Of a stretch of 64,000 nucleotides of DNA, positions 1 through 64,000 are shown in pieces. A program made the position numbers and the translations under genes. Under the pieces are notes generated by a model, which had not been told where the DNA came from, made no database searches, and saw nothing but the letters and a program-made list of their open reading frames with translations. The stretch comes from Flavobacteria bacterium BBFL7 (lineage in GTDB: Bacteria; Bacteroidota; Bacteroidia; Flavobacteriales; Flavobacteriaceae). How positions within the stretch are numbered: position 1 is the stretch's first letter; the number at the start of each line of letters is the position of its first letter. Location of the stretch: contig CH672374.1 in assembly GCA_000153385.1 (NCBI GenBank), positions 1,738,544 to 1,802,543 on the forward strand, read 5' to 3'.

Positions 1-21
1 AGGTATGACTATTAAGTAAGT

Positions 22-429
22 CTAGGCCGTTTTACCTTTTTTATTACTATCACTTAAGTTCTTCACTCCAGTATTCATAGAACAGGTTGCATTAAATGTT
101 GCACCAGGCTCTACTGCAAGTTTAGAAATAATCACTTCGCCATCAATTACAGCACTAGATTTTAAAGTTAATAAACCAGTAACAGATAGTTTTCCTTTAA
201 AACTACCTTCAATGTCTGCATTACCACACTCGAGCGAACCGTTTATAGCACCGTCTTTACCAATAACTACCTTTGCAGGCGTTTGTAATGTTCCATTTAT
301 AGTACCATCTATTCTAAAACCGCCTTTACTGGTTATATCTCCTTCTATCACTGTGCCGTGACTGATTCTATTTTGTGATTTCCCTGCTTCCATTTGTCCT
401 TTTTTTGAACTTTTCTTATCGTTAAACAT
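22..429 (-). CDS. Bactofilin family protein
   Basis: A 135-residue bactofilin (DUF583, polymer-forming cytoskeletal family). Bactofilins self-assemble into filaments near the membrane and help localise envelope enzymes. Here the polar N-terminal ~25 residues are followed by a right-handed beta-helix core (about residues 26-115) with the periodic hydrophobic/glycine pattern GxIxGxIxG, for example GTVIEGDITSKGGFRIDGTI. The C-terminal tail is Lys-rich. Length and lack of signal peptide or membrane segment are normal for the family. It starts 11 bp after the stop of sprE on the same strand, so the two are probably co-transcribed; this pairing is common in flavobacteria. The specific target structure in this organism cannot be read from the sequence. 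Confidence 0.93.
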   Translation of the reverse strand: MFNDKKSSKKGQMEAGKSQNRISHGTVIEGDITSKGGFRIDGTINGTLQTPAKVVIGKDGAINGSLECGNADIEGSFKGKLSVTGLLTLKSSAVIDGEVIISKLAVEPGATFNATCSMNTGVKNLSDSNKKGKTA

Positions 430-440
430 ACTTAATGTGT

Positions 441-3056
441 TTAAAGCATTTCTTTTTCATATTTATCCAGGCTTTTATATACTTGGATAATTTTATAATT
501 CTCTGTTGCTATAGGCACCGCAGTAGTAGTTACATTAAAACCATTACTAGGATTTGCCATAAAATCCCCTAATCCACGACTACCTAATTTTGAAGTTAAT
601 CCATGTACTACAATCAGGTTTTCTTGAGGATTATAAACATCTACTGATACAGTAAAGGCGTATTTTTCTTGTTCAATAGCTTTTTCTAGTTGGTTTTTGA
701 GATTTTCTATACCTTGATAGTTTGTCTTCTCAAGACGATACACCAATTTAAAATCAGATAAACCTTGTTCTGGCATGAAAGCTTCGGCAATTTTCAGTTT
801 TTCTGCTTCTAATACTAATTGCTGTGCACTTTTACCTACCTCAGTATTTGGAAAGTTAAGTGCTACAAAATCAATTCCTCTTTTATATTCTTCAAAACCA
901 TATAATCTTCCAGCTGCAAAAGCTTTCAGTAATTCTAATCTAGGCACAATAGGATCTCCATTGAATAAAGTCACATATCGCTCTACATTTGAAACAACGA
1001 TTTCATAATTGCCTTTCTCGTATTCTTTATATAGTCTTTTATACACAGCACCAGGACTAGCATTATCTTCTATTTTTGCGTCTGGATTCAATAATATCTG
1101 CGCATATCTAGTATCTGGAAACTCGTTAATGATACGACTTTTGTATATATCTGCTTTCGCGAAAGCGCCGCTCTCATTATATATAAGGTATAAGTTATAC
1201 AAACCAGGTAATAAAAGTTTTTCTGCCGGATTGAATGCGATTAGGTTCTCTAATCTGCTTATCGCTAGATCATCTCGTTTAAACTTTTCTTTATAGATAA
1301 CACCTAACTGATAGTATGCAAAATTACGTGCCTTTGCGATACTATCCAGCACACTCATTCCTTCTGGCAATTGATCAATATAGAACTCTGGAGTAAACTC
1401 TGGTCTCACTTCTTCTTCTACAAGTAGCTCATCTTCTTCTATAACAATCTCGCCACCACCATCATCTTTTTTATTCTTGCGTCTCCAGTTATTTTCTAAT
1501 TTACGTTTTCCCCATTTTCTACGGAAGTCTTGTTTTCCACGAGCCACAGTTTGTGGGTTATAGAAGTAAAAAGTAGGTGTACCTGCTATTGTAGGTGTGG
1601 TAGGTGCGCCACCTATAGGGCCAAAAGCTGGTCCAGCGTTTCCACGTTTTGTAGTCTTGCTATTTTGAACCGCTTGAAATGCATTTTGATTTTGCGCCTC
1701 TTTTAGGGCTTCCACTTCGGCTAGTTTTGCCAGTCTTTCTTCCTCTGCTTTCAACTCTGCAATATACTCGTTGTAATAGGCGATTTGTTGATCAGGAGAC
1801 ATGTCCAGCACATTAAATATACTGTCTGCACTACGACGTCTTTCCTCATATAAGATGACATCTTCCAGATTATCTCTTTTCTTTTTCACTAATCGATGCT
1901 CTGGACTACGCTCTACATAATTTACCATCGCACTGTCATAATATTTTCCTGCAGCTGCATACTGGTTTTGGTCAAAACTAATTTTCCCTAATGCACTATA
2001 GTTATTCCCACGTAAATATTGATCTGATCCACCTTTTGCCCTTAGTGATAGGTTATAATAAGTTATCGCATCATTAAGTGAATCTCTGTCTTCAAAGTAT
2101 ATCGCTTTGCGCGAGTAAATATGATCTAACCACGGACGATTTTCACGATTTTCTTCTAATTCATTCAGCGTTTCTAATAGTGCAGCTTCATTATCTATGT
2201 TAAGATCAAATAGCTTAATTTTTTCAATAAATGAATGCACATAATAGCGACGTGGCACTTTACGATGCATTTCTATTATTTGATCAAATTTTACAAAAGC
2301 ACTGTCACGCTGACCAGCTTTTGCAAATAATTGCCCAGCGATAAATTTATATCGTGCAATAGTCTCCTTATTTTTAGTAAGATTTGCTGCGCGATTCATA
2401 TAAATCAATGCACTGTCTATTTGTTCTAAATTTAGAAAAGCCTGAGAAAGTGTCGCATTTGCATTTGCTAGATCTTCGTTTTCTATTTCTTTACTTTCTT
2501 CTTTAAGTAATTTAGTAAGGTTAATGATTGCCGTTTCATTATTATCTAAGCGCATATTAGTGCGCTCACGCCATATTTTTGCCTGATTGAGTTGATCACT
2601 CTCTGGCATAAACTGTAAGATGTAATTAAAAGCTTCCAGTGCTGGTACAAATCGCTGGTCATAATACCTAGCCTTACCTAGTAATAAGTAGGCATCATCA
2701 ACTTGCGGATTAAACTCTTCTTCATTAACAAATATCGAATGCTTTTGTACCGCTTTCACCGCTTTTTCTTCGGCTCTTTCAAAGTTAGGGTTAGCTGGTT
2801 TCTGTCCTGGAAGAAAAACCTCTTGTTTTAACTGCATGCGCTCTACTGGTAAAACGTCCCAATAATTCTCGTTGTAAGTTGCCTCTAACTCATCCAGACC
2901 AGCTTGCAAGGCGAGATCACCATTATAAAGTACATTGTACTCAGTTCCTACCGCGTGAAGATTGCGGCTTATAAATGAGTTTTTTTTACGACTACAACCA
3001 GTCACTGCAACTAGTAGAAGTAAAAACGTTAAAATGTTAATAAGTGTGGTTCTCAA
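441..3056 (-). CDS. sprE: SprE/PorW, type IX secretion and gliding motility lipoprotein
   Basis: An 871-residue lipoprotein matching SprE (PorW in Porphyromonas), an outer-membrane-associated protein required for type IX secretion and, in gliders, for motility. The signal peptide ends in a lipobox with Cys21 (TGC). Tetratricopeptide-like helical repeats fill roughly residues 110-400 and 590-720. Between them lies a low-complexity, Glu/Lys-rich stretch (about 430-560). The C-terminal ~100 residues contain the conserved 'LDKYEKEML' ending. Four secreted proteins in this window carry type IX sorting domains, so the secretion partner and its clients are both present. A GCTTTCGCGAAAGC palindrome is encoded in frame as AFAKA at residues 631-635, between two TPR helices. 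Assignment rests on the lipobox, length, repeats and the bactofilin neighbour. Confidence 0.9.
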   Translation of the reverse strand: MRTTLINILTFLLLLVAVTGCSRKKNSFISRNLHAVGTEYNVLYNGDLALQAGLDELEATYNENYWDVLPVERMQLKQEVFLPGQKPANPNFERAEEKAVKAVQKHSIFVNEEEFNPQVDDAYLLLGKARYYDQRFVPALEAFNYILQFMPESDQLNQAKIWRERTNMRLDNNETAIINLTKLLKEESKEIENEDLANANATLSQAFLNLEQIDSALIYMNRAANLTKNKETIARYKFIAGQLFAKAGQRDSAFVKFDQIIEMHRKVPRRYYVHSFIEKIKLFDLNIDNEAALLETLNELEENRENRPWLDHIYSRKAIYFEDRDSLNDAITYYNLSLRAKGGSDQYLRGNNYSALGKISFDQNQYAAAGKYYDSAMVNYVERSPEHRLVKKKRDNLEDVILYEERRRSADSIFNVLDMSPDQQIAYYNEYIAELKAEEERLAKLAEVEALKEAQNQNAFQAVQNSKTTKRGNAGPAFGPIGGAPTTPTIAGTPTFYFYNPQTVARGKQDFRRKWGKRKLENNWRRKNKKDDGGGEIVIEEDELLVEEEVRPEFTPEFYIDQLPEGMSVLDSIAKARNFAYYQLGVIYKEKFKRDDLAISRLENLIAFNPAEKLLLPGLYNLYLIYNESGAFAKADIYKSRIINEFPDTRYAQILLNPDAKIEDNASPGAVYKRLYKEYEKGNYEIVVSNVERYVTLFNGDPIVPRLELLKAFAAGRLYGFEEYKRGIDFVALNFPNTEVGKSAQQLVLEAEKLKIAEAFMPEQGLSDFKLVYRLEKTNYQGIENLKNQLEKAIEQEKYAFTVSVDVYNPQENLIVVHGLTSKLGSRGLGDFMANPSNGFNVTTTAVPIATENYKIIQVYKSLDKYEKEML
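1152..1167. repeat. Dispersed palindrome, copy 1 (inside sprE)
   Basis: TGCTTTCGCGAAAGCG; the 14-base core is exact. Read on the reverse strand as Ala-Phe-Ala-Lys-Ala (residues 631-635 of SprE). No frame disruption. Confidence 0.95.
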
Positions 3057-3193
3057 AAGCTCCTTTTTTATCTAGCTATCATAACTCCTTAAACAGCATA
3101 GATATTGTGAAAGGTCGTAAAAATAAGGATTTTTTATCCCTTAACTCAGAAAATGATCAAATGGAAGTTATCAACCGATGGACAAAGACATTT

Positions 3194-3430
3194 TTAATCT
3201 TTAAACCAGTAGATTTTTTTTGAGAACAGACTCTTTAATCCATATTGTCTACCAGATTGAGTTTCCACGACATGTGGTTTAGGAGACAGAATGATTGAAG
3301 CTATTATAGGAGTTAATTTGCGCATAGCACTGTCAGGTTCAAACATATATCCAGATAAAACCCATATACCTAGGAATAACGCTAGAAAAACTACTCCATA
3401 AACCAGATACATTTTCATTTTGGCACTCAT
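3194..3430 (-). CDS. Small membrane protein, paralogue of the adjacent gene
   Basis: Unknown function. I place the start at 3430 (MSAKMKMYLVYG...), giving 78 residues. The longer frame to 3487 overlaps the upstream gene and adds an unlikely Cys-rich N-terminus. One or two membrane segments are visible (about residues 8-27 and 36-52), followed by a conserved-looking tail with SPKPHVxxxQSGxQYGLxxxFSxKI. The same tail occurs in the neighbouring 76-residue protein, so the two are tandem duplicates. Both sit downstream of an ABC ATPase and its permease, which suggests but does not prove a link to that transporter. Confidence 0.75.
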   Translation of the reverse strand: MSAKMKMYLVYGVVFLALFLGIWVLSGYMFEPDSAMRKLTPIIASIILSPKPHVVETQSGRQYGLKSLFSKKIYWFKD

Positions 3431-3455
3431 GACTTCAATTTTAATGCAAAGATAA

Positions 3456-3686
3456 CTACAACTTGATAATCTTATTAGAAAACACAATCCTTAAACCGTA
3501 CTGTTTACCAGATTGTTGATCTTCTACATGAGGTTTGGGCGCAAGTAACCAACCACAAACGATAGGGATTATGGTAGTCCAAAAAGTAGGATCGACCACA
3601 AATTGAGATATAATATATCGTGCTATTAAAAATATAGCTATAAATACCGCTATATGAATTACATACATTTTTACCATATCATTCAT
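3456..3686 (-). CDS. Small membrane protein, tandem paralogue
   Basis: A 76-residue protein of unknown function with hydrophobic segments at about residues 8-30 and 36-50 and the tail LAPKPHVEDQQSGKQYGLRIVFSNKI. That tail aligns with the next gene downstream (SPKPHVVETQSGRQYGLKSLFSKKI). Its start lies 2 bp beyond the stop of the ABC ATPase gene, so translation is probably coupled to it. The shared motif PKPHVxxxQSGxQYGL looks like a cytoplasmic amphipathic tail rather than an enzyme site. I recognise no named family. Confidence 0.78.
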   Translation of the reverse strand: MNDMVKMYVIHIAVFIAIFLIARYIISQFVVDPTFWTTIIPIVCGWLLAPKPHVEDQQSGKQYGLRIVFSNKIIKL

Positions 3687-3688
3687 AC

Positions 3689-4432
3689 TTACTCTTCTTC
3701 AGTTAATGCAGCAGCAACTGGCGCATGACTTTCTGAAATACCAATAAAGTAATCTTCTAATTCCTTAAAAGTAGCACTGCTTTTCTCGATATCTTTTACG
3801 ACTCTTCCTTTCTCTAGTAACACTACTCGTTGTGCCACCTCTGTAACATGTATTAAATCATGACTAGACACTAATACCGTTACTTCTGGATCATTTGCTA
3901 GTTCTTTAATGATTTTCTTTAATCTTATTTGTGTGGATGGATCCAGATTTGCAAATGGCTCATCTAATATCACGACCTGTGGCTTCCCTATAAGAGCTGC
4001 AACGATACCTACTTTTTTCTGATTTCCTTTTGATAGATCACGCAAGTATTTTTTTTGTCCTACCGCTTCACCGTTAAAAAAATCACTGTAGCTAGCGATA
4101 AGAGCATCGATATCTGCTTTGTTCTGTCCACGTAACTCACCGATGAAATAGAAATACTCTTCTGGAGTAAGGTAACCTATAAGAAAGCTCTCATCTATAA
4201 AAGCACTGGTAAAAGGTTTCCAGTCCTCACTTTGATCAATTCTTACCTCATTAGATACGATATGACCTGTAGAAGGCTGGATTAAATCTAGTAATAAAGA
4301 GAAAAGTGTCGTTTTCCCTGCTCCATTATTACCTACTAGACCTATCGCCTGACCTGCAGGAATCTCTAGTGATTCTATGTCTAGGACTTTAGTTCCGTTA
4401 TATTGTTTTGAAAGGTTGTTTATAGTAATCAT
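3689..4432 (-). CDS. ABC transporter ATP-binding protein
   Basis: A 247-residue ABC ATPase. Walker A is GNNGAGKTT (about residues 34-42). The Q-loop lies near residue 80, the signature is DLSKGNQKK (about 133-141), Walker B is VVILDEPFANLDP (about 154-166), and the H-loop histidine is in VLVSSHD. The sequence resembles ATPases of the export or drug/antibiotic type (CcmA-like) rather than importers. It is the second gene of an operon. The upstream gene at 4507-5991 encodes a 12-helix-scale DUF5687 protein that is the likely permease partner, and two small membrane proteins follow. The transported substrate is unknown. Confidence 0.92.
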   Translation of the reverse strand: MITINNLSKQYNGTKVLDIESLEIPAGQAIGLVGNNGAGKTTLFSLLLDLIQPSTGHIVSNEVRIDQSEDWKPFTSAFIDESFLIGYLTPEEYFYFIGELRGQNKADIDALIASYSDFFNGEAVGQKKYLRDLSKGNQKKVGIVAALIGKPQVVILDEPFANLDPSTQIRLKKIIKELANDPEVTVLVSSHDLIHVTEVAQRVVLLEKGRVVKDIEKSSATFKELEDYFIGISESHAPVAAALTEEE

Positions 4433-4464
4433 AATGGTTGTGTTCTTAGTGATTGTATTGGTGA

Positions 4465-4480
4465 CGCTTTCGCGAAAGCG
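4465..4480. repeat. Dispersed palindrome, copy 2 (intergenic)
   Basis: CGCTTTCGCGAAAGCG, exact and extended by a flanking T at the right end. It lies between the DUF5687 gene and its ABC ATPase, inside the presumed operon. Confidence 0.95.
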
Positions 4481-4506
4481 TATTAAAATTAATTATTGCT
4501 CTTCTC

Positions 4507-5991
4507 TTAATTTTTCTGAGAATAAGCAGCTATCGTATCGTACTTCTCGTTCTTATAAATATCCTCTATCATATTAAATATTTTATTACGGAATAGTAAT
4601 CCTAATACTCCTGTCGCAGCAATAGCAATAAATCCAGCAGCTTCATTAATTGTTAATGCAAATGCATAATAGATTACTACTGGTAATATTAATTTAGGAA
4701 TTAATAATAAAAGAGTTTTTGCATTAAATGCTTTAGAATCGCCAAATGCTTTTTTAGTCGTCATTAAATCTATAGGTGTCTTCACAAATGCGCCACCCCA
4801 TAACACAACAGAACTATTAAAACCAATGTTATAAACAGCTCCTGCAAGCATCCCAAACCACCAATCTAATCCAAAGTATAAGTAAAACGTACATAGCAAC
4901 GTGCTTACCACGGTTGCTGCAACCATGAGCCACCATTTGCTAAGCAAAAACTCTCTGTAGGGTATATTTTGAGACATCATTAATTTATAATAGCTACTAT
5001 CCCAACTAGGCACTAAACCACCAAAGCTAAACAGGAATCCGCCTGTACAAAACAGTCCTGCAAAGACCTTCATACCGTTTATACTAGAATATAAATCACT
5101 CATGAAAAACAATCCATAAAGGACAAAAAAGAAGCCCATGATAAAGGTCATTTTTGCACGCTTGTTTCTTTTTATAAGTTTAATGTCATTCTTTAGATAA
5201 GTAGATAGTTTACCGAAGCGGTCTAAGAAACTTAAGTCCTCTGTGGTAGCTTCTTTTGCGACGGCTTTTAATCCTTCATCTAGATATAATTGTTTTATAA
5301 AGTAATGATATGCATAGTAAGTGGTTATTATAAATAATATTAGTGGTAGTATAAATGCCCAAACGTTTTCATAAAAGAACATAAACATAGGACCCGTGTA
5401 AGCCGTTATATCAAATAGACCATAATACTGGGACAGTCCTAAACTTGCAATTACTGCTAGTACTGGATAAAATACTTTATCCATATTATTCATAAATACA
5501 TTAATGAAATTAATAGATAGCGTAATGAATAGCATTGATAAATGCCAGCTTATAACACCTGTTACACTATATCCTTGAATAATTAAAACAATACTGAAAG
5601 GAATAAAAAAGAATGCCGGTAGAAAATTAAAAAAGGAAATAAGAGTTTTACCTAGTGCATAGTTAACAATCTTTCCCTTTTTAAAAGGTAAGTATAATAA
5701 AGGTTTAATATTTGCCACAGGCATTTTTTGAAGCATGTAACGGTAACCTATATCTGCAAACACCCAATAAATTAAAAATCCATTCACAACCTGGAAGGGA
5801 TTATCTGCAACGATTTCACCTTTTTCAATAAATTTTTCAATGATAAAATAGCTTCCTACACCTAAAGCACCAAAAGCGAATATAAAATATAACGCCCCAA
5901 AGGCCATTAATATCTTTATTGCAAGATTCTGTTTGAACGCTGCACTTCTAAAGAAGCTTTTCCATTCTAGATTGATAAAATGTTTGATCAT
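4507..5991 (-). CDS. DUF5687 family multi-spanning membrane protein (probable ABC permease)
   Basis: A 494-residue integral membrane protein with about ten or more hydrophobic segments spread along its whole length, a cytoplasmic N-terminus (MIKHFINLEWKSFFRSAAF), and a hydrophilic loop around residues 235-275 rich in Lys/Arg. It matches the Bacteroidota-specific DUF5687 family, which is typically encoded beside a CcmA-like ATPase, as here. The architecture is that of ABC-2 type exporter permeases, so I infer that it forms the membrane part of an efflux or lipid/peptide exporter with the ATPase at 3689-4432. The gap between the two genes holds a palindromic repeat. Substrate unknown. Confidence 0.85.
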   Translation of the reverse strand: MIKHFINLEWKSFFRSAAFKQNLAIKILMAFGALYFIFAFGALGVGSYFIIEKFIEKGEIVADNPFQVVNGFLIYWVFADIGYRYMLQKMPVANIKPLLYLPFKKGKIVNYALGKTLISFFNFLPAFFFIPFSIVLIIQGYSVTGVISWHLSMLFITLSINFINVFMNNMDKVFYPVLAVIASLGLSQYYGLFDITAYTGPMFMFFYENVWAFILPLILFIITTYYAYHYFIKQLYLDEGLKAVAKEATTEDLSFLDRFGKLSTYLKNDIKLIKRNKRAKMTFIMGFFFVLYGLFFMSDLYSSINGMKVFAGLFCTGGFLFSFGGLVPSWDSSYYKLMMSQNIPYREFLLSKWWLMVAATVVSTLLCTFYLYFGLDWWFGMLAGAVYNIGFNSSVVLWGGAFVKTPIDLMTTKKAFGDSKAFNAKTLLLLIPKLILPVVIYYAFALTINEAAGFIAIAATGVLGLLFRNKIFNMIEDIYKNEKYDTIAAYSQKN

Positions 5992-6056
5992 GGTCAGTGA
6001 ATTTGAAGTATTAGTTACAAAAATTGTAAAAATGTTACAGGTCAGTTTTCCTTTCT

Positions 6057-6064
6057 TATTTTTG
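6057..6064 (+). promoter_or_regulatory. Putative -7 box TATTTTTG upstream of the reductase gene
   Basis: Matches the Bacteroidota sigma-A -7 consensus TAnnTTTG, 20 nt before the ATG at 6085. A clear TTTG at -33 is not seen. Confidence 0.45.
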
Positions 6065-6084
6065 CAGCCGCTAAAAGTACCCTA

Positions 6085-7128
6085 ATGGATTTTCATAAAC
6101 TCACTATACAACAAGTAACTAAGGTCACACCACAGGCTGTAGAAATTAGATTTGACATACCACAAGAACTGGTTTCAGATTTTAATTATCAATCTGGTCA
6201 GTATTTAACCTTAAAAGCAATTATAGACGGTAATGAAGTACGACGTGCATATTCACTTTCTAGTGCACCACACGAGAATCACTGGAGTGTCGTTGTTAAA
6301 GCTGTAGAAAATGGTGTGTTCTCTAACTATGCCATGACATTGCGTGCTGGAGATCAACTAGATGTAGCTGCACCAGAAGGGCTTTTTGTTCATGAAAAGT
6401 CTACTACTGCTCAAACTTATTTAGGTGTCGCTGCTGGTAGTGGTATCACACCTATTATCTCTATTATAAAAACAGTACTGGAAACAGAACCAGATAGTAA
6501 GTTTGCTCTTATTTATGGGAATCAAAGTATTTCTCAAACTATTTATTTTGAACAAATTAATGATCTTCAAGATCAATATGGCGATCGTTTTATAATACGT
6601 TATAGTTTCTCTAGAGAAGAACGTGATGGCGAACTTTTTGGTCGCGTCACAAAAGGAAACTTGAACTTTTTCTTGAAGCAGGATTGTACAGATTATGCTT
6701 TTGCAAAAGCATATTTATGTGGCCCAGAAGACATGATCACCATGACGACCGATAATCTTGTAGAAAAAGAGATTATAGCTAAAGAAAACATACACTTTGA
6801 GCTTTTTTCTACTAAAGAGAATAAAATAGAAATCACAGAAGACTCACATTTAACTGAGGTTACCGTAATCTTAGATGACGAAGAGCACACCTTCACAATG
6901 AAGCGCAGCGATAACATGCTAGATGTCATGCTTAAAAATGATATCGATGCTCCGTACAGCTGTCAGGGCGGAATTTGTAGTTCTTGTATTTGCCAAATCG
7001 AAGAAGGAAGTGCTCAAATGGCCAAAAACGCCATCCTTACAGACAGTGAGATTGCAGAAGGACTTTCTCTAGCATGTCAAGCTTACCCGACGAGTGCTAA
7101 GGTGAAAGTTAATTTTGATGAGGTGTAG
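6085..7128 (+). CDS. PaaE-like ferredoxin-NADP reductase with 2Fe-2S domain
   Basis: A 347-residue three-domain oxidoreductase. An FAD-binding barrel (about 1-105) carries the flavin motif RAYSLSS at 54-60. An NAD(P)-binding domain (about 110-235) has AGSGITPI at 117-124 and the C-terminal CGPEDM. A plant-type 2Fe-2S ferredoxin domain (about 255-347) has cluster ligands C293, C298, C301 and C331. The order matches PaaE (the phenylacetyl-CoA epoxidase reductase) and related Hcp/flavohaemoglobin-type reductases. It would pass electrons from NAD(P)H through FAD and the 2Fe-2S cluster to an oxygenase or desaturase. No paa genes are nearby, so the physiological partner is unclear; in flavobacteria such stand-alone genes often serve lipid desaturases. 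AFAKA at residues 205-209 is encoded by a palindrome variant. Confidence 0.88.
   Translation: MDFHKLTIQQVTKVTPQAVEIRFDIPQELVSDFNYQSGQYLTLKAIIDGNEVRRAYSLSSAPHENHWSVVVKAVENGVFSNYAMTLRAGDQLDVAAPEGLFVHEKSTTAQTYLGVAAGSGITPIISIIKTVLETEPDSKFALIYGNQSISQTIYFEQINDLQDQYGDRFIIRYSFSREERDGELFGRVTKGNLNFFLKQDCTDYAFAKAYLCGPEDMITMTTDNLVEKEIIAKENIHFELFSTKENKIEITEDSHLTEVTVILDDEEHTFTMKRSDNMLDVMLKNDIDAPYSCQGGICSSCICQIEEGSAQMAKNAILTDSEIAEGLSLACQAYPTSAKVKVNFDEV
6697..6710. repeat. Palindrome variant GCTTTTGCAAAAGC (inside reductase gene)
   Basis: Differs from the dispersed core by two symmetric transitions, so it remains a perfect palindrome, and it encodes the same AFAKA peptide (residues 205-209). It could be a diverged member of the family or a chance similarity. 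Confidence 0.5.
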
Positions 7129-7359
7129 GAAAGAGAATAGACCGATTTGATGTTAGACTTTAAAAAATAGATCGTTTAATGATTCAATTTGATAATTCTA
7201 TCTGTCGTATTTTAAAGCCATCTTTAGCTTTAAATTGCACACCTTAACATCTCATTTTCAGTACTCGGCATTTTACGACAATGGAATGTCAATGAAATGA
7301 CGGCAAAAATTATTGGCTTTAATCTTAAGTTCTTGTAGTTTTAATTTAAAGTTTAAGTA

Positions 7360-7929
7360 ATGTAAAGATTAGGAGAACACTTAAGGAAACAGAGAAGCAA
7401 TAAAGGAATTAGTCAAGAAGAGTTAGCTAAGCTTTCAACTGTTAATTTAAGAACTATTCAAAGAATTGAAAATAATGAGACCAGCCCTCGTAAATCTACT
7501 TTGGAATTAATTTGTGATGCGCTAGAAATTGAATCATCCAGTATTAATAGCATAGAAAGCTTAAACCATGGAAAAAGTTTGAGTACTATCATTATTCATT
7601 ACATATTCCTCTTTATCATAAATATTCTTGTAATGGGTATCGTAGGATACTTAACCTTAGATTCTGAAGCAACTTTCCATAGTCGTATTGGGGCTTATCT
7701 ATTGAGCTTCTTCATTCCCTGTTTTATTGTTTTCTTTACTCAAAAGTTAACTAGTGGAGAGCGACTTTTAAAATATGGGATGGGATACATCTTTTATGTC
7801 ATATCCGTTTTTTATGTCATGCCTTTCGGAAATGCTTGGTTTAACGGAATTCGCTTAGGTCTTTTTCCATGTATTCTAATATCCCTAGCAGTATTATTTT
7901 ATGGAGAACGATTACTTCCTAAAAATTAA
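7360..7929 (+). pseudogene. XRE-family regulator with C-terminal membrane domain, start disrupted by TAA at codon 2
   Basis: From 7366 the frame reads RLGEHLRKQRSNKGISQEEL, continuing through a complete XRE helix-turn-helix (about 60 residues, with LRTIQRIENNETSPRKSTLEL). About four hydrophobic segments follow, so this looks like a membrane-anchored transcription regulator. The only sensible start, ATG at 7360, is followed immediately by TAA at 7363. The next initiator-type codon in frame is TTG at 7501, which would remove the whole DNA-binding domain. The rest of the frame is clean to the stop at 7929. The simplest readings are a recent nonsense mutation at codon 2 (AAA to TAA is one base), initiation at a non-standard codon such as ATT at 7408, or an assembly error. 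The target genes are unknown. Confidence 0.6.
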
Positions 7930-7939
7930 GCTTTTTATA

Positions 7940-7975
7940 TGTCAGTTCGAGCGAAAGTCGAGAATGGTTTGAGAT
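7940..7975. repeat. REP-like element a
   Basis: The segment beginning GTCAGTTCGAGCGAAAGTCG has the form of short dispersed extragenic elements often found in flavobacterial genomes (consensus like CAGTTCGAGCGCAGTCGAGA). The imperfect hairpin is TTCGAGCG...GTCGAGAA. Recognition is from memory of such repeats; only one copy lies in this window. Confidence 0.45.
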
Positions 7976-8022
7976 AATTCAAAAATTGTTATTTTCAGTT
8001 ACATATGATACTACCAGCTGTC

Positions 8023-8043
8023 ACACTGAATTTATTTCAGTGT
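8023..8043. repeat. REP-like element b (hairpin)
   Basis: Inverted repeat ACACTGAA (8023-8030) and TTCAGTGT (8036-8043) around a 5-base loop. It lies between the convergent XRE and scoB genes. Confidence 0.5.
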
Positions 8044-8104
8044 CTCATTTTACAAGGACACAAGTATATTGCTAAAATTTACTTTACAACTTCTTCAACA
8101 TCAG

Positions 8105-8125
8105 ATTCCGCATCAGGTGCGGAAT
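8105..8125. repeat. REP-like element c (hairpin)
   Basis: Inverted repeat ATTCCGCA (8105-8112) and TGCGGAAT (8118-8125) with a 5-base loop, 6 bp from the scoB stop. Sequences of this ATTCCGCA..TGCGGAAT form recur as extragenic palindromes in several phyla. It may also help end scoB transcripts. Confidence 0.5.
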
Positions 8126-8131
8126 GACAGA

Positions 8132-8785
8132 TTAAATCACCATCTCAGGAACATCTCCATTAATAATTATGTTTCCTTCAGTAGCAGCTTTTATATCTTC
8201 AACACTTACACCAGGTGCTCGTTCTAGTAGGACAAATCCTTTATCTGTTACATCAAGTACAGCCATGTTAGTGACTACTTTAGTAATACAATTAACTCCT
8301 GTAAGTGGAAGCGAACATCTCTTTAATAATTTAGAAGCTCCAGCGCGATTGGTATGCATCATCGCAACGATGATATTTTCTGCGCTTGCTACTAAGTCCA
8401 TAGCGCCGCCCATTCCTTTTACCATTTTGCCCGGTATTTTCCAGTTGGCTATATCACCATTTTCGGCAACTTCCATGGCTCCTAGGATAGTTAGATCTAC
8501 ATGCTGTCCACGTATCATCCCAAAACTCATAGAACTATCAAAAAAGCTCGCTCCTGGTAATGTGGTAATGGTTTGTTTACCTGCGTTAATTACATCGGCA
8601 TCTTCTTCTCCATCAAAAGGGAAAGGTCCCATTCCTAATACTCCATTCTCTGATTGAAATTCTACGTCTATTCCTTGCGGCACATAGTTTGCGACTAGAG
8701 TAGGGATTCCTATTCCTAGGTTTACGTAATATCCGTCTTTTACTTCTTTTGCGATTCTTTGTGCAATTTGTTCTTTAGTCAACAT
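8132..8785 (-). CDS. scoB: 3-oxoacid CoA-transferase subunit B
   Basis: 217 residues, the beta subunit of a family I CoA-transferase. With subunit A it moves CoA between succinyl-CoA and acetoacetate (or a related acyl donor/acceptor pair), allowing ketone-body or branched-chain-derived acetoacetate to be used. The catalytic glutamate lies in the motif SENGVLG (about residues 45-51), the hallmark of this subunit. A Gly-rich GIGIPTLV segment near residue 25 and the GGAMDL motif are also present. Subunit A is encoded 3 bp upstream on the same strand, so both polypeptides come from one transcript. The length is standard for the separate-subunit bacterial form. Confidence 0.93.
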   Translation of the reverse strand: MLTKEQIAQRIAKEVKDGYYVNLGIGIPTLVANYVPQGIDVEFQSENGVLGMGPFPFDGEEDADVINAGKQTITTLPGASFFDSSMSFGMIRGQHVDLTILGAMEVAENGDIANWKIPGKMVKGMGGAMDLVASAENIIVAMMHTNRAGASKLLKRCSLPLTGVNCITKVVTNMAVLDVTDKGFVLLERAPGVSVEDIKAATEGNIIINGDVPEMVI

Positions 8786-8788
8786 GAT

Positions 8789-9490
8789 TTATGCTTTTTG
8801 TCTAACAGTTCTCTGTTCAATTCTCTTCTCATACTTTGCGCCTTGGAAAATACGTTTTACAAAGATTCCTGGAATGTGGATTTGGTTAGGATCTAGAGTT
8901 CCAGCAGGAACTAGTTCTTCAACCTCAGCAACCGTGATTGTTGCCGCACCAGCCATCACCGGATTAAAATTGCGAGCGGTTCCTTTAAAAATAAGATTAC
9001 CAGCCTCATCACCTTTCCATGCTTTTACAAAAGCAAAATCTGCTTGAAATGCATGTTCTAGAATATGTGGTTTCCCATTAAAATCTCTTACTTCTTTTCC
9101 TTCGGCTACTTCAGTACCGTAACCAGCTGGTGTAAAGAACGCAGGGATTCCAGCTTGTGCTGCTCTACAACGCTCTGCCAGTGTTCCTTGTGGTATTAAA
9201 TCTACTTCAAGTTCACCACTCAGCATTTGCCTTTCAAACTCGTCATTCTCTCCTACATAAGAGGATATCATTTTTTTGATTTGTTTCCCTTGTAATAGTA
9301 AACCTAATCCAAAATCATCTACTCCAGCATTATTAGATATACACGTTAAATCAGTAATACCTGTTTTTACCAGTTGGGCAATACTGTTTTCTGGGATTCC
9401 AGATAGGCCAAAACCACCTACCATAAAGGTCATACCACTCTTAACGCCTTCCAGTGCTTCTTCTACACTACTTACCGTTCTATTAATCAT
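8789..9490 (-). CDS. scoA: 3-oxoacid CoA-transferase subunit A
   Basis: 233 residues from the ATG at 9490 ([20 protein letters not shown]). The 16 residues that precede it in the open frame do not resemble the family, so I exclude them. This is the alpha subunit of succinyl-CoA:3-ketoacid CoA-transferase, with the family motif [13 protein letters not shown] (about residues 24-36) and the YNSNVG-like region [15 protein letters not shown]. It pairs with the B subunit immediately downstream. The enzyme is cytoplasmic. The substrate preference within the family (acetoacetate, 3-oxoadipate, butyrate) cannot be fixed from motifs, but the lengths and motifs best match the SCOT type. Confidence 0.92.
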
Positions 9491-9613
9491 GTAACTTTTA
9501 TTTGCCTTAAAAATACAGTAATAATTCATTGTTATCAATAGTAATTCCTACTCAAAATAAGCGGTCGTGTTTTCTGATCATTTCCATAAATTGCAGTAAA
9601 AATTCTGTGCAGC

Positions 9614-10261
9614 ATGAGTGTTAAAAGACATCTTATTGATCCATCGGTAGGTAGCAAAGGTTATTTCCCCATTAATTTATCTGTTGAGAATTCATTTTGG
9701 GATAAAAATGATGTGAGTGATATCGCAGTATTTGAAAAATATCTTGCAGAAAAAAGAGATGAACATCAATCTTATGTTGCCCATGGTGGTTATCTAGAAC
9801 AACGCGCCTTATATCGCAAAAATGTTCGTTTTCAAACAGGCATCACTCGAGATGTACATATGGGAATAGATTTATGGGCTCCAGCCGGCACTAGTGTTCA
9901 TGCAGTAATGGATGGTGTGGTTCACTCTTTTGCACATAATGATGATGCTGGTAATTTCGGTCCTACCATAATTTTAGAACATGACTGGAATGGCCAGAAA
10001 ATCTACAGCCTATATGGACACTTATCCACTAGTGATATGGCAGGTTGGGAAGTTGGATTCCGCTTTCGCGAAAGCGAGAAAATAGCAACTCTGGGAACTG
10101 CACGAGAAAATGGTGGTTACTCACCACATCTACACTTTCAGGTAATGACAGATATGAGAGATTATCGTGGCGATTTTCCTGGTGTTGCTGCACAAGAAGA
10201 GTTAGCGAATTATGAAAATGTGATTCTAGATCCTAATCCGTTTATTTTCACTTCTATCTAG
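9614..10261 (+). CDS. M23 family metallopeptidase (LytM domain)
   Basis: 215 residues. The C-terminal two thirds (about 75-190) form a LytM/M23 fold with the zinc-binding signature HMGIDLWAP (His and Asp), the conserved YSLYGHLS and the HLHFQV motif. M23 enzymes cut peptide cross-links in peptidoglycan. The core histidines and aspartate are present, so it should be active rather than a pseudo-enzyme. No signal peptide is visible, which is unusual for a wall hydrolase and matches the uncharacterised 'peptidoglycan DD-metallopeptidase' proteins of this order. A palindromic repeat is read in frame as RFRES at residues 150-154, in the loop before the strand IATLG where other M23 proteins have a short KxGxxI turn. 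Confidence 0.87.
   Translation: MSVKRHLIDPSVGSKGYFPINLSVENSFWDKNDVSDIAVFEKYLAEKRDEHQSYVAHGGYLEQRALYRKNVRFQTGITRDVHMGIDLWAPAGTSVHAVMDGVVHSFAHNDDAGNFGPTIILEHDWNGQKIYSLYGHLSTSDMAGWEVGFRFRESEKIATLGTARENGGYSPHLHFQVMTDMRDYRGDFPGVAAQEELANYENVILDPNPFIFTSI
10061..10076. repeat. Dispersed palindrome, copy 3 (inside M23 peptidase gene)
   Basis: CGCTTTCGCGAAAGCG, exact; encodes Arg-Phe-Arg-Glu-Ser at residues 150-154. Confidence 0.95.
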
Positions 10262-10581
10262 ATTTAGGTAATTAAATGTCTTTTTCATTTTTTCCTGATG
10301 AAAAAACGAAACAAAAAAATCAAGACTTAAGAGCATTTTACTAAAAATTTCTATCGCTACAGCGCAAAAAGAAGGTCAGTTACTTTTAATAATATAAGAG
10401 ATATTATCATCTTTTATATATTCAGTCCAATCCGTTTCTAAACGATTTTTGCTTGACCTTACGCTCAATTCATTTTTAACGTAAAACTCTCTTAGGTCGT
10501 TTTTCTAAGGCATCTTATAGACTTTATAGAATTGGTATTTAAAAAACGAACATTAAATTAATCCTTTTATATATTTAAAGC
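10262..10581. other. 320-bp intergenic region before dprA
   Basis: AT-rich. I find no open frame, tRNA or clear terminator with a T-run. A weak AT-only hairpin lies near 10288-10306. Presumably it contains the dprA promoter, but I see no good TAnnTTTG box. Confidence 0.4.
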
Positions 10582-11676
10582 ATGGAAGAACAAGAACTGC
10601 TCTCAATTCTCGCGCTTAAAAAAGCACCTCTTATAGGTGATATCATGGCCAAAAAGTTGATCAGAACCTTTGGTAGTGCGACGGCGGTTTTTGAACAATC
10701 AATGCGAGAAATAGCCGCAATTGAAGGAATAGGCGATAAAAAAGCACAGTTTATAAAGGCTACAGATCTATTTACCAAGGCCGATAAAGAACTGGAATAC
10801 GTCCATAAAGAAGGTATCACCACCAGAATATACTATGAAGACAATTATCCTGAACGCCTACAATACTGCGTGGATGGACCGATTGTTTTTTTTGAGAAAG
10901 GAAATATAGACTGGAACAATCCCTATACCTTGAGTATAGTAGGGACACGTCAGATCACCTCAACTGGCGCGGCTTTTCTAGAAAAATTTATAGAAGAAAT
11001 TGCTCCACTCAAACCACTAATCATAAGCGGATATGCTTATGGTGTTGATATTCTTGCACATCAACTAGCTATTAAATATGGATTACAAACTGTGGCAGTA
11101 GTCGCCCATGGACTGAATCAAACTTACCCGAGAAATCACGAAGCTTACAATGAGCAAATGATGGCAAACGGTGGTTTTGTTACGGACTTTTGGCACACGG
11201 CAACCTTTGATAGAAAAAATTTTCTGGGCCGTAATCGCATTATCGCTGGATTGAGTGAGGCAACGGTTGTTATAGAAAGTGCTGCAAAAGGTGGCTCACT
11301 GGTTACCGCAGATCTCGCTGCTGGTTATAACCGTGAAGTATTTGCTGTGCCAGGTCGTGTGAATGATAAGTATTCTATAGGTTGTAATGAGCTCATCAAA
11401 CAGTCCAAAGCTCATTTACTCACCAAAGCGGCTGATATCCCATACATTCTAGGCTGGAAAGAGCGCAATACTGGTGTGCAAAAACAGCTTTTTGTAGAAC
11501 TCAGTGAGGACGAAAAACTGATTTACCGTTACTTAAAGGAAAACGAAAAAGAACTCCTAGACATCATAGCTATAAACATCAATAAGCCTGCTCATCAAGT
11601 AGCATCATTACTGATGAGTATGGAATTAAAAGGTGTTATAAAACCACTGCCTGGGAAGATGTTTATGTTGGTTTAG
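10582..11676 (+). CDS. dprA: DNA-processing protein DprA
   Basis: 364 residues. DprA loads RecA on incoming single-stranded DNA during natural transformation. An N-terminal helix-hairpin-helix region (about 1-70, with IEGIGDKKAQ) is followed by the extended Rossmann fold (about 85-290) with SIVGTRQ at 118-124, GYAYGVD, GRNRIIAGLS and GGSLVTADLA. A C-terminal winged-helix domain (about 300-364) ends with LKGVIKPLPGKMFMLV. All parts are intact, so the gene should work and the organism may be naturally competent. Its last ~100 bp are repeated twice downstream (12464-12562, 13220-13321) between orphan genes, so the 3' end of dprA appears to be a recurrent junction for inserted DNA. Confidence 0.95.
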   Translation: MEEQELLSILALKKAPLIGDIMAKKLIRTFGSATAVFEQSMREIAAIEGIGDKKAQFIKATDLFTKADKELEYVHKEGITTRIYYEDNYPERLQYCVDGPIVFFEKGNIDWNNPYTLSIVGTRQITSTGAAFLEKFIEEIAPLKPLIISGYAYGVDILAHQLAIKYGLQTVAVVAHGLNQTYPRNHEAYNEQMMANGGFVTDFWHTATFDRKNFLGRNRIIAGLSEATVVIESAAKGGSLVTADLAAGYNREVFAVPGRVNDKYSIGCNELIKQSKAHLLTKAADIPYILGWKERNTGVQKQLFVELSEDEKLIYRYLKENEKELLDIIAININKPAHQVASLLMSMELKGVIKPLPGKMFMLV

Positions 11677-11703
11677 GTATATAAAACCATCAACCTGTAT
11701 CGA

Positions 11704-12315
11704 TTAATATAATCTTTGGTCATGGACTTTCTCAATCAACTCTATAGAATTATTTTTTACTTCATAAATATATACTGAAGGTAGACTAATACCACTATAG
11801 GTCCTCTTTCCTGCACTATATAAAGCATATATATTAGTTGCTATTTCTAATGGCCTACTATAAATAATAAGTTGGTAATATTTATTTCTGGTTGCATCAA
11901 AGGTTCTTTCGTTGAATGCTTGTTGACTATTAGATAAAGAACTAGAAACTAGAAACTCAACATTTGGTTTTTTAACAATTTGTAATTCAGAAGCATCCCA
12001 TTTTTGAAAAGAGTTGAAGTTCTGATCTAATTTTATTTCTTCTTCTAGCTCGCTTGAATAATATTTTGAAGCGGCAGTCATATTTAAAGAATTATCGTCT
12101 GACTCTGAATAATTTCCTTTTAATATTCTTAAAATTTCTGAATTAGGAACTATATTATTAGAAATATAATACGTTACAACATCTTTGTCCTCACTTAAAG
12201 TATTTTTCAAATCATTTTTAAAATGATATGAAATAATATCAGGATTTATTTTTTTTGATAATGAGGCGCAACCTGATAAACTGCATAATAAAATGAGAAA
12301 AATTCTTAATCGCAT
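11704..12315 (-). CDS. Orphan lipoprotein, dprA-tail island gene 1
   Basis: 203 residues, not recognised. The N-terminus is a lipoprotein signal (MRLRIFLILLCSLSGC) with Cys16 as the lipidation site, so the product is likely anchored in the outer or inner membrane facing the periplasm. The mature part is polar, with no repeats and no catalytic motif that I can identify. The gene's 3' end lies 27 bp from the dprA stop, facing it. It is the first of three reverse-strand orphan genes between dprA and trpS and is very AT-rich compared with dprA, which fits acquired DNA. Confidence 0.7.
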   Translation of the reverse strand: MRLRIFLILLCSLSGCASLSKKINPDIISYHFKNDLKNTLSEDKDVVTYYISNNIVPNSEILRILKGNYSESDDNSLNMTAASKYYSSELEEEIKLDQNFNSFQKWDASELQIVKKPNVEFLVSSSLSNSQQAFNERTFDATRNKYYQLIIYSRPLEIATNIYALYSAGKRTYSGISLPSVYIYEVKNNSIELIEKVHDQRLY

Positions 12316-12463
12316 AATTGACCATGTGGATAATATTGTAATTGCTGGCCTCCCAAATCATATTGTGGCTGATTGAAGTCCTCTGCAGTTATTCTTTTAC
12401 TAATTCTAATTTGTTCCAAAAAAACTATTATTATTTTAGTTTTGATCATATTTATTCGATATT

Positions 12464-12562
12464 AACTTCCATAAACCAGTCCATTTAGTTGCTTCTTTAT
12501 TAATAAGTATGAAATTAAAAGGTGTGATTAAACCATTGCCAGAGAAACAGTTGATGATGATT
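12464..12562 (+). repeat. Degenerate copy of the dprA 3' end (copy 2)
   Basis: In the dprA frame it reads NFHKPVHLVASLLISMKLKG followed by VIKPLPEKQLMM. This corresponds to the last 33 codons of dprA (11575-11676) without indels. The terminal stop has been lost. Several codons (for example CCAGTCCATTTAGTTGCTTC) match copy 3 rather than dprA itself. Confidence 0.88.
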
Positions 12563-12569
12563 TCATGTT

Positions 12570-13175
12570 TTATACTTTATTGAGAATAAGCATTGCTCCG
12601 TTGGGCAAATAATCAGCTGTAGAAGTACATTGAGAATTATTAGGCAATGGGTCGCTTGTAATTCCCTGTGGTGAACCTTGAGTTATTACAACTTGCAATT
12701 CTGTTTTAGCTGCGCCAACAACACTCCAATTTTGTTGAGGCACCTCAGGTTTTACATAAATCTTTCGAGTATTACCGCATGCATCGTGTAGGTTCAAGCC
12801 AAAATATCCATCTAAATGGTATAAAATACCATGAAACTCAGACAAACCAGATTGAGCTGAGCTCACCACTATATTACCATTAGAATCTTTAATGTCATAT
12901 TTGATGTTTATAAAATCTTCTTCGATATTACTGTAAGAATTATAAACTCTCGCTTTATAAATTCGAAAAACTATTGTGTTTCCATTATAGATACCAGTCC
13001 AATTTCCGACAAAAGAATCTAACGTATTATTCAAATCATGTATTTTAGTAACCTCTTGAGGTAAGTCTAACTCATTGTCCGAATAATAAGCGGCTTGTTC
13101 CAAAGAGAGAATGTCTTGAGCATTTGACAATATTGAGACAAAAAGGAATGCTATTGTTATTTTAATTTTCATCAT
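12570..13175 (-). CDS. Secreted orphan protein (possible DUF6705), dprA-tail island gene 2
   Basis: 201 residues with a clear signal peptide (MMKIKITIAFLFVSILSNAQ). The mature protein has a beta-rich pattern with LDSFVGNWTGIYNGNTIVFRIYKARVY and a late Cys in NNSQCTSTADYLPNGAMLILNKV. This resembles the flavobacterial DUF6705 proteins of unknown function, which have a signal peptide, a 'VGTW' strand and a YLP..M.L ending; I recognise this from memory and it is uncertain. The 3' end abuts dprA-tail copy 2 (7 bp away). It is probably exported to the periplasm or surface. No function can be given. Confidence 0.72.
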   Translation of the reverse strand: MMKIKITIAFLFVSILSNAQDILSLEQAAYYSDNELDLPQEVTKIHDLNNTLDSFVGNWTGIYNGNTIVFRIYKARVYNSYSNIEEDFINIKYDIKDSNGNIVVSSAQSGLSEFHGILYHLDGYFGLNLHDACGNTRKIYVKPEVPQQNWSVVGAAKTELQVVITQGSPQGITSDPLPNNSQCTSTADYLPNGAMLILNKV

Positions 13176-13219
13176 GACATTTATTAAAAGGGAATGAAAA
13201 AATACTACTAAATATAATT

Positions 13220-13321
13220 AACATTAACAAACCAGTCCATTTAGTTGCTTCTTTTTTAATGAGGATGGAATTTAAAGGTGTGGTAAAACCACTGCCTGGG
13301 AAGATGTTTATGTTGGTTTAG
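13220..13321 (+). repeat. Full-length copy of the dprA 3' end with stop (copy 3)
   Basis: It aligns without gaps to dprA codons at 11575-11676. The last 36 bases (from AAACCACTGCCTGGG to TAG) are identical, and there are 18 differences in the first 66. The peptide reads NINKPVHLVASFLMRMEFKG then VVKPLPGKMFMLV and stop. It has no start or upstream body of dprA. Confidence 0.93.
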
Positions 13322-13350
13322 AATTGAATAATGAAATATTTGATTTTACG

Positions 13351-13641
13351 TTAATTCATTTTAAACACAAACTCGCAAATATTCTTTTCAGCTTTTACTC
13401 CTTTTAAGCATTCATTAATATATTTAGAAACTCTTTTAGTCGGAATCATTGTGTAATCGAATACAGTTCCTATTTCATCTTTTTTACTAGAATCCCATTG
13501 ATATTCGATTCCGTTTTTATCAATAACAATAGATTCACTATAAAATATATCTTGCCATTCTACTCTTTGAGTTAAATCAGAAATACTCTCGTAAACAATC
13601 ACTTGATGATTAGAGTTCACTTTGTGAATTAAAAATATCAT
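13351..13641 (-). CDS. Orphan small protein, dprA-tail island gene 3
   Basis: 96 residues, not recognised. No signal peptide; the N-terminus MIFLIHKVNSNHQVIVYESI looks like a beta-strand-rich cytoplasmic fold. The sequence ends with KAEKNICEFVFKMN. It lies 29 bp from dprA-tail copy 3 and 27 bp from the trpS stop, on the same strand as trpS. The coding potential is modest because of its small size, but the frame is clean and it fits the pattern of one reverse-strand gene per dprA tail. Confidence 0.55.
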   Translation of the reverse strand: MIFLIHKVNSNHQVIVYESISDLTQRVEWQDIFYSESIVIDKNGIEYQWDSSKKDEIGTVFDYTMIPTKRVSKYINECLKGVKAEKNICEFVFKMN

Positions 13642-13668
13642 AGACTCCTTTAAAATATGAAAGCCTAT

Positions 13669-14637
13669 TTAATATCCCAACTTCTCCCTTACACGTTTTA
13701 ATGTAGCATTTGCGATTAAGGTAGCTTTTACAGCACCTGCTTCTAAAGCAGCATCAATCTCGTGCTTATTCTCCATAAAGTGGTTGTAGCGTTCTCTAAT
13801 AGGTCCAAATTTTTCTAAAATAGCCTCAAATAGAGCTTGCTTTGCATGACCATAACCATAATTGCCTGCCGCATAGTTTGCTCTCATTGCTGCAACTTTA
13901 TCTTCTGTAGCGATTATTTTATACAGTGCAAATACATTACAGGTCTCAGTATCCTTAGGTTCTTCAAGTGGCGTACTGTCTGTTTCTATAGACATGACTT
14001 GTTTGCGCAACTTCTTATCTGCTAGGAAAATATTGATATAGTTTCCTTTAGACTTACTCATTTTATCACCATCTGTACCAGGTACGAGCATCGTGCTTTC
14101 TTGAATTTTACCTTCAGGTTCTATGAGAGTTTCTCCCATTGCGTTATTGAATTTACCAGCTACTTCTCTAGTAATCTCTATATGTTGCAATTGGTCTTTC
14201 CCTACAGGTACTACCTGGGCATCATATAATAAAATGTCTGCCGCCATAAGCATAGGATAGGTAAATAATCCTGCGTTTACATCCTGTAAGCGGTCTGCTT
14301 TATCTTTAAAACTATGTGCTAGTGTTAATCGCTGATAAGGAAAGAAACAGTTTAAATACCAGTTCAACTCAGTTACCTGCGGTACATCACTTTGTCTATA
14401 AAAAGTAGTCTCATTTATGTCTAGACCACAAGCTAACCATGCTGCAGCTGTAGAATAAGTGTTTTCTCTTAAAGTCTCGCCGTCTTTAATTTGAGTAAGT
14501 GAATGCAAGTCTGCTATAAAAAGAAAAGCATCATTTTCTTTTTGTGCAGACATTTCTACAGCTGGTAATATAGCTCCTAATAAGTTTCCTAAATGTGGAG
14601 TTCCTGTAGATTGTACACCGGTAAGTATTCTAGTCAT
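13669..14637 (-). CDS. trpS: Tryptophan-tRNA ligase
   Basis: 322 residues from the ATG at 14637 (MTRILTGVQSTGTPHLGNLLG). The longer open frame adds 16 residues that overlap the promoter, so I reject it. It is a class I aminoacyl-tRNA synthetase that charges tRNA-Trp. The ATP-binding signatures are TPHLGN (about residues 12-17, the HIGH equivalent) and KMSKSKGN (about 190-197). Length is standard for bacterial TrpRS. A textbook Bacteroidota promoter lies just upstream (14656-14687), giving an 18-nt leader. No T-box or leader peptide is seen. Confidence 0.96.
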   Translation of the reverse strand: MTRILTGVQSTGTPHLGNLLGAILPAVEMSAQKENDAFLFIADLHSLTQIKDGETLRENTYSTAAAWLACGLDINETTFYRQSDVPQVTELNWYLNCFFPYQRLTLAHSFKDKADRLQDVNAGLFTYPMLMAADILLYDAQVVPVGKDQLQHIEITREVAGKFNNAMGETLIEPEGKIQESTMLVPGTDGDKMSKSKGNYINIFLADKKLRKQVMSIETDSTPLEEPKDTETCNVFALYKIIATEDKVAAMRANYAAGNYGYGHAKQALFEAILEKFGPIRERYNHFMENKHEIDAALEAGAVKATLIANATLKRVREKLGY

Positions 14638-14655
14638 GGTAAATGTATTGAAATG

Positions 14656-14687
14656 CAAAGGTAAATTACTCTCACTATTATGCACAA
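14656..14687 (-). promoter_or_regulatory. trpS promoter (TTTG-N20-TACCTTTG)
   Basis: On the reverse strand, TTTG (14687-14684) is separated by 20 bp from TACCTTTG (14663-14656), matching the Bacteroidota -33/-7 consensus. The trpS ATG follows 18 nt later. Confidence 0.65.
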
Positions 14688-14919
14688 AGTATTAAGTACA
14701 AACTATTGTTTAAATAGGGCCTTTTCAAGTATTAATAATAGAAATGATTTAAAGTTCAAGACCACATCTGGATAAGCCTAATAGTCTGTTGGTGTTTTAG
14801 ACGCCATAAATGGAACCTGTTAAGAGATATTATATCTAATTTGATAAGCTCTTTATAACACTCTAGATTAAACGCTAGGAATCGATTGTTACCTCATAAT
14901 TTCTTCTATTTTTGGTGGC

Positions 14920-15663
14920 TTGAAATGGTTGCGCTACATATTGATGCCTTTATACCGTGTATGGTTCTATATACTTATGGGAGTTCCTATCATTATACTA
15001 TTCCCCATACTGGTTGTCTTCACTATTTCAGAAAAAACTTATCATATGTTTTTTGCTATCGCTCGATTTTGGGCAGCTATAATTATTTACGGTATGGGTT
15101 TCTGGCCTATTATTAAACGTGAAGAGCCTATGCAAAAAGGGCAAAGCTATATGCTGGTAGCAAATCACACCAGCATGACAGATATTATGATCATGTTATT
15201 GGTTTCTAAAAACCCGTTTGTTTTTGTAGGGAAAGCTGAACTGGCCAAGATTCCTATTTTCGGTTTCTTTTATAAGCGCACTTGTATATTAGTAGATCGC
15301 AATAATCCCAGAAGTCGTAAAGCCGTTTTTGATAGAGCACGCGCTAGACTTTCTACTGGTGTCGGTATTTGTATTTTTCCAGAAGGTGGCGTGCCTGATG
15401 ATATGAATATTACATTAGACTCGTTTAAAGATGGCGCTTTCAGGCTTGCTATCGAGCATGAAATTCCCGTATTACCAGTCACTTTATTTGATAATAAGCA
15501 GCGCTTTCCTTTCCATTTCTTCTATGGCGGACCGGGAAAAATGCGCGCTCTTACTCATAAAGCTATTGATACTGCTGGTATGAACTTAAAGGAAGATAAA
15601 ATACGCTTTCGCGAAAGCGTGAGAACGATCATCTTATCATCTCTAGAAAATGATCTTAAATAG
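14920..15663 (+). CDS. plsC: 1-acyl-sn-glycerol-3-phosphate acyltransferase (PlsC family)
   Basis: Up to 247 residues. The enzyme transfers a second acyl chain to lysophosphatidic acid to make phosphatidic acid at the inner membrane. An N-terminal hydrophobic hairpin (about residues 10-65) precedes the acyltransferase domain with the catalytic NHTSMTD (HX4D, about 86-92), the substrate motif IFPEGG (about 153-158) and VLPVTLF. The start is uncertain: TTG at 14920 gives MKWLRYILMPLYRVW, which matches the family N-terminus, while ATG at 14944 would drop eight residues. A palindromic repeat is read in frame as IRFRESV (RFRES = 229-233) close to the C-terminus. Confidence 0.9.
   Translation: MKWLRYILMPLYRVWFYILMGVPIIILFPILVVFTISEKTYHMFFAIARFWAAIIIYGMGFWPIIKREEPMQKGQSYMLVANHTSMTDIMIMLLVSKNPFVFVGKAELAKIPIFGFFYKRTCILVDRNNPRSRKAVFDRARARLSTGVGICIFPEGGVPDDMNITLDSFKDGAFRLAIEHEIPVLPVTLFDNKQRFPFHFFYGGPGKMRALTHKAIDTAGMNLKEDKIRFRESVRTIILSSLENDLK
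15604..15619. repeat. Dispersed palindrome, copy 4 (inside plsC)
   Basis: CGCTTTCGCGAAAGCG within ATACGC...GCGTGA, exact; read as Arg-Phe-Arg-Glu-Ser (229-233). Confidence 0.95.
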
Positions 15664-15665
15664 AA

Positions 15666-15692
15666 AACCGCTCCATGGCACTGGAACGGTTC
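15666..15692 (+). terminator. Possible hairpin downstream of plsC
   Basis: AACCGCTCCA and TGGAACGGTT form a 10-bp stem with one mismatch, directly after the plsC stop. No T-run follows, so termination here is doubtful. Confidence 0.3.
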
Positions 15693-15790
15693 TCATCATC
15701 ATTGCAAAATAATTGAGTTTAACTTAACCAACCTCAATATTCTTCTTTTTCAACTTAACTATTTGCGACCTGCAATGAACGGTCTATGTT

Positions 15791-17416
15791 TTAAAATTTA
15801 TAAGTGATACCACTATAGATACCAACATTAAATGGTTTAAAGTCTGCTGTGTTTTCTTTTAATGCATTGAGCTGATATTTAAACATAGGCTCAACAGTGA
15901 TACCCAACTGATCTGTAAATAAGTAATCTATCCCTAATCCAAAGTTTGCACTTTGATTAAAGGAGTTAAAATTATCATCTTCACCTAATTCTAATTTTGA
16001 AGTATTGTTAGTAACGGCGATACTATTATCTGTAAGGAATAAAGCACTTAATCCACCCATGACATTAACGCTCAACTTGCGGTCTAACAACTTATACTTT
16101 AATTCTAGTGGTACTTCTAGATAGCCTAATCGTTGAGATATTTCTCCTTGAAAACCATTAAAAGTGTTATCTGATAAGAATTCTTGAGAAAAGGAACTAC
16201 CTAAATCTGCTGTTGAGACAGCACCTGGATTAGACACTGCATTTCTATCATAAGAGTTTACAGATAGCAATTGCACATCACCTGGTTGCACGGTAACACC
16301 ATAGACAATATCGTTAGTCGTATAGCTTAAATTAACTTTATGCACACCTGTGCGCACAGATAAACGCGATGATAGATTGTAGCCCACATTAACACCATAA
16401 CTAAGGTTTAATCCTGCTGCTTTATTATTATCTGCAAATTCTTGATCAATGGATGATCCACCCATCGTACTAGAGTAAATAGGTGCGATAACACTAGACG
16501 CATTCCACTTCTTAAAAGGTATAGCATCTGTATCTTCCTCGTTTTCATCTTCTTCTTGCTGTGCGACAGCATCTTCTAAAGATTTACCTGTTAAGGTAGA
16601 GTCTTGAGGTACGGTAGTCGCTGCAATATCTGTATTTGATGGCAACGCTGTCTTAACCTGACCATCTTTATTCTCAGATTGTGAATCGTTACTTGCGGAA
16701 TTCTGACTAGGTGTTGTTGAATTAGTAGAATTGATTGCTATATAAGGTTGTTTAGTAGATTGATTGATTGCAAATCTAGTTTCATCAGCATTTTTAATTG
16801 CTTTATTCTTAACACGGTTTGTATTATCACTGGATGGTTGATTACCAGATGTGGTTGTGTACAATGTATTTTGAATAAGTGAGCTGCTGTTATTATTAGT
16901 AGCTTTTGGAGACGCCTCTTTACCTATGGTCGTTTTATAATTATTGTTTGAAATAGTGGTACCCGAATGAGCATCATTAGTTTTATCAGCTTCATTACTT
17001 AATTTATCATCACTAGTCACTAAATCAGTATTTGATACTTTGTTTGAACTTGAATTATTATCTAAAACAAGATTATCATCAGCGTTGTTTTTATGAAATA
17101 AATCGTCCTTGTTAACAGCACCATCTAGCGTCTCATCATCTGAAGAGTTGCTATTTACGTTATTAATTTCTGTAACAATTTGCTGCTCTACCTCTGTATT
17201 GTTTTTGAAGCTGGAATAACCAGTATATGCTAGTGTAGTTAATAAAGCGATTCCAGCAGCAATCCCTATCCATTTAATCCATAGAGGAAATACCGCGACA
17301 GGTTTTTTACCATCAAGTTCTTTCTCTATATTATCCCAAGCAGCCATAGGCGGCGTTGCTTCAAAATCTTTGAAGCGTTCTTGAAATAAACGGTCTATGT
17401 TCTTTTTATCACTCAT
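15791..17416 (-). CDS. Anti-sigma factor-like protein fused to an outer-membrane beta-barrel
   Basis: 541 residues from the ATG at 17416; an alternative start nine bases earlier overlaps the sigma stop. An N-terminal cytoplasmic part (about 1-45, KKNIDRLFQERFKDFEATPP) is followed by one membrane helix (about 47-67, IKWIGIAAGIALLTTLAYTGY). A ~230-residue Asn/Ser/Thr/Asp-rich linker follows with no predicted fold. The last ~230 residues (from about 310) have the alternating pattern of an outer-membrane beta-barrel ending in GIYSGITYKF with the terminal Phe. This order, next to an ECF sigma gene, fits dual membrane-spanning anti-sigma factors (Dma) described in Bacteroides. I infer that it holds the sigma factor at 17422 and reads outer-membrane state. 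Confidence 0.8.
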   Translation of the reverse strand: MSDKKNIDRLFQERFKDFEATPPMAAWDNIEKELDGKKPVAVFPLWIKWIGIAAGIALLTTLAYTGYSSFKNNTEVEQQIVTEINNVNSNSSDDETLDGAVNKDDLFHKNNADDNLVLDNNSSSNKVSNTDLVTSDDKLSNEADKTNDAHSGTTISNNNYKTTIGKEASPKATNNNSSSLIQNTLYTTTSGNQPSSDNTNRVKNKAIKNADETRFAINQSTKQPYIAINSTNSTTPSQNSASNDSQSENKDGQVKTALPSNTDIAATTVPQDSTLTGKSLEDAVAQQEEDENEEDTDAIPFKKWNASSVIAPIYSSTMGGSSIDQEFADNNKAAGLNLSYGVNVGYNLSSRLSVRTGVHKVNLSYTTNDIVYGVTVQPGDVQLLSVNSYDRNAVSNPGAVSTADLGSSFSQEFLSDNTFNGFQGEISQRLGYLEVPLELKYKLLDRKLSVNVMGGLSALFLTDNSIAVTNNTSKLELGEDDNFNSFNQSANFGLGIDYLFTDQLGITVEPMFKYQLNALKENTADFKPFNVGIYSGITYKF

Positions 17417-17421
17417 TCTAT

Positions 17422-17967
17422 TCAACTGGCGTTACAATTGTTGTTAAAACGCCATGTATTAATCATTTCTTTCAAATGTTGTCTAGCTCTCGCAAGGTTA
17501 GACTTTGATGTTCCTTCTGTTATTTCCATCATGCTGGCTATTTCTCTATGAGAATAACCATCAAGAACGTACATTGAAAAAACCATTCTATATCTATCTG
17601 GTAATTGTTGTACCATATTTAATAGACTATTAAGGTCTATATCATCTATTTCTTCTACTTCTTCTTCTACCTCTTTAATCTGATCTTCATTTAACAGATT
17701 GAAAACTCTCTTTTTACGATAGCGTTGTAAAGCAGTATTTACAGCTATTCTTCTACACCATCCTTCAAAGGAACCATCATCTTTAAATTGACCTATTTTA
17801 CTAAAAATGACAATAAAAGAGTCTTGTAATATATCTTGTGCTTCTTCATAATTAGGTGCATACTTCAAACAGCTCGCAAAAAGGTTTCCAGAAAACCTAT
17901 CATAGATTTCTTTCTGAGCCTTGCGATTATTCTTTCTACACTCATTAATAAGTTCTTTTAGAACCAC
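17422..17967 (-). CDS. RNA polymerase sigma factor, ECF (sigma-70) family
   Basis: 181 residues with the two ECF domains. Region 2 (about 10-80) has DIYDRFSG-like residues, YEEAQDILQDSFIVIF and FKDDGSFEGWCRRIAVNTALQRYRKK. Region 4 (about 115-172) is a helix-turn-helix with LPDRYRMVFSMYVLDGYSHREIASMMEITEGTSKSNLARARQHLK. It lacks a C-terminal extension. It is encoded 14 bp downstream of a lipoprotein gene and immediately upstream of the probable membrane-spanning anti-sigma factor, so the three form one operon. It would direct transcription of an envelope-related regulon, probably including its own operon. Confidence 0.94.
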   Translation of the reverse strand: MVLKELINECRKNNRKAQKEIYDRFSGNLFASCLKYAPNYEEAQDILQDSFIVIFSKIGQFKDDGSFEGWCRRIAVNTALQRYRKKRVFNLLNEDQIKEVEEEVEEIDDIDLNSLLNMVQQLPDRYRMVFSMYVLDGYSHREIASMMEITEGTSKSNLARARQHLKEMINTWRFNNNCNAS

Positions 17968-17981
17968 ATGATATTCTTAAA

Positions 17982-18401
17982 TTATTCCAACACAAAAACT
18001 GTATATTCTAAGTAAGTTGCCTCATTATTGGGCCCTAAACCACTAAAGAATTTAAATACATAACTACCATTGCTTGCTGCTGTAAATCTTAAAGTTTGTT
18101 CTTCAACAATAACCGAATTGCCCGTTGCACAATCACCAGAGTCTAGCTCAGCTAGTACAGTAGAGATATTACGGACATTCAAGTCTGCGGTAACATTAAA
18201 ACCATCAAAAACATGGCATTCACTAGGTTTACTATAAAAAACCGGAATATCATAAGTCTCTCCAAAATCAAAAGTGGATGGCATTTGCACACTATCTACT
18301 GCTACAACACTATAGGAAACCTTAAGTCCATCATCTGATATCTCGCAGCTAGTTATCGTTAATAGACCTAAAATGGTCATTATTATTAAAAAATATTTCA
18401 T
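17982..18401 (-). CDS. Lipoprotein of unknown function, first gene of the sigma operon
   Basis: 139 residues from the ATG at 18401 (MKYFLIIMTILGLLTITSCEI), chosen because it gives a standard lipoprotein signal with Cys19. The mature part has a beta-sandwich pattern (about 20-139) with one possible disulphide pair (Cys in PSECHVF and GDCATG). No named domain is recognised. Position ahead of the ECF sigma factor and its membrane-spanning partner suggests it is an envelope stress sensor or a member of the same regulon; this is inference from context only. Confidence 0.72.
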   Translation of the reverse strand: MKYFLIIMTILGLLTITSCEISDDGLKVSYSVVAVDSVQMPSTFDFGETYDIPVFYSKPSECHVFDGFNVTADLNVRNISTVLAELDSGDCATGNSVIVEEQTLRFTAASNGSYVFKFFSGLGPNNEATYLEYTVFVLE

Positions 18402-18461
18402 GTACATCATCTTTATTCTATTGCATAGATGCAATAACTCTTAAAAGGTTGCGTATAAACA

Positions 18462-18508
18462 TAAAAAAATCGCTTACAATTTCCTTTAAAGGTTAAAAAT
18501 AAGCGATT
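18462..18508 (-). terminator. recA transcription terminator
   Basis: On the reverse strand AATCGCTTA (18508-18500) pairs with TAAGCGATT (18476-18468), followed by a T-run. The loop holds a second palindrome, CCTTTAAAGG (18483-18492). Confidence 0.75.
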
Positions 18509-18529
18509 GTTTATTATTTAAAGATGTTT

Positions 18530-19552
18530 CTAACTGTTAACCAGCCTTATAGCTTCCATTATTTTTGCTTGTAATTCATCTGCCAAATCTGGATTGTCTT
18601 TAAGGATATTTTTTACAGAATCTCTTCCTTGTCCTAACTTAGTGTCTTCATAAGAGAACCACGATCCTGCTTTATTGATAATTTCATACTCAACACCTAG
18701 ATCAATAATTTCACCTAATATAGAAACACCTTCACCATACATGATATCAAACTCTGCAGTACGGAATGGTGGTGCTACTTTGTTTTTAACCACCTTTACT
18801 CGTGTTTTATTCCCTAAGACACTACCTGAAGTATCCTTAATTTGAGTAGATCTTCTAATATCTAATCTAACCGAAGCATAAAATTTCAATGCATTACCAC
18901 CTGTAGTAGTTTCTGGATTACCGAACATGACACCAATTTTTTCTCTTAATTGGTTTATGAAAATAACCGTACAATTGGTTTTAGAAATAGTACCGGTCAT
19001 TTTACGTAATGCCTGTGACATTAATCGTGCATGAAGACCCATTTTACTATCTCCCATTTCACCTTCAATCTCACTCTTAGGAGTAAGGGCGGCAACAGAA
19101 TCAATTACAATAATATCTATTGCTCCAGATCGTATTAAGTTTTCTGCAATTTCTAATGCTTGCTCACCATGATCCGGTTGAGATATAATTAAATTATCGA
19201 TGTCAACGCCTAATTTTTCAGCATAAAAACGATCAAAAGCGTGCTCTGCATCAATAAAAGCAGCTATTCCACCTGCTTTCTGTGCTTCGGCGATGGCGTG
19301 TAGTGTAAGGGTAGTTTTACCAGAAGATTCTGGTCCATATATTTCTACAACTCTACCTCTAGGATAACCACCTACACCTAGAGCTGAGTTTAATGCAAGT
19401 GATCCTGTAGGGATACTGTCTACCTCAACAACTTGCTTATCACCCATTTTCATAACGGCACCTTTACCGTATGCTTTATCTAATTTATCAAGCGTTAGCT
19501 TTAATGCTTTTAATTTTGCCTCCTTCTCTTTATCTTCTTTCTTATCTGCCAT
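18530..19552 (-). CDS. recA: Recombinase RecA
   Basis: 340 residues from the ATG at 19552 ([21 protein letters not shown]); eleven further codons in the open frame are not conserved. RecA forms filaments on single-stranded DNA for homologous recombination, SOS induction and transformation, the last together with DprA (about 7 kb away). Walker A is GPESSGKTT (about residues 66-74), Walker B is IDIIVIDSV, and the DNA-binding loops hold [22 protein letters not shown] and [32 protein letters not shown]. No intein or other insertion. The gene has its own terminator; no LexA-type box was sought because the consensus for this phylum is uncertain. Confidence 0.98.
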
Positions 19553-19637
19553 TTTAATTCTATTTGCTGTAAAAATACAACCCATTATTTATTAGAACAA
19601 TGAAAGTTGATTTGGGTTATTAACTTTATAAAAATTA

Positions 19638-19653
19638 CGCTTTCGCGAAAGCG
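19638..19653. repeat. Dispersed palindrome, copy 5 (between recA and adhesin A)
   Basis: CGCTTTCGCGAAAGCG within TTACGC...GCGTATA, exact. It sits 10 bp from an intrinsic terminator, as at copy 6. Confidence 0.95.
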
Positions 19654-19662
19654 TATAAATCT

Positions 19663-19691
19663 AAAAAGGAGCTCAAATTGAGCTCCTTTTT
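19663..19691 (-). terminator. Terminator of adhesin A gene
   Basis: Perfect 14-bp inverted repeat AAAAAGGAGCTCAA / TTGAGCTCCTTTTT. The same sequence ends adhesin B (26741-26768). Confidence 0.85.
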
Positions 19692-19709
19692 AAAAAATTA
19701 AATATTCAA

Positions 19710-22700
19710 TTACTCCTTAATAAAACGTCGTGTTACCGACGAATCACCAGTAGAAATATTCAAGATATAAACACCATTATTTAAATTTGATACATGATTT
19801 AATTCAATAACTCCATTTGAGATATTGTTGTATTTATGAGTCATAACCTTCTGACCTAGTGTATTAAACACTTGTACCTGAACATTTTCAACAGATGTAT
19901 CTCCTACATTAATTGTAAGCGTGTCACCTTCAACTGGATTAGGATAAATACTTAACTGAGAGCCAAAACTTAGGTCTTCATTGCTTAAGGTCACTATTTG
20001 GAACACTAATTCAAAACGGTTAGCATCTAGGCTTTGAGCATTATTCATATCTACTGTAAAATCTACAGCGGTAGACGTTCCCTGAACTAACTCTGTCATG
20101 GTACCCGTAAAATTATCTTTAAGATATGCTGTAAGACCTGGTAATACATCAACAGTTGCATTAATAGTATATGCTGTTGTTAAATAGTTAGTTATATTTA
20201 ATTCTAAGCTTTCATTTACAGAAGGAAGTGTTCTTCTTTCTACAGTAAGTAACTCACCTGTTGATTTTGCAATTGCCATATTAACATTGAGTCCATTAAG
20301 TTTAATTGCATCATTTGAATCTACATTAACATTATGAGCAGCATTAAAGTCTAGATAAAGACCATCACTTTCAGTTTGACCATTATTAAAACGGCTTGTT
20401 TGATAAATTTTAAGCCTTAACGCTTGTTGTAGTGGTGCAACATTAAATACGCCACCATTTGTAGTACCGTCAACTTTGTTGGACTCTGCAATTGCAACAG
20501 ATGCAGATCCACCATTATCAACAAAAAACACAGCTTGTCCAGCGTCTAAAACATTAGTCGCAACTCCTGCAGTTCCCGCAGTTCCAGACGCACTGGCATA
20601 TGGAATTGCAGAATAACCACCAAATTCTCCCAAAGCTGGATCCCAATAATACATATCTGCTCCTACTCCTGTAGCTACTATACTTTCTGTAGATAGTTTA
20701 GATTGATACGGATTTGCAAAAGCAAAGAATTCACCTGATGCGATACCTGGTGTTACAGTCATTGAACCTGTCATTAATGAACCTGAAGCCCTTAACGTAG
20801 TTTCTGTATGTGCTGGCGAAGTTGCTGCAGCAAGATCAGTCATTCTATCACCTCTTACAAATAAACGGTAATAATCACCTGCATTTAATATTTCAGTTTT
20901 TGTATTTGTAACGGTAGTCCATGATTGATTTGATGCATCCCATTTAAACATACTAACATTTCCTGTAGTAGTTTCATCATGTCCGGTTGTTGCGTTAACA
21001 GTTCCGGCAGTTCCGACTGTACCAGTTATCTGTACTCCAAAACCTGTTGCATTAACACCAGCTTCTTGCCAGCTATCATAAACACTAGGTCCTGAAACTG
21101 TAGATCCTATAAATCTGAACGCCCTATTACCAGCAGGAATATATCGTTCAACGTTTACATCACCGGTAATAGCTCCTGCATCTACCGCATCAACTCTAGC
21201 CGTACCCATTGCATTTGATACTAAAGTAATATTTCCATTTGCGTCTAATTGTCCTCCAGAAACCACGTCTAACTGTTCAGAAATAGACTGCATACCGTTC
21301 ATAGTAACATCACCTGTTGCATCTACGGTTAGATTAGTCATACTTCCTGCTCCTGTAACACTTGCTGTAGCACTACTTAAAATTACCTGGCTAACTCCTG
21401 TAATAGAACCATTGTTTACTAAATTACCTGATACTGTAATATCACCGTTATCTGCTTCTAAAGCAGCTCCAGCTTCTAGAGTCAGATTACCTACACTTAT
21501 TGCACTTGTTAAAGACGGCATCGTTCCCACTTGAACAATCATGTTATCATTTGAAGTAATGTTTCCTTCCGGTGTATTGCTCCATGCGGTTCCATTCCAG
21601 ATGTAGTCTGTAGATGGTACTGCAATTTCAAACTTCCCAACTAGAAAATCACTATCCTCCGTATCATCAACTGTTCCGTCTGAAGCAAATAATGCAAATT
21701 GAACAACCCCAGAGTAAGAAGATAAATCAATAATGTACGTCGTACCTGTAACTACTGGTTCATTAGCTGCATTCCAAGTTAATAATGATGTCCAGTTGAC
21801 ACCACCATCTGTGGTTATTAATAGATCAACCTGATCATCAGACCCAAAAGCTCCTGTATCACTACTATTATAATCGCCAGTTGATTTCCAATCTGCTAAC
21901 GCCGCTTCAATTGTTAACTCTAGACCACTTATATTGATGTCAAATTCTTCAGATATTAACCATTCCCTATCGACATCACTAAAAAGATTAATAAGGTTAG
22001 AAGCTACTATATCTCCATTTAAGTTAGTATAACTGCGCGAACCTCTCCAATCAGAAGATGTTCCGGATGGGCCATCTACAATCTCTCCAGAACCAGCTTC
22101 TCTCCAGCAATCACTAGGTAAATGAGTGGACATGTCTGCACTGTAAGGATAAGAAGTTACAGAGTCACATGCAGTCGTAAGGCTAAATGGGCCAACCCAT
22201 TCACTAAAATCACCACCACCACAATTTGCTCTTACATAATAATCGTAATCTTCAGATGCGATTAAACCAGATATACTTTGAGGATTCGTTGCAGGAGAAA
22301 CTAACGTTCCTGTTCCCTGAGTAAATCCATCGATTCCGTATTCAACTTCCCAAGAAGACTCGCCACTACCTCCAGATGTCCAACTTAAGTCGGCAGAAGA
22401 TGAAGTAATATTTGAAGCGCTTAACATCGAAGGAACTAGACAAGATGCAGGTGTTGTAAAGCTAAAAGGTCCTACCCATTCACTAAATTCTCCTCCACTA
22501 CAATTTGCTCTTACGTAGTAATCATAGTCTGCAGATTCTAAAAGGCTTGAAAGGCTATAAGGATTTGAAGTAGCCGAAACAATAGTTCCATCTGTGGTTC
22601 CCTGAGTAAATCCATCAATCCCGTATTCAATTTCCCAAGAGGACTCTCCACTACCTCCAGAGGTCCAAGTTAAATCTGCTGAAGTTGCTGTAATTCCAGT

Positions 22701-25466
22701 TACGTTTAATGATGTCGGTTTTACACAATTAGGTAACTCAACAAAACTGAAATCATCTAAATAATAAGAATCATATGCACCAGTCTGACCATGTCTCACT
22801 GCAAAATAAGAATCAGTGCTAGTTGGGATATTTATTTCTATGTCTTCAAAGGATGAAGATGTTAAAGTAGTCGTAGCTAAAACTGTAAAGGTTGAAGCAT
22901 CATTAGGATCTGTAATTGTACCTAGTTCTAGTTCTTGTCCATTAGCTCCTTTAGCACTGAACTGTACTTGTACGCCGTCAGTCGTTAACTCAGCTATTTC
23001 AGGAGAAATAAGCATATAGTCTCCAGAAGAATCAAATCCATTGTAAAAACGATAAGACTTAGCTCCAGATTGAACATTTGTTGCAGAATTATCATAAACA
23101 TAAACGTAACCAGATCCCGAGTCTATAAAACTCCAACAATTAGGAGCATTTGTATTTGAAGAACTTCCAGTAGTTGAACTATCAAAGTTTTCAGTAAAGG
23201 GAATATTAAAAGCAACACAAGGAGTTGTGAAACTATAAGGACCAACCCATTCACTAAAATCTCCACCACCGCAATTTGCTCTTACAAAATAGTCATAAGC
23301 TGTATTTGCTGTTAATCCATTTAAATTGTAAGGGTTTGCAGCTGGAGTAATAATATTACCAGCTCCTTGAGTAAAGCCATCAACACCATATTCAACTTCC
23401 CATGATGCTTCACCACTACCACCGCTAGTCCAAGAAAGATCTGCAGTTGTTGCCGTAATATTGGCAGCAGATAATGCTGTAGGAATTAAACAAGATGCTG
23501 GAGTAGAAAAGCTGAAAGGTCCTGCCCATGCACTTTCATTTCCAACTCCACAGTGGGCTCTAACATAAAAGTCATAATCTGTACTTTCTGTTAAGCCACT
23601 TGCATTATAAGGATTATTTGAGGTGTTATCCACTATTGTACTTGCTACTCCACCTTGTGTAAAGCCCGTAATCCCATACTCAACATCCCACATCGTTTCA
23701 GCGCTTCCACTAACGGTCCAACCTAGGTCTGCAGATGTTGCCGTAATATTTGTTACTGCTAAATTGGTAGGTTCCTGACAAGAAGGTATTGTTCTTACTT
23801 GAAAATTATCAATGTGAAAGTCTTTATCACCAGATGCCGTAGCTCCTTCATCAGAATAAATTGCAAACTGCACATTGGAGCCTGTGATTGCAGATAAGTC
23901 AGCATTAAAAGTTTCACCAGCAGCAGCCGGTGTATTTCCATTTGCTGCATTCCATTGTACAATAGTATTCCAAGTGATTCCATCTAAAGTATAAAGTAGT
24001 CTCACATCATCATCAGTATCAAAGACACCTTGTGTAGTTGCATTATAGTTAGTGAATGCTACATCAAGATTAATTTCGTATCCTCCTGCGCTTAAATCAA
24101 ACTGTGGTGAAAGAAGCCATTCAACATCTCCTGTTAGATAAATATTTACGTTCACTCCACCAAGACCTGATCCTAAATGTGCAAACTCTTCTTCAGCCCA
24201 TAGACTAGAGCCTAAAGAACTTGGACCATTTACAGGATCACCGTCAACAGCTTCTACCCAACAACCTGGAATGTAAGAAGAAAAATCTTCTAAATAATCT
24301 GGGATTTCAGCAGCACAAAGAGTTGTAAAACTAAATGGGCCTACCCATTCACTATAATCACTAGCTCCACAATTTGCTCTTACATAGTAATCATAATCAG
24401 TATTAGACATTAATCCTGTTGTATTTACTGGGTTAGTTGCCGGAGAGATAGTAGTTCCTGCGCCTTGGGTAAAGCCACCTATGCCGTATTCTATTTCCCA
24501 AGATGCTTCACCGCTACCACCACTCGTCCAAGAGAGGTCAGCAGATGAAGACGTGATGTTTGAAGCATCAAGCGCTGTTGGTACTAAACAAGATGCTGGC
24601 GTTGAAAAACTAAAAGGACCAGCCCATGCGCTTACATCACCACCACCACAATTTGCTCTTACATAATAATCATAATCAGTAGATTCAGTAAGTGTATTTA
24701 TCGTATAAGGATTTGAATTTGCTGCAACAGTTGTACCTGTTCCTTGTGTAAAACCGTCTGCCCCATATTCTATATCCCATAAAGTTTCACTTCCAACAAC
24801 ACTCCAACCTAAGTTTGCACTTGTTGCCATAATCCCAGTCGCGGTTAACGAAGAAACATCTGGACAGGCTTGTTGAATACCACCTAAAATAATATTAGGT
24901 ATATAAGATAGTGTTGTTCCGGTAGGTGGAGAAGCTGGATCAGGATTTGTACTGTCGCTTCTATAATAAATAGAACGATTAGTGGTTACACTAGAAGTAT
25001 GGAAATCATCACCAATACTATCATAGCTAGCTCCATTTTCATCAACAGCGATTATCAAATTATTCGTGTTTGAATATGCAAAAGGTGTATCTAAATTAAT
25101 AGTAATCCATTCATCACTACCTGGTGTAGTTACCGTAATTCCTCCTGAGTACACTTGAGTAAGTGCTGTACTAGGAAGCCAGTCTGTAGTTGAGGCATAA
25201 GAAGCTTTTACATCTTCAGCCATATAAATAACCAATTCTTGACTATTAGGTAACGCAGTTGTCCCGCTATAAAACCATTGAATTGAGGTTATATTCCCAG
25301 AAGCATTAATTTCACTTTGTAAATAAACACTTTGCGAATAAGAAAAACCATAATACGGTTCAAAAGGTACTGCTTGAGATTCATTAGTACTGGTACCTAT
25401 TTGAACTTGACCACTAGAGAAGCTAGTCGCAAAAATTAATAGTAGTAATAGTAATTTTATTTTCAT
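19710..25466 (-). CDS. Giant secreted fibronectin-III adhesin with type IX sorting domain (adhesin A)
   Basis: 1918 residues from the ATG at 25466 (MKIKLLLLLLIFATSFSSGQ, a classical signal peptide). After an N-terminal beta-domain (about 20-200) come six fibronectin type III-like repeats, recognisable by PTxLxxxNITxxSADLSWTSGGSGE and FSxWVGPFSFTTP. Three 'choice-of-anchor J'/cleaved-adhesin-type jelly-roll domains are interspersed (for example EFAHLGSGLGGVNVNIYL). A repetitive beta-helix-like region (about 1290-1480) and further beta domains follow. The last ~80 residues are a type A T9SS sorting domain (YPNPVEGDTLTINV ... GVYILNISTGDSSVTRRFIKE). It should be exported by the type IX system and attached to the cell surface for adhesion. 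The paralogue is at 26788-32622. Confidence 0.92.
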   Translation of the reverse strand: MKIKLLLLLLIFATSFSSGQVQIGTSTNESQAVPFEPYYGFSYSQSVYLQSEINASGNITSIQWFYSGTTALPNSQELVIYMAEDVKASYASTTDWLPSTALTQVYSGGITVTTPGSDEWITINLDTPFAYSNTNNLIIAVDENGASYDSIGDDFHTSSVTTNRSIYYRSDSTNPDPASPPTGTTLSYIPNIILGGIQQACPDVSSLTATGIMATSANLGWSVVGSETLWDIEYGADGFTQGTGTTVAANSNPYTINTLTESTDYDYYVRANCGGGDVSAWAGPFSFSTPASCLVPTALDASNITSSSADLSWTSGGSGEASWEIEYGIGGFTQGAGTTISPATNPVNTTGLMSNTDYDYYVRANCGASDYSEWVGPFSFTTLCAAEIPDYLEDFSSYIPGCWVEAVDGDPVNGPSSLGSSLWAEEEFAHLGSGLGGVNVNIYLTGDVEWLLSPQFDLSAGGYEINLDVAFTNYNATTQGVFDTDDDVRLLYTLDGITWNTIVQWNAANGNTPAAAGETFNADLSAITGSNVQFAIYSDEGATASGDKDFHIDNFQVRTIPSCQEPTNLAVTNITATSADLGWTVSGSAETMWDVEYGITGFTQGGVASTIVDNTSNNPYNASGLTESTDYDFYVRAHCGVGNESAWAGPFSFSTPASCLIPTALSAANITATTADLSWTSGGSGEASWEVEYGVDGFTQGAGNIITPAANPYNLNGLTANTAYDYFVRANCGGGDFSEWVGPYSFTTPCVAFNIPFTENFDSSTTGSSSNTNAPNCWSFIDSGSGYVYVYDNSATNVQSGAKSYRFYNGFDSSGDYMLISPEIAELTTDGVQVQFSAKGANGQELELGTITDPNDASTFTVLATTTLTSSSFEDIEINIPTSTDSYFAVRHGQTGAYDSYYLDDFSFVELPNCVKPTSLNVTGITATSADLTWTSGGSGESSWEIEYGIDGFTQGTTDGTIVSATSNPYSLSSLLESADYDYYVRANCSGGEFSEWVGPFSFTTPASCLVPSMLSASNITSSSADLSWTSGGSGESSWEVEYGIDGFTQGTGTLVSPATNPQSISGLIASEDYDYYVRANCGGGDFSEWVGPFSLTTACDSVTSYPYSADMSTHLPSDCWREAGSGEIVDGPSGTSSDWRGSRSYTNLNGDIVASNLINLFSDVDREWLISEEFDINISGLELTIEAALADWKSTGDYNSSDTGAFGSDDQVDLLITTDGGVNWTSLLTWNAANEPVVTGTTYIIDLSSYSGVVQFALFASDGTVDDTEDSDFLVGKFEIAVPSTDYIWNGTAWSNTPEGNITSNDNMIVQVGTMPSLTSAISVGNLTLEAGAALEADNGDITVSGNLVNNGSITGVSQVILSSATASVTGAGSMTNLTVDATGDVTMNGMQSISEQLDVVSGGQLDANGNITLVSNAMGTARVDAVDAGAITGDVNVERYIPAGNRAFRFIGSTVSGPSVYDSWQEAGVNATGFGVQITGTVGTAGTVNATTGHDETTTGNVSMFKWDASNQSWTTVTNTKTEILNAGDYYRLFVRGDRMTDLAAATSPAHTETTLRASGSLMTGSMTVTPGIASGEFFAFANPYQSKLSTESIVATGVGADMYYWDPALGEFGGYSAIPYASASGTAGTAGVATNVLDAGQAVFFVDNGGSASVAIAESNKVDGTTNGGVFNVAPLQQALRLKIYQTSRFNNGQTESDGLYLDFNAAHNVNVDSNDAIKLNGLNVNMAIAKSTGELLTVERRTLPSVNESLELNITNYLTTAYTINATVDVLPGLTAYLKDNFTGTMTELVQGTSTAVDFTVDMNNAQSLDANRFELVFQIVTLSNEDLSFGSQLSIYPNPVEGDTLTINVGDTSVENVQVQVFNTLGQKVMTHKYNNISNGVIELNHVSNLNNGVYILNISTGDSSVTRRFIKE

Positions 25467-25633
25467 TTTGATTGGTTTATAATTAATCAAGCTATTAAGA
25501 TATATCATTTTTGTAGTTCCGTACCTACAAGCCTTAATTTTTTGTTAAAAAACACAAAACATCGCCTATCTACCTGATTTTTAATAATTCACGACTAATA
25601 CCAAGTATTAATTTTCAATTTTATTAAAACTAT

Positions 25634-25641
25634 TACCTTTG
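25634..25641 (+). promoter_or_regulatory. Putative -7 box TACCTTTG upstream of trhO
   Basis: Perfect TAnnTTTG match 28 nt before the trhO ATG; a T-rich segment lies about 19 bp further upstream. Confidence 0.5.
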
Positions 25642-25669
25642 CCACTCAACACATAAAAATGTTTATAGC

Positions 25670-26701
25670 ATGCAACTGTATAACAAATTAAGTGCTGAAG
25701 AAAGAAGAGAACTTATACGTGCCGCTGGAAAAGAGCGGTTAACGATATCTTTCTATCAGTACCACCAGATCGGTAATCCACAACTTTTTAGAGACCACTT
25801 ATTTTTACACTGGCATCCTATGGATGTGCTGGGAAGAATCTATGTCGCTCACGAAGGTATTAATGCACAATTGTCTGTACCTGGTGATCGCTTTGAAGAA
25901 TTTAAACTATTTTTAGATAACATATCTTTTTTAGAAGGAGTACGTCTTAACATCGCCAGAGAACAGGATAATGAAAGTTTCTTAAAACTAAAAGTTAAGG
26001 TTAGAAATAAAATAGTTGCAGACGGACTTAATGACCAGACCTTTGATGTGACTAATAAAGGTATTCATGTCGATGCTACTGCATTCAATGAACTAATTGA
26101 AGACCCTAATACTGTTCTCGTGGATATGCGTAATCACTATGAATCTGAAATAGGTCATTTTAAAAATGCATGGACACCTGATGTTGACACCTTTAGAGAT
26201 AGTCTAGATTATATTGAGGATAAGCTTAAAGACCATAAAGAAGATAAGAAACTAGTGATGTATTGTACTGGAGGCATACGTTGTGAGAAAGCTAGCGCTT
26301 ACTATAAACACAAAGGGTTTAAAGATGTATACCAATTAGAAGGTGGTATTATTGAATACCACAGGCAAGTGACTGAACAAGGATTAGACAACAAGTTTAA
26401 AGGAAAGAATTTTGTTTTTGATCACAGACTTGCTGAAAAAATTAGTGATGAAGTGATAGCAAACTGTCATCAATGTGGTACTCCATTTGATTTGCACACT
26501 AATTGTGCAAATGAAGCTTGTCATCTTTTATTCATCCAGTGTGAATCTTGTAAAGAGAAAATGGAAAATTGCTGTAGTAATGAATGTAAAGAAATCATTC
26601 AATTACCTGTAGAAGAGCAAAAGAAATTGCGTGCTGGCAAATATAATAGTAACAAGATTTTCAAAAAAGGTAGGTCTGAAAAACTAGTATTTAAGAAGTA
26701 A
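25670..26701 (+). CDS. trhO: tRNA uridine(34) hydroxylase TrhO (rhodanese family)
   Basis: 343 residues. TrhO (YceA) hydroxylates U34 of certain tRNAs at position 5, an early step to 5-methoxyuridine-type wobble modification. An N-terminal ferredoxin-like domain (about 20-110) precedes a rhodanese domain (about 125-225) whose active-site loop is CTGGIRCEKA (catalytic Cys about 199). A C-terminal Cys-rich segment (about 260-310, CHQCGTPFDLHTNCANEACHLLF and CESCKEKMENCCS) probably binds zinc. The Lys-rich tail is common in this phylum. The gene is transcribed alone on the + strand between the two reverse-strand giant adhesin genes. Confidence 0.93.
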   Translation: MQLYNKLSAEERRELIRAAGKERLTISFYQYHQIGNPQLFRDHLFLHWHPMDVLGRIYVAHEGINAQLSVPGDRFEEFKLFLDNISFLEGVRLNIAREQDNESFLKLKVKVRNKIVADGLNDQTFDVTNKGIHVDATAFNELIEDPNTVLVDMRNHYESEIGHFKNAWTPDVDTFRDSLDYIEDKLKDHKEDKKLVMYCTGGIRCEKASAYYKHKGFKDVYQLEGGIIEYHRQVTEQGLDNKFKGKNFVFDHRLAEKISDEVIANCHQCGTPFDLHTNCANEACHLLFIQCESCKEKMENCCSNECKEIIQLPVEEQKKLRAGKYNSNKIFKKGRSEKLVFKK

Positions 26702-26715
26702 TCATTTATAAAGTA

Positions 26716-26731
26716 CGCTTTCGCGAAAGCG
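26716..26731. repeat. Dispersed palindrome, copy 6 (between trhO and adhesin B)
   Basis: CGCTTTCGCGAAAGCG within GTACGC...GCGTAAA, exact; followed within 10 bp by the adhesin B terminator. Confidence 0.95.
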
Positions 26732-26740
26732 TAAAAACAA

Positions 26741-26768
26741 AAAAAGGAGCTCAAATTGAGCTCCTTTT
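26741..26768 (-). terminator. Terminator of adhesin B gene (probably also serves trhO)
   Basis: AAAAAGGAGCTCAA / TTGAGCTCCTTTT inverted repeat, identical in stem sequence to the adhesin A terminator. It has A- and T-runs on both sides, so it can act on both convergent genes. Confidence 0.85.
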
Positions 26769-26787
26769 CATTTATAATCTAATCGAC

Positions 26788-29700
26788 TTATTGTTTGATA
26801 AATCGTTTCACAGCAGTTGCTGATCCGTTAGATATTTGTACTAAATAAACTCCTGAAGTAAGTGAACTCATATTGTCCATTACTATAGTGTTATTTGATA
26901 CATTATCAAATTCTCTAGTCATTACCTCTTGACCTAATGTATTAAAGATCGCAACAGAAACTTGACTAGCTTGTACATTTCCTAAATTGATAGTCATCAT
27001 ATCTCCAGTTACAGGGTTAGGATATAAGGATACTGCATTTTCTAGCGCAACATCTTCATTTCCAGCCGTAGCATCTACAACAAACCTACTTACGTGGAAA
27101 TCATAATCCTCTGTATCATCCGCAATACCATCGCTAGCAAGGAATGCAAACTGAACCGTACCTGAATAAGCAGCTAAATCATAAAAATAACTATCCCCTA
27201 TTACAGCTGGTTGGTTTCCAGCATTCCATGTCTCAAGTGAAGTCCATGTTACTCCATTATCTGTAGTAATTAGTAAATCTACTGAATCATCAGATCCCAT
27301 CACATCAGTATCTGCAGCTGTAGAAGTTCCGCTAAAAGCATAATCAGTAACAGCAACTTCAACAGTTAAAATCTTAGTAGTTAAAGTTGTTAAATCATAA
27401 GTTTCAGAAATTAACCACTCACGATCACCTTGTGTATAAAGATTCATCACATTACTAGCTACTACAGTACCAACACCATTAGTATATGCACGACCATCTT
27501 TCCATTTAGAAGCTCCTGTACCAGTAGGTCCAGTAGCTATTTCACCGTCACCAGCTTCACTCCAACATGCATTAGGCACATTATTAGTAAAGTCTGTTGT
27601 TGCTGGGAACATAGTTACAGCAGCACAATCTGTTGTAAAGTTGATAGGTGTTGTACTCCACGCACTTTCGTCACCAACGGCACAAACCTCTCTAACATGA
27701 ACAAAGTATTCTGTTTGAGCTGTAAGACCATTAATGGTATAAGTAACATTAGGCATAGCTCCAGCTACATCTGTCCAAGCTCCCGAAACTGCAGGTGCCG
27801 TACCTGCAACAGTTGTTAACGAGTACTCATAGTTACCTGCACTTGTAGCGTTTCCACTATCAAAGTTTATCGTGGCCTCTACATCTGTATTACTTACTAA
27901 GTTAAGATTAGCCGTATCAGGACATGAAGGTGGAGTTCTCAGCTGGAAGTTATCTAAATGGAAGTCTAAATCTTCAGCATCATCTACAGTTCCTTCAGTT
28001 CCATAAAAAGCAAATTGAGTTGTAGCACTTGTTAATCCTGTTAATGGATTATTATAAGTCATTCCCATTTCTGATGGAGTATTATTCACATCCCATGTTT
28101 CTAATGTATTCCAAGTAGTTCCATCCTCAGTATAAAGTAGTAATACTTGATCATCAGAACCCATAGCGATAGCTGACGTAGAATTATAAGCAGTAACCGC
28201 TACATCAACATTAAGTTCATAACCACCAGCAGATAAATCGTAAACAGGAGAAAGTAACCAGTCAGAAGTACCTAAGTTATAAAGGTTAATATTTACAGCT
28301 CCTCCACCGGTAGTAGATGCATGTGCAAATTCTTCAGAGCCCCATTCTCCAGAACCCAATCCTGTAGGTCCAGTAGTTAAATCTCCATCTGATGCTTCTT
28401 CCCAACAATTAGGAATGAATGTGTCAAAAGTTTCTAACGCATCTGGTACGATTACCGCACAGTCTGTAGTTGCTGTAATAGGTCCCACAAAAGACATGCT
28501 ACAATCAGTTCTTACATATATATCATATGCAGTCTCTGGAGAAAGCATTGTAATCGTGTAAGGATTAGTTGTTGCATTAGAAGTTCCTACAGAAGGTGCT
28601 GGATCTCCAGCTGGTACCGCTAGAACTTCCCATAAAGTCGCAGGTGGCGCATTATTTTCAGTCCAGCTTATCGTTGCAGAATCAGAAGTAACAGCATCTA
28701 AAGTGACAGCTGTTACGTTAGCACATGTGAAACATGTGTTCACAGCCAATTCATCAATAGCAAAGTCAGATGTAAAATCACTACCATCATAAGTATATTC
28801 AAATTGCACATATAAATTACCTCCAATAAAAGAAGCTGCATTAATACCTATTTGATTCCAAGGATCTAACTCATCTGTTTGTAATTGACCAGTAGTAGTA
28901 AAAGCTACAGGCGACATTGAAAAATCTGTAGTAGATGATAGTCTTACATTTAAAGTTCCAATTGTAGCACCATAAGCATGCATCCAGAAGGTAACTTCAA
29001 CATCATCTAAAGCTGTTGTCAGGTCGATTGCAGGTGATACCATTGTAGCAGTTGAAACAGTATTAGGGTTTGAGGATGACTCAAAATAAGCATAAACTCC
29101 TCCTGCATCCTGAGCATCACTTGGTCCAGTATTACTTGAACCTGTAGTTCCTACTTCACCAAAACGCCATGTTTGATTTCCAGTCGTGGCAACATCTCCG
29201 GTCCAAGAACCTATCGTTGCAAAATCTTCAGTAAAAATTGATGAAGACGTAGCCCCAGGACTTGTACAAGTTAAACCTGCTGGTCCTGATGGGAAAGTTG
29301 TGAATGAAATTGGACCTACTGAAGTAGATAGTCCATCTGTCATACCGCAATCCTGCTGTACATAAACATCATATACAGTATTAGGCATTAAACCTGTTAA
29401 CATAGCGGAATCAACTCCACCAACAACTGTTGTACCCGTTCCTATCGCAAATCCTACAGGACCGTATTCCACGCTAGAAGCAGTAGAGTTTGTTGCATTA
29501 TTTGTCCACGACACAGTTGCACTAATATCGTCATATGATGAAATCACCGCATTAAGTGGAGCTTCACATGCAGGTATTGCTTCCCAAGCAATATCATCTA
29601 AATACATTGTATCAAATGTACCTGCAAAAATGTGTCTAAATGCTACGTATTCGTCTGTAGTAGATGGAATTGGCACAAAGAATATAGAATGTGTAGTTGT

Positions 29701-32622
29701 AGGAGCCACTGTCATTACAGATGTAAACGTAGAAGGGTCACTAGGATCAGTCATAGTACCTACTTCTAGAGTACTAGTAGATGTACCAGCATCAGCAGAG
29801 AATACAACTCTATGGGTTCCAGCTGCGAGGTTACTTAAAATTGGTGAAACTAAAATGTTTTCTCCTTCATCTGTAGTACCGCTTCCTATATTACCTGTTA
29901 AGCTTCCACTATACATGCGAATTCCATTAGGAACTGAACTATCCGCAGCAGTACTTGTTTGCACTACGGCAGCAGTAGTTCCCATTGGGGTTGTCGCAAA
30001 AGATGACCAACAAACTGGTAAATTAGGTGTAGAAACACCATCAAAATTTTCACTGAAATCTGTAATCGCAACACAATCTGTCGTTATAATAATTGGACCA
30101 ACCCAAAGGCTATTTTCAGTAGCAGTACAATTCTCTCTCACATACACCTCATAAGTAGTAGCTGCAGTTAATCCAGTGATAGAAAAAGTATAATTTGGCA
30201 TATTACCGCCTGTTTGCATTGGAAAACTACCGGTAGGTGCTGTTGGAGCAGGATCTCCTGGTGCTTGAACTACATACTCAAAATCACCATTACTTGTTGA
30301 GTTCTGGCTATCAACATTTACATCCACAGATGTGGTTGTAACAGCTACCTCTGCCAGGTTAAGTGGCAATGGACAAGCAGGAAGCTCATCAAATACAATA
30401 TTATCTATTGCAATGTCTCCTTCAAACGTACCTGCACTCGTTGCTCTAAATGTTACACTAATTGTTTGACCAGTATACGCTGATAGATCTACTTGTGCTA
30501 AAGCAAATGGTGTTGTCTCAGTAATTTGTTGTTCCCCAGAAATACTGAAAACATTTGTTGTTCCATTGACTAAAACATCTAATGTACCTATATCAGCACC
30601 GAACATATGGTAATCAAATATTAAAGCTGGCGTTGTTAGCGCACTTAAGTCAACCATTGGCGAAACTAAGTCTGTTATATCACCTGCAACACCACTAGAT
30701 GCTTCGGTAAAAAAGTAATTTCCTGTAGTTATAGTTGGTGATGGTCCTGTTCCTGAAGAACTAGTGTCAGTTCCAGCAGCACTTTCCCAAAAGTAAGAAC
30801 CGCCTGTTCCTGACCAACAATTTTCTAATGTAAATGCAGAGGATGCTACAGTAAAACTACTAAAGCCCTCAGTATATGGAGCGGTAAATGCATCACAGGC
30901 AGTAGTTACTGAAACTGGACCTACAAATACAGTACTACAATCTGCTCTCACATAAATATCATAAGCAGTATTTGATGTAAGACCAGATACTGTAAATGGA
31001 TTTGTAGTCGCATTCGAAGTTCCAGCAGTAGGGACTGCTGCACCACTAGAAACCGCAACAACTTCCCAAGCTGTACCAGCTGGAACATTATTTTCTGTCC
31101 AACTTACAGTTATAGAATCTGCAGTTGTTGAATCAATTGTAGGTGAAGATACATCTACACAAGATGGAATAGCTTCCCAAACAATGTCATCTAAATACAT
31201 TGTATCAAAAGTTCCGGCAAAAACATGTCTGAATGCTACGAATTGATCAGTTCCGCTATAAGTATCAAAATTTAACAGATACTCTGCGTGAGTTGTTGTA
31301 GGTGAAAAAGTTCCAAGAGCTGTAAAAGTTGAGGGATCAGTAGCGTCTGCCATTGTACCTACCTCAATCGTACTAGTTGAAGTTCCTGCATCTGCAGAAA
31401 ATCTAATTCTGTGTGTACCTGCCCCTAAGTTACTAAGTGACGGAGATATTAAAATATTCTCTCCTTCATCCGTAGTACCACTTCCTATATTTCCGGTTAA
31501 ACTACCGCTATACATCCTTACGCCATTAGGAGCACTACTATCTCCAGCAGTATTAGTTTGTACTAACGAAGCAGAACTGCCGATAGGAGTCGTACTGAAA
31601 GATGTCCAACAATCAGGCAAATCTGGAGTAGAAACGCCATCAAAATTCTCATTAAAATCAGTTACCGCTGTACAAAGGGTTCTAAAGTTAAAAGGTCCAG
31701 ACCAAGTACTAAAATCACCACCTGTACAATCTGCGCGTACATAGAAATCGTAACCAGTATTTGCTGTTAGACTCATCGCTGTGTAAGGATTCGTTACACC
31801 AGCATTAGTTGGAGTTCCTGTAGGTGTAAATCCTTCAAGTCCTAATTCAATATCCCATGCCATTTCACCACTTCCTCCAGTAATCCAAGATAGGTCTGCA
31901 GTATCAAATGTGTTTGAAGTAGCTGCAAGGTCTGTTGGAGCCAGACAAGTTGGTGCCGTTCCACCAGTGTAAACCATTTCAGCTTGATAAAGTCTTGTAT
32001 TACCCGTTGTAAGAGAACCAGTGATAGGTGTCCCAGAGCTTGTTCCTCTACCTTTAACGTCAGTTACAGTGTCATAAGCAAAAGCAAAGCCACCTGTAGT
32101 AGGATTTCCAGTAGAAACACTAATGTCCCAATCTAATCCAATTTCTAAAGAACCACCGGTATAAACGAATGGTGTGTCTAAAACAAAAACCACATAACCT
32201 GCTGTAGGAGGAATTATCGTTTCATCAACAGATGCATTGCTATAAACAGTACTAAAACCAGAAGTTAGATTTAAGAAAGTATCTGAAGTGTCTAGACTAT
32301 TTGCACCTGTATTATTCATTACAATAGTTAAACTTCCAGCTTCGCCAGGAGCAACACCAAAAGCATTGGTCTTATTAAATCCAATAGAAGATATAACAGC
32401 CCCATTGTAAATTCCCGCAGCACTTAAATCAGCAAACGTGTATAATAGAACACTTTGTGAATAGTCAAAGCTACTTCCAGCAGAAGATCTATAAATAGGT
32501 GACCCATTAGATCCTGTACTACCCGAAGAGGCTCCAGTCCCAATGATTGTTGTAGTTTGAGCCCATGAACCTATGCTCAGCAGCATCGTAAATAGGCTTA
32601 CAATTAGTAATTTCAATTTCAT
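26788..32622 (-). CDS. Giant secreted fibronectin-III adhesin with type IX sorting domain (adhesin B)
   Basis: 1944 residues, signal peptide MKLKLLIVSLFTMLLSIGSWAQ. The N-terminal domain shares the FDYSQSVLLYT...VISSI pattern with adhesin A. Several fibronectin-III-like repeats (motif TGLTxNTxYDxYVRxDC) alternate with jelly-roll domains that open with NFDGVSTPxLPxCW or ETFDTFIPNCWEEA and close with FHLDNFQLRTPPSC. One jelly-roll of about 165 residues is duplicated (29567-30062 and 31158-31660) with most residues unchanged. The C-terminus is a type A T9SS sorting domain (SLYPNPVTGDMMTINLG ... GVYLVQISNGSATAVKRFIKQ). A surface adhesin role is inferred from the architecture. It has regulatory and terminator flanks very like those of adhesin A. 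Confidence 0.92.
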   Translation of the reverse strand: MKLKLLIVSLFTMLLSIGSWAQTTTIIGTGASSGSTGSNGSPIYRSSAGSSFDYSQSVLLYTFADLSAAGIYNGAVISSIGFNKTNAFGVAPGEAGSLTIVMNNTGANSLDTSDTFLNLTSGFSTVYSNASVDETIIPPTAGYVVFVLDTPFVYTGGSLEIGLDWDISVSTGNPTTGGFAFAYDTVTDVKGRGTSSGTPITGSLTTGNTRLYQAEMVYTGGTAPTCLAPTDLAATSNTFDTADLSWITGGSGEMAWDIELGLEGFTPTGTPTNAGVTNPYTAMSLTANTGYDFYVRADCTGGDFSTWSGPFNFRTLCTAVTDFNENFDGVSTPDLPDCWTSFSTTPIGSSASLVQTNTAGDSSAPNGVRMYSGSLTGNIGSGTTDEGENILISPSLSNLGAGTHRIRFSADAGTSTSTIEVGTMADATDPSTFTALGTFSPTTTHAEYLLNFDTYSGTDQFVAFRHVFAGTFDTMYLDDIVWEAIPSCVDVSSPTIDSTTADSITVSWTENNVPAGTAWEVVAVSSGAAVPTAGTSNATTNPFTVSGLTSNTAYDIYVRADCSTVFVGPVSVTTACDAFTAPYTEGFSSFTVASSAFTLENCWSGTGGSYFWESAAGTDTSSSGTGPSPTITTGNYFFTEASSGVAGDITDLVSPMVDLSALTTPALIFDYHMFGADIGTLDVLVNGTTNVFSISGEQQITETTPFALAQVDLSAYTGQTISVTFRATSAGTFEGDIAIDNIVFDELPACPLPLNLAEVAVTTTSVDVNVDSQNSTSNGDFEYVVQAPGDPAPTAPTGSFPMQTGGNMPNYTFSITGLTAATTYEVYVRENCTATENSLWVGPIIITTDCVAITDFSENFDGVSTPNLPVCWSSFATTPMGTTAAVVQTSTAADSSVPNGIRMYSGSLTGNIGSGTTDEGENILVSPILSNLAAGTHRVVFSADAGTSTSTLEVGTMTDPSDPSTFTSVMTVAPTTTHSIFFVPIPSTTDEYVAFRHIFAGTFDTMYLDDIAWEAIPACEAPLNAVISSYDDISATVSWTNNATNSTASSVEYGPVGFAIGTGTTVVGGVDSAMLTGLMPNTVYDVYVQQDCGMTDGLSTSVGPISFTTFPSGPAGLTCTSPGATSSSIFTEDFATIGSWTGDVATTGNQTWRFGEVGTTGSSNTGPSDAQDAGGVYAYFESSSNPNTVSTATMVSPAIDLTTALDDVEVTFWMHAYGATIGTLNVRLSSTTDFSMSPVAFTTTGQLQTDELDPWNQIGINAASFIGGNLYVQFEYTYDGSDFTSDFAIDELAVNTCFTCANVTAVTLDAVTSDSATISWTENNAPPATLWEVLAVPAGDPAPSVGTSNATTNPYTITMLSPETAYDIYVRTDCSMSFVGPITATTDCAVIVPDALETFDTFIPNCWEEASDGDLTTGPTGLGSGEWGSEEFAHASTTGGGAVNINLYNLGTSDWLLSPVYDLSAGGYELNVDVAVTAYNSTSAIAMGSDDQVLLLYTEDGTTWNTLETWDVNNTPSEMGMTYNNPLTGLTSATTQFAFYGTEGTVDDAEDLDFHLDNFQLRTPPSCPDTANLNLVSNTDVEATINFDSGNATSAGNYEYSLTTVAGTAPAVSGAWTDVAGAMPNVTYTINGLTAQTEYFVHVREVCAVGDESAWSTTPINFTTDCAAVTMFPATTDFTNNVPNACWSEAGDGEIATGPTGTGASKWKDGRAYTNGVGTVVASNVMNLYTQGDREWLISETYDLTTLTTKILTVEVAVTDYAFSGTSTAADTDVMGSDDSVDLLITTDNGVTWTSLETWNAGNQPAVIGDSYFYDLAAYSGTVQFAFLASDGIADDTEDYDFHVSRFVVDATAGNEDVALENAVSLYPNPVTGDMMTINLGNVQASQVSVAIFNTLGQEVMTREFDNVSNNTIVMDNMSSLTSGVYLVQISNGSATAVKRFIKQ
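29567..30062 (-). repeat. Internal duplicated domain of adhesin B, unit 2
   Basis: Encodes NFDGVSTPNLPVCWSSF to YLDDIAWEAIPAC. It aligns with unit 1 at 31158-31660; stretches such as MYSGSLTGNIGSGTTDEGEN are identical in both. Confidence 0.85.
31158..31660 (-). repeat. Internal duplicated domain of adhesin B, unit 1
   Basis: Encodes NFDGVSTPDLPDCWTSF to YLDDIVWEAIPSC; partner of unit 2. Boundaries are approximate. Confidence 0.85.
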
Positions 32623-32756
32623 ATAAGATTATTTTAATTAATTAGAGAGTGCTTAATAAGCGTGTAAAATAGAGTTTTAATTAAATGTAAATAAAATGTT
32701 AAAGTATTATTAGATTAAATACTTTATTTAACGATTAAATACATTCAAATTTTGCA

Positions 32757-33422
32757 CTATTCCATTAGCAACGATATAACAAATTCACCCTTAGGCTTTT
32801 TAGTTTCAAAAAAAGTAATTGCCGCATCTACTGTACCTCTGAAATGTTCTTCAAACATTTTTGTGATTTCTCTTGATATTGATACTCTAGAATTCCCTCC
32901 ATAATGTGTTTTAAAATCTGCTAGAGTTTTTAAAAGCTTATGTGGTGACTCATAAAAAACTATCGTGCGTCGTTCTTCTTTAAGAAACTCTAACCGTTTC
33001 TGTCGTCCCTTTTTCACTGGTAAAAACCCTTCAAAAACAAATTTATCACATGGTAAGCCGCTCACCACTATGGCTGGCACAAAGGCTGTTGCCCCAGGTA
33101 ATGCCTCAACATCTAAATTATTTTCTAACATCTTGCGAGTGATTAGAAAACCTGGATCACTAATGCCAGGTGAACCTGCATCAGTTATTAATGCCATTTT
33201 CTCTCCATTTTTTATGCGACTTACCACATGATCTACAATTTTATGCTCATTGTGCATATGATAGGACAGCATGGGTGTTTTAATTTCATAATGCTGTAAT
33301 AACTTACCACTGGTCCTAGTATCCTCTGCTAGAATTAGGTCCACATCTTTTAAAATTTCAACGGCACGATAAGTTATATCTGCTAGGTTTCCTATGGGTG
33401 TAGGTACTAGATAAAGTTTCAT
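32757..33422 (-). CDS. rsmI: 16S rRNA (cytidine(1402)-2'-O)-methyltransferase RsmI
   Basis: 221 residues, a tetrapyrrole-methylase-fold enzyme that adds the 2'-O-methyl group to C1402 in the decoding centre of 16S rRNA using SAM. The N-terminal motif LYLVPTPIGNLADITYRA (about 3-20), AEDTRTSGKLL (about 34-44), TDAGSPGISDPG (about 79-90) and PGATAFVPAIVVSGLP are the family signatures. The length fits the short form without the C-terminal extension. It is divergent from the secreted DUF11 protein gene; the 180-bp gap contains a palindromic repeat. Confidence 0.95.
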   Translation of the reverse strand: MKLYLVPTPIGNLADITYRAVEILKDVDLILAEDTRTSGKLLQHYEIKTPMLSYHMHNEHKIVDHVVSRIKNGEKMALITDAGSPGISDPGFLITRKMLENNLDVEALPGATAFVPAIVVSGLPCDKFVFEGFLPVKKGRQKRLEFLKEERRTIVFYESPHKLLKTLADFKTHYGGNSRVSISREITKMFEEHFRGTVDAAITFFETKKPKGEFVISLLME

Positions 33423-33461
33423 GTTTTTTTATGCTTGAAGTAATTAAAAGTTGAAGAGTTA

Positions 33462-33477
33462 TGCTTTCGCGAAAGCG
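33462..33477. repeat. Dispersed palindrome, copy 7 (intergenic)
   Basis: TGCTTTCGCGAAAGCG, exact 14-base core, in the divergent spacer between rsmI and the DUF11 protein gene. Confidence 0.95.
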
Positions 33478-33601
33478 AATACTTAAACAGCTCTACAACC
33501 CTAATTTTTATAATAGTAAAATTAAGTATAAAGATTTATTAATTCACCACGCAACCATTAGTAAGAAAAGTCATCTTATATTTATAACCAGACCAATCTT
33601 T

Positions 33602-36600
33602 ATGAAATATCTACTAACCATAGTCTTTTTTATTTTTACCTGGACCACAGTTTATGGTCAAACTACAGATCTCTCAACCACAGTTGAAGCTCAAGATCTT
33701 ACAGGAAGTTCAATATCGCAAGCGCATTTTTATGAACGTTATACCTATTTGGTCACCATTAGTAATACTGGTGCACCTGTGTCTAATGCTGATTTTAATC
33801 TATCACTTAGTTCAGTAAATAATATAGAAAGCGCTGTTGCTCAAAATAATTTAGGTGGTGCTGTATCACCAGCGGCAATCAATATTTTAGGAAGTTCGAT
33901 TGATGGTATTTTACCTAACATGCCCAACTCTTCTAGTATTGAGATATTAGTTACTGTAAGGGCTTCACCTATCTTTTTAGGAGGTGCCACCGCGACTGTA
34001 ATGGTAAATCCGCCAGTAGGTACAACTGACACTAATCTTTCTACAAACACATCTGTAATAAGTATAATCATGACCGAAAGGCCTATTGATTTTCAGATTT
34101 CTCAAACACAAATAATTCCTGTAAGTAATGGTAGTCTAACAAGTTGGGGAGATTCTGTGACCTATGAAATGACCATTCTCAACAATTCTGGTATTGAATA
34201 TCCGCTACAAAATTTTTTAATAGCCGCTCAAAATATCAATGGAGCTGGTAGTGCTATTGTCACTTTAGAAAATCTTACTTGTGTAAGTAGTAATGGAATG
34301 AGTTGTCCGACCTTATCTGGAATCAATCCTACATCTAGTGTCAATCTTACAAATCAATTTGAATTTTATAACCATGGTGAGGAGATTGTTTTTCCCGCCG
34401 GAGCTTCTTTTACTTTAAGCATTAGATATAAAGTGGAAGAAGGAGATTGTAGCCGTTTGACACCTAATCAACCCTTAAAAATAGGAAATAGAATTAGTAT
34501 TCAATCTTACATAAATAATACTGGTTTTAATACAAGTAACCTTATTGATACTGATGCTTTACTCAACACATCGTGTCCATGTACTGATTTAACAGCGCAG
34601 GTGGATAAAGTAAGTCCTACAGGTGGTACTTTAAGTGCCTGGACAGATATAGTAACTTTTGACTATACGTTTACTAATAATGGACCGCTTGATATTATTG
34701 CTGGCGCTTATCTAATTAATACAAGTACGTTAAATACCGGTATTGAAATTTTAAGCGTAAATTGTATTAGCACTACAGGTCCTATCAACTGCTCTGATAT
34801 CAATATTGTTACAACTACAGATTTTAGGTGGTTAACAGATGACTTTACTTTCCCTTCAAATTCAAGTATTACTGTAAGAACTACAGTCCGATTTATTCCA
34901 CCTGAATGTACTCCAAATGGAATTGCACCTGTTTGTAGTATGCGCGGAATAGTGTTTGAAAATGACAATGCTCTTATAGATTGCGACTTATCTAATGATT
35001 ATGATGGAGATAGCATTTTAGGTTTACCCGTAACTCCATGTGTAGATGTCCCTAATAATCCTATCATTGAAATCAATGAAATACAAACAATACCTACGCC
35101 AGGTGCTGGTCCATATCCATATGGAAATGTTACTTATGAAATTGTAATGAGTAATGTAGACTCTATTGCTCATCATATAAAATTTAAGGATATTCAGTTT
35201 TCTCAAGGTACTGGAATTTTACAATCCATTATTTGTACTGGTACAACTGGTGGTGCTGCATGCCCTTCAGTACTTAATGAAAATGTAGGAGTTGTTAATG
35301 CTCAAGGAGACACCTTTTGGGAGATTTTAGATACTGATGGGTTTATCATGCCAGCAAATAGTAGTGTTACTTATGAAAAAGTGATAGACTGGACACCTGT
35401 TTGCTCTGTACTACCTACTAATGTTCAAGATAATTTAGAGATGTCTGCACTAGACACCAGTCTATCCGTAATTGCAACAGCTAGTACAGGAGTGGCAACA
35501 CCTATGGTACCATGTGTGGATCTGGTGGTACAAACTTATCCTTCCATAACATCTGCTCCTATTAACTCTCCATTAGAATGGATTATTGATATCACAAATT
35601 CTAATATAAGTACCGATGCAAATAATATTGATTTTACAGATTTGTTGCATCCCGATTTTATAATCACTGGCACACCTAGTTGTTCACTTATTACAGGAAC
35701 TGCAACTTGCATATCATCCTTTAGTGTTAGTGGCAACCTTATAGAAGGTGTGATTCCTTATATGGAGTCCGGATCTACTATACAAGTGCGCATTCCAGTC
35801 ACTTCACCATCGTACGGCGGTAGTTTTGAAAACCGTGCCGAAGCACAACCAGATTTCACTCAACAAGGTGAAAACACACCAGACTCTAACATTTCAATAT
35901 CAAGTCTGTTTGTACTCACATCACAAACTTCAAAAAGCTTTAATCCTCCTATAATCAATACAGGAGAAACTTCTATTTTGACTTTTATACTTACTAACTC
36001 TGTAGGCCTACCTGCACAGGATAATATTACATTCATAGATAATTTACCTCCAGAAATTACTCTTTCTGGAAATGCGTATTGGATAGATCAAAATAGTGCT
36101 TCCGGTACTTTTATAGATACTATAGGGACTTCTTTAATTGGAATTCAAAACCTTAGTTTTCCTGCTGGCACACAGCAAGTAAGTTTTGCAGTTGAAGTAA
36201 CCAGTCAAGAAGCTGGATTGTATACCAACAGTTTTTTAAATTTCACGGCACTTAATAATATTGATGTTTCCACGGCATTTGCAACTCTAGAAGTGTTACC
36301 CGTACTAGATCTAAGTATTAATAAAACGGTAGACAACCTTAAACCCGATGTTAATGGTGAGGTCACCTTTACAATTCTAGTCGAAAATATGGGCAGCGCA
36401 ACAGCCACAGATGTTATAGTTGAAGAGTTTCTACCATCTGGTTACAATTATGTAACACATCACACAACAACAGGTACTTTTGATTACTTATCTGGTTTAT
36501 GGACTGTAGGAGACATGGTAGAAGGTAGCAACGCAATGCTACAAATAACCGTCGACCTTAATATCCCAGGTAATTTTGTTAACGTAGTAGATGTATATAG

Positions 36601-36949
36601 TAGTAATATTTTACCTGACATTAATTTAGAAAACAATACTGCAATAGCCTTAACCAGACCAGACTGTCTTAAAATTCCAGAAGGTTTTTCACCTAATAAT
36701 GATGGAATAAATGATACCCTAGTTATAGAATGTATTGAACTTTATCCAGACAGTAAGCTCAAAATATTTAACCGTTATGGAAGTATTGTTTATGAAGCCA
36801 CTGAATATATAAATGATTGGGACGGCATCCCTAATAAAGGTCTATTACACAATAGCGGTGAAGTTTTACCCGTAGGCACTTATTTCTGGCAATTAGATCT
36901 TAATGATGGTAGTGAGGCCAGAGTAGGTTGGGTATATATTAATCATTAA
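33602..36949 (+). CDS. Secreted DUF11-repeat protein with type B (CHU_C) type IX sorting domain
   Basis: 1115 residues from the ATG at 33602 (MKYLLTIVFFIFTWTTVYGQ, a signal peptide). The open frame runs 47 codons further upstream, but that stretch begins inside a palindromic repeat and lacks a signal. Repeated immunoglobulin-like DUF11 domains fill the mature protein, with motifs such as ITNSNISTDANNIDFTDLLH and the strong last unit VDNLKPDVNGEVTFTILVEN...ATATDVIVEEFLPSGYNYV (about 955-1040). The last ~90 residues are the gliding-motility-associated C-terminal domain: IPEGFSPNNDGINDTLVIEC, FNRYGSIVYEA, GTYFWQLDL. This is the type B signal for export and surface attachment by the type IX system. 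An adhesin or surface-layer role is likely. Confidence 0.9.
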   Translation: MKYLLTIVFFIFTWTTVYGQTTDLSTTVEAQDLTGSSISQAHFYERYTYLVTISNTGAPVSNADFNLSLSSVNNIESAVAQNNLGGAVSPAAINILGSSIDGILPNMPNSSSIEILVTVRASPIFLGGATATVMVNPPVGTTDTNLSTNTSVISIIMTERPIDFQISQTQIIPVSNGSLTSWGDSVTYEMTILNNSGIEYPLQNFLIAAQNINGAGSAIVTLENLTCVSSNGMSCPTLSGINPTSSVNLTNQFEFYNHGEEIVFPAGASFTLSIRYKVEEGDCSRLTPNQPLKIGNRISIQSYINNTGFNTSNLIDTDALLNTSCPCTDLTAQVDKVSPTGGTLSAWTDIVTFDYTFTNNGPLDIIAGAYLINTSTLNTGIEILSVNCISTTGPINCSDINIVTTTDFRWLTDDFTFPSNSSITVRTTVRFIPPECTPNGIAPVCSMRGIVFENDNALIDCDLSNDYDGDSILGLPVTPCVDVPNNPIIEINEIQTIPTPGAGPYPYGNVTYEIVMSNVDSIAHHIKFKDIQFSQGTGILQSIICTGTTGGAACPSVLNENVGVVNAQGDTFWEILDTDGFIMPANSSVTYEKVIDWTPVCSVLPTNVQDNLEMSALDTSLSVIATASTGVATPMVPCVDLVVQTYPSITSAPINSPLEWIIDITNSNISTDANNIDFTDLLHPDFIITGTPSCSLITGTATCISSFSVSGNLIEGVIPYMESGSTIQVRIPVTSPSYGGSFENRAEAQPDFTQQGENTPDSNISISSLFVLTSQTSKSFNPPIINTGETSILTFILTNSVGLPAQDNITFIDNLPPEITLSGNAYWIDQNSASGTFIDTIGTSLIGIQNLSFPAGTQQVSFAVEVTSQEAGLYTNSFLNFTALNNIDVSTAFATLEVLPVLDLSINKTVDNLKPDVNGEVTFTILVENMGSATATDVIVEEFLPSGYNYVTHHTTTGTFDYLSGLWTVGDMVEGSNAMLQITVDLNIPGNFVNVVDVYSSNILPDINLENNTAIALTRPDCLKIPEGFSPNNDGINDTLVIECIELYPDSKLKIFNRYGSIVYEATEYINDWDGIPNKGLLHNSGEVLPVGTYFWQLDLNDGSEARVGWVYINH

Positions 36950-36954
36950 AATCA

Positions 36955-36970
36955 CGCTTTCGCGAAAGCG
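36955..36970. repeat. Dispersed palindrome, copy 8 (intergenic)
   Basis: CGCTTTCGCGAAAGCG within TCACGC...GCGTATA, exact; 5 bp after the stop of the DUF11 protein gene. Confidence 0.95.
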
Positions 36971-37115
36971 TATAGCAAACACTTCTATAATTTAAGAGGC
37001 AAAAAGGTAGGAAGGACAAATTCAGTTATAATATTGTCAAATCCTAAATTTTTGCTTCTTACATACAAAGGTATAGATTGAAATTTTCTGAAAGATGTGA
37101 ACTATTTTTATATGA

Positions 37116-37895
37116 CTAATCAAACTTTGCTTCAACTATTTGCATAAATCGCTCTACATAAGCATCTTTCCCTAACCAATTATTATAATCAGGCTTTACC
37201 ATGGATGTAATAAAGTTTTGAGCGGCAAGTTTACTTTCCATAGTGTTTAATTGAGATAACACACGATTATAGTCTTGATCGCTACCATTAAATAAGTGTT
37301 TAATAAAGCCTATACGATCATTCATTCCTATTTTTAAGCCTGTTTTTAAGCGATCATTGATGGACTGTCCTTTCTCTGTTTGATTATTAATTTTGCGTTC
37401 AAACTCTGGCATATTTTCATAGCCAGAGGTTAAATCTTCCATATCATTCTTCTCATAAGTAGGTTTAGGAAAATCTATTTCGATCTCTTCTTCAGGGAAT
37501 TCATCTACCATTTTATGAATAGTAGATATACCTGGTAATTCTATTTCTTCTCTCGTGTCTTGATCTGCAGGGACAAAAAGATCACTTAAATCAGGATTAG
37601 CAAAAGCATCTTCAGCATTTGATTTTGCGTTTTCCATGGCCTGCTCTACCTCTTGAGTAACACTTTCCACATCTTCTTGAGCAGCGGTGAACGCCTCTTC
37701 TATTTTTTCCTGTACCTCAACAGTTCCTGCTGTAGGCTGCACATCACCAAAATGTTTTTCTGTAAAAGAGAGAATGGTCAGTTTTTCATATAATTCTTTT
37801 GCTACTGATTGTAACTCATGAATATCTTCCTTATTCTTCATTTGTAGAATGCGGTGTGCGAGACTAGTAAGATCTGCTGCTATTTTCTTTTTCAT
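37116..37895 (-). CDS. Conserved hypothetical protein, coiled-coil/acidic
   Basis: 259 residues, soluble and strongly charged, without signal peptide or membrane segment. An N-terminal helical part (1-55, [29 protein letters not shown]) is followed by a long acidic Glu-rich helix or coiled coil (about 65-165). The C-terminal helical domain (about 185-259) reads [40 protein letters not shown]...[27 protein letters not shown] believe this is a protein widely conserved in flavobacteria beside tdk, but I know no function. It is divergent from tdk with 90 bp between the starts. Confidence 0.82.
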
Positions 37896-37924
37896 AATGG
37901 TTTAATATGCCGCTGGTTTTATTG

Positions 37925-37932
37925 TATTTTTG
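37925..37932 (+). promoter_or_regulatory. Putative -7 box TATTTTTG upstream of tdk
   Basis: TAnnTTTG match 53 nt before the tdk ATG. The region overlaps the rejected N-terminal extension, which supports the shorter protein. Confidence 0.45.
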
Positions 37933-37985
37933 AAACTGATTTGCGAGAATCGCAGTCTCAAATTTTAAAGCCTGTAAATTACAAA

Positions 37986-38624
37986 ATGTTTCTAGAAAAC
38001 ACGGTAAATCATAAAGAGCAATTCGGCTGGATCGAGGTGATTTGCGGTTCCATGTTCTCGGGAAAGACTGAGGAGTTAATACGTCGACTGAAAAGAGCAC
38101 AATTTGCACATCAAAAAATAGAGATTTTTAAACCAGCAATAGACGTTAGATATGATGAAGAAAATGTAGTTTCTCATGATTCTAATGAAATTCAAAGCAC
38201 ACCTGTACCTGCAGCTGCAAATATTCCATTGCTCGCAGCAGACTGTGATGTTGTAGGAATTGATGAAGCTCAGTTTTTTGATGATGAAATTGTCACCGTT
38301 TGTAATGACCTAGCAAATCGCGGAATCAGAGTCATCGTTGCAGGATTAGATATGGATTTTAAGGGCAACCCTTTTGGTCCGATGCCAGCACTAATGGCTA
38401 CGGCAGAGTATGTTACTAAAGTACATGCTGTATGCACTAGAACAGGTAATCTAGCACAATTCAGTTATCGTAAGAGTAGTGATGAAAATGTTGTGATGCT
38501 AGGTGAGCAACAAGAATATGAGCCTTTAAGTCGTGGCGCTTATTACAAAGCAATGCTAGCTCATAAAGTTAAAGATTTTGACGTTCAAGATCCTGAAGAA
38601 CTAGCACAAAAAAATAAATCTTAA
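37986..38624 (+). CDS. tdk: Thymidine kinase
   Basis: 212 residues from the ATG at 37986 ([28 protein letters not shown]). Type II thymidine kinase, which phosphorylates thymidine to dTMP for salvage. P-loop [12 protein letters not shown] (about 20-31), Walker B region [10 protein letters not shown] (about 85-94) with the catalytic Glu, and a C-terminal lasso with YRKSSDE. The zinc-site cysteines normally found in this family are partly replaced, as in other Bacteroidota. The stop TAA overlaps the ATG of alr by one base (TAATG), so the two are translationally coupled. Confidence 0.94.
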
Positions 38625-39727
38625 TGCCATTACAAGGTACCCGACTAGAAGTAAACCTTGCAGCACTAGAACATAATTTTCATTATTTGAAAAGTAAACT
38701 CCAGTCTGGAGTTAAGTTTATGGCAGTAGTTAAAGCAAATGCCTATGGTCATGGTGCTGTTGCTATTGCACATCGTCTACAAGAATTAGATGTAGATTAT
38801 TTTGCTGTTGCTTACGTTTCAGAGGCTGTTGAATTGAGAAATAATGGTATTAAAAAGCCTATACTCGTATTACATGCTCAAGCTTTTACGTTAAATACTT
38901 GTATAGAGCGTTGCATTGAGCCAGTCATATATAGTATAGAAATGCTAGATGCATTTATTGCAATTGCTCAGGATAAACAGCAAAGTGCCTATCCTATTCA
39001 CCTTGAGTTTAATACAGGGCTTAATAGAATAGGTATAGATTTTAAAGATATTGATGAGGTTATTTCTAAAGTAACTTCTAATTCATCAATAAAAGTTCGT
39101 GGACTACAGTCGCATCTAGCAGCGAGTGAAGATTTAAATGAGCTGGATTTTACAAATTCACAAATTGAACTATTTAAAGAAATTAACGCTCGATTGGAAA
39201 AAGCGCTACCATACCCTTTTTTAAAACATGAGTCTAATACTAGCGGTATTTTAAATTATAAAGATGCTCATTTCTCTATGGTCAGATCTGGAATCGGTTT
39301 ATACGGATTTGGAAACGATCACACATTTGACAAGCAATTAAAACCTGTTGCTTCATTAAAGTCAGTGATTTCACAAACCAGATGGATTGAGGCAGGAGAA
39401 AGCGTTAGTTATAATCGCAAATTCATCGCTCAAAAAAGAACTCAGTATGCTGTAATTGCTCTAGGCCATGGTGATGGTATTAATCGCATTTATGGGTATG
39501 GAAAAGCACAGGTTTCTATTAATGGTAAGTTAGCACCTACCTTAGGAATCATATGCATGGACATGTTTATGGTAGATATTACTAATATTGATTGCTATGT
39601 AGGAGATGAGGTAATTATTTTTAATCAAGAATTTACTGCAAGAGAAATGGCTGAAAAAGCAGGAACCATTTCTTATGAAATTCTAACTGGTATACAGAAG
39701 CGAGTACCTAGAATTTACTTCAATTGA
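38624..39727 (+). CDS. alr: Alanine racemase
   Basis: 367 residues. A PLP enzyme of the fold III type that makes D-alanine for peptidoglycan. The PLP lysine lies in MAVVKANAYGHGA (K38 region, about 31-43). The second catalytic base, tyrosine, lies in the C-terminal beta-domain at SYNRKFIAQKRT (about 263), with LGIICMDMFMVDITN further on. It is a free-standing enzyme, not fused to MurF as in some Bacteroidetes. Translation overlaps that of tdk by one base. About 60 bp beyond it lies the mscL promoter region. Confidence 0.95.
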   Translation: MPLQGTRLEVNLAALEHNFHYLKSKLQSGVKFMAVVKANAYGHGAVAIAHRLQELDVDYFAVAYVSEAVELRNNGIKKPILVLHAQAFTLNTCIERCIEPVIYSIEMLDAFIAIAQDKQQSAYPIHLEFNTGLNRIGIDFKDIDEVISKVTSNSSIKVRGLQSHLAASEDLNELDFTNSQIELFKEINARLEKALPYPFLKHESNTSGILNYKDAHFSMVRSGIGLYGFGNDHTFDKQLKPVASLKSVISQTRWIEAGESVSYNRKFIAQKRTQYAVIALGHGDGINRIYGYGKAQVSINGKLAPTLGIICMDMFMVDITNIDCYVGDEVIIFNQEFTAREMAEKAGTISYEILTGIQKRVPRIYFN

Positions 39728-39855
39728 TTCATTCGTCGTTAAAATCAACTATTTAGTCGTTTGTTTTACGAGATTTAAAAAATTCTTTTAGAATATTTTA
39801 ACAAATCACCGTTTCTATATCTAAATTGCACGTCATTAACCATAATATATATAAC

Positions 39856-40269
39856 ATGTTAAAAGAATTTAAGAATTTTATTATGACGGGTAACGTCATA
39901 GATCTTGCCGTTGCTGTATTACTAGCTGGTGCTGTCGGTCTTGTAGTAAATGGATTTGTAAAAATGATTATGATGCCTATCATAGGTCATTTTGCAGGTG
40001 GAATGAGTTTTGAAGACTTAAAAATCATTTTAAGTGAAGCTCAATTAGCTGCAGATGGGTCTGTTGCAGTTGCAGAAAATGCAATCCAATATGGAGCATG
40101 GATCAACACTATTATCAACTTAATCATCGTTGGTTTTGTTCTTTTCATGATTGTTAAAGCATACAATAAAACTAAAGCTCCAGTTGAAGAGGCTCCAGCT
40201 GCTCCAGCAGGTCCTTCACAAGAAGAACTTCTTGCTGAAATACGTGATGTATTAAAAGCTAAAAACTAA
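39856..40269 (+). CDS. mscL: Large-conductance mechanosensitive channel MscL
   Basis: 137 residues from the ATG at 39856 (MLKEFKNFIMTGNVIDLAVAVLLAGAVGLVVNGFVKMI). MscL opens under membrane tension to release solutes on osmotic downshock. The N-terminal amphipathic helix, the pore-lining helix with NVIDLAVAVLLAGAVGLVVN, the periplasmic loop (about 50-75), the second helix (about 85-110) and a C-terminal cytoplasmic helix after an Ala/Pro-rich linker are all present. A longer frame from 39826 adds ten residues without support. It is followed by a strong terminator. Confidence 0.96.
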   Translation: MLKEFKNFIMTGNVIDLAVAVLLAGAVGLVVNGFVKMIMMPIIGHFAGGMSFEDLKIILSEAQLAADGSVAVAENAIQYGAWINTIINLIIVGFVLFMIVKAYNKTKAPVEEAPAAPAGPSQEELLAEIRDVLKAKN

Positions 40270-40294
40270 GAATTACTTCTTTAAAGTATTTATT

Positions 40295-40327
40295 AAGCCG
40301 TTTTGCAAAAGCAAAACGGCTTTTTTA
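40295..40327 (+). terminator. mscL terminator
   Basis: AAGCCGTTTTGC / GCAAAACGGCTT 12-bp stem with AAAA loop, followed by TTTTTTATTT. Confidence 0.92.
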
Positions 40328-40373
40328 TTTATCAATTTTTGAAAATATTAGGAGTGATATCAACTCTAGGGTA

Positions 40374-40381
40374 TACTTTTG
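40374..40381 (+). promoter_or_regulatory. Putative -7 box TACTTTTG upstream of asd
   Basis: TAnnTTTG match 20 nt before the asd ATG; supports the start at 40402. Confidence 0.5.
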
Positions 40382-40401
40382 AGCAAATTAAATTTACTTT
40401 C

Positions 40402-41394
40402 ATGAAAATAGCAGTAGTAGGCGTTACCGGTATGGTAGGCCAGGTTATGTTGCAAGTTCTAGAAGAACGCAACCTTAATGTTTCAACTCTCATTCCTGTA
40501 GCATCAGAGAAATCTGTAGGTACTGAAATTACTTTTAAGGGTAAACAGGTAAAGGTTGTAAGCATGAAACAGGCTATTGAGATGAAACCAGATATCGCAC
40601 TATTTTCTGCTGGTGGTTCTGTAAGTTTAGAATTTGCTCCGCAATTTGCAGCTGTAGGTACCACAGTGATCGATAACTCTAGTGCTTTCCGCATGGATAG
40701 TGATAAAAAATTAGTAGTTCCAGAAATCAACGCTAGTTCTTTAACAAAATCAGATAAGATTATTGCAAATCCTAATTGTTCTACTATTCAATTAGTTATG
40801 GCTCTATCGCCACTTCATAAAAAATATCAGATTAAAAGACTTATTATCTCTACCTATCAGTCCATAACCGGTACTGGTGTTAAAGCTGTAGAGCAATTAG
40901 AAAATGAATATAATGGTACCAAAGGAGAAATGGCTTATCCTTACCAGATTCATAAAAACGCTATTCCACATTGTGATGTTTTTGAAGAAAATGGATACAC
41001 TAAAGAAGAGCTTAAATTAATAAGGGAAACTCAAAAGATATTAGATGATCGTACCATCGCGGTTACCGCAACAGCAGTGCGTATTCCTGTAGTAGGTGGA
41101 CACTCAGAATCTGTTAATCTAGAATTTGGTAAAGAATTTAATGAAAATGACATTCGTAAGATACTGGCAAGTACTGATGGAGTAACTGTACAAGATAATC
41201 TAGATGTCAACCTATATCCTATGCCACTTATGGCACATGGCAAAGACGATGTTTTTGTAGGACGCATTAGACGTGATCATTCTAGAGAAAATGCACTTAA
41301 TATGTGGATAGTGTCCGACAATTTAAGAAAAGGTGCTGCAACTAACGCAGTACAAATCGCACAGTATCTAATTCAACACAATCTGGTAGGTTAA
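40402..41394 (+). CDS. asd: Aspartate-semialdehyde dehydrogenase
   Basis: 330 residues from the ATG at 40402 (MKIAVVGVTGMVGQVMLQVLEER). It reduces aspartyl phosphate to aspartate semialdehyde with NADPH, the branch point to lysine/DAP, threonine and methionine. Rossmann motif GVTGMVGQ (about 7-14), catalytic cysteine in ANPNCSTIQL (about 128) and the histidine in PVVGGHSESV (about 235). A 33-codon upstream extension in the open frame runs back through the mscL terminator and was rejected. It is a single-gene unit with a terminator directly downstream. Confidence 0.96.
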   Translation: MKIAVVGVTGMVGQVMLQVLEERNLNVSTLIPVASEKSVGTEITFKGKQVKVVSMKQAIEMKPDIALFSAGGSVSLEFAPQFAAVGTTVIDNSSAFRMDSDKKLVVPEINASSLTKSDKIIANPNCSTIQLVMALSPLHKKYQIKRLIISTYQSITGTGVKAVEQLENEYNGTKGEMAYPYQIHKNAIPHCDVFEENGYTKEELKLIRETQKILDDRTIAVTATAVRIPVVGGHSESVNLEFGKEFNENDIRKILASTDGVTVQDNLDVNLYPMPLMAHGKDDVFVGRIRRDHSRENALNMWIVSDNLRKGAATNAVQIAQYLIQHNLVG

Positions 41395-41430
41395 CTTTAT
41401 GGACTAATTAAAGATTGATAATTTAAACTA

Positions 41431-41473
41431 ACCGCTTTTGACTAACTTTACCTCAGTCTAAAGCGGTTTTTTT
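41431..41473 (+). terminator. asd terminator
   Basis: ACCGCTTT (41431-41438) pairs with AAAGCGGT (41460-41467), with an inner GACT/AGTC pairing, followed by a T-run. The T-run ends directly at the start codon of the next gene. Confidence 0.85.
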
Positions 41474-42778
41474 ATGATATTACGTTTACTTTTATTCCTA
41501 TTTCTATCTTCTTTTTATTCTCAGGCTCAATTTTGGACAGAAAGAGCATCTGGCTTCCCTATCACCTCAACTGGGCTATCAAAAATACATATCGTAGATA
41601 ATAATATTGCATGGGCCACTGGTTATGACGGACTCAATCCTAATAATAATGTGCAACGCTTTTCAACCACCAGTGATGGTGGCACCACATGGAATGCTGG
41701 CACGATAGACGTAGGTGATAGCGCACTAGGTATTTCTAATATATCTGGCGTTAGTGCTACTACAGCATATATTGCTGTACATCCACGTGCGGCTGGACAG
41801 CAAGGTGGCGTATGGCAAACCATAGATACAGGAAATACATGGACTAGACAACCTAGTGCAGCGTTTAACAGTGCTACAAGTTTTGCAAATGTGGTTCATT
41901 TTTACAATTTTAATAATGGTGTAGTTATAGGTGATCCTGCGGGTGGTTATTGGGAAATATATACTACGTCAGATAGTGGTTCTAGTTATAATAGAGTACC
42001 TAGTACAAATATCCCAGCCCCATTAACTGGTGAAGTAGGTTATTTAGGACAATACACACAATTAAATAATCATATTTGGTTTACAACAAGTGCAGGAAGA
42101 GTTTTCCATTCATCAGACATGGGAAATAACTGGGACGTTTTCAATACACCACTATCAGATTTTGGTGGTACATCTATTAGTGGAGACATTACTTTTAGTA
42201 CAGCAAGTAAAGGGTTGATTCAAGATAATGCAGGAAATCTATTCATCACACAGGACGCTGGTATAACTTGGAATCCAGTTAATATATCTGGAACTGGCTT
42301 TCCATACGGTGGTGCAATCGCTTATATACCCAATTCTTCAAGGGTAGTAAGTACAGGTGGAGATAGTACACTTGCAGGCACATCTTATTCTACTGATGAT
42401 GGAATTACATGGATAAATGTTAGTACAGACCAACATGTAGAAGTGGCATTTTTAGATGAGGACACTGGATATAGTGGAGGATTTAGCACTATAAGTACTC
42501 TAGACGGTGTCTATGTTTATACTGACAATGTACTATCCACTTATGATCAACTAGCTACCCAACAATTTGTACTCTTTCCTAATCCTAGTTCTAATTTTAT
42601 CAATATCTTAAGTATTGAACCTTTAGAAAAGGTAGAAATTTATGACATCAATTATAGATTATTAATAGAATATCGTAACACATCATTGATAAATGTGTCT
42701 GATTTACAAAGTGGGGTTTATTTTATTAAGGTAAATTCTAATGCTACTTGGTCCACACAACAATTAATCAAAAACTAA
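41474..42778 (+). CDS. Secreted BNR/sialidase-like repeat protein with type IX sorting domain
   Basis: 434 residues with signal peptide MILRLLLFLFLSSFYSQAQ. The body is a beta-propeller with Asp-box-type repeats (TSDGGTTW, TIDTGNTW, TSDSGSSY, SSDMGNNW, TQDAGITW, STDDGITW), as in YCF48/VPS10-like and sialidase-type propellers. I see no sialidase catalytic arginine triad, so a binding or scaffold role is more likely than hydrolysis. The last ~75 residues (LFPNPSSNFINIL ... GVYFIKVNSNATWSTQQLIKN) are a type A T9SS sorting domain. The start codon follows the asd terminator immediately, and the gene ends 2 bp before the peptidase gene, suggesting co-transcription with it. Confidence 0.88.
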   Translation: MILRLLLFLFLSSFYSQAQFWTERASGFPITSTGLSKIHIVDNNIAWATGYDGLNPNNNVQRFSTTSDGGTTWNAGTIDVGDSALGISNISGVSATTAYIAVHPRAAGQQGGVWQTIDTGNTWTRQPSAAFNSATSFANVVHFYNFNNGVVIGDPAGGYWEIYTTSDSGSSYNRVPSTNIPAPLTGEVGYLGQYTQLNNHIWFTTSAGRVFHSSDMGNNWDVFNTPLSDFGGTSISGDITFSTASKGLIQDNAGNLFITQDAGITWNPVNISGTGFPYGGAIAYIPNSSRVVSTGGDSTLAGTSYSTDDGITWINVSTDQHVEVAFLDEDTGYSGGFSTISTLDGVYVYTDNVLSTYDQLATQQFVLFPNPSSNFINILSIEPLEKVEIYDINYRLLIEYRNTSLINVSDLQSGVYFIKVNSNATWSTQQLIKN

Positions 42779-42780
42779 TT

Positions 42781-44943
42781 ATGAAAAAAACACTTCTCGC
42801 AGCCACTGTTCTTATGGCATTGGTGTCTTGTGAAGACAAAAAACAGGATTCAAAAAAAATGACAGTAACCTATCCTACCACTCAAAAAGTAGATCACGTA
42901 GATAATTATCACGGTACAGATGTACAAGATCCATATCGCTGGTTAGAAGACGATCGTAGTGCAGAAACAGGTGAATGGGTAAAATCTCAAAATAAGGTTA
43001 CTAATAGTTACTTAGATCAAATACGCTTTCGCGAAAGCGTGAAAAACCGTCTCACAGAACTATGGAACTATGAGAAAATAGGAGCTCCATTTATAGAAGG
43101 TGACTACTCTTATTTCTATAAAAATGATGGTTTACAGAATCAATATGTAATATACCGATTCCCTACTAACGGTAAAATGGAAGATGCAGAAGTCTTTCTA
43201 GATCCTAACCAGTTTTCTAAAGATGGTACTACCTCTCTAGGTGGTACTTCTTTTACTAAAGACGGTTCTCTATTTGCTTATGCAATTTCAGAAGGTGGAA
43301 GTGACTGGAGAAAAATTATCGTTTTAAATACTAATGATTTAACTCAAGTAGGAGATACCATAAAAGACGTGAAATTTTCTGGAATGTCTTGGAAAGGTAA
43401 TGATGGGTTCTTCTACTCTAGTTATGATAAGCCTGACGGTAGTGAGTTGAGTGCTATGACAGATCAGCATAAACTATATTATCATAAGTTAGGTACGCCC
43501 CAGAATGAAGATCAAGTAATCTTTGGTGGTACACCAGATCAAAAGTATAGATATGTCGGTGGTGGCGTTACTGATGATCAAAACTACTTAGTCATTTCTG
43601 CAAGTACATCTACTAATGGTGGTAAGATGTTTATGAAAGAATTAAATAAACCCAATGCACCACTAGTAACCGTTCTAGATAATTTTGATACCAACACTTA
43701 TTTACTACATAATGAAGGTTCTAAATTATGGTTAGTAACAGATTATAATGCACCTAATAAACGCATAGTATCAACAGATTTTTCTAACCCAACTCAAGAA
43801 AACTGGACAGATGTAATTTCAGAAACTGAAAATGTGCTGTCACCTTCTACAGGTGGTGGATACATCTTTGCAGAGTATATGGTAGATGCGGTATCTAAAA
43901 TTCAACAATATAATTATGATGGTACTCTTGTTAGAGAAGTAAAATTACCAGGAATAGGAAATGTGGGCGGTTTTGGTGCTAAAGAAAAAGATAAAACACT
44001 TTACTATAGTTTTACAAATTATACCACTCCTGGAAGCACTTACTTATATGACATCGCCACTGGTGAATCAAAGCTATATCGCAAACCAGAAATTCAATTT
44101 AATAGTGATGAGTATGAATCAAAGCAAATTTTTTATACATCTAAAGATGGGACTAAAATCCCTATGATTATTTCTCATAAGAAAGGTTTAGTACTAGATG
44201 GTAAAAACCCAACAATACTGTACGGTTATGGTGGTTTTAACGTATCACTTAATCCAAGTTTCTCAGTCTCAAGAGCTGCGTGGATGGAAATGGGCGGTAT
44301 TTATGCCGTAGCAAATTTACGAGGTGGTGGTGAATATGGTAAGAAATGGCATGACGCTGGAACTAAAATGCAAAAACAGAATGTATTTGATGATTTTATT
44401 GCTGCTGGAGAATGGTTAAAAGACAACGATTACACCTCTACAAAATACCTAGCTATCCAAGGTGGCTCTAATGGTGGTTTATTAGTAGGTGCAACGATGA
44501 CACAGCGACCAGATTTAGCTAGTGTAGCTTTCCCAGCAGTAGGTGTTTTAGATATGTTGCGATATAATAAGTTTACTGCAGGAGCAGGATGGGCTTATGA
44601 TTATGGAACTGCAGAGGATAATCCAGAAATGTTTGAATACCTTAAAGGATATTCTCCATTACATAATATTCAAGAAGGCGTTTCTTATCCAGCTACAATG
44701 GTAACTACTGGTGATCACGATGATCGTGTAGTACCTGCACACTCATTTAAATTTGCTGCCGAACTACAGTCTAAACAAGCTGGTGATGCTCCTACTCTTA
44801 TCCGTATTGAAACTGATGCTGGTCACGGCGCTGGTAAATCAACTGCTCAGGTGATACAAGAACAAACAGACATATATAGTTTTGCCTTATTCAATATGGG
44901 GTTTGAAGAACTACCAGAATTGAGTACAAGAGTAAAAATGTAA
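42781..44943 (+). CDS. Prolyl oligopeptidase family serine peptidase (S9A), lipoprotein
   Basis: 720 residues from the ATG at 42781. A lipoprotein-type signal (MKKTLLAATVLMALVSCEDKK, Cys17) puts the enzyme in the periplasm or on the outer membrane. A seven-bladed propeller (about 85-440) caps a C-terminal alpha/beta-hydrolase domain. The catalytic triad is visible: Ser in IQGGSNGGLLVG, Asp in TGDHDDRVVP and His in TDAGHGAGKS. Such enzymes cut short proline-containing peptides after Pro. A palindromic repeat is read in frame as IRFRESV (RFRES = 82-86) in the linker before the propeller. It probably shares a transcript with the upstream BNR protein. Confidence 0.94.
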   Translation: MKKTLLAATVLMALVSCEDKKQDSKKMTVTYPTTQKVDHVDNYHGTDVQDPYRWLEDDRSAETGEWVKSQNKVTNSYLDQIRFRESVKNRLTELWNYEKIGAPFIEGDYSYFYKNDGLQNQYVIYRFPTNGKMEDAEVFLDPNQFSKDGTTSLGGTSFTKDGSLFAYAISEGGSDWRKIIVLNTNDLTQVGDTIKDVKFSGMSWKGNDGFFYSSYDKPDGSELSAMTDQHKLYYHKLGTPQNEDQVIFGGTPDQKYRYVGGGVTDDQNYLVISASTSTNGGKMFMKELNKPNAPLVTVLDNFDTNTYLLHNEGSKLWLVTDYNAPNKRIVSTDFSNPTQENWTDVISETENVLSPSTGGGYIFAEYMVDAVSKIQQYNYDGTLVREVKLPGIGNVGGFGAKEKDKTLYYSFTNYTTPGSTYLYDIATGESKLYRKPEIQFNSDEYESKQIFYTSKDGTKIPMIISHKKGLVLDGKNPTILYGYGGFNVSLNPSFSVSRAAWMEMGGIYAVANLRGGGEYGKKWHDAGTKMQKQNVFDDFIAAGEWLKDNDYTSTKYLAIQGGSNGGLLVGATMTQRPDLASVAFPAVGVLDMLRYNKFTAGAGWAYDYGTAEDNPEMFEYLKGYSPLHNIQEGVSYPATMVTTGDHDDRVVPAHSFKFAAELQSKQAGDAPTLIRIETDAGHGAGKSTAQVIQEQTDIYSFALFNMGFEELPELSTRVKM
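43024..43039. repeat. Dispersed palindrome, copy 9 (inside prolyl oligopeptidase gene)
   Basis: CGCTTTCGCGAAAGCG within ATACGC...GCGTGA, exact; encodes RFRES at 82-86. Confidence 0.95.
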
Positions 44944-44968
44944 ATCCTATAGTTAAGTTATACTATTA

Positions 44969-44997
44969 AACCCATGTGAATAACATGGGTTTTTTTA
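44969..44997 (+). terminator. Prolyl oligopeptidase gene terminator
   Basis: AACCCATGT / ACATGGGTT 9-bp stem followed by TTTTTTATTT. Confidence 0.88.
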
Positions 44998-45102
44998 TTT
45001 GGTAACTATTATATAATACTTTATAAACCATCATATAAGACCTAGCTAACACTATTCAATTATTGAAAACCTTGTTTTGTACATGCCAAAAAAATCAATA
45101 AA

Positions 45103-46641
45103 ATGAATAAAATTATTTATGCCTTAGTCGCAATTGTATTATGCAGTTGTAATAATGATGACGATACTAGTGATAACATTTCACTATCAACAGAAGTAAA
45201 TTTTCAAAGAGCAGCAACTATTCAAGTAGGTGGAGAAGGTAGCGCTGAAATTAGTGCTTATGATACTGTTAGTAAAAAGCTATTTGTAATTAATGCAGAG
45301 TCTAATCAGGTTAATGTCTATGACTTATCAAATCCTGGCATTCCAATGGAACAACCAGCTATTTCATTAACCAGTGGAGCTCCTAATAGTGTAGCCGTTG
45401 GAGATGGTATAATTGCCGTAGCGGTAGAAAATGACAATAAACAGCTTGATGGTACTGTCGTGATCTATGACATAAATAGTCTAGCCTTGTTAAATAGTTA
45501 TACTGTAGGCGCCTTACCAGACATGGTTACTTTTACACCAGACGGTGAAAAAATTCTTGTTGCCTGTGAAGGTGAACCTAATGATGATTATACTATTGAT
45601 CCTGAAGGAACCGTAGGTATCATTACACTCTCAAATGGAGCAATACAACTAATCAACTTTGCGAGTTTAAATAATCAAGAAATATCTTTAAAAAATGATG
45701 GAGTGCGTATTTATGGCCCTAGCGCTACTGTAGCTCAAGATTTAGAGCCAGAATATATAGTAGTATCAGAAGATGGGAATACCGCATATGTCACTTGCCA
45801 GGAAAACAATGCTCTAATGAGTATAGACGTTAATACTGCAACTATAAATTATGTCAAAGCTTATGGTGTTAAGGATTATAATGACCCTTTAAATAGCATA
45901 GATGCTAGTGATAGAGATGACTTAACTCAATTAAAAAACTGGCCAGTACTTTCTTATTATCATCCAGATGGAATGGATATCGTTACTATTAATGGTCAGG
46001 AATTGATTGTTACAGCAAATGAAGGTGACGCTCGCGATTACGATGGGTATTCTGAAGAAGAAAGAGTTAAAGACCTTGTGTTAGATCCAACAGCTTTTCC
46101 TGATGCCGCTAGTCTGCAAATGGATGAGAATATTGGTAGATTAAAAATCACAACTGCAAATGGTGACATTGATGGTGACGGAGATTATGACGTGATTTAT
46201 GGATATGGTGGTCGTAGCTTTAGTTTTTGGGATACAACTGGAAACCTTGTTTATGATAGCGGTAATAGTATTGCCGTTAATACCTTAAATATAAACCCTA
46301 CACGATTCAATGATGAAGATGGACGTAGCGATGATAAAGGAGCTGAGCCAGAAGCTGTCGCTATTTTAGAAATAAAAAGCAACACATCAGACACTAATTC
46401 TATAAACAATAGATATATACTCGCTGTGGCAATGGAACGTACAGATGGTGTTTTATTATATGATGTTACCAACCCTAATAATCCAATATTCCTAACATGG
46501 CTAGAAGCAATAGGTGATGAAGCCCCAGAAAGTTTATTGATGATTCCAAGAGAAGATAGCGGTAATGATCGAGCACTTTTAATTATAAGTAATGAAGATA
46601 GTGGAACCGTTAACATCTATCAAAACAATGTCATAGATTAA
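45103..46641 (+). CDS. Choice-of-anchor-I family lipoprotein (beta-propeller)
   Basis: 512 residues. Lipoprotein signal MNKIIYALVAIVLCSC (Cys16), then an Asp-rich spacer. The mature protein is a WD40/YVTN-like propeller with blades such as VSKKLFVINAESNQVNVYDL, GTVVIYDINSLALLNSYTV and GNTAYVTCQENNALMSIDV. It ends with VLLYDVTNPNNPIFLTWLEA...GDEAPESLLMIPREDS, which is characteristic of the 'choice-of-anchor I' domain and related phytase-like/alkaline-phosphatase-associated proteins. DGDGDYD near residue 370 is a likely calcium site. Enzymatic activity is not established for this family. It is a surface-facing lipoprotein flanked by terminators on both sides, so a single-gene unit. Confidence 0.86.
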   Translation: MNKIIYALVAIVLCSCNNDDDTSDNISLSTEVNFQRAATIQVGGEGSAEISAYDTVSKKLFVINAESNQVNVYDLSNPGIPMEQPAISLTSGAPNSVAVGDGIIAVAVENDNKQLDGTVVIYDINSLALLNSYTVGALPDMVTFTPDGEKILVACEGEPNDDYTIDPEGTVGIITLSNGAIQLINFASLNNQEISLKNDGVRIYGPSATVAQDLEPEYIVVSEDGNTAYVTCQENNALMSIDVNTATINYVKAYGVKDYNDPLNSIDASDRDDLTQLKNWPVLSYYHPDGMDIVTINGQELIVTANEGDARDYDGYSEEERVKDLVLDPTAFPDAASLQMDENIGRLKITTANGDIDGDGDYDVIYGYGGRSFSFWDTTGNLVYDSGNSIAVNTLNINPTRFNDEDGRSDDKGAEPEAVAILEIKSNTSDTNSINNRYILAVAMERTDGVLLYDVTNPNNPIFLTWLEAIGDEAPESLLMIPREDSGNDRALLIISNEDSGTVNIYQNNVID

Positions 46642-46661
46642 ATCAACAACACAATAATATT

Positions 46662-46690
46662 AAACCCATGCAAATTGCATGGGTTTTTTA
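46662..46690 (+). terminator. Terminator of the choice-of-anchor-I gene
   Basis: AAACCCATGCAA / TTGCATGGGTTT 12-bp stem followed by TTTT; overlaps the region where the -33 box of the next gene would lie. Confidence 0.9.
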
Positions 46691-46702
46691 GTTGATAGCA
46701 AA

Positions 46703-46710
46703 TACCTTTG
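46703..46710 (+). promoter_or_regulatory. -7 box TACCTTTG four bases before the ABC ATPase ATG
   Basis: Perfect TAnnTTTG ending 4 nt before the ATG at 46715. With the usual spacing this would start transcription at or next to the ATG (leaderless mRNA). Confidence 0.5.
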
Positions 46711-46714
46711 TAGT

Positions 46715-47647
46715 ATGCTACAATTAAATAATATTCAGTTTTCTTATCCACAAGGTAAAGCCCTAATTGATATTCATCTAAAGATTAAACAAGGCAGCCA
46801 TGTAGCGCTCATAGGTGAAAGTGGATGTGGTAAAAGCACTTTATTAAATCTTATATATGGCTTATTACAAGAAGAAAGTGGTGATATTACTTTTGATGGT
46901 AATGTATTAGATGGAGCAGATTTTCACCTCGTGCCAGGTCATTCCATGATGAAATACGTACCTCAAGAATTTGATTTGATGCCGTTTACAACTGTTTTTG
47001 AAAATGTAGGAGAACATCTTTCTATTCAAATCGATAATCGAGCAAGTCGTATAATTGAATTGCTTCATATAGTCGATATGAGCGACTTTAAAGATCGTAA
47101 GGTTAAAACACTAAGTGGCGGACAAAAACAACGTGTAGCGATTGCTAAAGCACTCGCTCAACAACCTAAAGTTCTATTATTAGATGAACCTTTTTCTAAT
47201 ATTGATAATTTTAGGAAAAACGACTTAAGACGCAGCCTGTTTACTTATCTTAAAAAAGAAAATATTACCTGCTTAATAGCGACACATGATAAGGATGATG
47301 TATTACCCTTTACACATGAAACTATCATCATGCGCCATGGTCGTATAACTGATCACAGAAACACTATTGATTGCTATCAAAAGCCCTTAAATAAATATGG
47401 AGCCTCATTATTCAACGAGGTAAATGTCATTCCTGTAGGATGGTTCAATAATGCCGAAGAAATCATATGCTATCCTGAGCAACTTGCCGTTAATGAAATA
47501 GGTATTGAAGTCATAGTAAAACACTCTTACTTTAAAGGAGCAGATTATCTAATTCAAGTTGCATGTCAAGATAAAACCTTGTTATTTAACTCTCCTAAAA
47601 AATTCAAGCCTGGTCAAAAAATAAAATTAGCTTTAAAGAGCAATTAA
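46715..47647 (+). CDS. ABC transporter ATP-binding protein with TOBE-like domain
   Basis: 310 residues from the ATG at 46715 (MLQLNNIQFSYPQGKAL). ABC ATPase core (1-215): Walker A GESGCGKST (about 35-43), Q-loop in VPQEFDLMPF, signature TLSGGQKQRV (about 132-141), Walker B VLLLDEPFSNID (about 153-164) and H-loop ATHDKDD. The C-terminal ~75 residues (from about 235) form a TOBE-type regulatory barrel, typical of importers for iron, sulfate, spermidine or maltose. No permease gene is adjacent, so the substrate is not known. Twelve upstream codons in the open frame run into the preceding terminator and were rejected. Confidence 0.9.
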   Translation: MLQLNNIQFSYPQGKALIDIHLKIKQGSHVALIGESGCGKSTLLNLIYGLLQEESGDITFDGNVLDGADFHLVPGHSMMKYVPQEFDLMPFTTVFENVGEHLSIQIDNRASRIIELLHIVDMSDFKDRKVKTLSGGQKQRVAIAKALAQQPKVLLLDEPFSNIDNFRKNDLRRSLFTYLKKENITCLIATHDKDDVLPFTHETIIMRHGRITDHRNTIDCYQKPLNKYGASLFNEVNVIPVGWFNNAEEIICYPEQLAVNEIGIEVIVKHSYFKGADYLIQVACQDKTLLFNSPKKFKPGQKIKLALKSN

Positions 47648-47747
47648 AACTTAGATGACAACTCAGTTTAAAAATTCAACAACTCAGTAAAAGAGAATAG
47701 TTCCCAGCCTTATTTCATAGGATGTTTGTACCATCAAACCTTGACCT

Positions 47748-49892
47748 ATGAAAACTCTATTTTTATTACTAAGCATTACCTTTTCAATATCCAGTCTAGC
47801 ACAGACCACTATAAGCGGTCAGGTTCTAGATGAAAAAAATGTACCTGTGTTAGGAGCAAATGTTTATTTGCAAGGTACTTATGATGGTGCTACAACTGAT
47901 ATTGATGGGAAATTCTCTTTTGAAACCTCAGAGACCTCAATAGTTACCATAGTTGCCAGTTTTATAGGTTATGAGGATTATGTACAGCAATCAACAGTAA
48001 ATGAATTAAATGATATAAAAATTCGCTTTCGCGAAAGCGTAAACAGTCTCAACTCTGTGATTTTAAATGCAGGAACTTTAAATGCAGGAGATAGTTCTAA
48101 AGCGAGCGCACTTAAACCACTTGATATAGTAACCACGGCTGGCGCTGTAGGCGATTTTGTCGGTGCATTGCAAACACTTCCAGGAACGAGTGCAAACCCA
48201 GATGATGGGCGTCTGTTTGTACGTGGCGGAAGTGGTGATGAAACTCAAGTATTTATAGATAATAGTAGAGTTTTCCGCCCTTTTGTACCCGTTACTGGAA
48301 ATATACCTACACGAGGAAGGTTTTCACCTTTCTTATTTGATGGAATATCTTTTTCTACTGGAGGTTACAGTGCAGAGTATGGTGACGCTCTATCTAGTGT
48401 ATTATTATTAAATACCACTGATATACCGACAGAAGAAAAAACAGATTTACAAATTATGAGTGTAGGTGGCGGCGTGGGAAACACACAAATTTGGGGAAAG
48501 AATAGTGTAAGTGTTAATGCCAGTTATATCAACCTAGGTCCTTATAATCAATTAATACCACAAAATAATCAATTTGAAGATCCATATGAATCCATAAGTG
48601 GCGAGGCTGTTTATAGACATCAACTCGAGAAAGGTATGTTTAAAGCTTATAGCGCATATTCTTATAGCAATTTTAGCCTTATACAAGAAGACATTGATGT
48701 AGAAGATGGAATATTTTTTGCACTCAAAAATGGGAATTATTATGGTAATTTAAATTATGAGCAACGACTTGATAACAATTGGAAAATGGAAGCAGGCCTT
48801 AGTCTCGCACATGATCGTAATGATATTAATGTTGCCGGTACAGATGTGGACACTAGAGAAAACGCCTTACATGCAAAATTTAAATTGCATAAGCGTTATA
48901 ACAATTATTTTAAAATAAATTATGGCCTAGAACAATTCGTCATCAACTATAAAGAAGATGTTACTATAGATGAAAATGCTTTTGAATCATCTGTTAATTC
49001 TTCTAATTCAGGCGTTTTTACTGAGGCAGAACTTTTTCTATCTAAAGATCTTGCTTTTAAGGCTGGTGTAAGAGCAGATTATTATGGCTTAAGTAAAGAG
49101 TTACTTATCTCTCCTAGATTGAGCGCTGCCATAAGTGTATCTAAGAATTGGCAGGCTTCTCTAGCTTATGGGCAGTTCTATCAGCAGGCTCAAAATAATA
49201 TTCTTCAATATGATGAGCAACTAGCACCAGAAAGTGCAGAGCATTATATCCTTAATTTTTTATATCAAAAAGATGGTCGCATGCTACGTGCAGAGACCTA
49301 CTACAAAAACTATTCTAGCCTATTAACCTATGATACCGACAGACCACAGCCGGACAGTAGTTATGGATTAGATGGTGATGGTTATGCTACCGGATTAGAT
49401 TTATTTTGGCGTGATGAGAAAAGCATCAAAAATTTAGACTATTGGGTCAGCTATTCATTCTTGGATACAGAAAGACAATACCGCAACTTTCAAGAAACCG
49501 CGACACCTAATTTTGCGAGTGCACATAATTTCAGTGTGGTAGGTAAGTATTGGGTTGAGAATTGGAAATCACAAATAGGAGTTACATTTAACTATACTAG
49601 TGGTAGGACCTTTACTAATCCTAATCGTAATGGCTTTCTCAATGATCAAACAGGTTCGTTTCAAAGTTTAAATTTAAACTGGGCATACCTTATTGACCAA
49701 CAAAAAATCGTATTCCTATCTGTAACTAATATCTTAGGAAGAGAAAACATCTTTAATTATCAATACAGTAGTACACCTAATTCAATGGGAGATTTTAATC
49801 GTAGATCTATAGGTCAGGCTGCAGACAGATTCATTTTTGTAGGCTTCTTTTGGACGCTAGGTAGTAATGATAATCAGCTAGATAATTTATAA
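47748..49892 (+). CDS. TonB-dependent outer-membrane receptor with CarboxypepD-like domain
   Basis: 714 residues, signal peptide MKTLFLLLSITFSISSLAQ. A carboxypeptidase regulatory-like domain (about 20-95, TTISGQVLDEKNVPVLGANVYLQGTYDGATTDIDGKFSFE) is followed by a plug (about 115-230, LPGTSANPDDGRLFVRGGSGDETQVFIDN) and a beta-barrel (about 235-714, ending FVGFFWTLG). Such receptors import ligands across the outer membrane with TonB energy. No SusD partner is adjacent, so this is not a glycan SusCD pair. A palindromic repeat is read in frame as IRFRESV (RFRES = 93-97), exactly at the domain boundary between CarboxypepD-like and plug. Ligand unknown. Confidence 0.92.
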   Translation: MKTLFLLLSITFSISSLAQTTISGQVLDEKNVPVLGANVYLQGTYDGATTDIDGKFSFETSETSIVTIVASFIGYEDYVQQSTVNELNDIKIRFRESVNSLNSVILNAGTLNAGDSSKASALKPLDIVTTAGAVGDFVGALQTLPGTSANPDDGRLFVRGGSGDETQVFIDNSRVFRPFVPVTGNIPTRGRFSPFLFDGISFSTGGYSAEYGDALSSVLLLNTTDIPTEEKTDLQIMSVGGGVGNTQIWGKNSVSVNASYINLGPYNQLIPQNNQFEDPYESISGEAVYRHQLEKGMFKAYSAYSYSNFSLIQEDIDVEDGIFFALKNGNYYGNLNYEQRLDNNWKMEAGLSLAHDRNDINVAGTDVDTRENALHAKFKLHKRYNNYFKINYGLEQFVINYKEDVTIDENAFESSVNSSNSGVFTEAELFLSKDLAFKAGVRADYYGLSKELLISPRLSAAISVSKNWQASLAYGQFYQQAQNNILQYDEQLAPESAEHYILNFLYQKDGRMLRAETYYKNYSSLLTYDTDRPQPDSSYGLDGDGYATGLDLFWRDEKSIKNLDYWVSYSFLDTERQYRNFQETATPNFASAHNFSVVGKYWVENWKSQIGVTFNYTSGRTFTNPNRNGFLNDQTGSFQSLNLNWAYLIDQQKIVFLSVTNILGRENIFNYQYSSTPNSMGDFNRRSIGQAADRFIFVGFFWTLGSNDNQLDNL
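48024..48039. repeat. Dispersed palindrome, copy 10 (inside TonB receptor gene)
   Basis: CGCTTTCGCGAAAGCG within ATTCGC...GCGTAAA, exact; encodes RFRES at 93-97 in the inter-domain linker. Confidence 0.95.
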
Positions 49893-49943
49893 AATCATTC
49901 TATTCTACAACTCAGTCTCTAGATATGACAGTTGGGTTAATTA

Positions 49944-49959
49944 CGCTTTCGCGAAAGCG
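49944..49959. repeat. Dispersed palindrome, copy 11 (intergenic)
   Basis: CGCTTTCGCGAAAGCG within TTACGC...GCGTATT, exact; between the TonB receptor and TPR protein genes. Confidence 0.95.
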
Positions 49960-50006
49960 TATTCCACAGCATATTTACGATATCAATAACTTCTAACACC
50001 ACTATT

Positions 50007-50627
50007 ATGAAATCAATTACGACTTTTTTTATTCTTTTTATATCACTTTCTATAAATGCGCAATCTGGTTATGAAAAAGCTATGATCAAAGGATTTGAAC
50101 TGATGAAAACAGACCTTCTGGCAGCCTCACAACAATTTGAAAGAATCGCCGCCGCAGAGACTGATAAATGGGAACCAGCATACTATGTTGCTTTTTGCAA
50201 TATCAATAGCTCATGGGGACAGAACCCAAAAGATAAAACCGTGCTTTACATGAAAAAAGCACAAGATTTTATCAATGATGCCAACGCGATCTCTATGGAC
50301 AATCCTGAGTTAATGGTATTACAAGGCCTTTTGAATACATGTTGGATTACCTATGATGCAAAAACTTATGGAATGAAACTATCTGCAGAAACAACAGCCT
50401 TATATGAGAAAGCTTATAAGATCGCACCAGATAATCCTAGAGTTGCACTTTCTAGAGGTGATTGGTTAATGGGTAGTGCACGATACTTTGGTAAGGATAT
50501 TACACCTTATTGTAAGCTTATAGATAAAGCCGTTGTGTTATTTGAAAATGAAGAAGTAACCGGCTTTAAACCTTCATGGGGAAAAGAAAGAGCTATAGAG
50601 GTACAATCAACATGTAATAAGGAATAA
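50007..50627 (+). CDS. Secreted TPR-like protein
   Basis: 206 residues with signal peptide MKSITTFFILFISLSINAQ. The mature part is all-helical with TPR-like helix pairs (FERIAAAETDKWEPAYYVAFCNI; YEKAYKIAPDNPRVALSRGDWLMG). Four cysteines are present. It resembles small TPR proteins often encoded next to a TonB-dependent receptor in flavobacteria, and here it follows one by 114 bp. I infer a periplasmic accessory role, without direct evidence. A bidirectional terminator separates it from accC. Confidence 0.83.
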   Translation: MKSITTFFILFISLSINAQSGYEKAMIKGFELMKTDLLAASQQFERIAAAETDKWEPAYYVAFCNINSSWGQNPKDKTVLYMKKAQDFINDANAISMDNPELMVLQGLLNTCWITYDAKTYGMKLSAETTALYEKAYKIAPDNPRVALSRGDWLMGSARYFGKDITPYCKLIDKAVVLFENEEVTGFKPSWGKERAIEVQSTCNKE

Positions 50628-50645
50628 TTGGATTAGCCTTCAAAA

Positions 50646-50680
50646 AAAATCCCTTATTACTAATTGTAATAAGGGATTTT
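50646..50680. terminator. Bidirectional terminator between TPR gene and accC
   Basis: AAAATCCCTTATTAC / GTAATAAGGGATTTT 15-bp perfect stem with 5-nt loop, with A-run and T-run flanks; serves both convergent genes. Confidence 0.92.
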
Positions 50681-50699
50681 TAAATATTAGAAATTGTAA

Positions 50700-52046
50700 T
50701 TATTTCTGTGGTTCCATCTCAAAATCATTCATAAATGCTGTGGTATAATTACCAGCAACATAATCTGGATGATCCATTAATTGTCTATGGAATGGTATTG
50801 TAGTTTTGATCCCTTCGATTACAAATTCATCAAGAGCTCTTTTCATTTTATCAATTGCCTCCTGACGTGTACGTGCAGTGGTAATTAACTTTGCAATCAT
50901 AGAGTCATAATTAGGCGGGATAGAATATCCAGCATACACGTGAGTATCTAGACGCACTCCATGACCACCTGGTGCATGTAGTGTAGTAATTTTACCTGGT
51001 GATGGACGGAAATCGTGATAAGGATCCTCAGCATTAATACGACACTCTATGGAATGTAATGTAGGCTCATAGTTCTTACCCGATATCTTTACACCAGCTG
51101 CAACTAAAATTTGTTCTCTTATAAGATCAAAATCTATTACTTGTTCTGTAATTGGGTGCTCTACTTGAATACGAGTATTCATTTCCATAAAGTAGAAATT
51201 ACGGTGCTTATCCACTAAGAATTCTACCGTACCAGCTCCTTCATACTTAATAAATTCTGCAGCTTTAACAGCAGCTTCTCCCATTTCCTTACGCAACTTT
51301 TTAGTCATGAAAGGAGAAGGAACTTCTTCTGTTAATTTTTGGTGACGACGCTGTACAGAACAGTCTCGTTCACTTAGGTGACATGCTTTTCCATAAGAAT
51401 CACCTACTACTTGGATCTCAATATGACGTGGTTCTTCAATAAGTTTTTCCATGTACATATCGTCATTTCCAAAAGCGGCTTTACTTTCCTGACGTGCACT
51501 TTCCCATGCTGCTAGTAGATCTTCTTCTTTCCATACAGCACGCATACCTTTACCACCACCACCAGCAGTCGCTTTAAGCATGACAGGATATCCTGTTTCT
51601 AAGGCAATTTTTTTACAATCGTCAAAATCTGCAATAATACCATCAGAGCCTGGTACACATGGTACACCAGCGGCTTTCATAGTCTCTTTTGCAGTTGCTT
51701 TATCACCCATTTTGGCAATCATATCAGGACTTGCACCGATAAATTTGATATCGTGTTCACCACAAATGCGAGAGAAATCAGCATTTTCAGATAGGAATCC
51801 ATAACCTGGGTGAATGGCGTCTGCATTGGTAATCTCGGCAGCACTAATAATATTAGATACTTTAAGGTACGATAAGTTACTAGGTGCTGGACCTATACAA
51901 ACGGCTTCATCTGCAAATTTTACATGGAGACTATCAGCATCAGCAGTTGAGTAAACAGCTACCGTTTTGATTCCCATCTCTTTACATGTTCTAATAACTC
52001 TTAGAGCTATTTCACCACGATTTGCTATCAATATTTTTTTAAACAT
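50700..52046 (-). CDS. accC: Acetyl-CoA carboxylase, biotin carboxylase subunit
   Basis: 448 residues. It carboxylates the biotin on AccB using bicarbonate and ATP, the first half of malonyl-CoA synthesis. An N-terminal Rossmann-like domain ([26 protein letters not shown]) is followed by an ATP-grasp domain with the Gly-rich loop [12 protein letters not shown] (about 159-170), [29 protein letters not shown] (about 287-301) and a C-terminal cap. Catalytic residues of the [10 protein letters not shown] motif are intact. It forms an operon with fabH and accB upstream; the 77-bp gap to accB holds a mutated copy of the dispersed palindrome. Confidence 0.97.
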
Positions 52047-52082
52047 GATAAGTTTTTTTTGTTAGTGTAAATGTGAATGTTA

Positions 52083-52098
52083 CGCTTTCGCAAAAGCG
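52083..52098. repeat. Dispersed palindrome variant, copy 12 (between accB and accC)
   Basis: CGCTTTCGCAAAAGCG: one base differs from the consensus (G to A in the centre), breaking perfect symmetry. Flanks TTACGC...GCGTATC match the extended consensus, which supports a decayed family member. Confidence 0.9.
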
Positions 52099-52123
52099 TA
52101 TCCACAAAAAATCCTTCTTGATA

Positions 52124-52618
52124 TTAAGAAGGATCTACTAAAAATAATGGTTGGTCAAATTCTACTGGAGAAGAATCATCTACTAAAACTTTAACAATAG
52201 TACCAGACACTTCACTTTCAATTTCATTGAAAAGTTTCATAGCTTCAATAATACATAATGTATCACCTTCTTTAATGCTATCTCCTACCTCACAGAAAAG
52301 TGGCTTATCTGGAGAAGGTTTTCTATAAAAAGTACCTATGATAGGTGATTTTACCGTTACATATTTACTATTCTCATCAACAGCAGGAGCTGCTGGTGCT
52401 GCCTCTGCTGCTGGCGCAGCTGCAGGTGCTGCCGCTGCAGGAGCTGCTTGTGGCATAGGTGCTGCTTGCATAGGCATTGCTTGTTGTACATAAGTCACTT
52501 CATTAGAATCTGATCCAGTTCTAATTGTGATTTTAACGTCATCCATTTCTAGCTTTACCTCGCTAGCTCCAGATTTTGCTACAAACTTGATTAAGTTTTG
52601 AATTTCTTTTATATCCAT
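52124..52618 (-). CDS. accB: Acetyl-CoA carboxylase, biotin carboxyl carrier protein
   Basis: 164 residues. An N-terminal segment (1-40) is followed by an Ala/Pro-rich flexible linker (about 50-85) and the biotinyl domain (about 86-164), whose biotin-accepting lysine lies in IIEAMKLFNEIESE (EAMK, about residue 130). The thumb residues characteristic of AccB-type carriers (YRKPSPDKPLFCEVGD) are present. It carries carboxyl-biotin from AccC to the carboxyltransferase, whose genes are not in this window. It lies 17 bp after fabH. Confidence 0.97.
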   Translation of the reverse strand: MDIKEIQNLIKFVAKSGASEVKLEMDDVKITIRTGSDSNEVTYVQQAMPMQAAPMPQAAPAAAAPAAAPAAEAAPAAPAVDENSKYVTVKSPIIGTFYRKPSPDKPLFCEVGDSIKEGDTLCIIEAMKLFNEIESEVSGTIVKVLVDDSSPVEFDQPLFLVDPS

Positions 52619-52635
52619 AATTTAAGTGGTTATGA

Positions 52636-53634
52636 TTAGCTATTATAAGCCCATGTTAATAAAATAGAGCCCCAAGTGAATCCACCGCCGAAAGCGGCAA
52701 AGACCAACTTGTCACCTTTTTTTAATTGAGATTCATATTCGTTTAATAATAGAGGTAATGTAGCACTAGTGGTATTCCCATAGCGACTTATATTCATCAT
52801 TACCTTTTCTTCTGGTAAGTTTACTCTTTTTGCAGTAGCGTCTATAATACGTTTATTTGCTTGATGAGGCACTAACCAATCAACATCTTCATTAGTAAGC
52901 TGGTTACGTTGTACGATTTTCTCTGCCACGTCAGCCATATTTGAGACGGCATATTTGAAAACGTTCTTTCCATCTTGAAAAACAACGTGCTTATTATTAT
53001 CTATAGTGTCCTGACTTGCTGGCATTAAAGAACCACCAGCTTCAATTTTTAAGAAATTTCTACCTACTCCATCGCTTCTTAAGATTTCATCTTCGTATCC
53101 TACATTTTGATCTGTTGTAGGTTCAAATAATGCTGCTCCAGCACCATCTCCAAAAATGATACATGTCGTACGATCTTTATAATCGATTATACTCGACATC
53201 TTATCTGCTCCTATAAGTAATACCTTCTTATAGCGACCTGATTCAATATAGCTACTTGCAGTACTCATACCATAAAGGAAACTAGAGCATGCTGCCTGTA
53301 GGTCATAAGAAAATGCATTTATAGCACCTATCTCACTGGCCACAAATGCTGCTGTAGATGCAACGGGCATATCTGGAGTAACAGTTCCAACTATAACTAA
53401 GTCTATAGATTGAGGATCTAAATCTTTCTTTTTAATAAGGTCTAGCGCTGCTTGAATAGCAAGATACGAGGTTCCCTTATCCTTATCTTTTAAAATCCTG
53501 CGTTCTTTGATACCTGTACGTGTGGTAATCCACTCGTCATTTGTATCAACCATAGTCGCTAGGATAGCGTTAGTAAGCTTGTAGTCTGGCACGTAGCCGC
53601 CTACTGCAGTAATCGCCGCTTTGATGTTACTCAT
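52636..53634 (-). CDS. fabH: Beta-ketoacyl-ACP synthase III
   Basis: 332 residues from the ATG at 53634 (MSNIKAAITAVGGYVPDYKLTN); the longer frame runs into a terminator hairpin and was rejected. FabH condenses acetyl-CoA (or branched acyl-CoA) with malonyl-ACP to start fatty-acid chains. The catalytic triad is visible: Cys in LQAACSSFLYG (about 113), His in VPHQANKRI (about 250) and Asn in RYGNTTSATLPL (about 281). First gene of the fabH-accB-accC run, so initiation of fatty-acid synthesis and malonyl-CoA supply are co-ordinated. Confidence 0.97.
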   Translation of the reverse strand: MSNIKAAITAVGGYVPDYKLTNAILATMVDTNDEWITTRTGIKERRILKDKDKGTSYLAIQAALDLIKKKDLDPQSIDLVIVGTVTPDMPVASTAAFVASEIGAINAFSYDLQAACSSFLYGMSTASSYIESGRYKKVLLIGADKMSSIIDYKDRTTCIIFGDGAGAALFEPTTDQNVGYEDEILRSDGVGRNFLKIEAGGSLMPASQDTIDNNKHVVFQDGKNVFKYAVSNMADVAEKIVQRNQLTNEDVDWLVPHQANKRIIDATAKRVNLPEEKVMMNISRYGNTTSATLPLLLNEYESQLKKGDKLVFAAFGGGFTWGSILLTWAYNS

Positions 53635-53694
53635 ACAGGTGATTCTAGTAATTATTAGAGCCGTGAAAGCTACTGAAAAACTCGCAGAAATAAA

Positions 53695-53733
53695 TAAAAA
53701 TGACACGTTTTTAATTAAAACGTGTCATTTTTT
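53695..53733 (-). terminator. Terminator between rpmF and fabH
   Basis: ATGACACGTTTT / AAAACGTGTCAT 12-bp stem, flanked by A5 on the left and T6 on the right, so it can act in both directions. It separates yceD-rpmF from fabH-accBC. Confidence 0.88.
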
Positions 53734-53785
53734 ATGAATTTGTAAAGAAAAGCAATGTTTCCTACTGATTTGATAAATCAGAGAA

Positions 53786-53983
53786 TTATGCTTCTACTTC
53801 TTCTGTTTTGTCTATTAGTACATTACCGCGGTAATATAATTTACCTTCATGCCAGTGTGCTCTATGGTAAAGGTGTGCTTCACCAGTTGTGCTATCTGTT
53901 GCAATTTGTGGAACACTAGCTTTGTAGTGAGTTCTTCTTTTATCTCTTCTTGTTTTGGAGATTTTTCTCTTAGGATGCGCCAT
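53786..53983 (-). CDS. rpmF: Large ribosomal subunit protein bL32
   Basis: 65 residues, basic N-terminus [20 protein letters not shown], then [31 protein letters not shown]. The family position of the zinc cysteines is occupied by Asp/Ser and other residues, and there is no cysteine at all, so this is a zinc-independent form. It follows yceD by 2 bp, the usual pairing in bacteria, and ends at a terminator. Confidence 0.96.
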
Positions 53984-53985
53984 GG

Positions 53986-54531
53986 CTATTTATTATTATC
54001 CGTTTTTATTTTTTTTAATGCGTCCCATCTGGGATCGGTACTTTCTTTATTGTCTTCTACGATATCAAGGTTTTTAGGCTGAAGCTCTTCCAGTTTATCA
54101 AGTAATTCAGAATCTAATGATCCGTCTTCAACTCCTGGATGAACTCGTTTTAATGGAATACCTAAAACTAACATTTCATACACAAACTGACTTATATTTA
54201 ATTCATAAGCGCCATGTGGTAAAATTAAAAGCTCTTCATTATCATCATTATATTCTGGACCGAATTTAATAATAACATCCATTTCTGTTTCAATATCTAA
54301 GTCAAATGGCTCATTTGTCACGTCACAATTGACGTTTATTGAGCCTGAGGCTTCTAGATGCAATTCCATTATAGTGGATTTTTTATCTAATGTTGCTTCA
54401 ACATTTAACTGAGAACTATTGAAATCCTCAAAACCATAATTTTCAAAAAACGTATTATCAACCTCATATAGAAACTGATGTTTCCCTTGCTTTAAACCGA
54501 CAAAGGAAATATTAAAATCTTTGAGTTCCAT
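53986..54531 (-). CDS. yceD: DUF177/YceD family protein
   Basis: 181 residues from the ATG at 54531 ([20 protein letters not shown]). YceD proteins affect 23S rRNA accumulation and are almost always encoded just before rpmF, as here (2-bp gap). The family core is visible in [35 protein letters not shown]; only one cysteine of the usual CxRC motif is present. The acidic segment [43 protein letters not shown] is typical. Ends with a Lys-rich tail ([11 protein letters not shown]). Confidence 0.92.
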
Positions 54532-54592
54532 AATCTTCCTCGTTAAACGAGCGGGCAAAGATAATAAAAGTTATTAAAAATCATTGTTAATA

Positions 54593-55642
54593 TTATCTTC
54601 GTTTCTTAGAAAGATTTTTTAATGGGTTTGCAGATATCTCCTCATACATGGTTCTGTGTCTAAATATTGTGACTGCTGTATGAATCGCAGCCATAAATGA
54701 AGATGGATTTGCATCACCTTTCCCAGCTATATCAAAACCAGTTCCATGGTCTGGACTCGTTCTTACATGACTTAAACCTGCAGTATAATTAACGCCAGCG
54801 CCAAATGTTATCGTTTTGAAAGGAACTAATCCTTGATCATGATATGAGGCAAGCACTGCATCGAATTGTAAATGTTTTTTATTTCCAAAAAAACTATCTG
54901 CTGGGTAAGGTCCAAATATTAAAGTACCATCTTTCCTTAATTCTTCTAATACAGGAATCAACGTTTCTTGATCATCTGTACCGATAACACCATTATCTCC
55001 TACATGGGGATTGATACCTAAAACAGCAATTCTAGGCTTCACGATTCCAAAATCTTTTTTCAAAGACTCTTTAATCGTGCCTATTTTTGTTTTGATTAAT
55101 TTCTCTGTGATTTGAACAGGAACTTCTTTTAAAGGAACATGATCTGTCAGTAATCCTACTCTTAAATCTTCTGAGACCATAAACATTAAGCTTTCCCCAT
55201 CTAGTTCTTGATTAAGATAGTCCGTATGGCCGGGAAATTTAAAGTCTTCAGATTGAATAGATTCTTTATGAATAGGAGCGGTAACTAAAACGTCAATTTG
55301 ATTTAACTTCAAAGCTTCTGTTGCTGCCTTCAAGCTGCGCACAGCTAGTTCTCCTGCTATAGGATCAACGGTTCCCCATTTTACTCTGAAAGGCTCTTTT
55401 ATTAACCTTACCACATTAACTTTACCTTCCACAACATCATCTAACGATGTTATACCATGAATTTTAATATTGAGATTAAATGTTTTAATGTAATAGGACA
55501 ATAATTTAGTACTTGCAAAAATGACTGGAGTATATAGCTCCAACATTTGATTATTCTCAAATGCCTTTAAAATAACCTCTCCTCCTATTCCATTAGGATC
55601 ACCCAATGAAATTCCTACTCTAATATTTTGCTTCTTGTTCAT
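54593..55642 (-). CDS. pdxA: 4-hydroxythreonine-4-phosphate dehydrogenase PdxA
   Basis: 349 residues. PdxA oxidises 4-phosphohydroxy-L-threonine in the DXP-dependent route to pyridoxal phosphate, using NAD and a divalent metal. Motifs: GISLGDPNGIGGEVILK (about 9-25), TAPIHKESIQ (about 115), FPGHTDYLNQ with the metal histidine (about 131-140), NPHVGDNG (about 203-210), YHDQGLVPFKT (about 264-274) and TSPDHGTGFDIAGKG. All metal histidines are present. Divergent from ribE with a 60-bp gap; 61 bp upstream of yceD on the same strand. Confidence 0.96.
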   Translation of the reverse strand: MNKKQNIRVGISLGDPNGIGGEVILKAFENNQMLELYTPVIFASTKLLSYYIKTFNLNIKIHGITSLDDVVEGKVNVVRLIKEPFRVKWGTVDPIAGELAVRSLKAATEALKLNQIDVLVTAPIHKESIQSEDFKFPGHTDYLNQELDGESLMFMVSEDLRVGLLTDHVPLKEVPVQITEKLIKTKIGTIKESLKKDFGIVKPRIAVLGINPHVGDNGVIGTDDQETLIPVLEELRKDGTLIFGPYPADSFFGNKKHLQFDAVLASYHDQGLVPFKTITFGAGVNYTAGLSHVRTSPDHGTGFDIAGKGDANPSSFMAAIHTAVTIFRHRTMYEEISANPLKNLSKKRR

Positions 55643-55663
55643 GCGGTGCTTTGTTTTTCGCCG

Positions 55664-55671
55664 TATTTTTG
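55664..55671 (+). promoter_or_regulatory. Putative -7 box TATTTTTG upstream of ribE
   Basis: TAnnTTTG match 31 nt before the ATG of ribE; no FMN riboswitch can fit in the 60-bp spacer. Confidence 0.4.
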
Positions 55672-55702
55672 AGAAGATAAAAGTAACGGTTTTTCATCAC
55701 TT

Positions 55703-56287
55703 ATGTTTACAGGAATTATAGAGTCTGCTGCAAGAGTTATTCAACTCAAAAAAGAAAATACAAATTTACACTTAACTCTAGAGAGCTCGATTACTAGCGA
55801 GTTAAAAATAGATCAAAGTGTTGCGCACAATGGAGTTTGTTTAACGGTAGTTGCTATTGATGGAAATCAATATGTTGTCACTGCTATAGAAGAAACTTTA
55901 CAAAAAACCAATCTAGGTGATTTAAATGTAAACGACATTGTTAATATTGAACGTGCCATGATAATGAATGCTCGATTAGATGGACATATCGTTCAAGGTC
56001 ACGTTGATCAAACTGCAGTTTGTAAAGAGGTTATTAATAAAGATGGTTCTTGGATATTTACCTTTGAATATGATAAAACATTAAATAATGTAACGATAGA
56101 GAAAGGTAGTATTTGCATTAATGGTGTAAGTCTTACCGTTGTTAATTCTAAAATTAATGAATTCTCTGTCGCTATTATCCCATACACTTATGCACATACC
56201 GGATTTAAAACCTTAAAACAAGGTCATATCGTCAATTTAGAATTTGACGTAATCGGTAAATATGTAAAACGATTAATGAATTTATAG
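55703..56287 (+). CDS. ribE: Riboflavin synthase, alpha chain
   Basis: 194 residues with the two tandem lumazine-binding barrels of the family: repeat 1 (1-90) starts with the invariant MFTGIIE and contains HNGVCLTVV, and repeat 2 (about 95-190) contains VQGHVDQTA and INGVSLTVV. It dismutates two lumazine molecules to riboflavin plus a pyrimidine. No FMN riboswitch is visible upstream. Convergent with a tiny CTERM-type gene, overlapping it by 6 bp at the 3' ends. Confidence 0.96.
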   Translation: MFTGIIESAARVIQLKKENTNLHLTLESSITSELKIDQSVAHNGVCLTVVAIDGNQYVVTAIEETLQKTNLGDLNVNDIVNIERAMIMNARLDGHIVQGHVDQTAVCKEVINKDGSWIFTFEYDKTLNNVTIEKGSICINGVSLTVVNSKINEFSVAIIPYTYAHTGFKTLKQGHIVNLEFDVIGKYVKRLMNL

Positions 56288-56467
56288 AACTCTCTTACGG
56301 CTTCTATATACCACTACTGCACCTATAAATAAGGCACTTGCCAACAATACCCACAAGTTAGTATCCAATGGAACATCACCCACAGGTGGCGGTATACCCA
56401 TTTTAGGAACAGGTGGTGTGGCTTGCTGTACTAACACTGTTAGGGAAAGTGAAAGAATATTACTCAT
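56282..56467 (-). CDS. Tiny PID-CTERM-like membrane protein
   Basis: 61 residues: an N-terminal hydrophobic signal-like segment (MSNILSLSLTVLVQQA), a Pro-rich spacer (PPVPKMGIPPPVGDVPLD), one membrane helix (NLWVLLASALFIGAVVVY) and a basic tail RSRKRVL. The order Pro-Gly-rich spacer, V/T-P-I/L-D, helix, Arg/Lys tail is that of the PID-CTERM protein-sorting tails of flavobacteria, here with almost no mature protein in front. Many genomes of the family carry such mini-proteins; function unknown. Overlaps the 3' end of ribE by 6 bp. Confidence 0.65.
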   Translation of the reverse strand: MSNILSLSLTVLVQQATPPVPKMGIPPPVGDVPLDTNLWVLLASALFIGAVVVYRSRKRVL

Positions 56468-56683
56468 AGTTATTTTAACGAATGCGAATGTAAAACTTTA
56501 ATTGAATTAGCACAAAAATGTAGTGTGAACATGATGTAAAGTTTTAAAAAAACGCATTTCATCGATTAAATCATTGTTTTAATCCGTAAAAATGACGAAA
56601 TTCAACCACCATCTATTACTTTAAATTTTCATTCAATTTAATAACGATTCATTAAAACTATTTATTACAAATAGATTTAAATA

Positions 56684-56714
56684 AAAAAACCTCAGTGTAA
56701 AACTGAGGTTTTTT
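56684..56714 (-). terminator. Terminator downstream of the tRNA
   Basis: AACCTCAGT / ACTGAGGTT 9-bp stem flanked by an A-run and a T-run; in the direction of the tRNA it ends in T7. Confidence 0.85.
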
Positions 56715-56721
56715 AAACTTG

Positions 56722-56795
56722 TGGGCCCACCTGGGCTCGAACCAGGGACTTTCTGATTATGAGTCAGATACTCTAACCAACTGAGTTATAGGCCC
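56722..56795 (-). tRNA. tRNA with CAU anticodon (Met or lysidine-Ile)
   Basis: On the reverse strand a 74-nt cloverleaf can be drawn. The acceptor stem GGGCCTA pairs with TGGGCCC with one G-U pair. A D-arm CTCAGTTGGTTAGAG, anticodon arm TCTGACTCATAATCAGA with CAT in the loop, and T-arm CCTGGTTCGAGCCCAGG follow. The discriminator is A; CCA is not encoded. CAU could be elongator Met or Ile2 (lysidine-modified); the sequence alone does not settle it. Confidence 0.93.
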
Positions 56796-56866
56796 GACAA
56801 CTATTAATCAATAATAGTATGTCCTAAAAAGTCTGCAAATTTAAACTATAATTCTTGTTGTACAAA

Positions 56867-57274
56867 CTATTCTGCAATTTCCTGACATAACTCTACTAAA
56901 ACACCGTTTGAAGATTTGGGATGTATAAACGCAACCCATTTGTTATCAGCGCCTTTCTTAGGCTCTTTATTAAGAATTGTAAAACCTTCTTTTTCTAATC
57001 TTTTTAATTCTGCCTTAATATCTTCTACATTAAATGCAACGTGATGTATACCTTCACCTTTCTTTTCTATGTATTTTGCTATAGCACTATCTTCATGAGT
57101 AGCTGCTAGTAACTCTATTTTATTTTCTCCTGCTTTAAAAAATGATGTGATTACATGTTCGCTTTCTACAGCCTCACTCTTGTATGGCTTTCTTCCTAAA
57201 AGTTTCTCATAAGTCTCATTTGCTTTATCTAAGTCTTTTACAGCAATTCCTAAATGCTCAATTTTTCCTAACAT
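56867..57274 (-). CDS. mce: Methylmalonyl-CoA epimerase
   Basis: 135 residues of the vicinal-oxygen-chelate fold. It interconverts (S)- and (R)-methylmalonyl-CoA in propionate/odd-chain metabolism. Metal ligands typical of the family are in IEHLGIAVKDL (His, about 6), GEGIHHVAFNV (His, about 86) and NGVLVELCQ (Glu, about 130). Length is standard. It is divergent from rbfA; a TATTTTTG box lies 19 nt upstream. Confidence 0.93.
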   Translation of the reverse strand: MLGKIEHLGIAVKDLDKANETYEKLLGRKPYKSEAVESEHVITSFFKAGENKIELLAATHEDSAIAKYIEKKGEGIHHVAFNVEDIKAELKRLEKEGFTILNKEPKKGADNKWVAFIHPKSSNGVLVELCQEIAE

Positions 57275-57293
57275 AGCTCTTTAATTTATTTTT

Positions 57294-57301
57294 CAAAAAT
57301 A
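57294..57301 (-). promoter_or_regulatory. Putative -7 box TATTTTTG upstream of mce
   Basis: On the reverse strand, 19 nt before the mce ATG at 57274. Confidence 0.45.
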
Positions 57302-57318
57302 TCACAAAACCATTTGCT

Positions 57319-57326
57319 TACCTTTG
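57319..57326 (+). promoter_or_regulatory. -7 box TACCTTTG four bases before the rbfA ATG
   Basis: Perfect TAnnTTTG ending 4 nt before the ATG at 57331, implying a leaderless or nearly leaderless transcript. Confidence 0.5.
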
Positions 57327-57330
57327 TCGC

Positions 57331-57726
57331 ATGGAAGAAAGTAATAGACAGAAAAAAATTAGTGGTATCCTTCAAGAGGACATATCTTCTGTAATACAGG
57401 ATTATTTAAGAAAGAACACCGTTAAGAACTTGCTGGTTTCTGTAACTAAGGTTACGGTAACACCAGATTTAGGGTATGCAAAAGCATATTTATCTGTTTT
57501 TCCAGCAGACAAAGCTGCAGCCGTGGTTCAAGAAATTGTAGAAATTGGACCTGAATTGAGACATCAAGTTGCAGCAAAAGTACGTCACCAACTGCGTCGT
57601 ATGCCAGAGTTACAGTTTTTTAATGATGATTCACTTGAGTATATGGACCAGATAGATAAGGAGCTTAAAGGTCTTAATAACCCTATCGATAATCCAGACA
57701 TATTGCCGCGTAGAAAAAAATCTTAG
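57331..57726 (+). CDS. rbfA: Ribosome-binding factor A
   Basis: 131 residues with the KH-like fold of RbfA: NRQKKISGILQEDISSVIQDYLRK at the N-terminus, VTKVTVTPDLGYAKAYLSVFP (about 40-60), and VAAKVRHQLRRMPELQFFNDDSLEYMDQID. RbfA assists late 30S maturation and processing of 16S rRNA, important at low temperature. Its stop TAG overlaps the GTG start of the permease gene, so the two are coupled. Confidence 0.95.
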   Translation: MEESNRQKKISGILQEDISSVIQDYLRKNTVKNLLVSVTKVTVTPDLGYAKAYLSVFPADKAAAVVQEIVEIGPELRHQVAAKVRHQLRRMPELQFFNDDSLEYMDQIDKELKGLNNPIDNPDILPRRKKS

Positions 57727-58943
57727 TGAACTTTTCTTACTACATAGCTAGACGATATCTGGTATCTAAAAATGGCAAAAACGCCATTAACATTATTAAC
57801 ATACTTAGTTTTATTATAACTATTGTAGGCACAGCAGCTCTATTTATAGTATTATCTGGATTCTCTGGCTTAAAAAGTTTCAGTACAGAATTCAGTAGTT
57901 ATTTTGATCCTGATCTTAAAATCACTCCATTAAACGGAAAGGTTTTAGAGATTCCGCTTTCGCGAAAGCGAGACCTAGAAAATCTACCAGGAATTACAGT
58001 ATTAAGTGCTACAATTGAAGAAAAAGCCTTTTTACATTATGATGGTAAAAATGATATAGCTTACATTAAAGGCGTTGACGGTAATTATGATCAAATCATA
58101 AAAACAGACACTATACTTCTACAGGGAAACTGGCTAGGAAATAGTAATTTACAGGTTGTAGCCGGCGCTGGTATTGCTGACGAGCTTTCTCTACAAGTAG
58201 ATAATTATAGTCGGCTTTTACAAATAATGGTGCCCAAGCCAGGTAAAAATGCTATAAATGCATTGAATTACAGAGATTCTTTTAGTCAAATTGATGTGGT
58301 CGCCACAGGAACATTTAGAATTAATGAAAACCTAGATAGTAAGTATATTTTTACCACTATTACCGCTGCAAGAAAATTATTAAATTACAATGAAGATCAA
58401 GCTAGTAGTATAGAAATAAAACTGGCCCAAGATGTTGATGAGGATCAGATAAGAGAAAAAATAAAAAACTTATTTAATGTTCCTATAGTTATAAAAAACA
58501 GGCTTCAAATGAATGATGGATTATACAAAATGCTTAATTCAGAAAATCTAGCCGTTTATCTTATTTTTACTTTAGTTCTTATCATCGCATTATTTAATGT
58601 AGTGGGATCTATAATTATGATGATTTTAGATAAAAAACAAAATTTAAAAACCTTATTAGATTTAGGAGCGAGTGTTAGTTCTTTACGTAAAATCTTTTTT
58701 ATTCAAGGTAGTTTAATGACCGTAAGTGGTGGACTAATAGGTCTTTTAATAGGAGTAGTTTTTGTCTTTCTGCAAATTAAATATAGTTTGCTTTATATAG
58801 CTCCTGGACTACCCTATCCATTTGAAATGGTATTATCAAACATAATTGTTGCATTAGGTACGATAACTATTCTGGGTGTACTGGCTAGTTATATAGCATC
58901 GAGACGTATTAATGAAGGATTACTTGCTCAAGCAAAAGCTTAA
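57726..58943 (+). CDS. FtsX-like ABC permease (LolC/E family)
   Basis: 405 residues with a GTG start that overlaps the rbfA stop. N-terminal helix (about 20-45, with ARRYLVSKNGKNAINIINILSFI), a large periplasmic domain (about 50-265), then three membrane helices (about 275-300, 320-345, 370-395) and the FtsX/MacB signature loop DKKQNLKTLLDLGASVSSLRKIFFIQG. This is the LolC/LolE topology for lipoprotein release from the inner membrane; the matching LolD ATPase is not adjacent. A palindromic repeat is read in frame as LSRK (78-81) at the start of the periplasmic domain. Confidence 0.92.
   Translation: MNFSYYIARRYLVSKNGKNAINIINILSFIITIVGTAALFIVLSGFSGLKSFSTEFSSYFDPDLKITPLNGKVLEIPLSRKRDLENLPGITVLSATIEEKAFLHYDGKNDIAYIKGVDGNYDQIIKTDTILLQGNWLGNSNLQVVAGAGIADELSLQVDNYSRLLQIMVPKPGKNAINALNYRDSFSQIDVVATGTFRINENLDSKYIFTTITAARKLLNYNEDQASSIEIKLAQDVDEDQIREKIKNLFNVPIVIKNRLQMNDGLYKMLNSENLAVYLIFTLVLIIALFNVVGSIIMMILDKKQNLKTLLDLGASVSSLRKIFFIQGSLMTVSGGLIGLLIGVVFVFLQIKYSLLYIAPGLPYPFEMVLSNIIVALGTITILGVLASYIASRRINEGLLAQAKA
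57955..57970. repeat. Dispersed palindrome, copy 13 (inside permease gene)
   Basis: CGCTTTCGCGAAAGCG, exact; here in the third reading frame, giving Pro-Leu-Ser-Arg-Lys-Arg (77-82). Confidence 0.95.
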
Positions 58944-59005
58944 TAAGATTTTATATAATTACTTGAGTTTATATTAGAACATATTGATTTCCAACGATGG
59001 TGTCA

Positions 59006-59998
59006 CTAGTTAAAGTTATGACCGCCAAATTTATCTAAAACCTCATTAAAGGTATCAAAAACTCCTTGAGAGTCATCACTTGTAACCATTTTCATTCGGT
59101 ATTCTTTGAAATTAGGAATTCCTTTAAAATAGTTGGTGTAATGACGTCTGGTTTCAATAACACCTAAGGTTTCTCCTTTCCAAGCGATTGACATTTCTAA
59201 ATGGCGTCTAGCAACCTCAACACGTTCTTGCATCGTTGGTTTTGCCATATGCGTTCCTGTTTCAAAAAAGTGCTTTACTTCCCTAAAAAACCAAGGGTAC
59301 CCTATACTTGCACGACCTATCATTGCGCCATCTAATCCATATTCATCACGCATTTCCACAGCTCGCTCAGGAGTGTTGACATCACCATTTCCAAAAACTG
59401 GTATATGCATGCGTGGATTGTTTTTTACATCTGCTATAGGTTTCCAGTCAGCATTCCCTTTATACATTTGAGCGCGTGTGCGACCATGAATGGAGATAGC
59501 TTTAATACCTACATCTTGTAAACGCTCTGCAACCTCAACAATTTTTATAGAGTCATCATCCCAGCCTAGTCTAGTCTTTACCGTGATAGGTAAATCTGTA
59601 TGTTTTACCATGGCAGCTGTAAGAGATACCATAAGATCTATATCTTTTAATATCCCAGCTCCAGCACCACGAGAAACTACTTTTTTCACTGGACATCCAA
59701 AGTTGATATCAATAATATCTGGCTTAGTACGTTCTACAATTTCTACAGATTGCAGCATTGAGTCTAGATTTGCTCCAAAGATTTGTATCCCTACAGGACG
59801 TTCAGCCTCATAGATGTCTAGTTTCATGGTGCTTTTAGCGGCATCACGTATCAATCCTTCACTGGATATGAATTCTGTGTAGACCACGTCTGCTCCATTT
59901 TCTTTACACAATGCACGGAAAGGTGGATCACTCACATCCTCCATAGGTGCAAGTAGTAGTGGGAAATCGGGTAATTGTATATCTCCTATTTTAGGCAT
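59006..59998 (-). CDS. dusB: tRNA-dihydrouridine synthase
   Basis: 330 residues. A flavoenzyme that reduces specific uridines in the tRNA D-loop. TIM-barrel motifs: LAPMEDVSDPPFRALCKENGADVVYTEF (FMN binding), INFGCPVKKVVSRGAGAG with the catalytic Cys (about 100) and the Lys in VKTRLGWDD, SIHGRTRAQMYKGNADW and GNGDVNTPERA, GAMIGRASIGYPWFFRE. The DusB-type C-terminal helical domain is present. Transcribed on the reverse strand from a box 4 nt before the ATG (60003-60010). Confidence 0.95.
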   Translation of the reverse strand: MPKIGDIQLPDFPLLLAPMEDVSDPPFRALCKENGADVVYTEFISSEGLIRDAAKSTMKLDIYEAERPVGIQIFGANLDSMLQSVEIVERTKPDIIDINFGCPVKKVVSRGAGAGILKDIDLMVSLTAAMVKHTDLPITVKTRLGWDDDSIKIVEVAERLQDVGIKAISIHGRTRAQMYKGNADWKPIADVKNNPRMHIPVFGNGDVNTPERAVEMRDEYGLDGAMIGRASIGYPWFFREVKHFFETGTHMAKPTMQERVEVARRHLEMSIAWKGETLGVIETRRHYTNYFKGIPNFKEYRMKMVTSDDSQGVFDTFNEVLDKFGGHNFN

Positions 59999-60002
59999 TC
60001 TG

Positions 60003-60010
60003 CAAAAATA
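60003..60010 (-). promoter_or_regulatory. -7 box TATTTTTG four bases before the dusB ATG
   Basis: Reverse-strand TAnnTTTG match ending 4 nt before the ATG at 59998; a TTG-like CAA on the + strand at 60027-60029 lies about 16 bp further upstream. Confidence 0.5.
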
Positions 60011-60048
60011 AGGTATAATATAATTTCAATTGAAGAGAATTATGGGTT

Positions 60049-62460
60049 TTATAATCCCTTAGTCTTTTTACCAGTACGCTCTAATTCTTCTGAAACTTCA
60101 GGTTCGCGATTTTCTAGTCTAAAATTTCCAAATTTATAGGTGAATCCTATTGTAAACAACTGTGTTTCTGGAATCGTTAATACTCGATTATCTTGGTTTG
60201 CGTATCGTGTTATAAACGGTTGGTTTTGTGAAAGAAATATATCACTGTATTTTGCTGTAACTATAGCTCTATCATTCCATAATCTCTTTGAGAATCCTAT
60301 ACTACTAGCTAGCATATTCTCATATTTATAGGACCCAAATAATATACTTGAAATATAATCTGCTTCAACAAGCATATTTAAAGTCCCATCCTTAGATAGT
60401 TCAAATAAATTTTGTGTTTGTATATATAATCCTGTAGTATTTAATTGTTGATTACTACTTGCTGACTGTAATGTTTCAAATTCATTTTCCATATAAAATG
60501 CACTTACACTGGTTAATGAAGTCCATTTTTCATTAGGGTATTTAATAAGTGTGGCATCTATACTATATTGATATTCATAATTCAGATTTGCACTTTGAAT
60601 AGTCAATACATTAGTATCATTATTTTGAAAAGGTAAATTGTCCAATATACCTTTAGTATATATATAATACGCATCTACAAATAACTCATAATTATGTGTC
60701 CATCCCAGTGTAATTTTATTAGTAAAAGCTGGTTGCAAATTAGGATTACCAGATTCTATATTATTATCATTAATAAAATTATTAAACGGGTTTAAATCAC
60801 CATATCTAGGTCTATCAATAGATCGCTTATAACTCAATGATAAATCGTTACCTTCATTAAGACTGTGTGTAATCGATAGATTTGGGAAGAAACCTAAATA
60901 ATTTTGAGAATTGACAATTCCTAACGATTCACTATCTCCTACTACATCTGTTTGCTCTAATCGTATACCACCAGCAAATGACCATTTAGACCATTCTCTT
61001 TCTAGTTGAGCATAGGCCGCATAAATACGCTCGTCATATAAATAATTATCAGATAGTGATGGGTCTATATCGCTACCTGTATTGGTATCAAAAAAATCTT
61101 GTTTGCTTTGTGATGAAATATCAGAATATTTTAATCCAGCAGATAGTGAATAAGCACCAAACTGATTAAGATAATCTGCTTTTGCAGTAAATATATTTAT
61201 ATCTTGAAAACCTACGGTATTAAAGCTATTTGTACCTGTTGTAGTTTGTGTGTCATCAAAAAAAGTACTGAAAAATTCTTGATCATTATCTACATCTGTA
61301 AAAAAGTAACTTCCTTCCATACTCAAAGAACCACCATTCTCATTCAATATACTATTCCATCCCATATTTAAGGAACCTATAGTTGCATCGCGTCCCATAT
61401 TAGAATCTGTATCAAAACCACTGAAAGAAGTAGCACCTTGTGGTAAAATCAATGTGTTGACATCTGACTCTACCTCGCGGCCATTATCAAGACCTAAATA
61501 ACCTAAGATAGATAAGCTGTTTTTATCATTAAGACTTATATCTATGATTGTATTAAAAGCATGTGACTGACTGCGAGACACACTATTTGCGTCTGTAAAC
61601 CAGCGAGAGCTTCTTGTTCCATCACTATTAAAAAAACCAACTTGAGATTCTTCTAGTGTTAAATCTTTACGAGGATTATGGTTATAGTTTGCATAGACAT
61701 TCAACCAGTCATTCTTATAATATTGACTAGTACCAATGTTATATTTTGCAAATGTGTCAATCTCATACTTGCCAGTAATAGATCCTTTATAACCTAAAGA
61801 AACATTTTTACTAGTTACAATATTTATAACGGCTCCACCATCTGCATCGTACTGTGCAGGAGGATTATAAATAACCTCAACACTTTTTACATTCTCACCA
61901 CTGTAACCACTTAACAATTGTTCTAATTCTTCATTAGTCAGGTAAACACGCTTGTCATTTATGTAAACTTGAGCAACACTACCTTTTACCGTGTAAGAAC
62001 CATTCATTTCAAAAACACCTGGTGTAGATTGTAAAATCTGTGATGCGTTTCCAGTACTCAGTGACGTATTTTCAACATTAAATATAAGTCGATCTGCTCT
62101 ACGCTCTACAGTTGGTTTTTCAGCAATTAACATCACTGCATCTAGTTGTGCTGCATCGGTTTCTAGTTGTAGATTATTAAGGGCAGTATCATTTTGTAGA
62201 GTCAGCTTTCGCGAAAGCGTAACATAACCAACAAATGAAGCCTTAAAATCATAATCACCAACTATTACATTTGAAAAAGTAAAAATTCCAGCCTCATTTG
62301 AAGAGGTTCCATATTTAAAAGTTCCATCTTCAATATCTTGTAACACAAGATTTGCAAACGCAATAGGTGCTCCATCGGAATCAATAAGGTTTCCTGTAAG
62401 ATTAATTTGAGCAAACGTACTTAAGGAAGTGAATAGTAATAAAATGGATATCAGTTTCAT
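60049..62460 (-). CDS. TonB-dependent receptor, outer-membrane beta-barrel family 3 type
   Basis: 803 residues, signal peptide MKLISILLLFTSLSTFAQ. CarboxypepD regulatory-like domain (about 20-105, NLTGNLIDSDGAPIAFANLVLQDIEDGTFKYGTSSNEAGIFTF), a plug (about 125-220, STGNASQILQSTPGVFEMNGSYTVKGSVAQVYINDKRVYLTNEELEQLL...NPPAQYDADGGAVINIVT) and a long beta-barrel to the end (TIGFTYKFGNFRLEN). This family is common in Bacteroidota and is not linked to SusD. A palindromic repeat is read as LSRK (82-85) inside the CarboxypepD-like domain. Its Arg-rich tail is short. Ligand unknown; it stands alone between dusB and lepA. Confidence 0.92.
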   Translation of the reverse strand: MKLISILLLFTSLSTFAQINLTGNLIDSDGAPIAFANLVLQDIEDGTFKYGTSSNEAGIFTFSNVIVGDYDFKASFVGYVTLSRKLTLQNDTALNNLQLETDAAQLDAVMLIAEKPTVERRADRLIFNVENTSLSTGNASQILQSTPGVFEMNGSYTVKGSVAQVYINDKRVYLTNEELEQLLSGYSGENVKSVEVIYNPPAQYDADGGAVINIVTSKNVSLGYKGSITGKYEIDTFAKYNIGTSQYYKNDWLNVYANYNHNPRKDLTLEESQVGFFNSDGTRSSRWFTDANSVSRSQSHAFNTIIDISLNDKNSLSILGYLGLDNGREVESDVNTLILPQGATSFSGFDTDSNMGRDATIGSLNMGWNSILNENGGSLSMEGSYFFTDVDNDQEFFSTFFDDTQTTTGTNSFNTVGFQDINIFTAKADYLNQFGAYSLSAGLKYSDISSQSKQDFFDTNTGSDIDPSLSDNYLYDERIYAAYAQLEREWSKWSFAGGIRLEQTDVVGDSESLGIVNSQNYLGFFPNLSITHSLNEGNDLSLSYKRSIDRPRYGDLNPFNNFINDNNIESGNPNLQPAFTNKITLGWTHNYELFVDAYYIYTKGILDNLPFQNNDTNVLTIQSANLNYEYQYSIDATLIKYPNEKWTSLTSVSAFYMENEFETLQSASSNQQLNTTGLYIQTQNLFELSKDGTLNMLVEADYISSILFGSYKYENMLASSIGFSKRLWNDRAIVTAKYSDIFLSQNQPFITRYANQDNRVLTIPETQLFTIGFTYKFGNFRLENREPEVSEELERTGKKTKGL
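62204..62219. repeat. Dispersed palindrome, copy 14 (inside second TonB receptor gene)
   Basis: AGCTTTCGCGAAAGCG, exact 14-base core; reverse-strand reading gives Thr-Leu-Ser-Arg-Lys (81-85). Confidence 0.95.
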
Positions 62461-62523
62461 GCCATAAATAAAAGAGCCTCTAAAATAGGAAAGCTCCTTA
62501 AAAAATCGGGCAAGGAATTAGAT

Positions 62524-62531
62524 TATATTTG
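62524..62531 (+). promoter_or_regulatory. Putative -7 box TATATTTG upstream of lepA
   Basis: TAnnTTTG match ending 19 nt before the ATG at 62551. Confidence 0.45.
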
Positions 62532-62550
62532 CAGCAGTATTTAACGGACT

Positions 62551-64000
62551 ATGAAGAACATACGCAATTTTTGCATCATCGCACACATTGACCACGGTAA
62601 AAGCACACTGGCAGACAGACTGTTAGATGCAACCCATACGGTTACAAAACGTGAATCACAAGCACAGTTACTAGATAATATGGATCTAGAACGTGAGCGT
62701 GGTATAACGATAAAATCCCATGCGATTCAAATGGATTACACCGCACCAGATGGTGAACAATACATTCTTAATCTGATAGATACACCTGGCCACGTAGATT
62801 TTTCTTATGAGGTTTCTCGTTCTATCGCGGCTTGTGAAGGTGCTCTTTTAATTGTTGATGCTGCACAAAGTATTCAAGCTCAGACAATTTCTAATCTATA
62901 TCTAGCACTAGAAAATGATCTAGAAATCATACCTGTACTTAATAAAGTAGATTTACCTAGTGCAAACGTAGAAGAGGTAACAGATGACATCGTTGACTTA
63001 TTAGGATGCGATCCTAGTGAAGTAATTCCTGCTAGTGCAAAAACAGGTTTAGGTATTCAAGATATTCTAGACGCAATTATAGAGCGTGTTCCTGCACCTA
63101 CTGGTAATGTTGATGAGCCGTTACAGGCTTTAGTTTTTGATTCACAATACAACCAGTTCCGTGGTGTAGAGACTATTTTTAGGGTTATTAATGGAACTAT
63201 AAAAAAAGGACAACACATCAAATTTGTCGCTACTGGCGAGAGTTATTATGCAGATGAAATAGGTACTTTGAAATTGAATCAAGTTCCTAAAAAAGAAATA
63301 AAAGCTGGTGATGTAGGTTACTTAATTACCGGTATTAAAGAGGCTAAAGAAGTAAAGGTAGGTGATACTATAACAGATCATTCAAACCCTACTACAAATC
63401 CGATTGAAGGTTTTGAAGACGTTAAGCCTATGGTTTTTGCCGGTATTTATCCAGTAGATACTGAAGACTATGAAGACTTACGTTCTAGTATGGAAAAACT
63501 ACAGTTAAACGACGCATCTTTGGTGTTTGCAGCAGAAAGTAGTGCTGCACTTGGTTTTGGATTCCGTTGTGGTTTTTTAGGTATGTTACACTTAGAAATC
63601 ATTCAAGAACGTCTAGAACGAGAGTTCAATATGACTGTTATCACAACTGTGCCTAACGTTTCTTATTATGCTTATACTAATAAAGAACCTGATGCGCGCA
63701 TTATCGTTAATAACCCAAGTGATTTACCAGAACCTTCTACATTAAATAGAGTTGAAGAACCATATATTAAAGCGACAATTATTACAAAATCAGATTTTGT
63801 AGGTAATGTGATGTCTTTATGTATTGAAAAACGTGGTATAGTTACTAATCAAACATACTTAACTACAGAGCGTGTTGAACTTACCTTTGACATGCCACTG
63901 GCCGAGATTGTTTTTGACTTCTACGATCGTTTAAAAACCGTTTCTAAAGGTTATGCATCATTTGACTATGCGCCTATAGGAATGCGTGTTTCTAAACTTG
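62551..64000 (+). CDS. lepA: Elongation factor 4 (LepA), 3' end beyond the window
   Basis: Partial: 483 codons are present and the frame is open at the right edge, while the family is normally about 598 residues. It is a translational GTPase that back-translocates stalled ribosomes. [25 protein letters not shown] carries the P-loop (AHIDHGKST, about 11-19); then [11 protein letters not shown] (switch I), DTPGHVDF (G3, about 77-84), NKVD (G4) and SAKTG (G5). The domain II and III region contains [23 protein letters not shown], typical of LepA. A promoter box lies 19 nt upstream. Confidence 0.96.

Follow-up and report, generated by a model that had tools for sequence, protein, structure and literature searches.

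In the marine genus Nonlabens (family Flavobacteriaceae), the 14-bp palindrome GCTTTCGCGAAAGC (extended form TACGCTTTCGCGAAAGCGTA) is found as hundreds of exact copies per genome, which avoid one another over short distances and are conserved at the DNA level. In lolE the motif has replaced codons in place, and three genera in all are rich in it. As the best explanation we tentatively propose that selection maintains the palindrome across the genome as an array of sites bound by one putative sequence-specific protein.

The first-pass annotation of this DNA knew of no earlier description, and our literature searches likewise showed none among the matches listed. No paper among these, mostly papers accessible without subscription, contains the 14-mer string, and a 10-mer string was found only in papers that seem unrelated by title. 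The motif is also absent among the matches listed for Nonlabens palindromes, repeats, motifs, methylation, competence or nucleoid, and for iterated palindromes.

Abundance and Sharpness of the Palindrome

The window, that is, the whole 64-kb stretch of DNA analysed here, contains all 13 of the exact copies that the first-pass annotation had listed, and 100 dinucleotide shuffles of it contain none. Both annotated variants, a one-base variant and a symmetric variant, are also present, the latter carrying two symmetric mismatches. Seven of the 13 exact copies lie in genes and six between genes, according to our own simple ORF-calling script, and the copies thus fall both within and between genes as annotated. 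They are listed here unstranded, with the variants:

1153..1166, exact palindrome, inside a porW/sprE-like gene called at 441-3005 on the - strand
4466..4479, exact palindrome, intergenic
6697..6710, variant GCTTTTGCAAAAGC with two mismatches placed symmetrically, within a reductase-like gene (6085-7128); it may be a weak or decayed site
9021, three-mismatch copy
10062..10075, exact palindrome, inside a peptidoglycan-peptidase-like gene (9614-10261)
15605..15618, exact palindrome, close to the 3′ end of an acyltransferase-like gene
19639..19652, exact palindrome with the full 20-bp extension, intergenic, adjoining recA
26717..26730, exact palindrome with the full 20-bp extension, convergent intergenic
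33463..33476, exact palindrome, upstream of the start called at 33602 for a T9SS-sorted protein gene, and within the longest ORF (ORF start 33461)
36956..36969, exact palindrome, convergent intergenic, with a stop codon 6 bp before it
43025..43038, exact palindrome, inside an oligopeptidase B-like gene
48025..48038, exact palindrome, inside a TonB-receptor-like gene, at the same codon place in loci L009, L012 and L188
49945..49958, exact palindrome with the full 20-bp extension, intergenic, with a counterpart in L009, L010 and L012
52084..52097, one-mismatch variant, in the gap that separates the accC gene from the biotin-carrier gene; the same gap holds an exact copy in L009, L012, L188 and L204
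57956..57969, exact palindrome, from codon 77 of a lolE-like gene (57726-58943)
62205..62218, exact palindrome, at residue 81 of an outer-membrane beta-barrel gene (60049-62460, - strand), a site present in 12 of the 23 loci compared

The genome from which the window comes (G000; 3,103,424 bases) contains 551 exact copies of GCTTTCGCGAAAGC and none of the reversed-string control, a count far above expectation. With as many as two mismatches tolerated, the total is still no more than 691 (reversed control, 16), which marks the motif as sharp. A 453-kb sample of G000 holds 71 exact, 18 one-mismatch and 8 two-mismatch copies, with 0, 0 and 1 for the reversed control. Among the 18 one-mismatch copies, the change falls on the fifth base of the half-site in 10, on the sixth base in 6 (all C to T) and on the outer base in 2. 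The sample of G234, which belongs to another genus, is looser, with 33 exact and 21 one-mismatch copies.

The extended consensus proposed by the first-pass annotation survives in part. A preference for G, T and A in the outer flank is present and is stronger between genes (91, 76 and 65% in G000), but the full TACGCTTTCGCGAAAGCGTA accompanies just 3 of the 13 exact window copies by eye, those at 19639, 26717 and 49945. The 20-mer is therefore a tendency rather than the unit.

Spacing and Placement along the Chromosome

Exact sites occur at roughly one per 4-9 kb, depending on the Nonlabens genome. The first-pass annotation had given an average of about 4-5 kb in the window; the spacing is more regular than it said. 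For the first 100 sites of contig C1 of G000, the gap CV is 0.58 versus 0.98 for random placement, and none of 20,000 simulations gave a value as low. Seven of these 99 gaps are shorter than 2 kb, against 31 expected, and one of them measures 489 bp. Gaps shorter than 1 kb are missing from the samples of G000 (453 kb; 9.8 expected), G022 (400 kb; 16.0 expected) and G250 (220 kb; 11.8 expected), while the 18 gaps in 320 kb of G234 include one against 2.5 expected, a difference that is not significant. Contig C4 of G003 has four gaps below 1 kb among the 60 listed (270, 768, 952 and 996 bp), and four below a third of the mean where 16.8 are expected. Three short contigs of G018 have gap CVs of 0.19 to 0.40. 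On contig C2 of G000 (0-150 kb) the CV of 0.78 does not differ from random, yet no gap there falls below a third of the mean. Mutual avoidance of the copies is real but not absolute.

With genes called by a simple script, sites are enriched between genes in G000, G022 and G250, with intergenic/genic density ratios of 7.6, 6.8 and 7.7; the ratio is 0.8 in G234. Genic copies nevertheless make up 38 of 71 in the G000 sample, 49 of 90 in G022, 30 of 33 in G234 and 26 of 58 in G250, and they occupy all three reading frames, unequally. Of the intergenic sites of G000, 25 lie in tandem gaps, 4 in divergent ones and 3 in convergent ones, about in the proportions in which such gaps occur. The pattern is weaker in G234, where only 3 of 33 copies are intergenic and avoidance is not significant.

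With parB as a proxy for the origin, no significant trend in density from origin to terminus was found in small samples of G022 (20 stretches; rho 0.34, p 0.14) and G234 (16 stretches; rho −0.16, p 0.56). Density is lower in the low-GC stretches of G000 (rho 0.49, p 0.024), a link that is not significant in G022, G234 or G250.

Conservation and Origin of Sites

Conservation was assessed around lolE in 23 Nonlabens genomes, which yields 751 alignable site-by-pair comparisons. At 60-72% local aligned identity, 86% of 331 comparisons show an intact site versus 2% for neighbouring 14-mers, figures that refer to alignable DNA only and to comparisons that are not independent, 434 of the 751 coming from the lolE site. 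Conservation was therefore also counted by orthologous group, and 18 of 18 groups preserve the site better than the 14-mers around it (mean fraction intact 0.83 versus 0.10). Together with the 551 genomic copies against none of the control, this bears out the annotated reading of a family under selection. This selection acts strongly at the DNA level, on copies inside genes as well as between them.

The lolE copy encodes PLSRK(R), part of a loop that is variable in other genera. Compared with 17 outgroup proteins (17 of 18 outgroup loci; one was left out), the codons are replaced without a gap in the displayed alignment columns. The codons CTT-TCG-CGA-AAG, and with them the exact motif, are fixed in 20 of 23 Nonlabens genomes. 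The exceptions are G020, with two changed codons, G022, with an unrelated loop, and G008 (L203), which encodes PLSRKK by other codons and lacks the motif. The LolE protein therefore does not demand CTT-TCG-CGA-AAG. In the lolE loop of G234, the motif lies two bases away, as judged from coordinates, in another frame, and encodes AFAKA.

Another protein, whose G000 and G234 versions share 38% identity, has TLSRK and the motif in a linker common to the two. Among genic G000 sites with a best-match orthologue in the samples, the motif is found at the same place in 5 of 9 in G022, 2 of 4 in G234 and 0 of 7 in G250. From these orthologue placements and the in-place replacement in lolE it follows that sites arise by substitution in permissive places, namely intergenic gaps and variable protein loops, and so some sites are old or recurrent and others differ between genera.

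Distribution among Genomes and Mobile DNA

The window LolE is 89% identical to that of Nonlabens ulvanivorans, and all 23 Nonlabens genomes searched hold the motif, in 288-857 copies. The same search found none in 35 of 36 genomes of other genera and six in the remaining one (G033), all on one contig. A wider set of 397 genomes from the family contains 80 with a match, namely four Nonlabens, G234 (408 copies), G250 (857 copies) and 74 genomes with 1-19. Across the phylum, 22 of 395 genomes have a match, and none has more than six except the window's own genome. The strong excess in one genus envisaged by the first-pass annotation is thus found in Nonlabens, but two further genera, those of G234 and G250, share it. 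In a LolE tree (22 rows, one gene), G234 and G250 group together (support 95/91) with Nonlabens elsewhere, and the motif-rich label needs two changes.

The copies traced in motif-poor genera (G033 and another six stretches) sit in mutually related DNA, about 64-96% alike, and in G033 the surrounding genes have Pfam names of metal-efflux types. These copies look transferred from motif-rich hosts, the direction being our reading. A 12-bp palindrome other than two-letter ones was not found more than twice in any of 34 samples (3.6-21 kb) from other genera, four of these being stretches of contig C18 of G033 that themselves bear the motif.

Neither of two lytic phages of a Nonlabens host, related to each other and about 35.7 kb each, contains the motif exactly or with up to two mismatches, and both lack TCGCGA. 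One viral contig of 11.3 kb, with a head-maturation protease and an endolysin match, holds three copies; it looks like a prophage and, judging by its name, probably derives from an isolate. The motif was found in at least 120 stretches of viral contigs, 21 of these 120 having at least two copies or the C..G extension, and the 20-mer TACGCTTTCGCGAAAGCGTA in one viral contig. Among the matches listed, most of the other viral ones are probably chance.

A Putative Reader Protein

The protein that would read these sites would most likely be a homodimer, as suggested by the two-fold symmetry of the site, the only basis for proposing dimeric binding. Selection would keep roughly one exact site per 4-9 kb in Nonlabens, with new sites supplied by substitution. 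Each site may serve a territory of a few kilobases, which would explain why two sites are seldom retained within 1 kb of each other. As to the task of such a protein, our first choice would be maintaining or organising the chromosome, with a loading, bridging or repair-control site all round it, and a mark for the uptake of self-DNA would be a close second. Both roles fit; perfect symmetry and sparse spacing tilt us toward the organising role.

Palindromic sites spread across the chromosome and bound by dimeric proteins are known in the NBS of Noc, the sites of SlmA and the matS sites of MatP. The Nonlabens motif resembles these in being palindromic and dispersed, but it has many more copies than are known for those sites, shows no origin-terminus bias in the small samples of G022 and G234, and is not accompanied by an extra ParB paralogue common to motif-rich genomes. 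Chi, like this motif, is frequent, genome-wide and found in and between genes; it is short, asymmetric and oriented, unlike the 14-bp palindrome described here.

Candidate readers were scored by their presence in 11 motif-rich and 11 motif-poor genomes (13 motif-poor for DUF5689), and none of those tried was retained. An extra ParB paralogue beside the chromosomal ParB was rejected on a single ParB_N match in 10 of 11 motif-rich genomes; in G014 a second match lies in a 616-aa frame. The C5 methyltransferase family PF00145 is missing from 3 of 11 motif-rich genomes, the methyltransferase family PF01555 from 5 of 11, and the RAYT transposase (Y1_Tnp) from 4 of 11 (G003, G008, G022 and G234). 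DUF5689, a candidate drawn from work on Riemerella competence as described in PMC8459023, is encoded in 24 of 24 panel genomes. Its tree, built from the best match per genome and containing two long branches, rejects the motif-rich genomes as one clade (p-AU 7.6e-10) and groups the G022 protein with other genera, outside the remaining Nonlabens. Close pairs of sites as a mark of an autoregulated reader gene led to three loci (L247-L249), which hold ordinary-looking genes, judged by eye from their translations.

Alternative Explanations

A possible but less likely alternative is a signal of the DNA-uptake type. Competent cells would favour the uptake or recombination of conspecific fragments bearing the palindrome, and molecular drive with selection would accumulate the motif to about one per conversion-fragment length in the permissive core genome. 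The Neisseria DUS (PMC2397512) offer a parallel, with a spacing that fits conversion fragments; they are themselves conserved, sit in permissive regions and are rare in transferred DNA. Even spacing is reported for such sequences (PMC1939737, citing Karlin), as found here save in G234 and in the CV of G000 contig C2 (0-150 kb). The motif further resembles the DUS/USS of Neisseriaceae and Pasteurellaceae in being conserved, in its over-represented exact copies with few near-misses (71 versus 18 in the 453-kb G000 sample), and in its intergenic enrichment and permissive placement, G234 excepted. Natural competence occurs in species of this family, and Riemerella columbina favours its own DNA (PMC7965970). 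The window carries dprA and recA, DUF5689 is universal in the panel, and the lower density in low-GC stretches of G000 is as an uptake signal would have it.

Several differences weigh on the other side. DUS and USS are not palindromes and, in that author's view, are less even than compaction sites should be (PMC1939737), and the H. influenzae USS recurs on average at about one per kilobase (PMC7811141) versus one per 4-9 kb here; the motif is both perfectly palindromic over 14 bp and sparser. The Riemerella k-mer table (k up to 10; PMC7965970) contains only A/T-rich words. The single candidate receptor tried, DUF5689, does not appear to track the motif, given the best-match tree and the position of the G022 protein described above. 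As for transferred DNA, the observations point both ways: the two lytic phages hold no copies and the prophage-like contig three, and the link between density and GC is significant in one of four genomes.

It is improbable that the motif is a HIP-like by-product of biased mismatch repair and a methyltransferase, the origin put forward for cyanobacterial HIP1. HIP1 (GCGATCGC) and alternative HIPs share with GCTTTCGCGAAAGC the form of a short perfect palindrome iterated over the whole genome in strong excess, and under Elhai's model (PMC4390886) saturation would be reached at a fixed distance. In G000, 6 of 18 near-misses carry a C-to-T change at the sixth base, as do 2 of 10 in G250, but none does in G022 (of 11) or G234 (of 21). 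The conserved unit is 14 bp long versus 8 for HIP1, and occurs once per 4-9 kb versus about once per kilobase (PMC4390886). The first-pass annotation had named a methyltransferase site among the possible roles; the two families tried, PF00145 and PF01555, do not track the motif, neither being common to motif-rich genomes and both being absent from the motif-rich G009.

The minimal mobile palindrome that the annotation had also raised, a small REP-type element spread by a transposase, fares worse and is very improbable. High copy number and presence in several genera recall REP/RAYT families, which are likewise palindromic repeats. Against this, the replacement in lolE, the one site tested closely, involves no indel relative to the 17 outgroup proteins and is therefore evidence against a mobile palindrome. 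About half of the copies are in genes rather than extragenic (38 of 71 in the G000 sample), copies avoid one another and keep their positions, and Y1_Tnp is missing from over a third of the motif-rich genomes, as noted above.

A transcription terminator, regulator operator or RNA element is equally hard to credit: a single strand of the 20-mer can fold into an 8-bp stem, but sites occur in genes in all three frames and intergenic sites roughly follow the gap types available. The annotation, too, had ruled out a simple terminator or operator. A tRNA is the sole Rfam family found in the window, and the stem shows no covariation, with only 2 of 38 two-mismatch copies from four genomes still palindromic.

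Implications

Taking the array of protein-binding sites as the preferred reading, we see an even chance that GCTTTCGCGAAAGC represents a new chromosome-wide signal in the Bacteroidota, a long palindrome kept by selection as a spaced array with a putative reader protein in at least three genera. These genera do not form one clade in the single-gene tree, so reader and signal may have been gained or mostly lost as a unit. Short signals of genome-wide extent are rare. Chi, DUS, matS and NBS each exposed a core process, and HIP1 has been a long-standing puzzle. The signal described here is unusually clean, with 14 bp kept exactly in hundreds of copies, short-range avoidance and codon-level fixation, and it comes with natural comparisons in the motif-free genera, the weaker genus of G234 and the changed lolE loop of G008. 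The upkeep of such signals thereby becomes a testable question in a marine genus.

Distribution of the motif outside Nonlabens

The motif is less strict in G234, one of at least two motif-rich genera outside Nonlabens: the 320 kb sampled (L207-L215 and L273-L279) hold 33 exact copies against 21 with one mismatch, and 30 of the 33 exact copies are genic, as judged from genes called by a simple script. The motif system of this genome may be in decay or under weaker selection.

The GC content of two motif-bearing stretches from the viral-contig scan, L169 and L187, is about 0.47, resembling that of G234. Among the viral matches listed, viral contig 3300040781_000495 (L130 and L187) carries three motif copies, and the L169 contig, which has two flanks in common with it, carries two. 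Three copies also lie within the viral gene block of a prophage-like contig (L119) among these matches. TCGCGA is absent from the two related lytic Nonlabens phages, L205 and L206 (about 35.7 kb each); both encode an annotated DNA methyltransferase.

In motif-poor genera, the few copies followed sit on mutually related DNA that recurs across several genera (contig C18 of G033, L052-L055; L286-L291). The C18 stretches encode RND efflux, outer-membrane efflux, multicopper-oxidase, P-type ATPase and Fur-like genes. Copy positions reveal a motif pair with 933 bp spacing repeatedly, in G122, G131, G145, G204 and G259.

Large T9SS-tailed proteins and a DUF5689 protein

Two large proteins are encoded near recA in the window:

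19710-25508, very large fn3-domain protein with a T9SS sorting tail, on one side of a trhO-like gene
26788-32622, very large fn3-domain protein with a T9SS sorting tail, on the other side of that gene

In a tree of the best match per genome, the DUF5689 protein (L303) of one Nonlabens, G022, clusters with other genera, apart from the eight other Nonlabens examined. This placement suggests that the putative competence surface gene has been replaced in G022.
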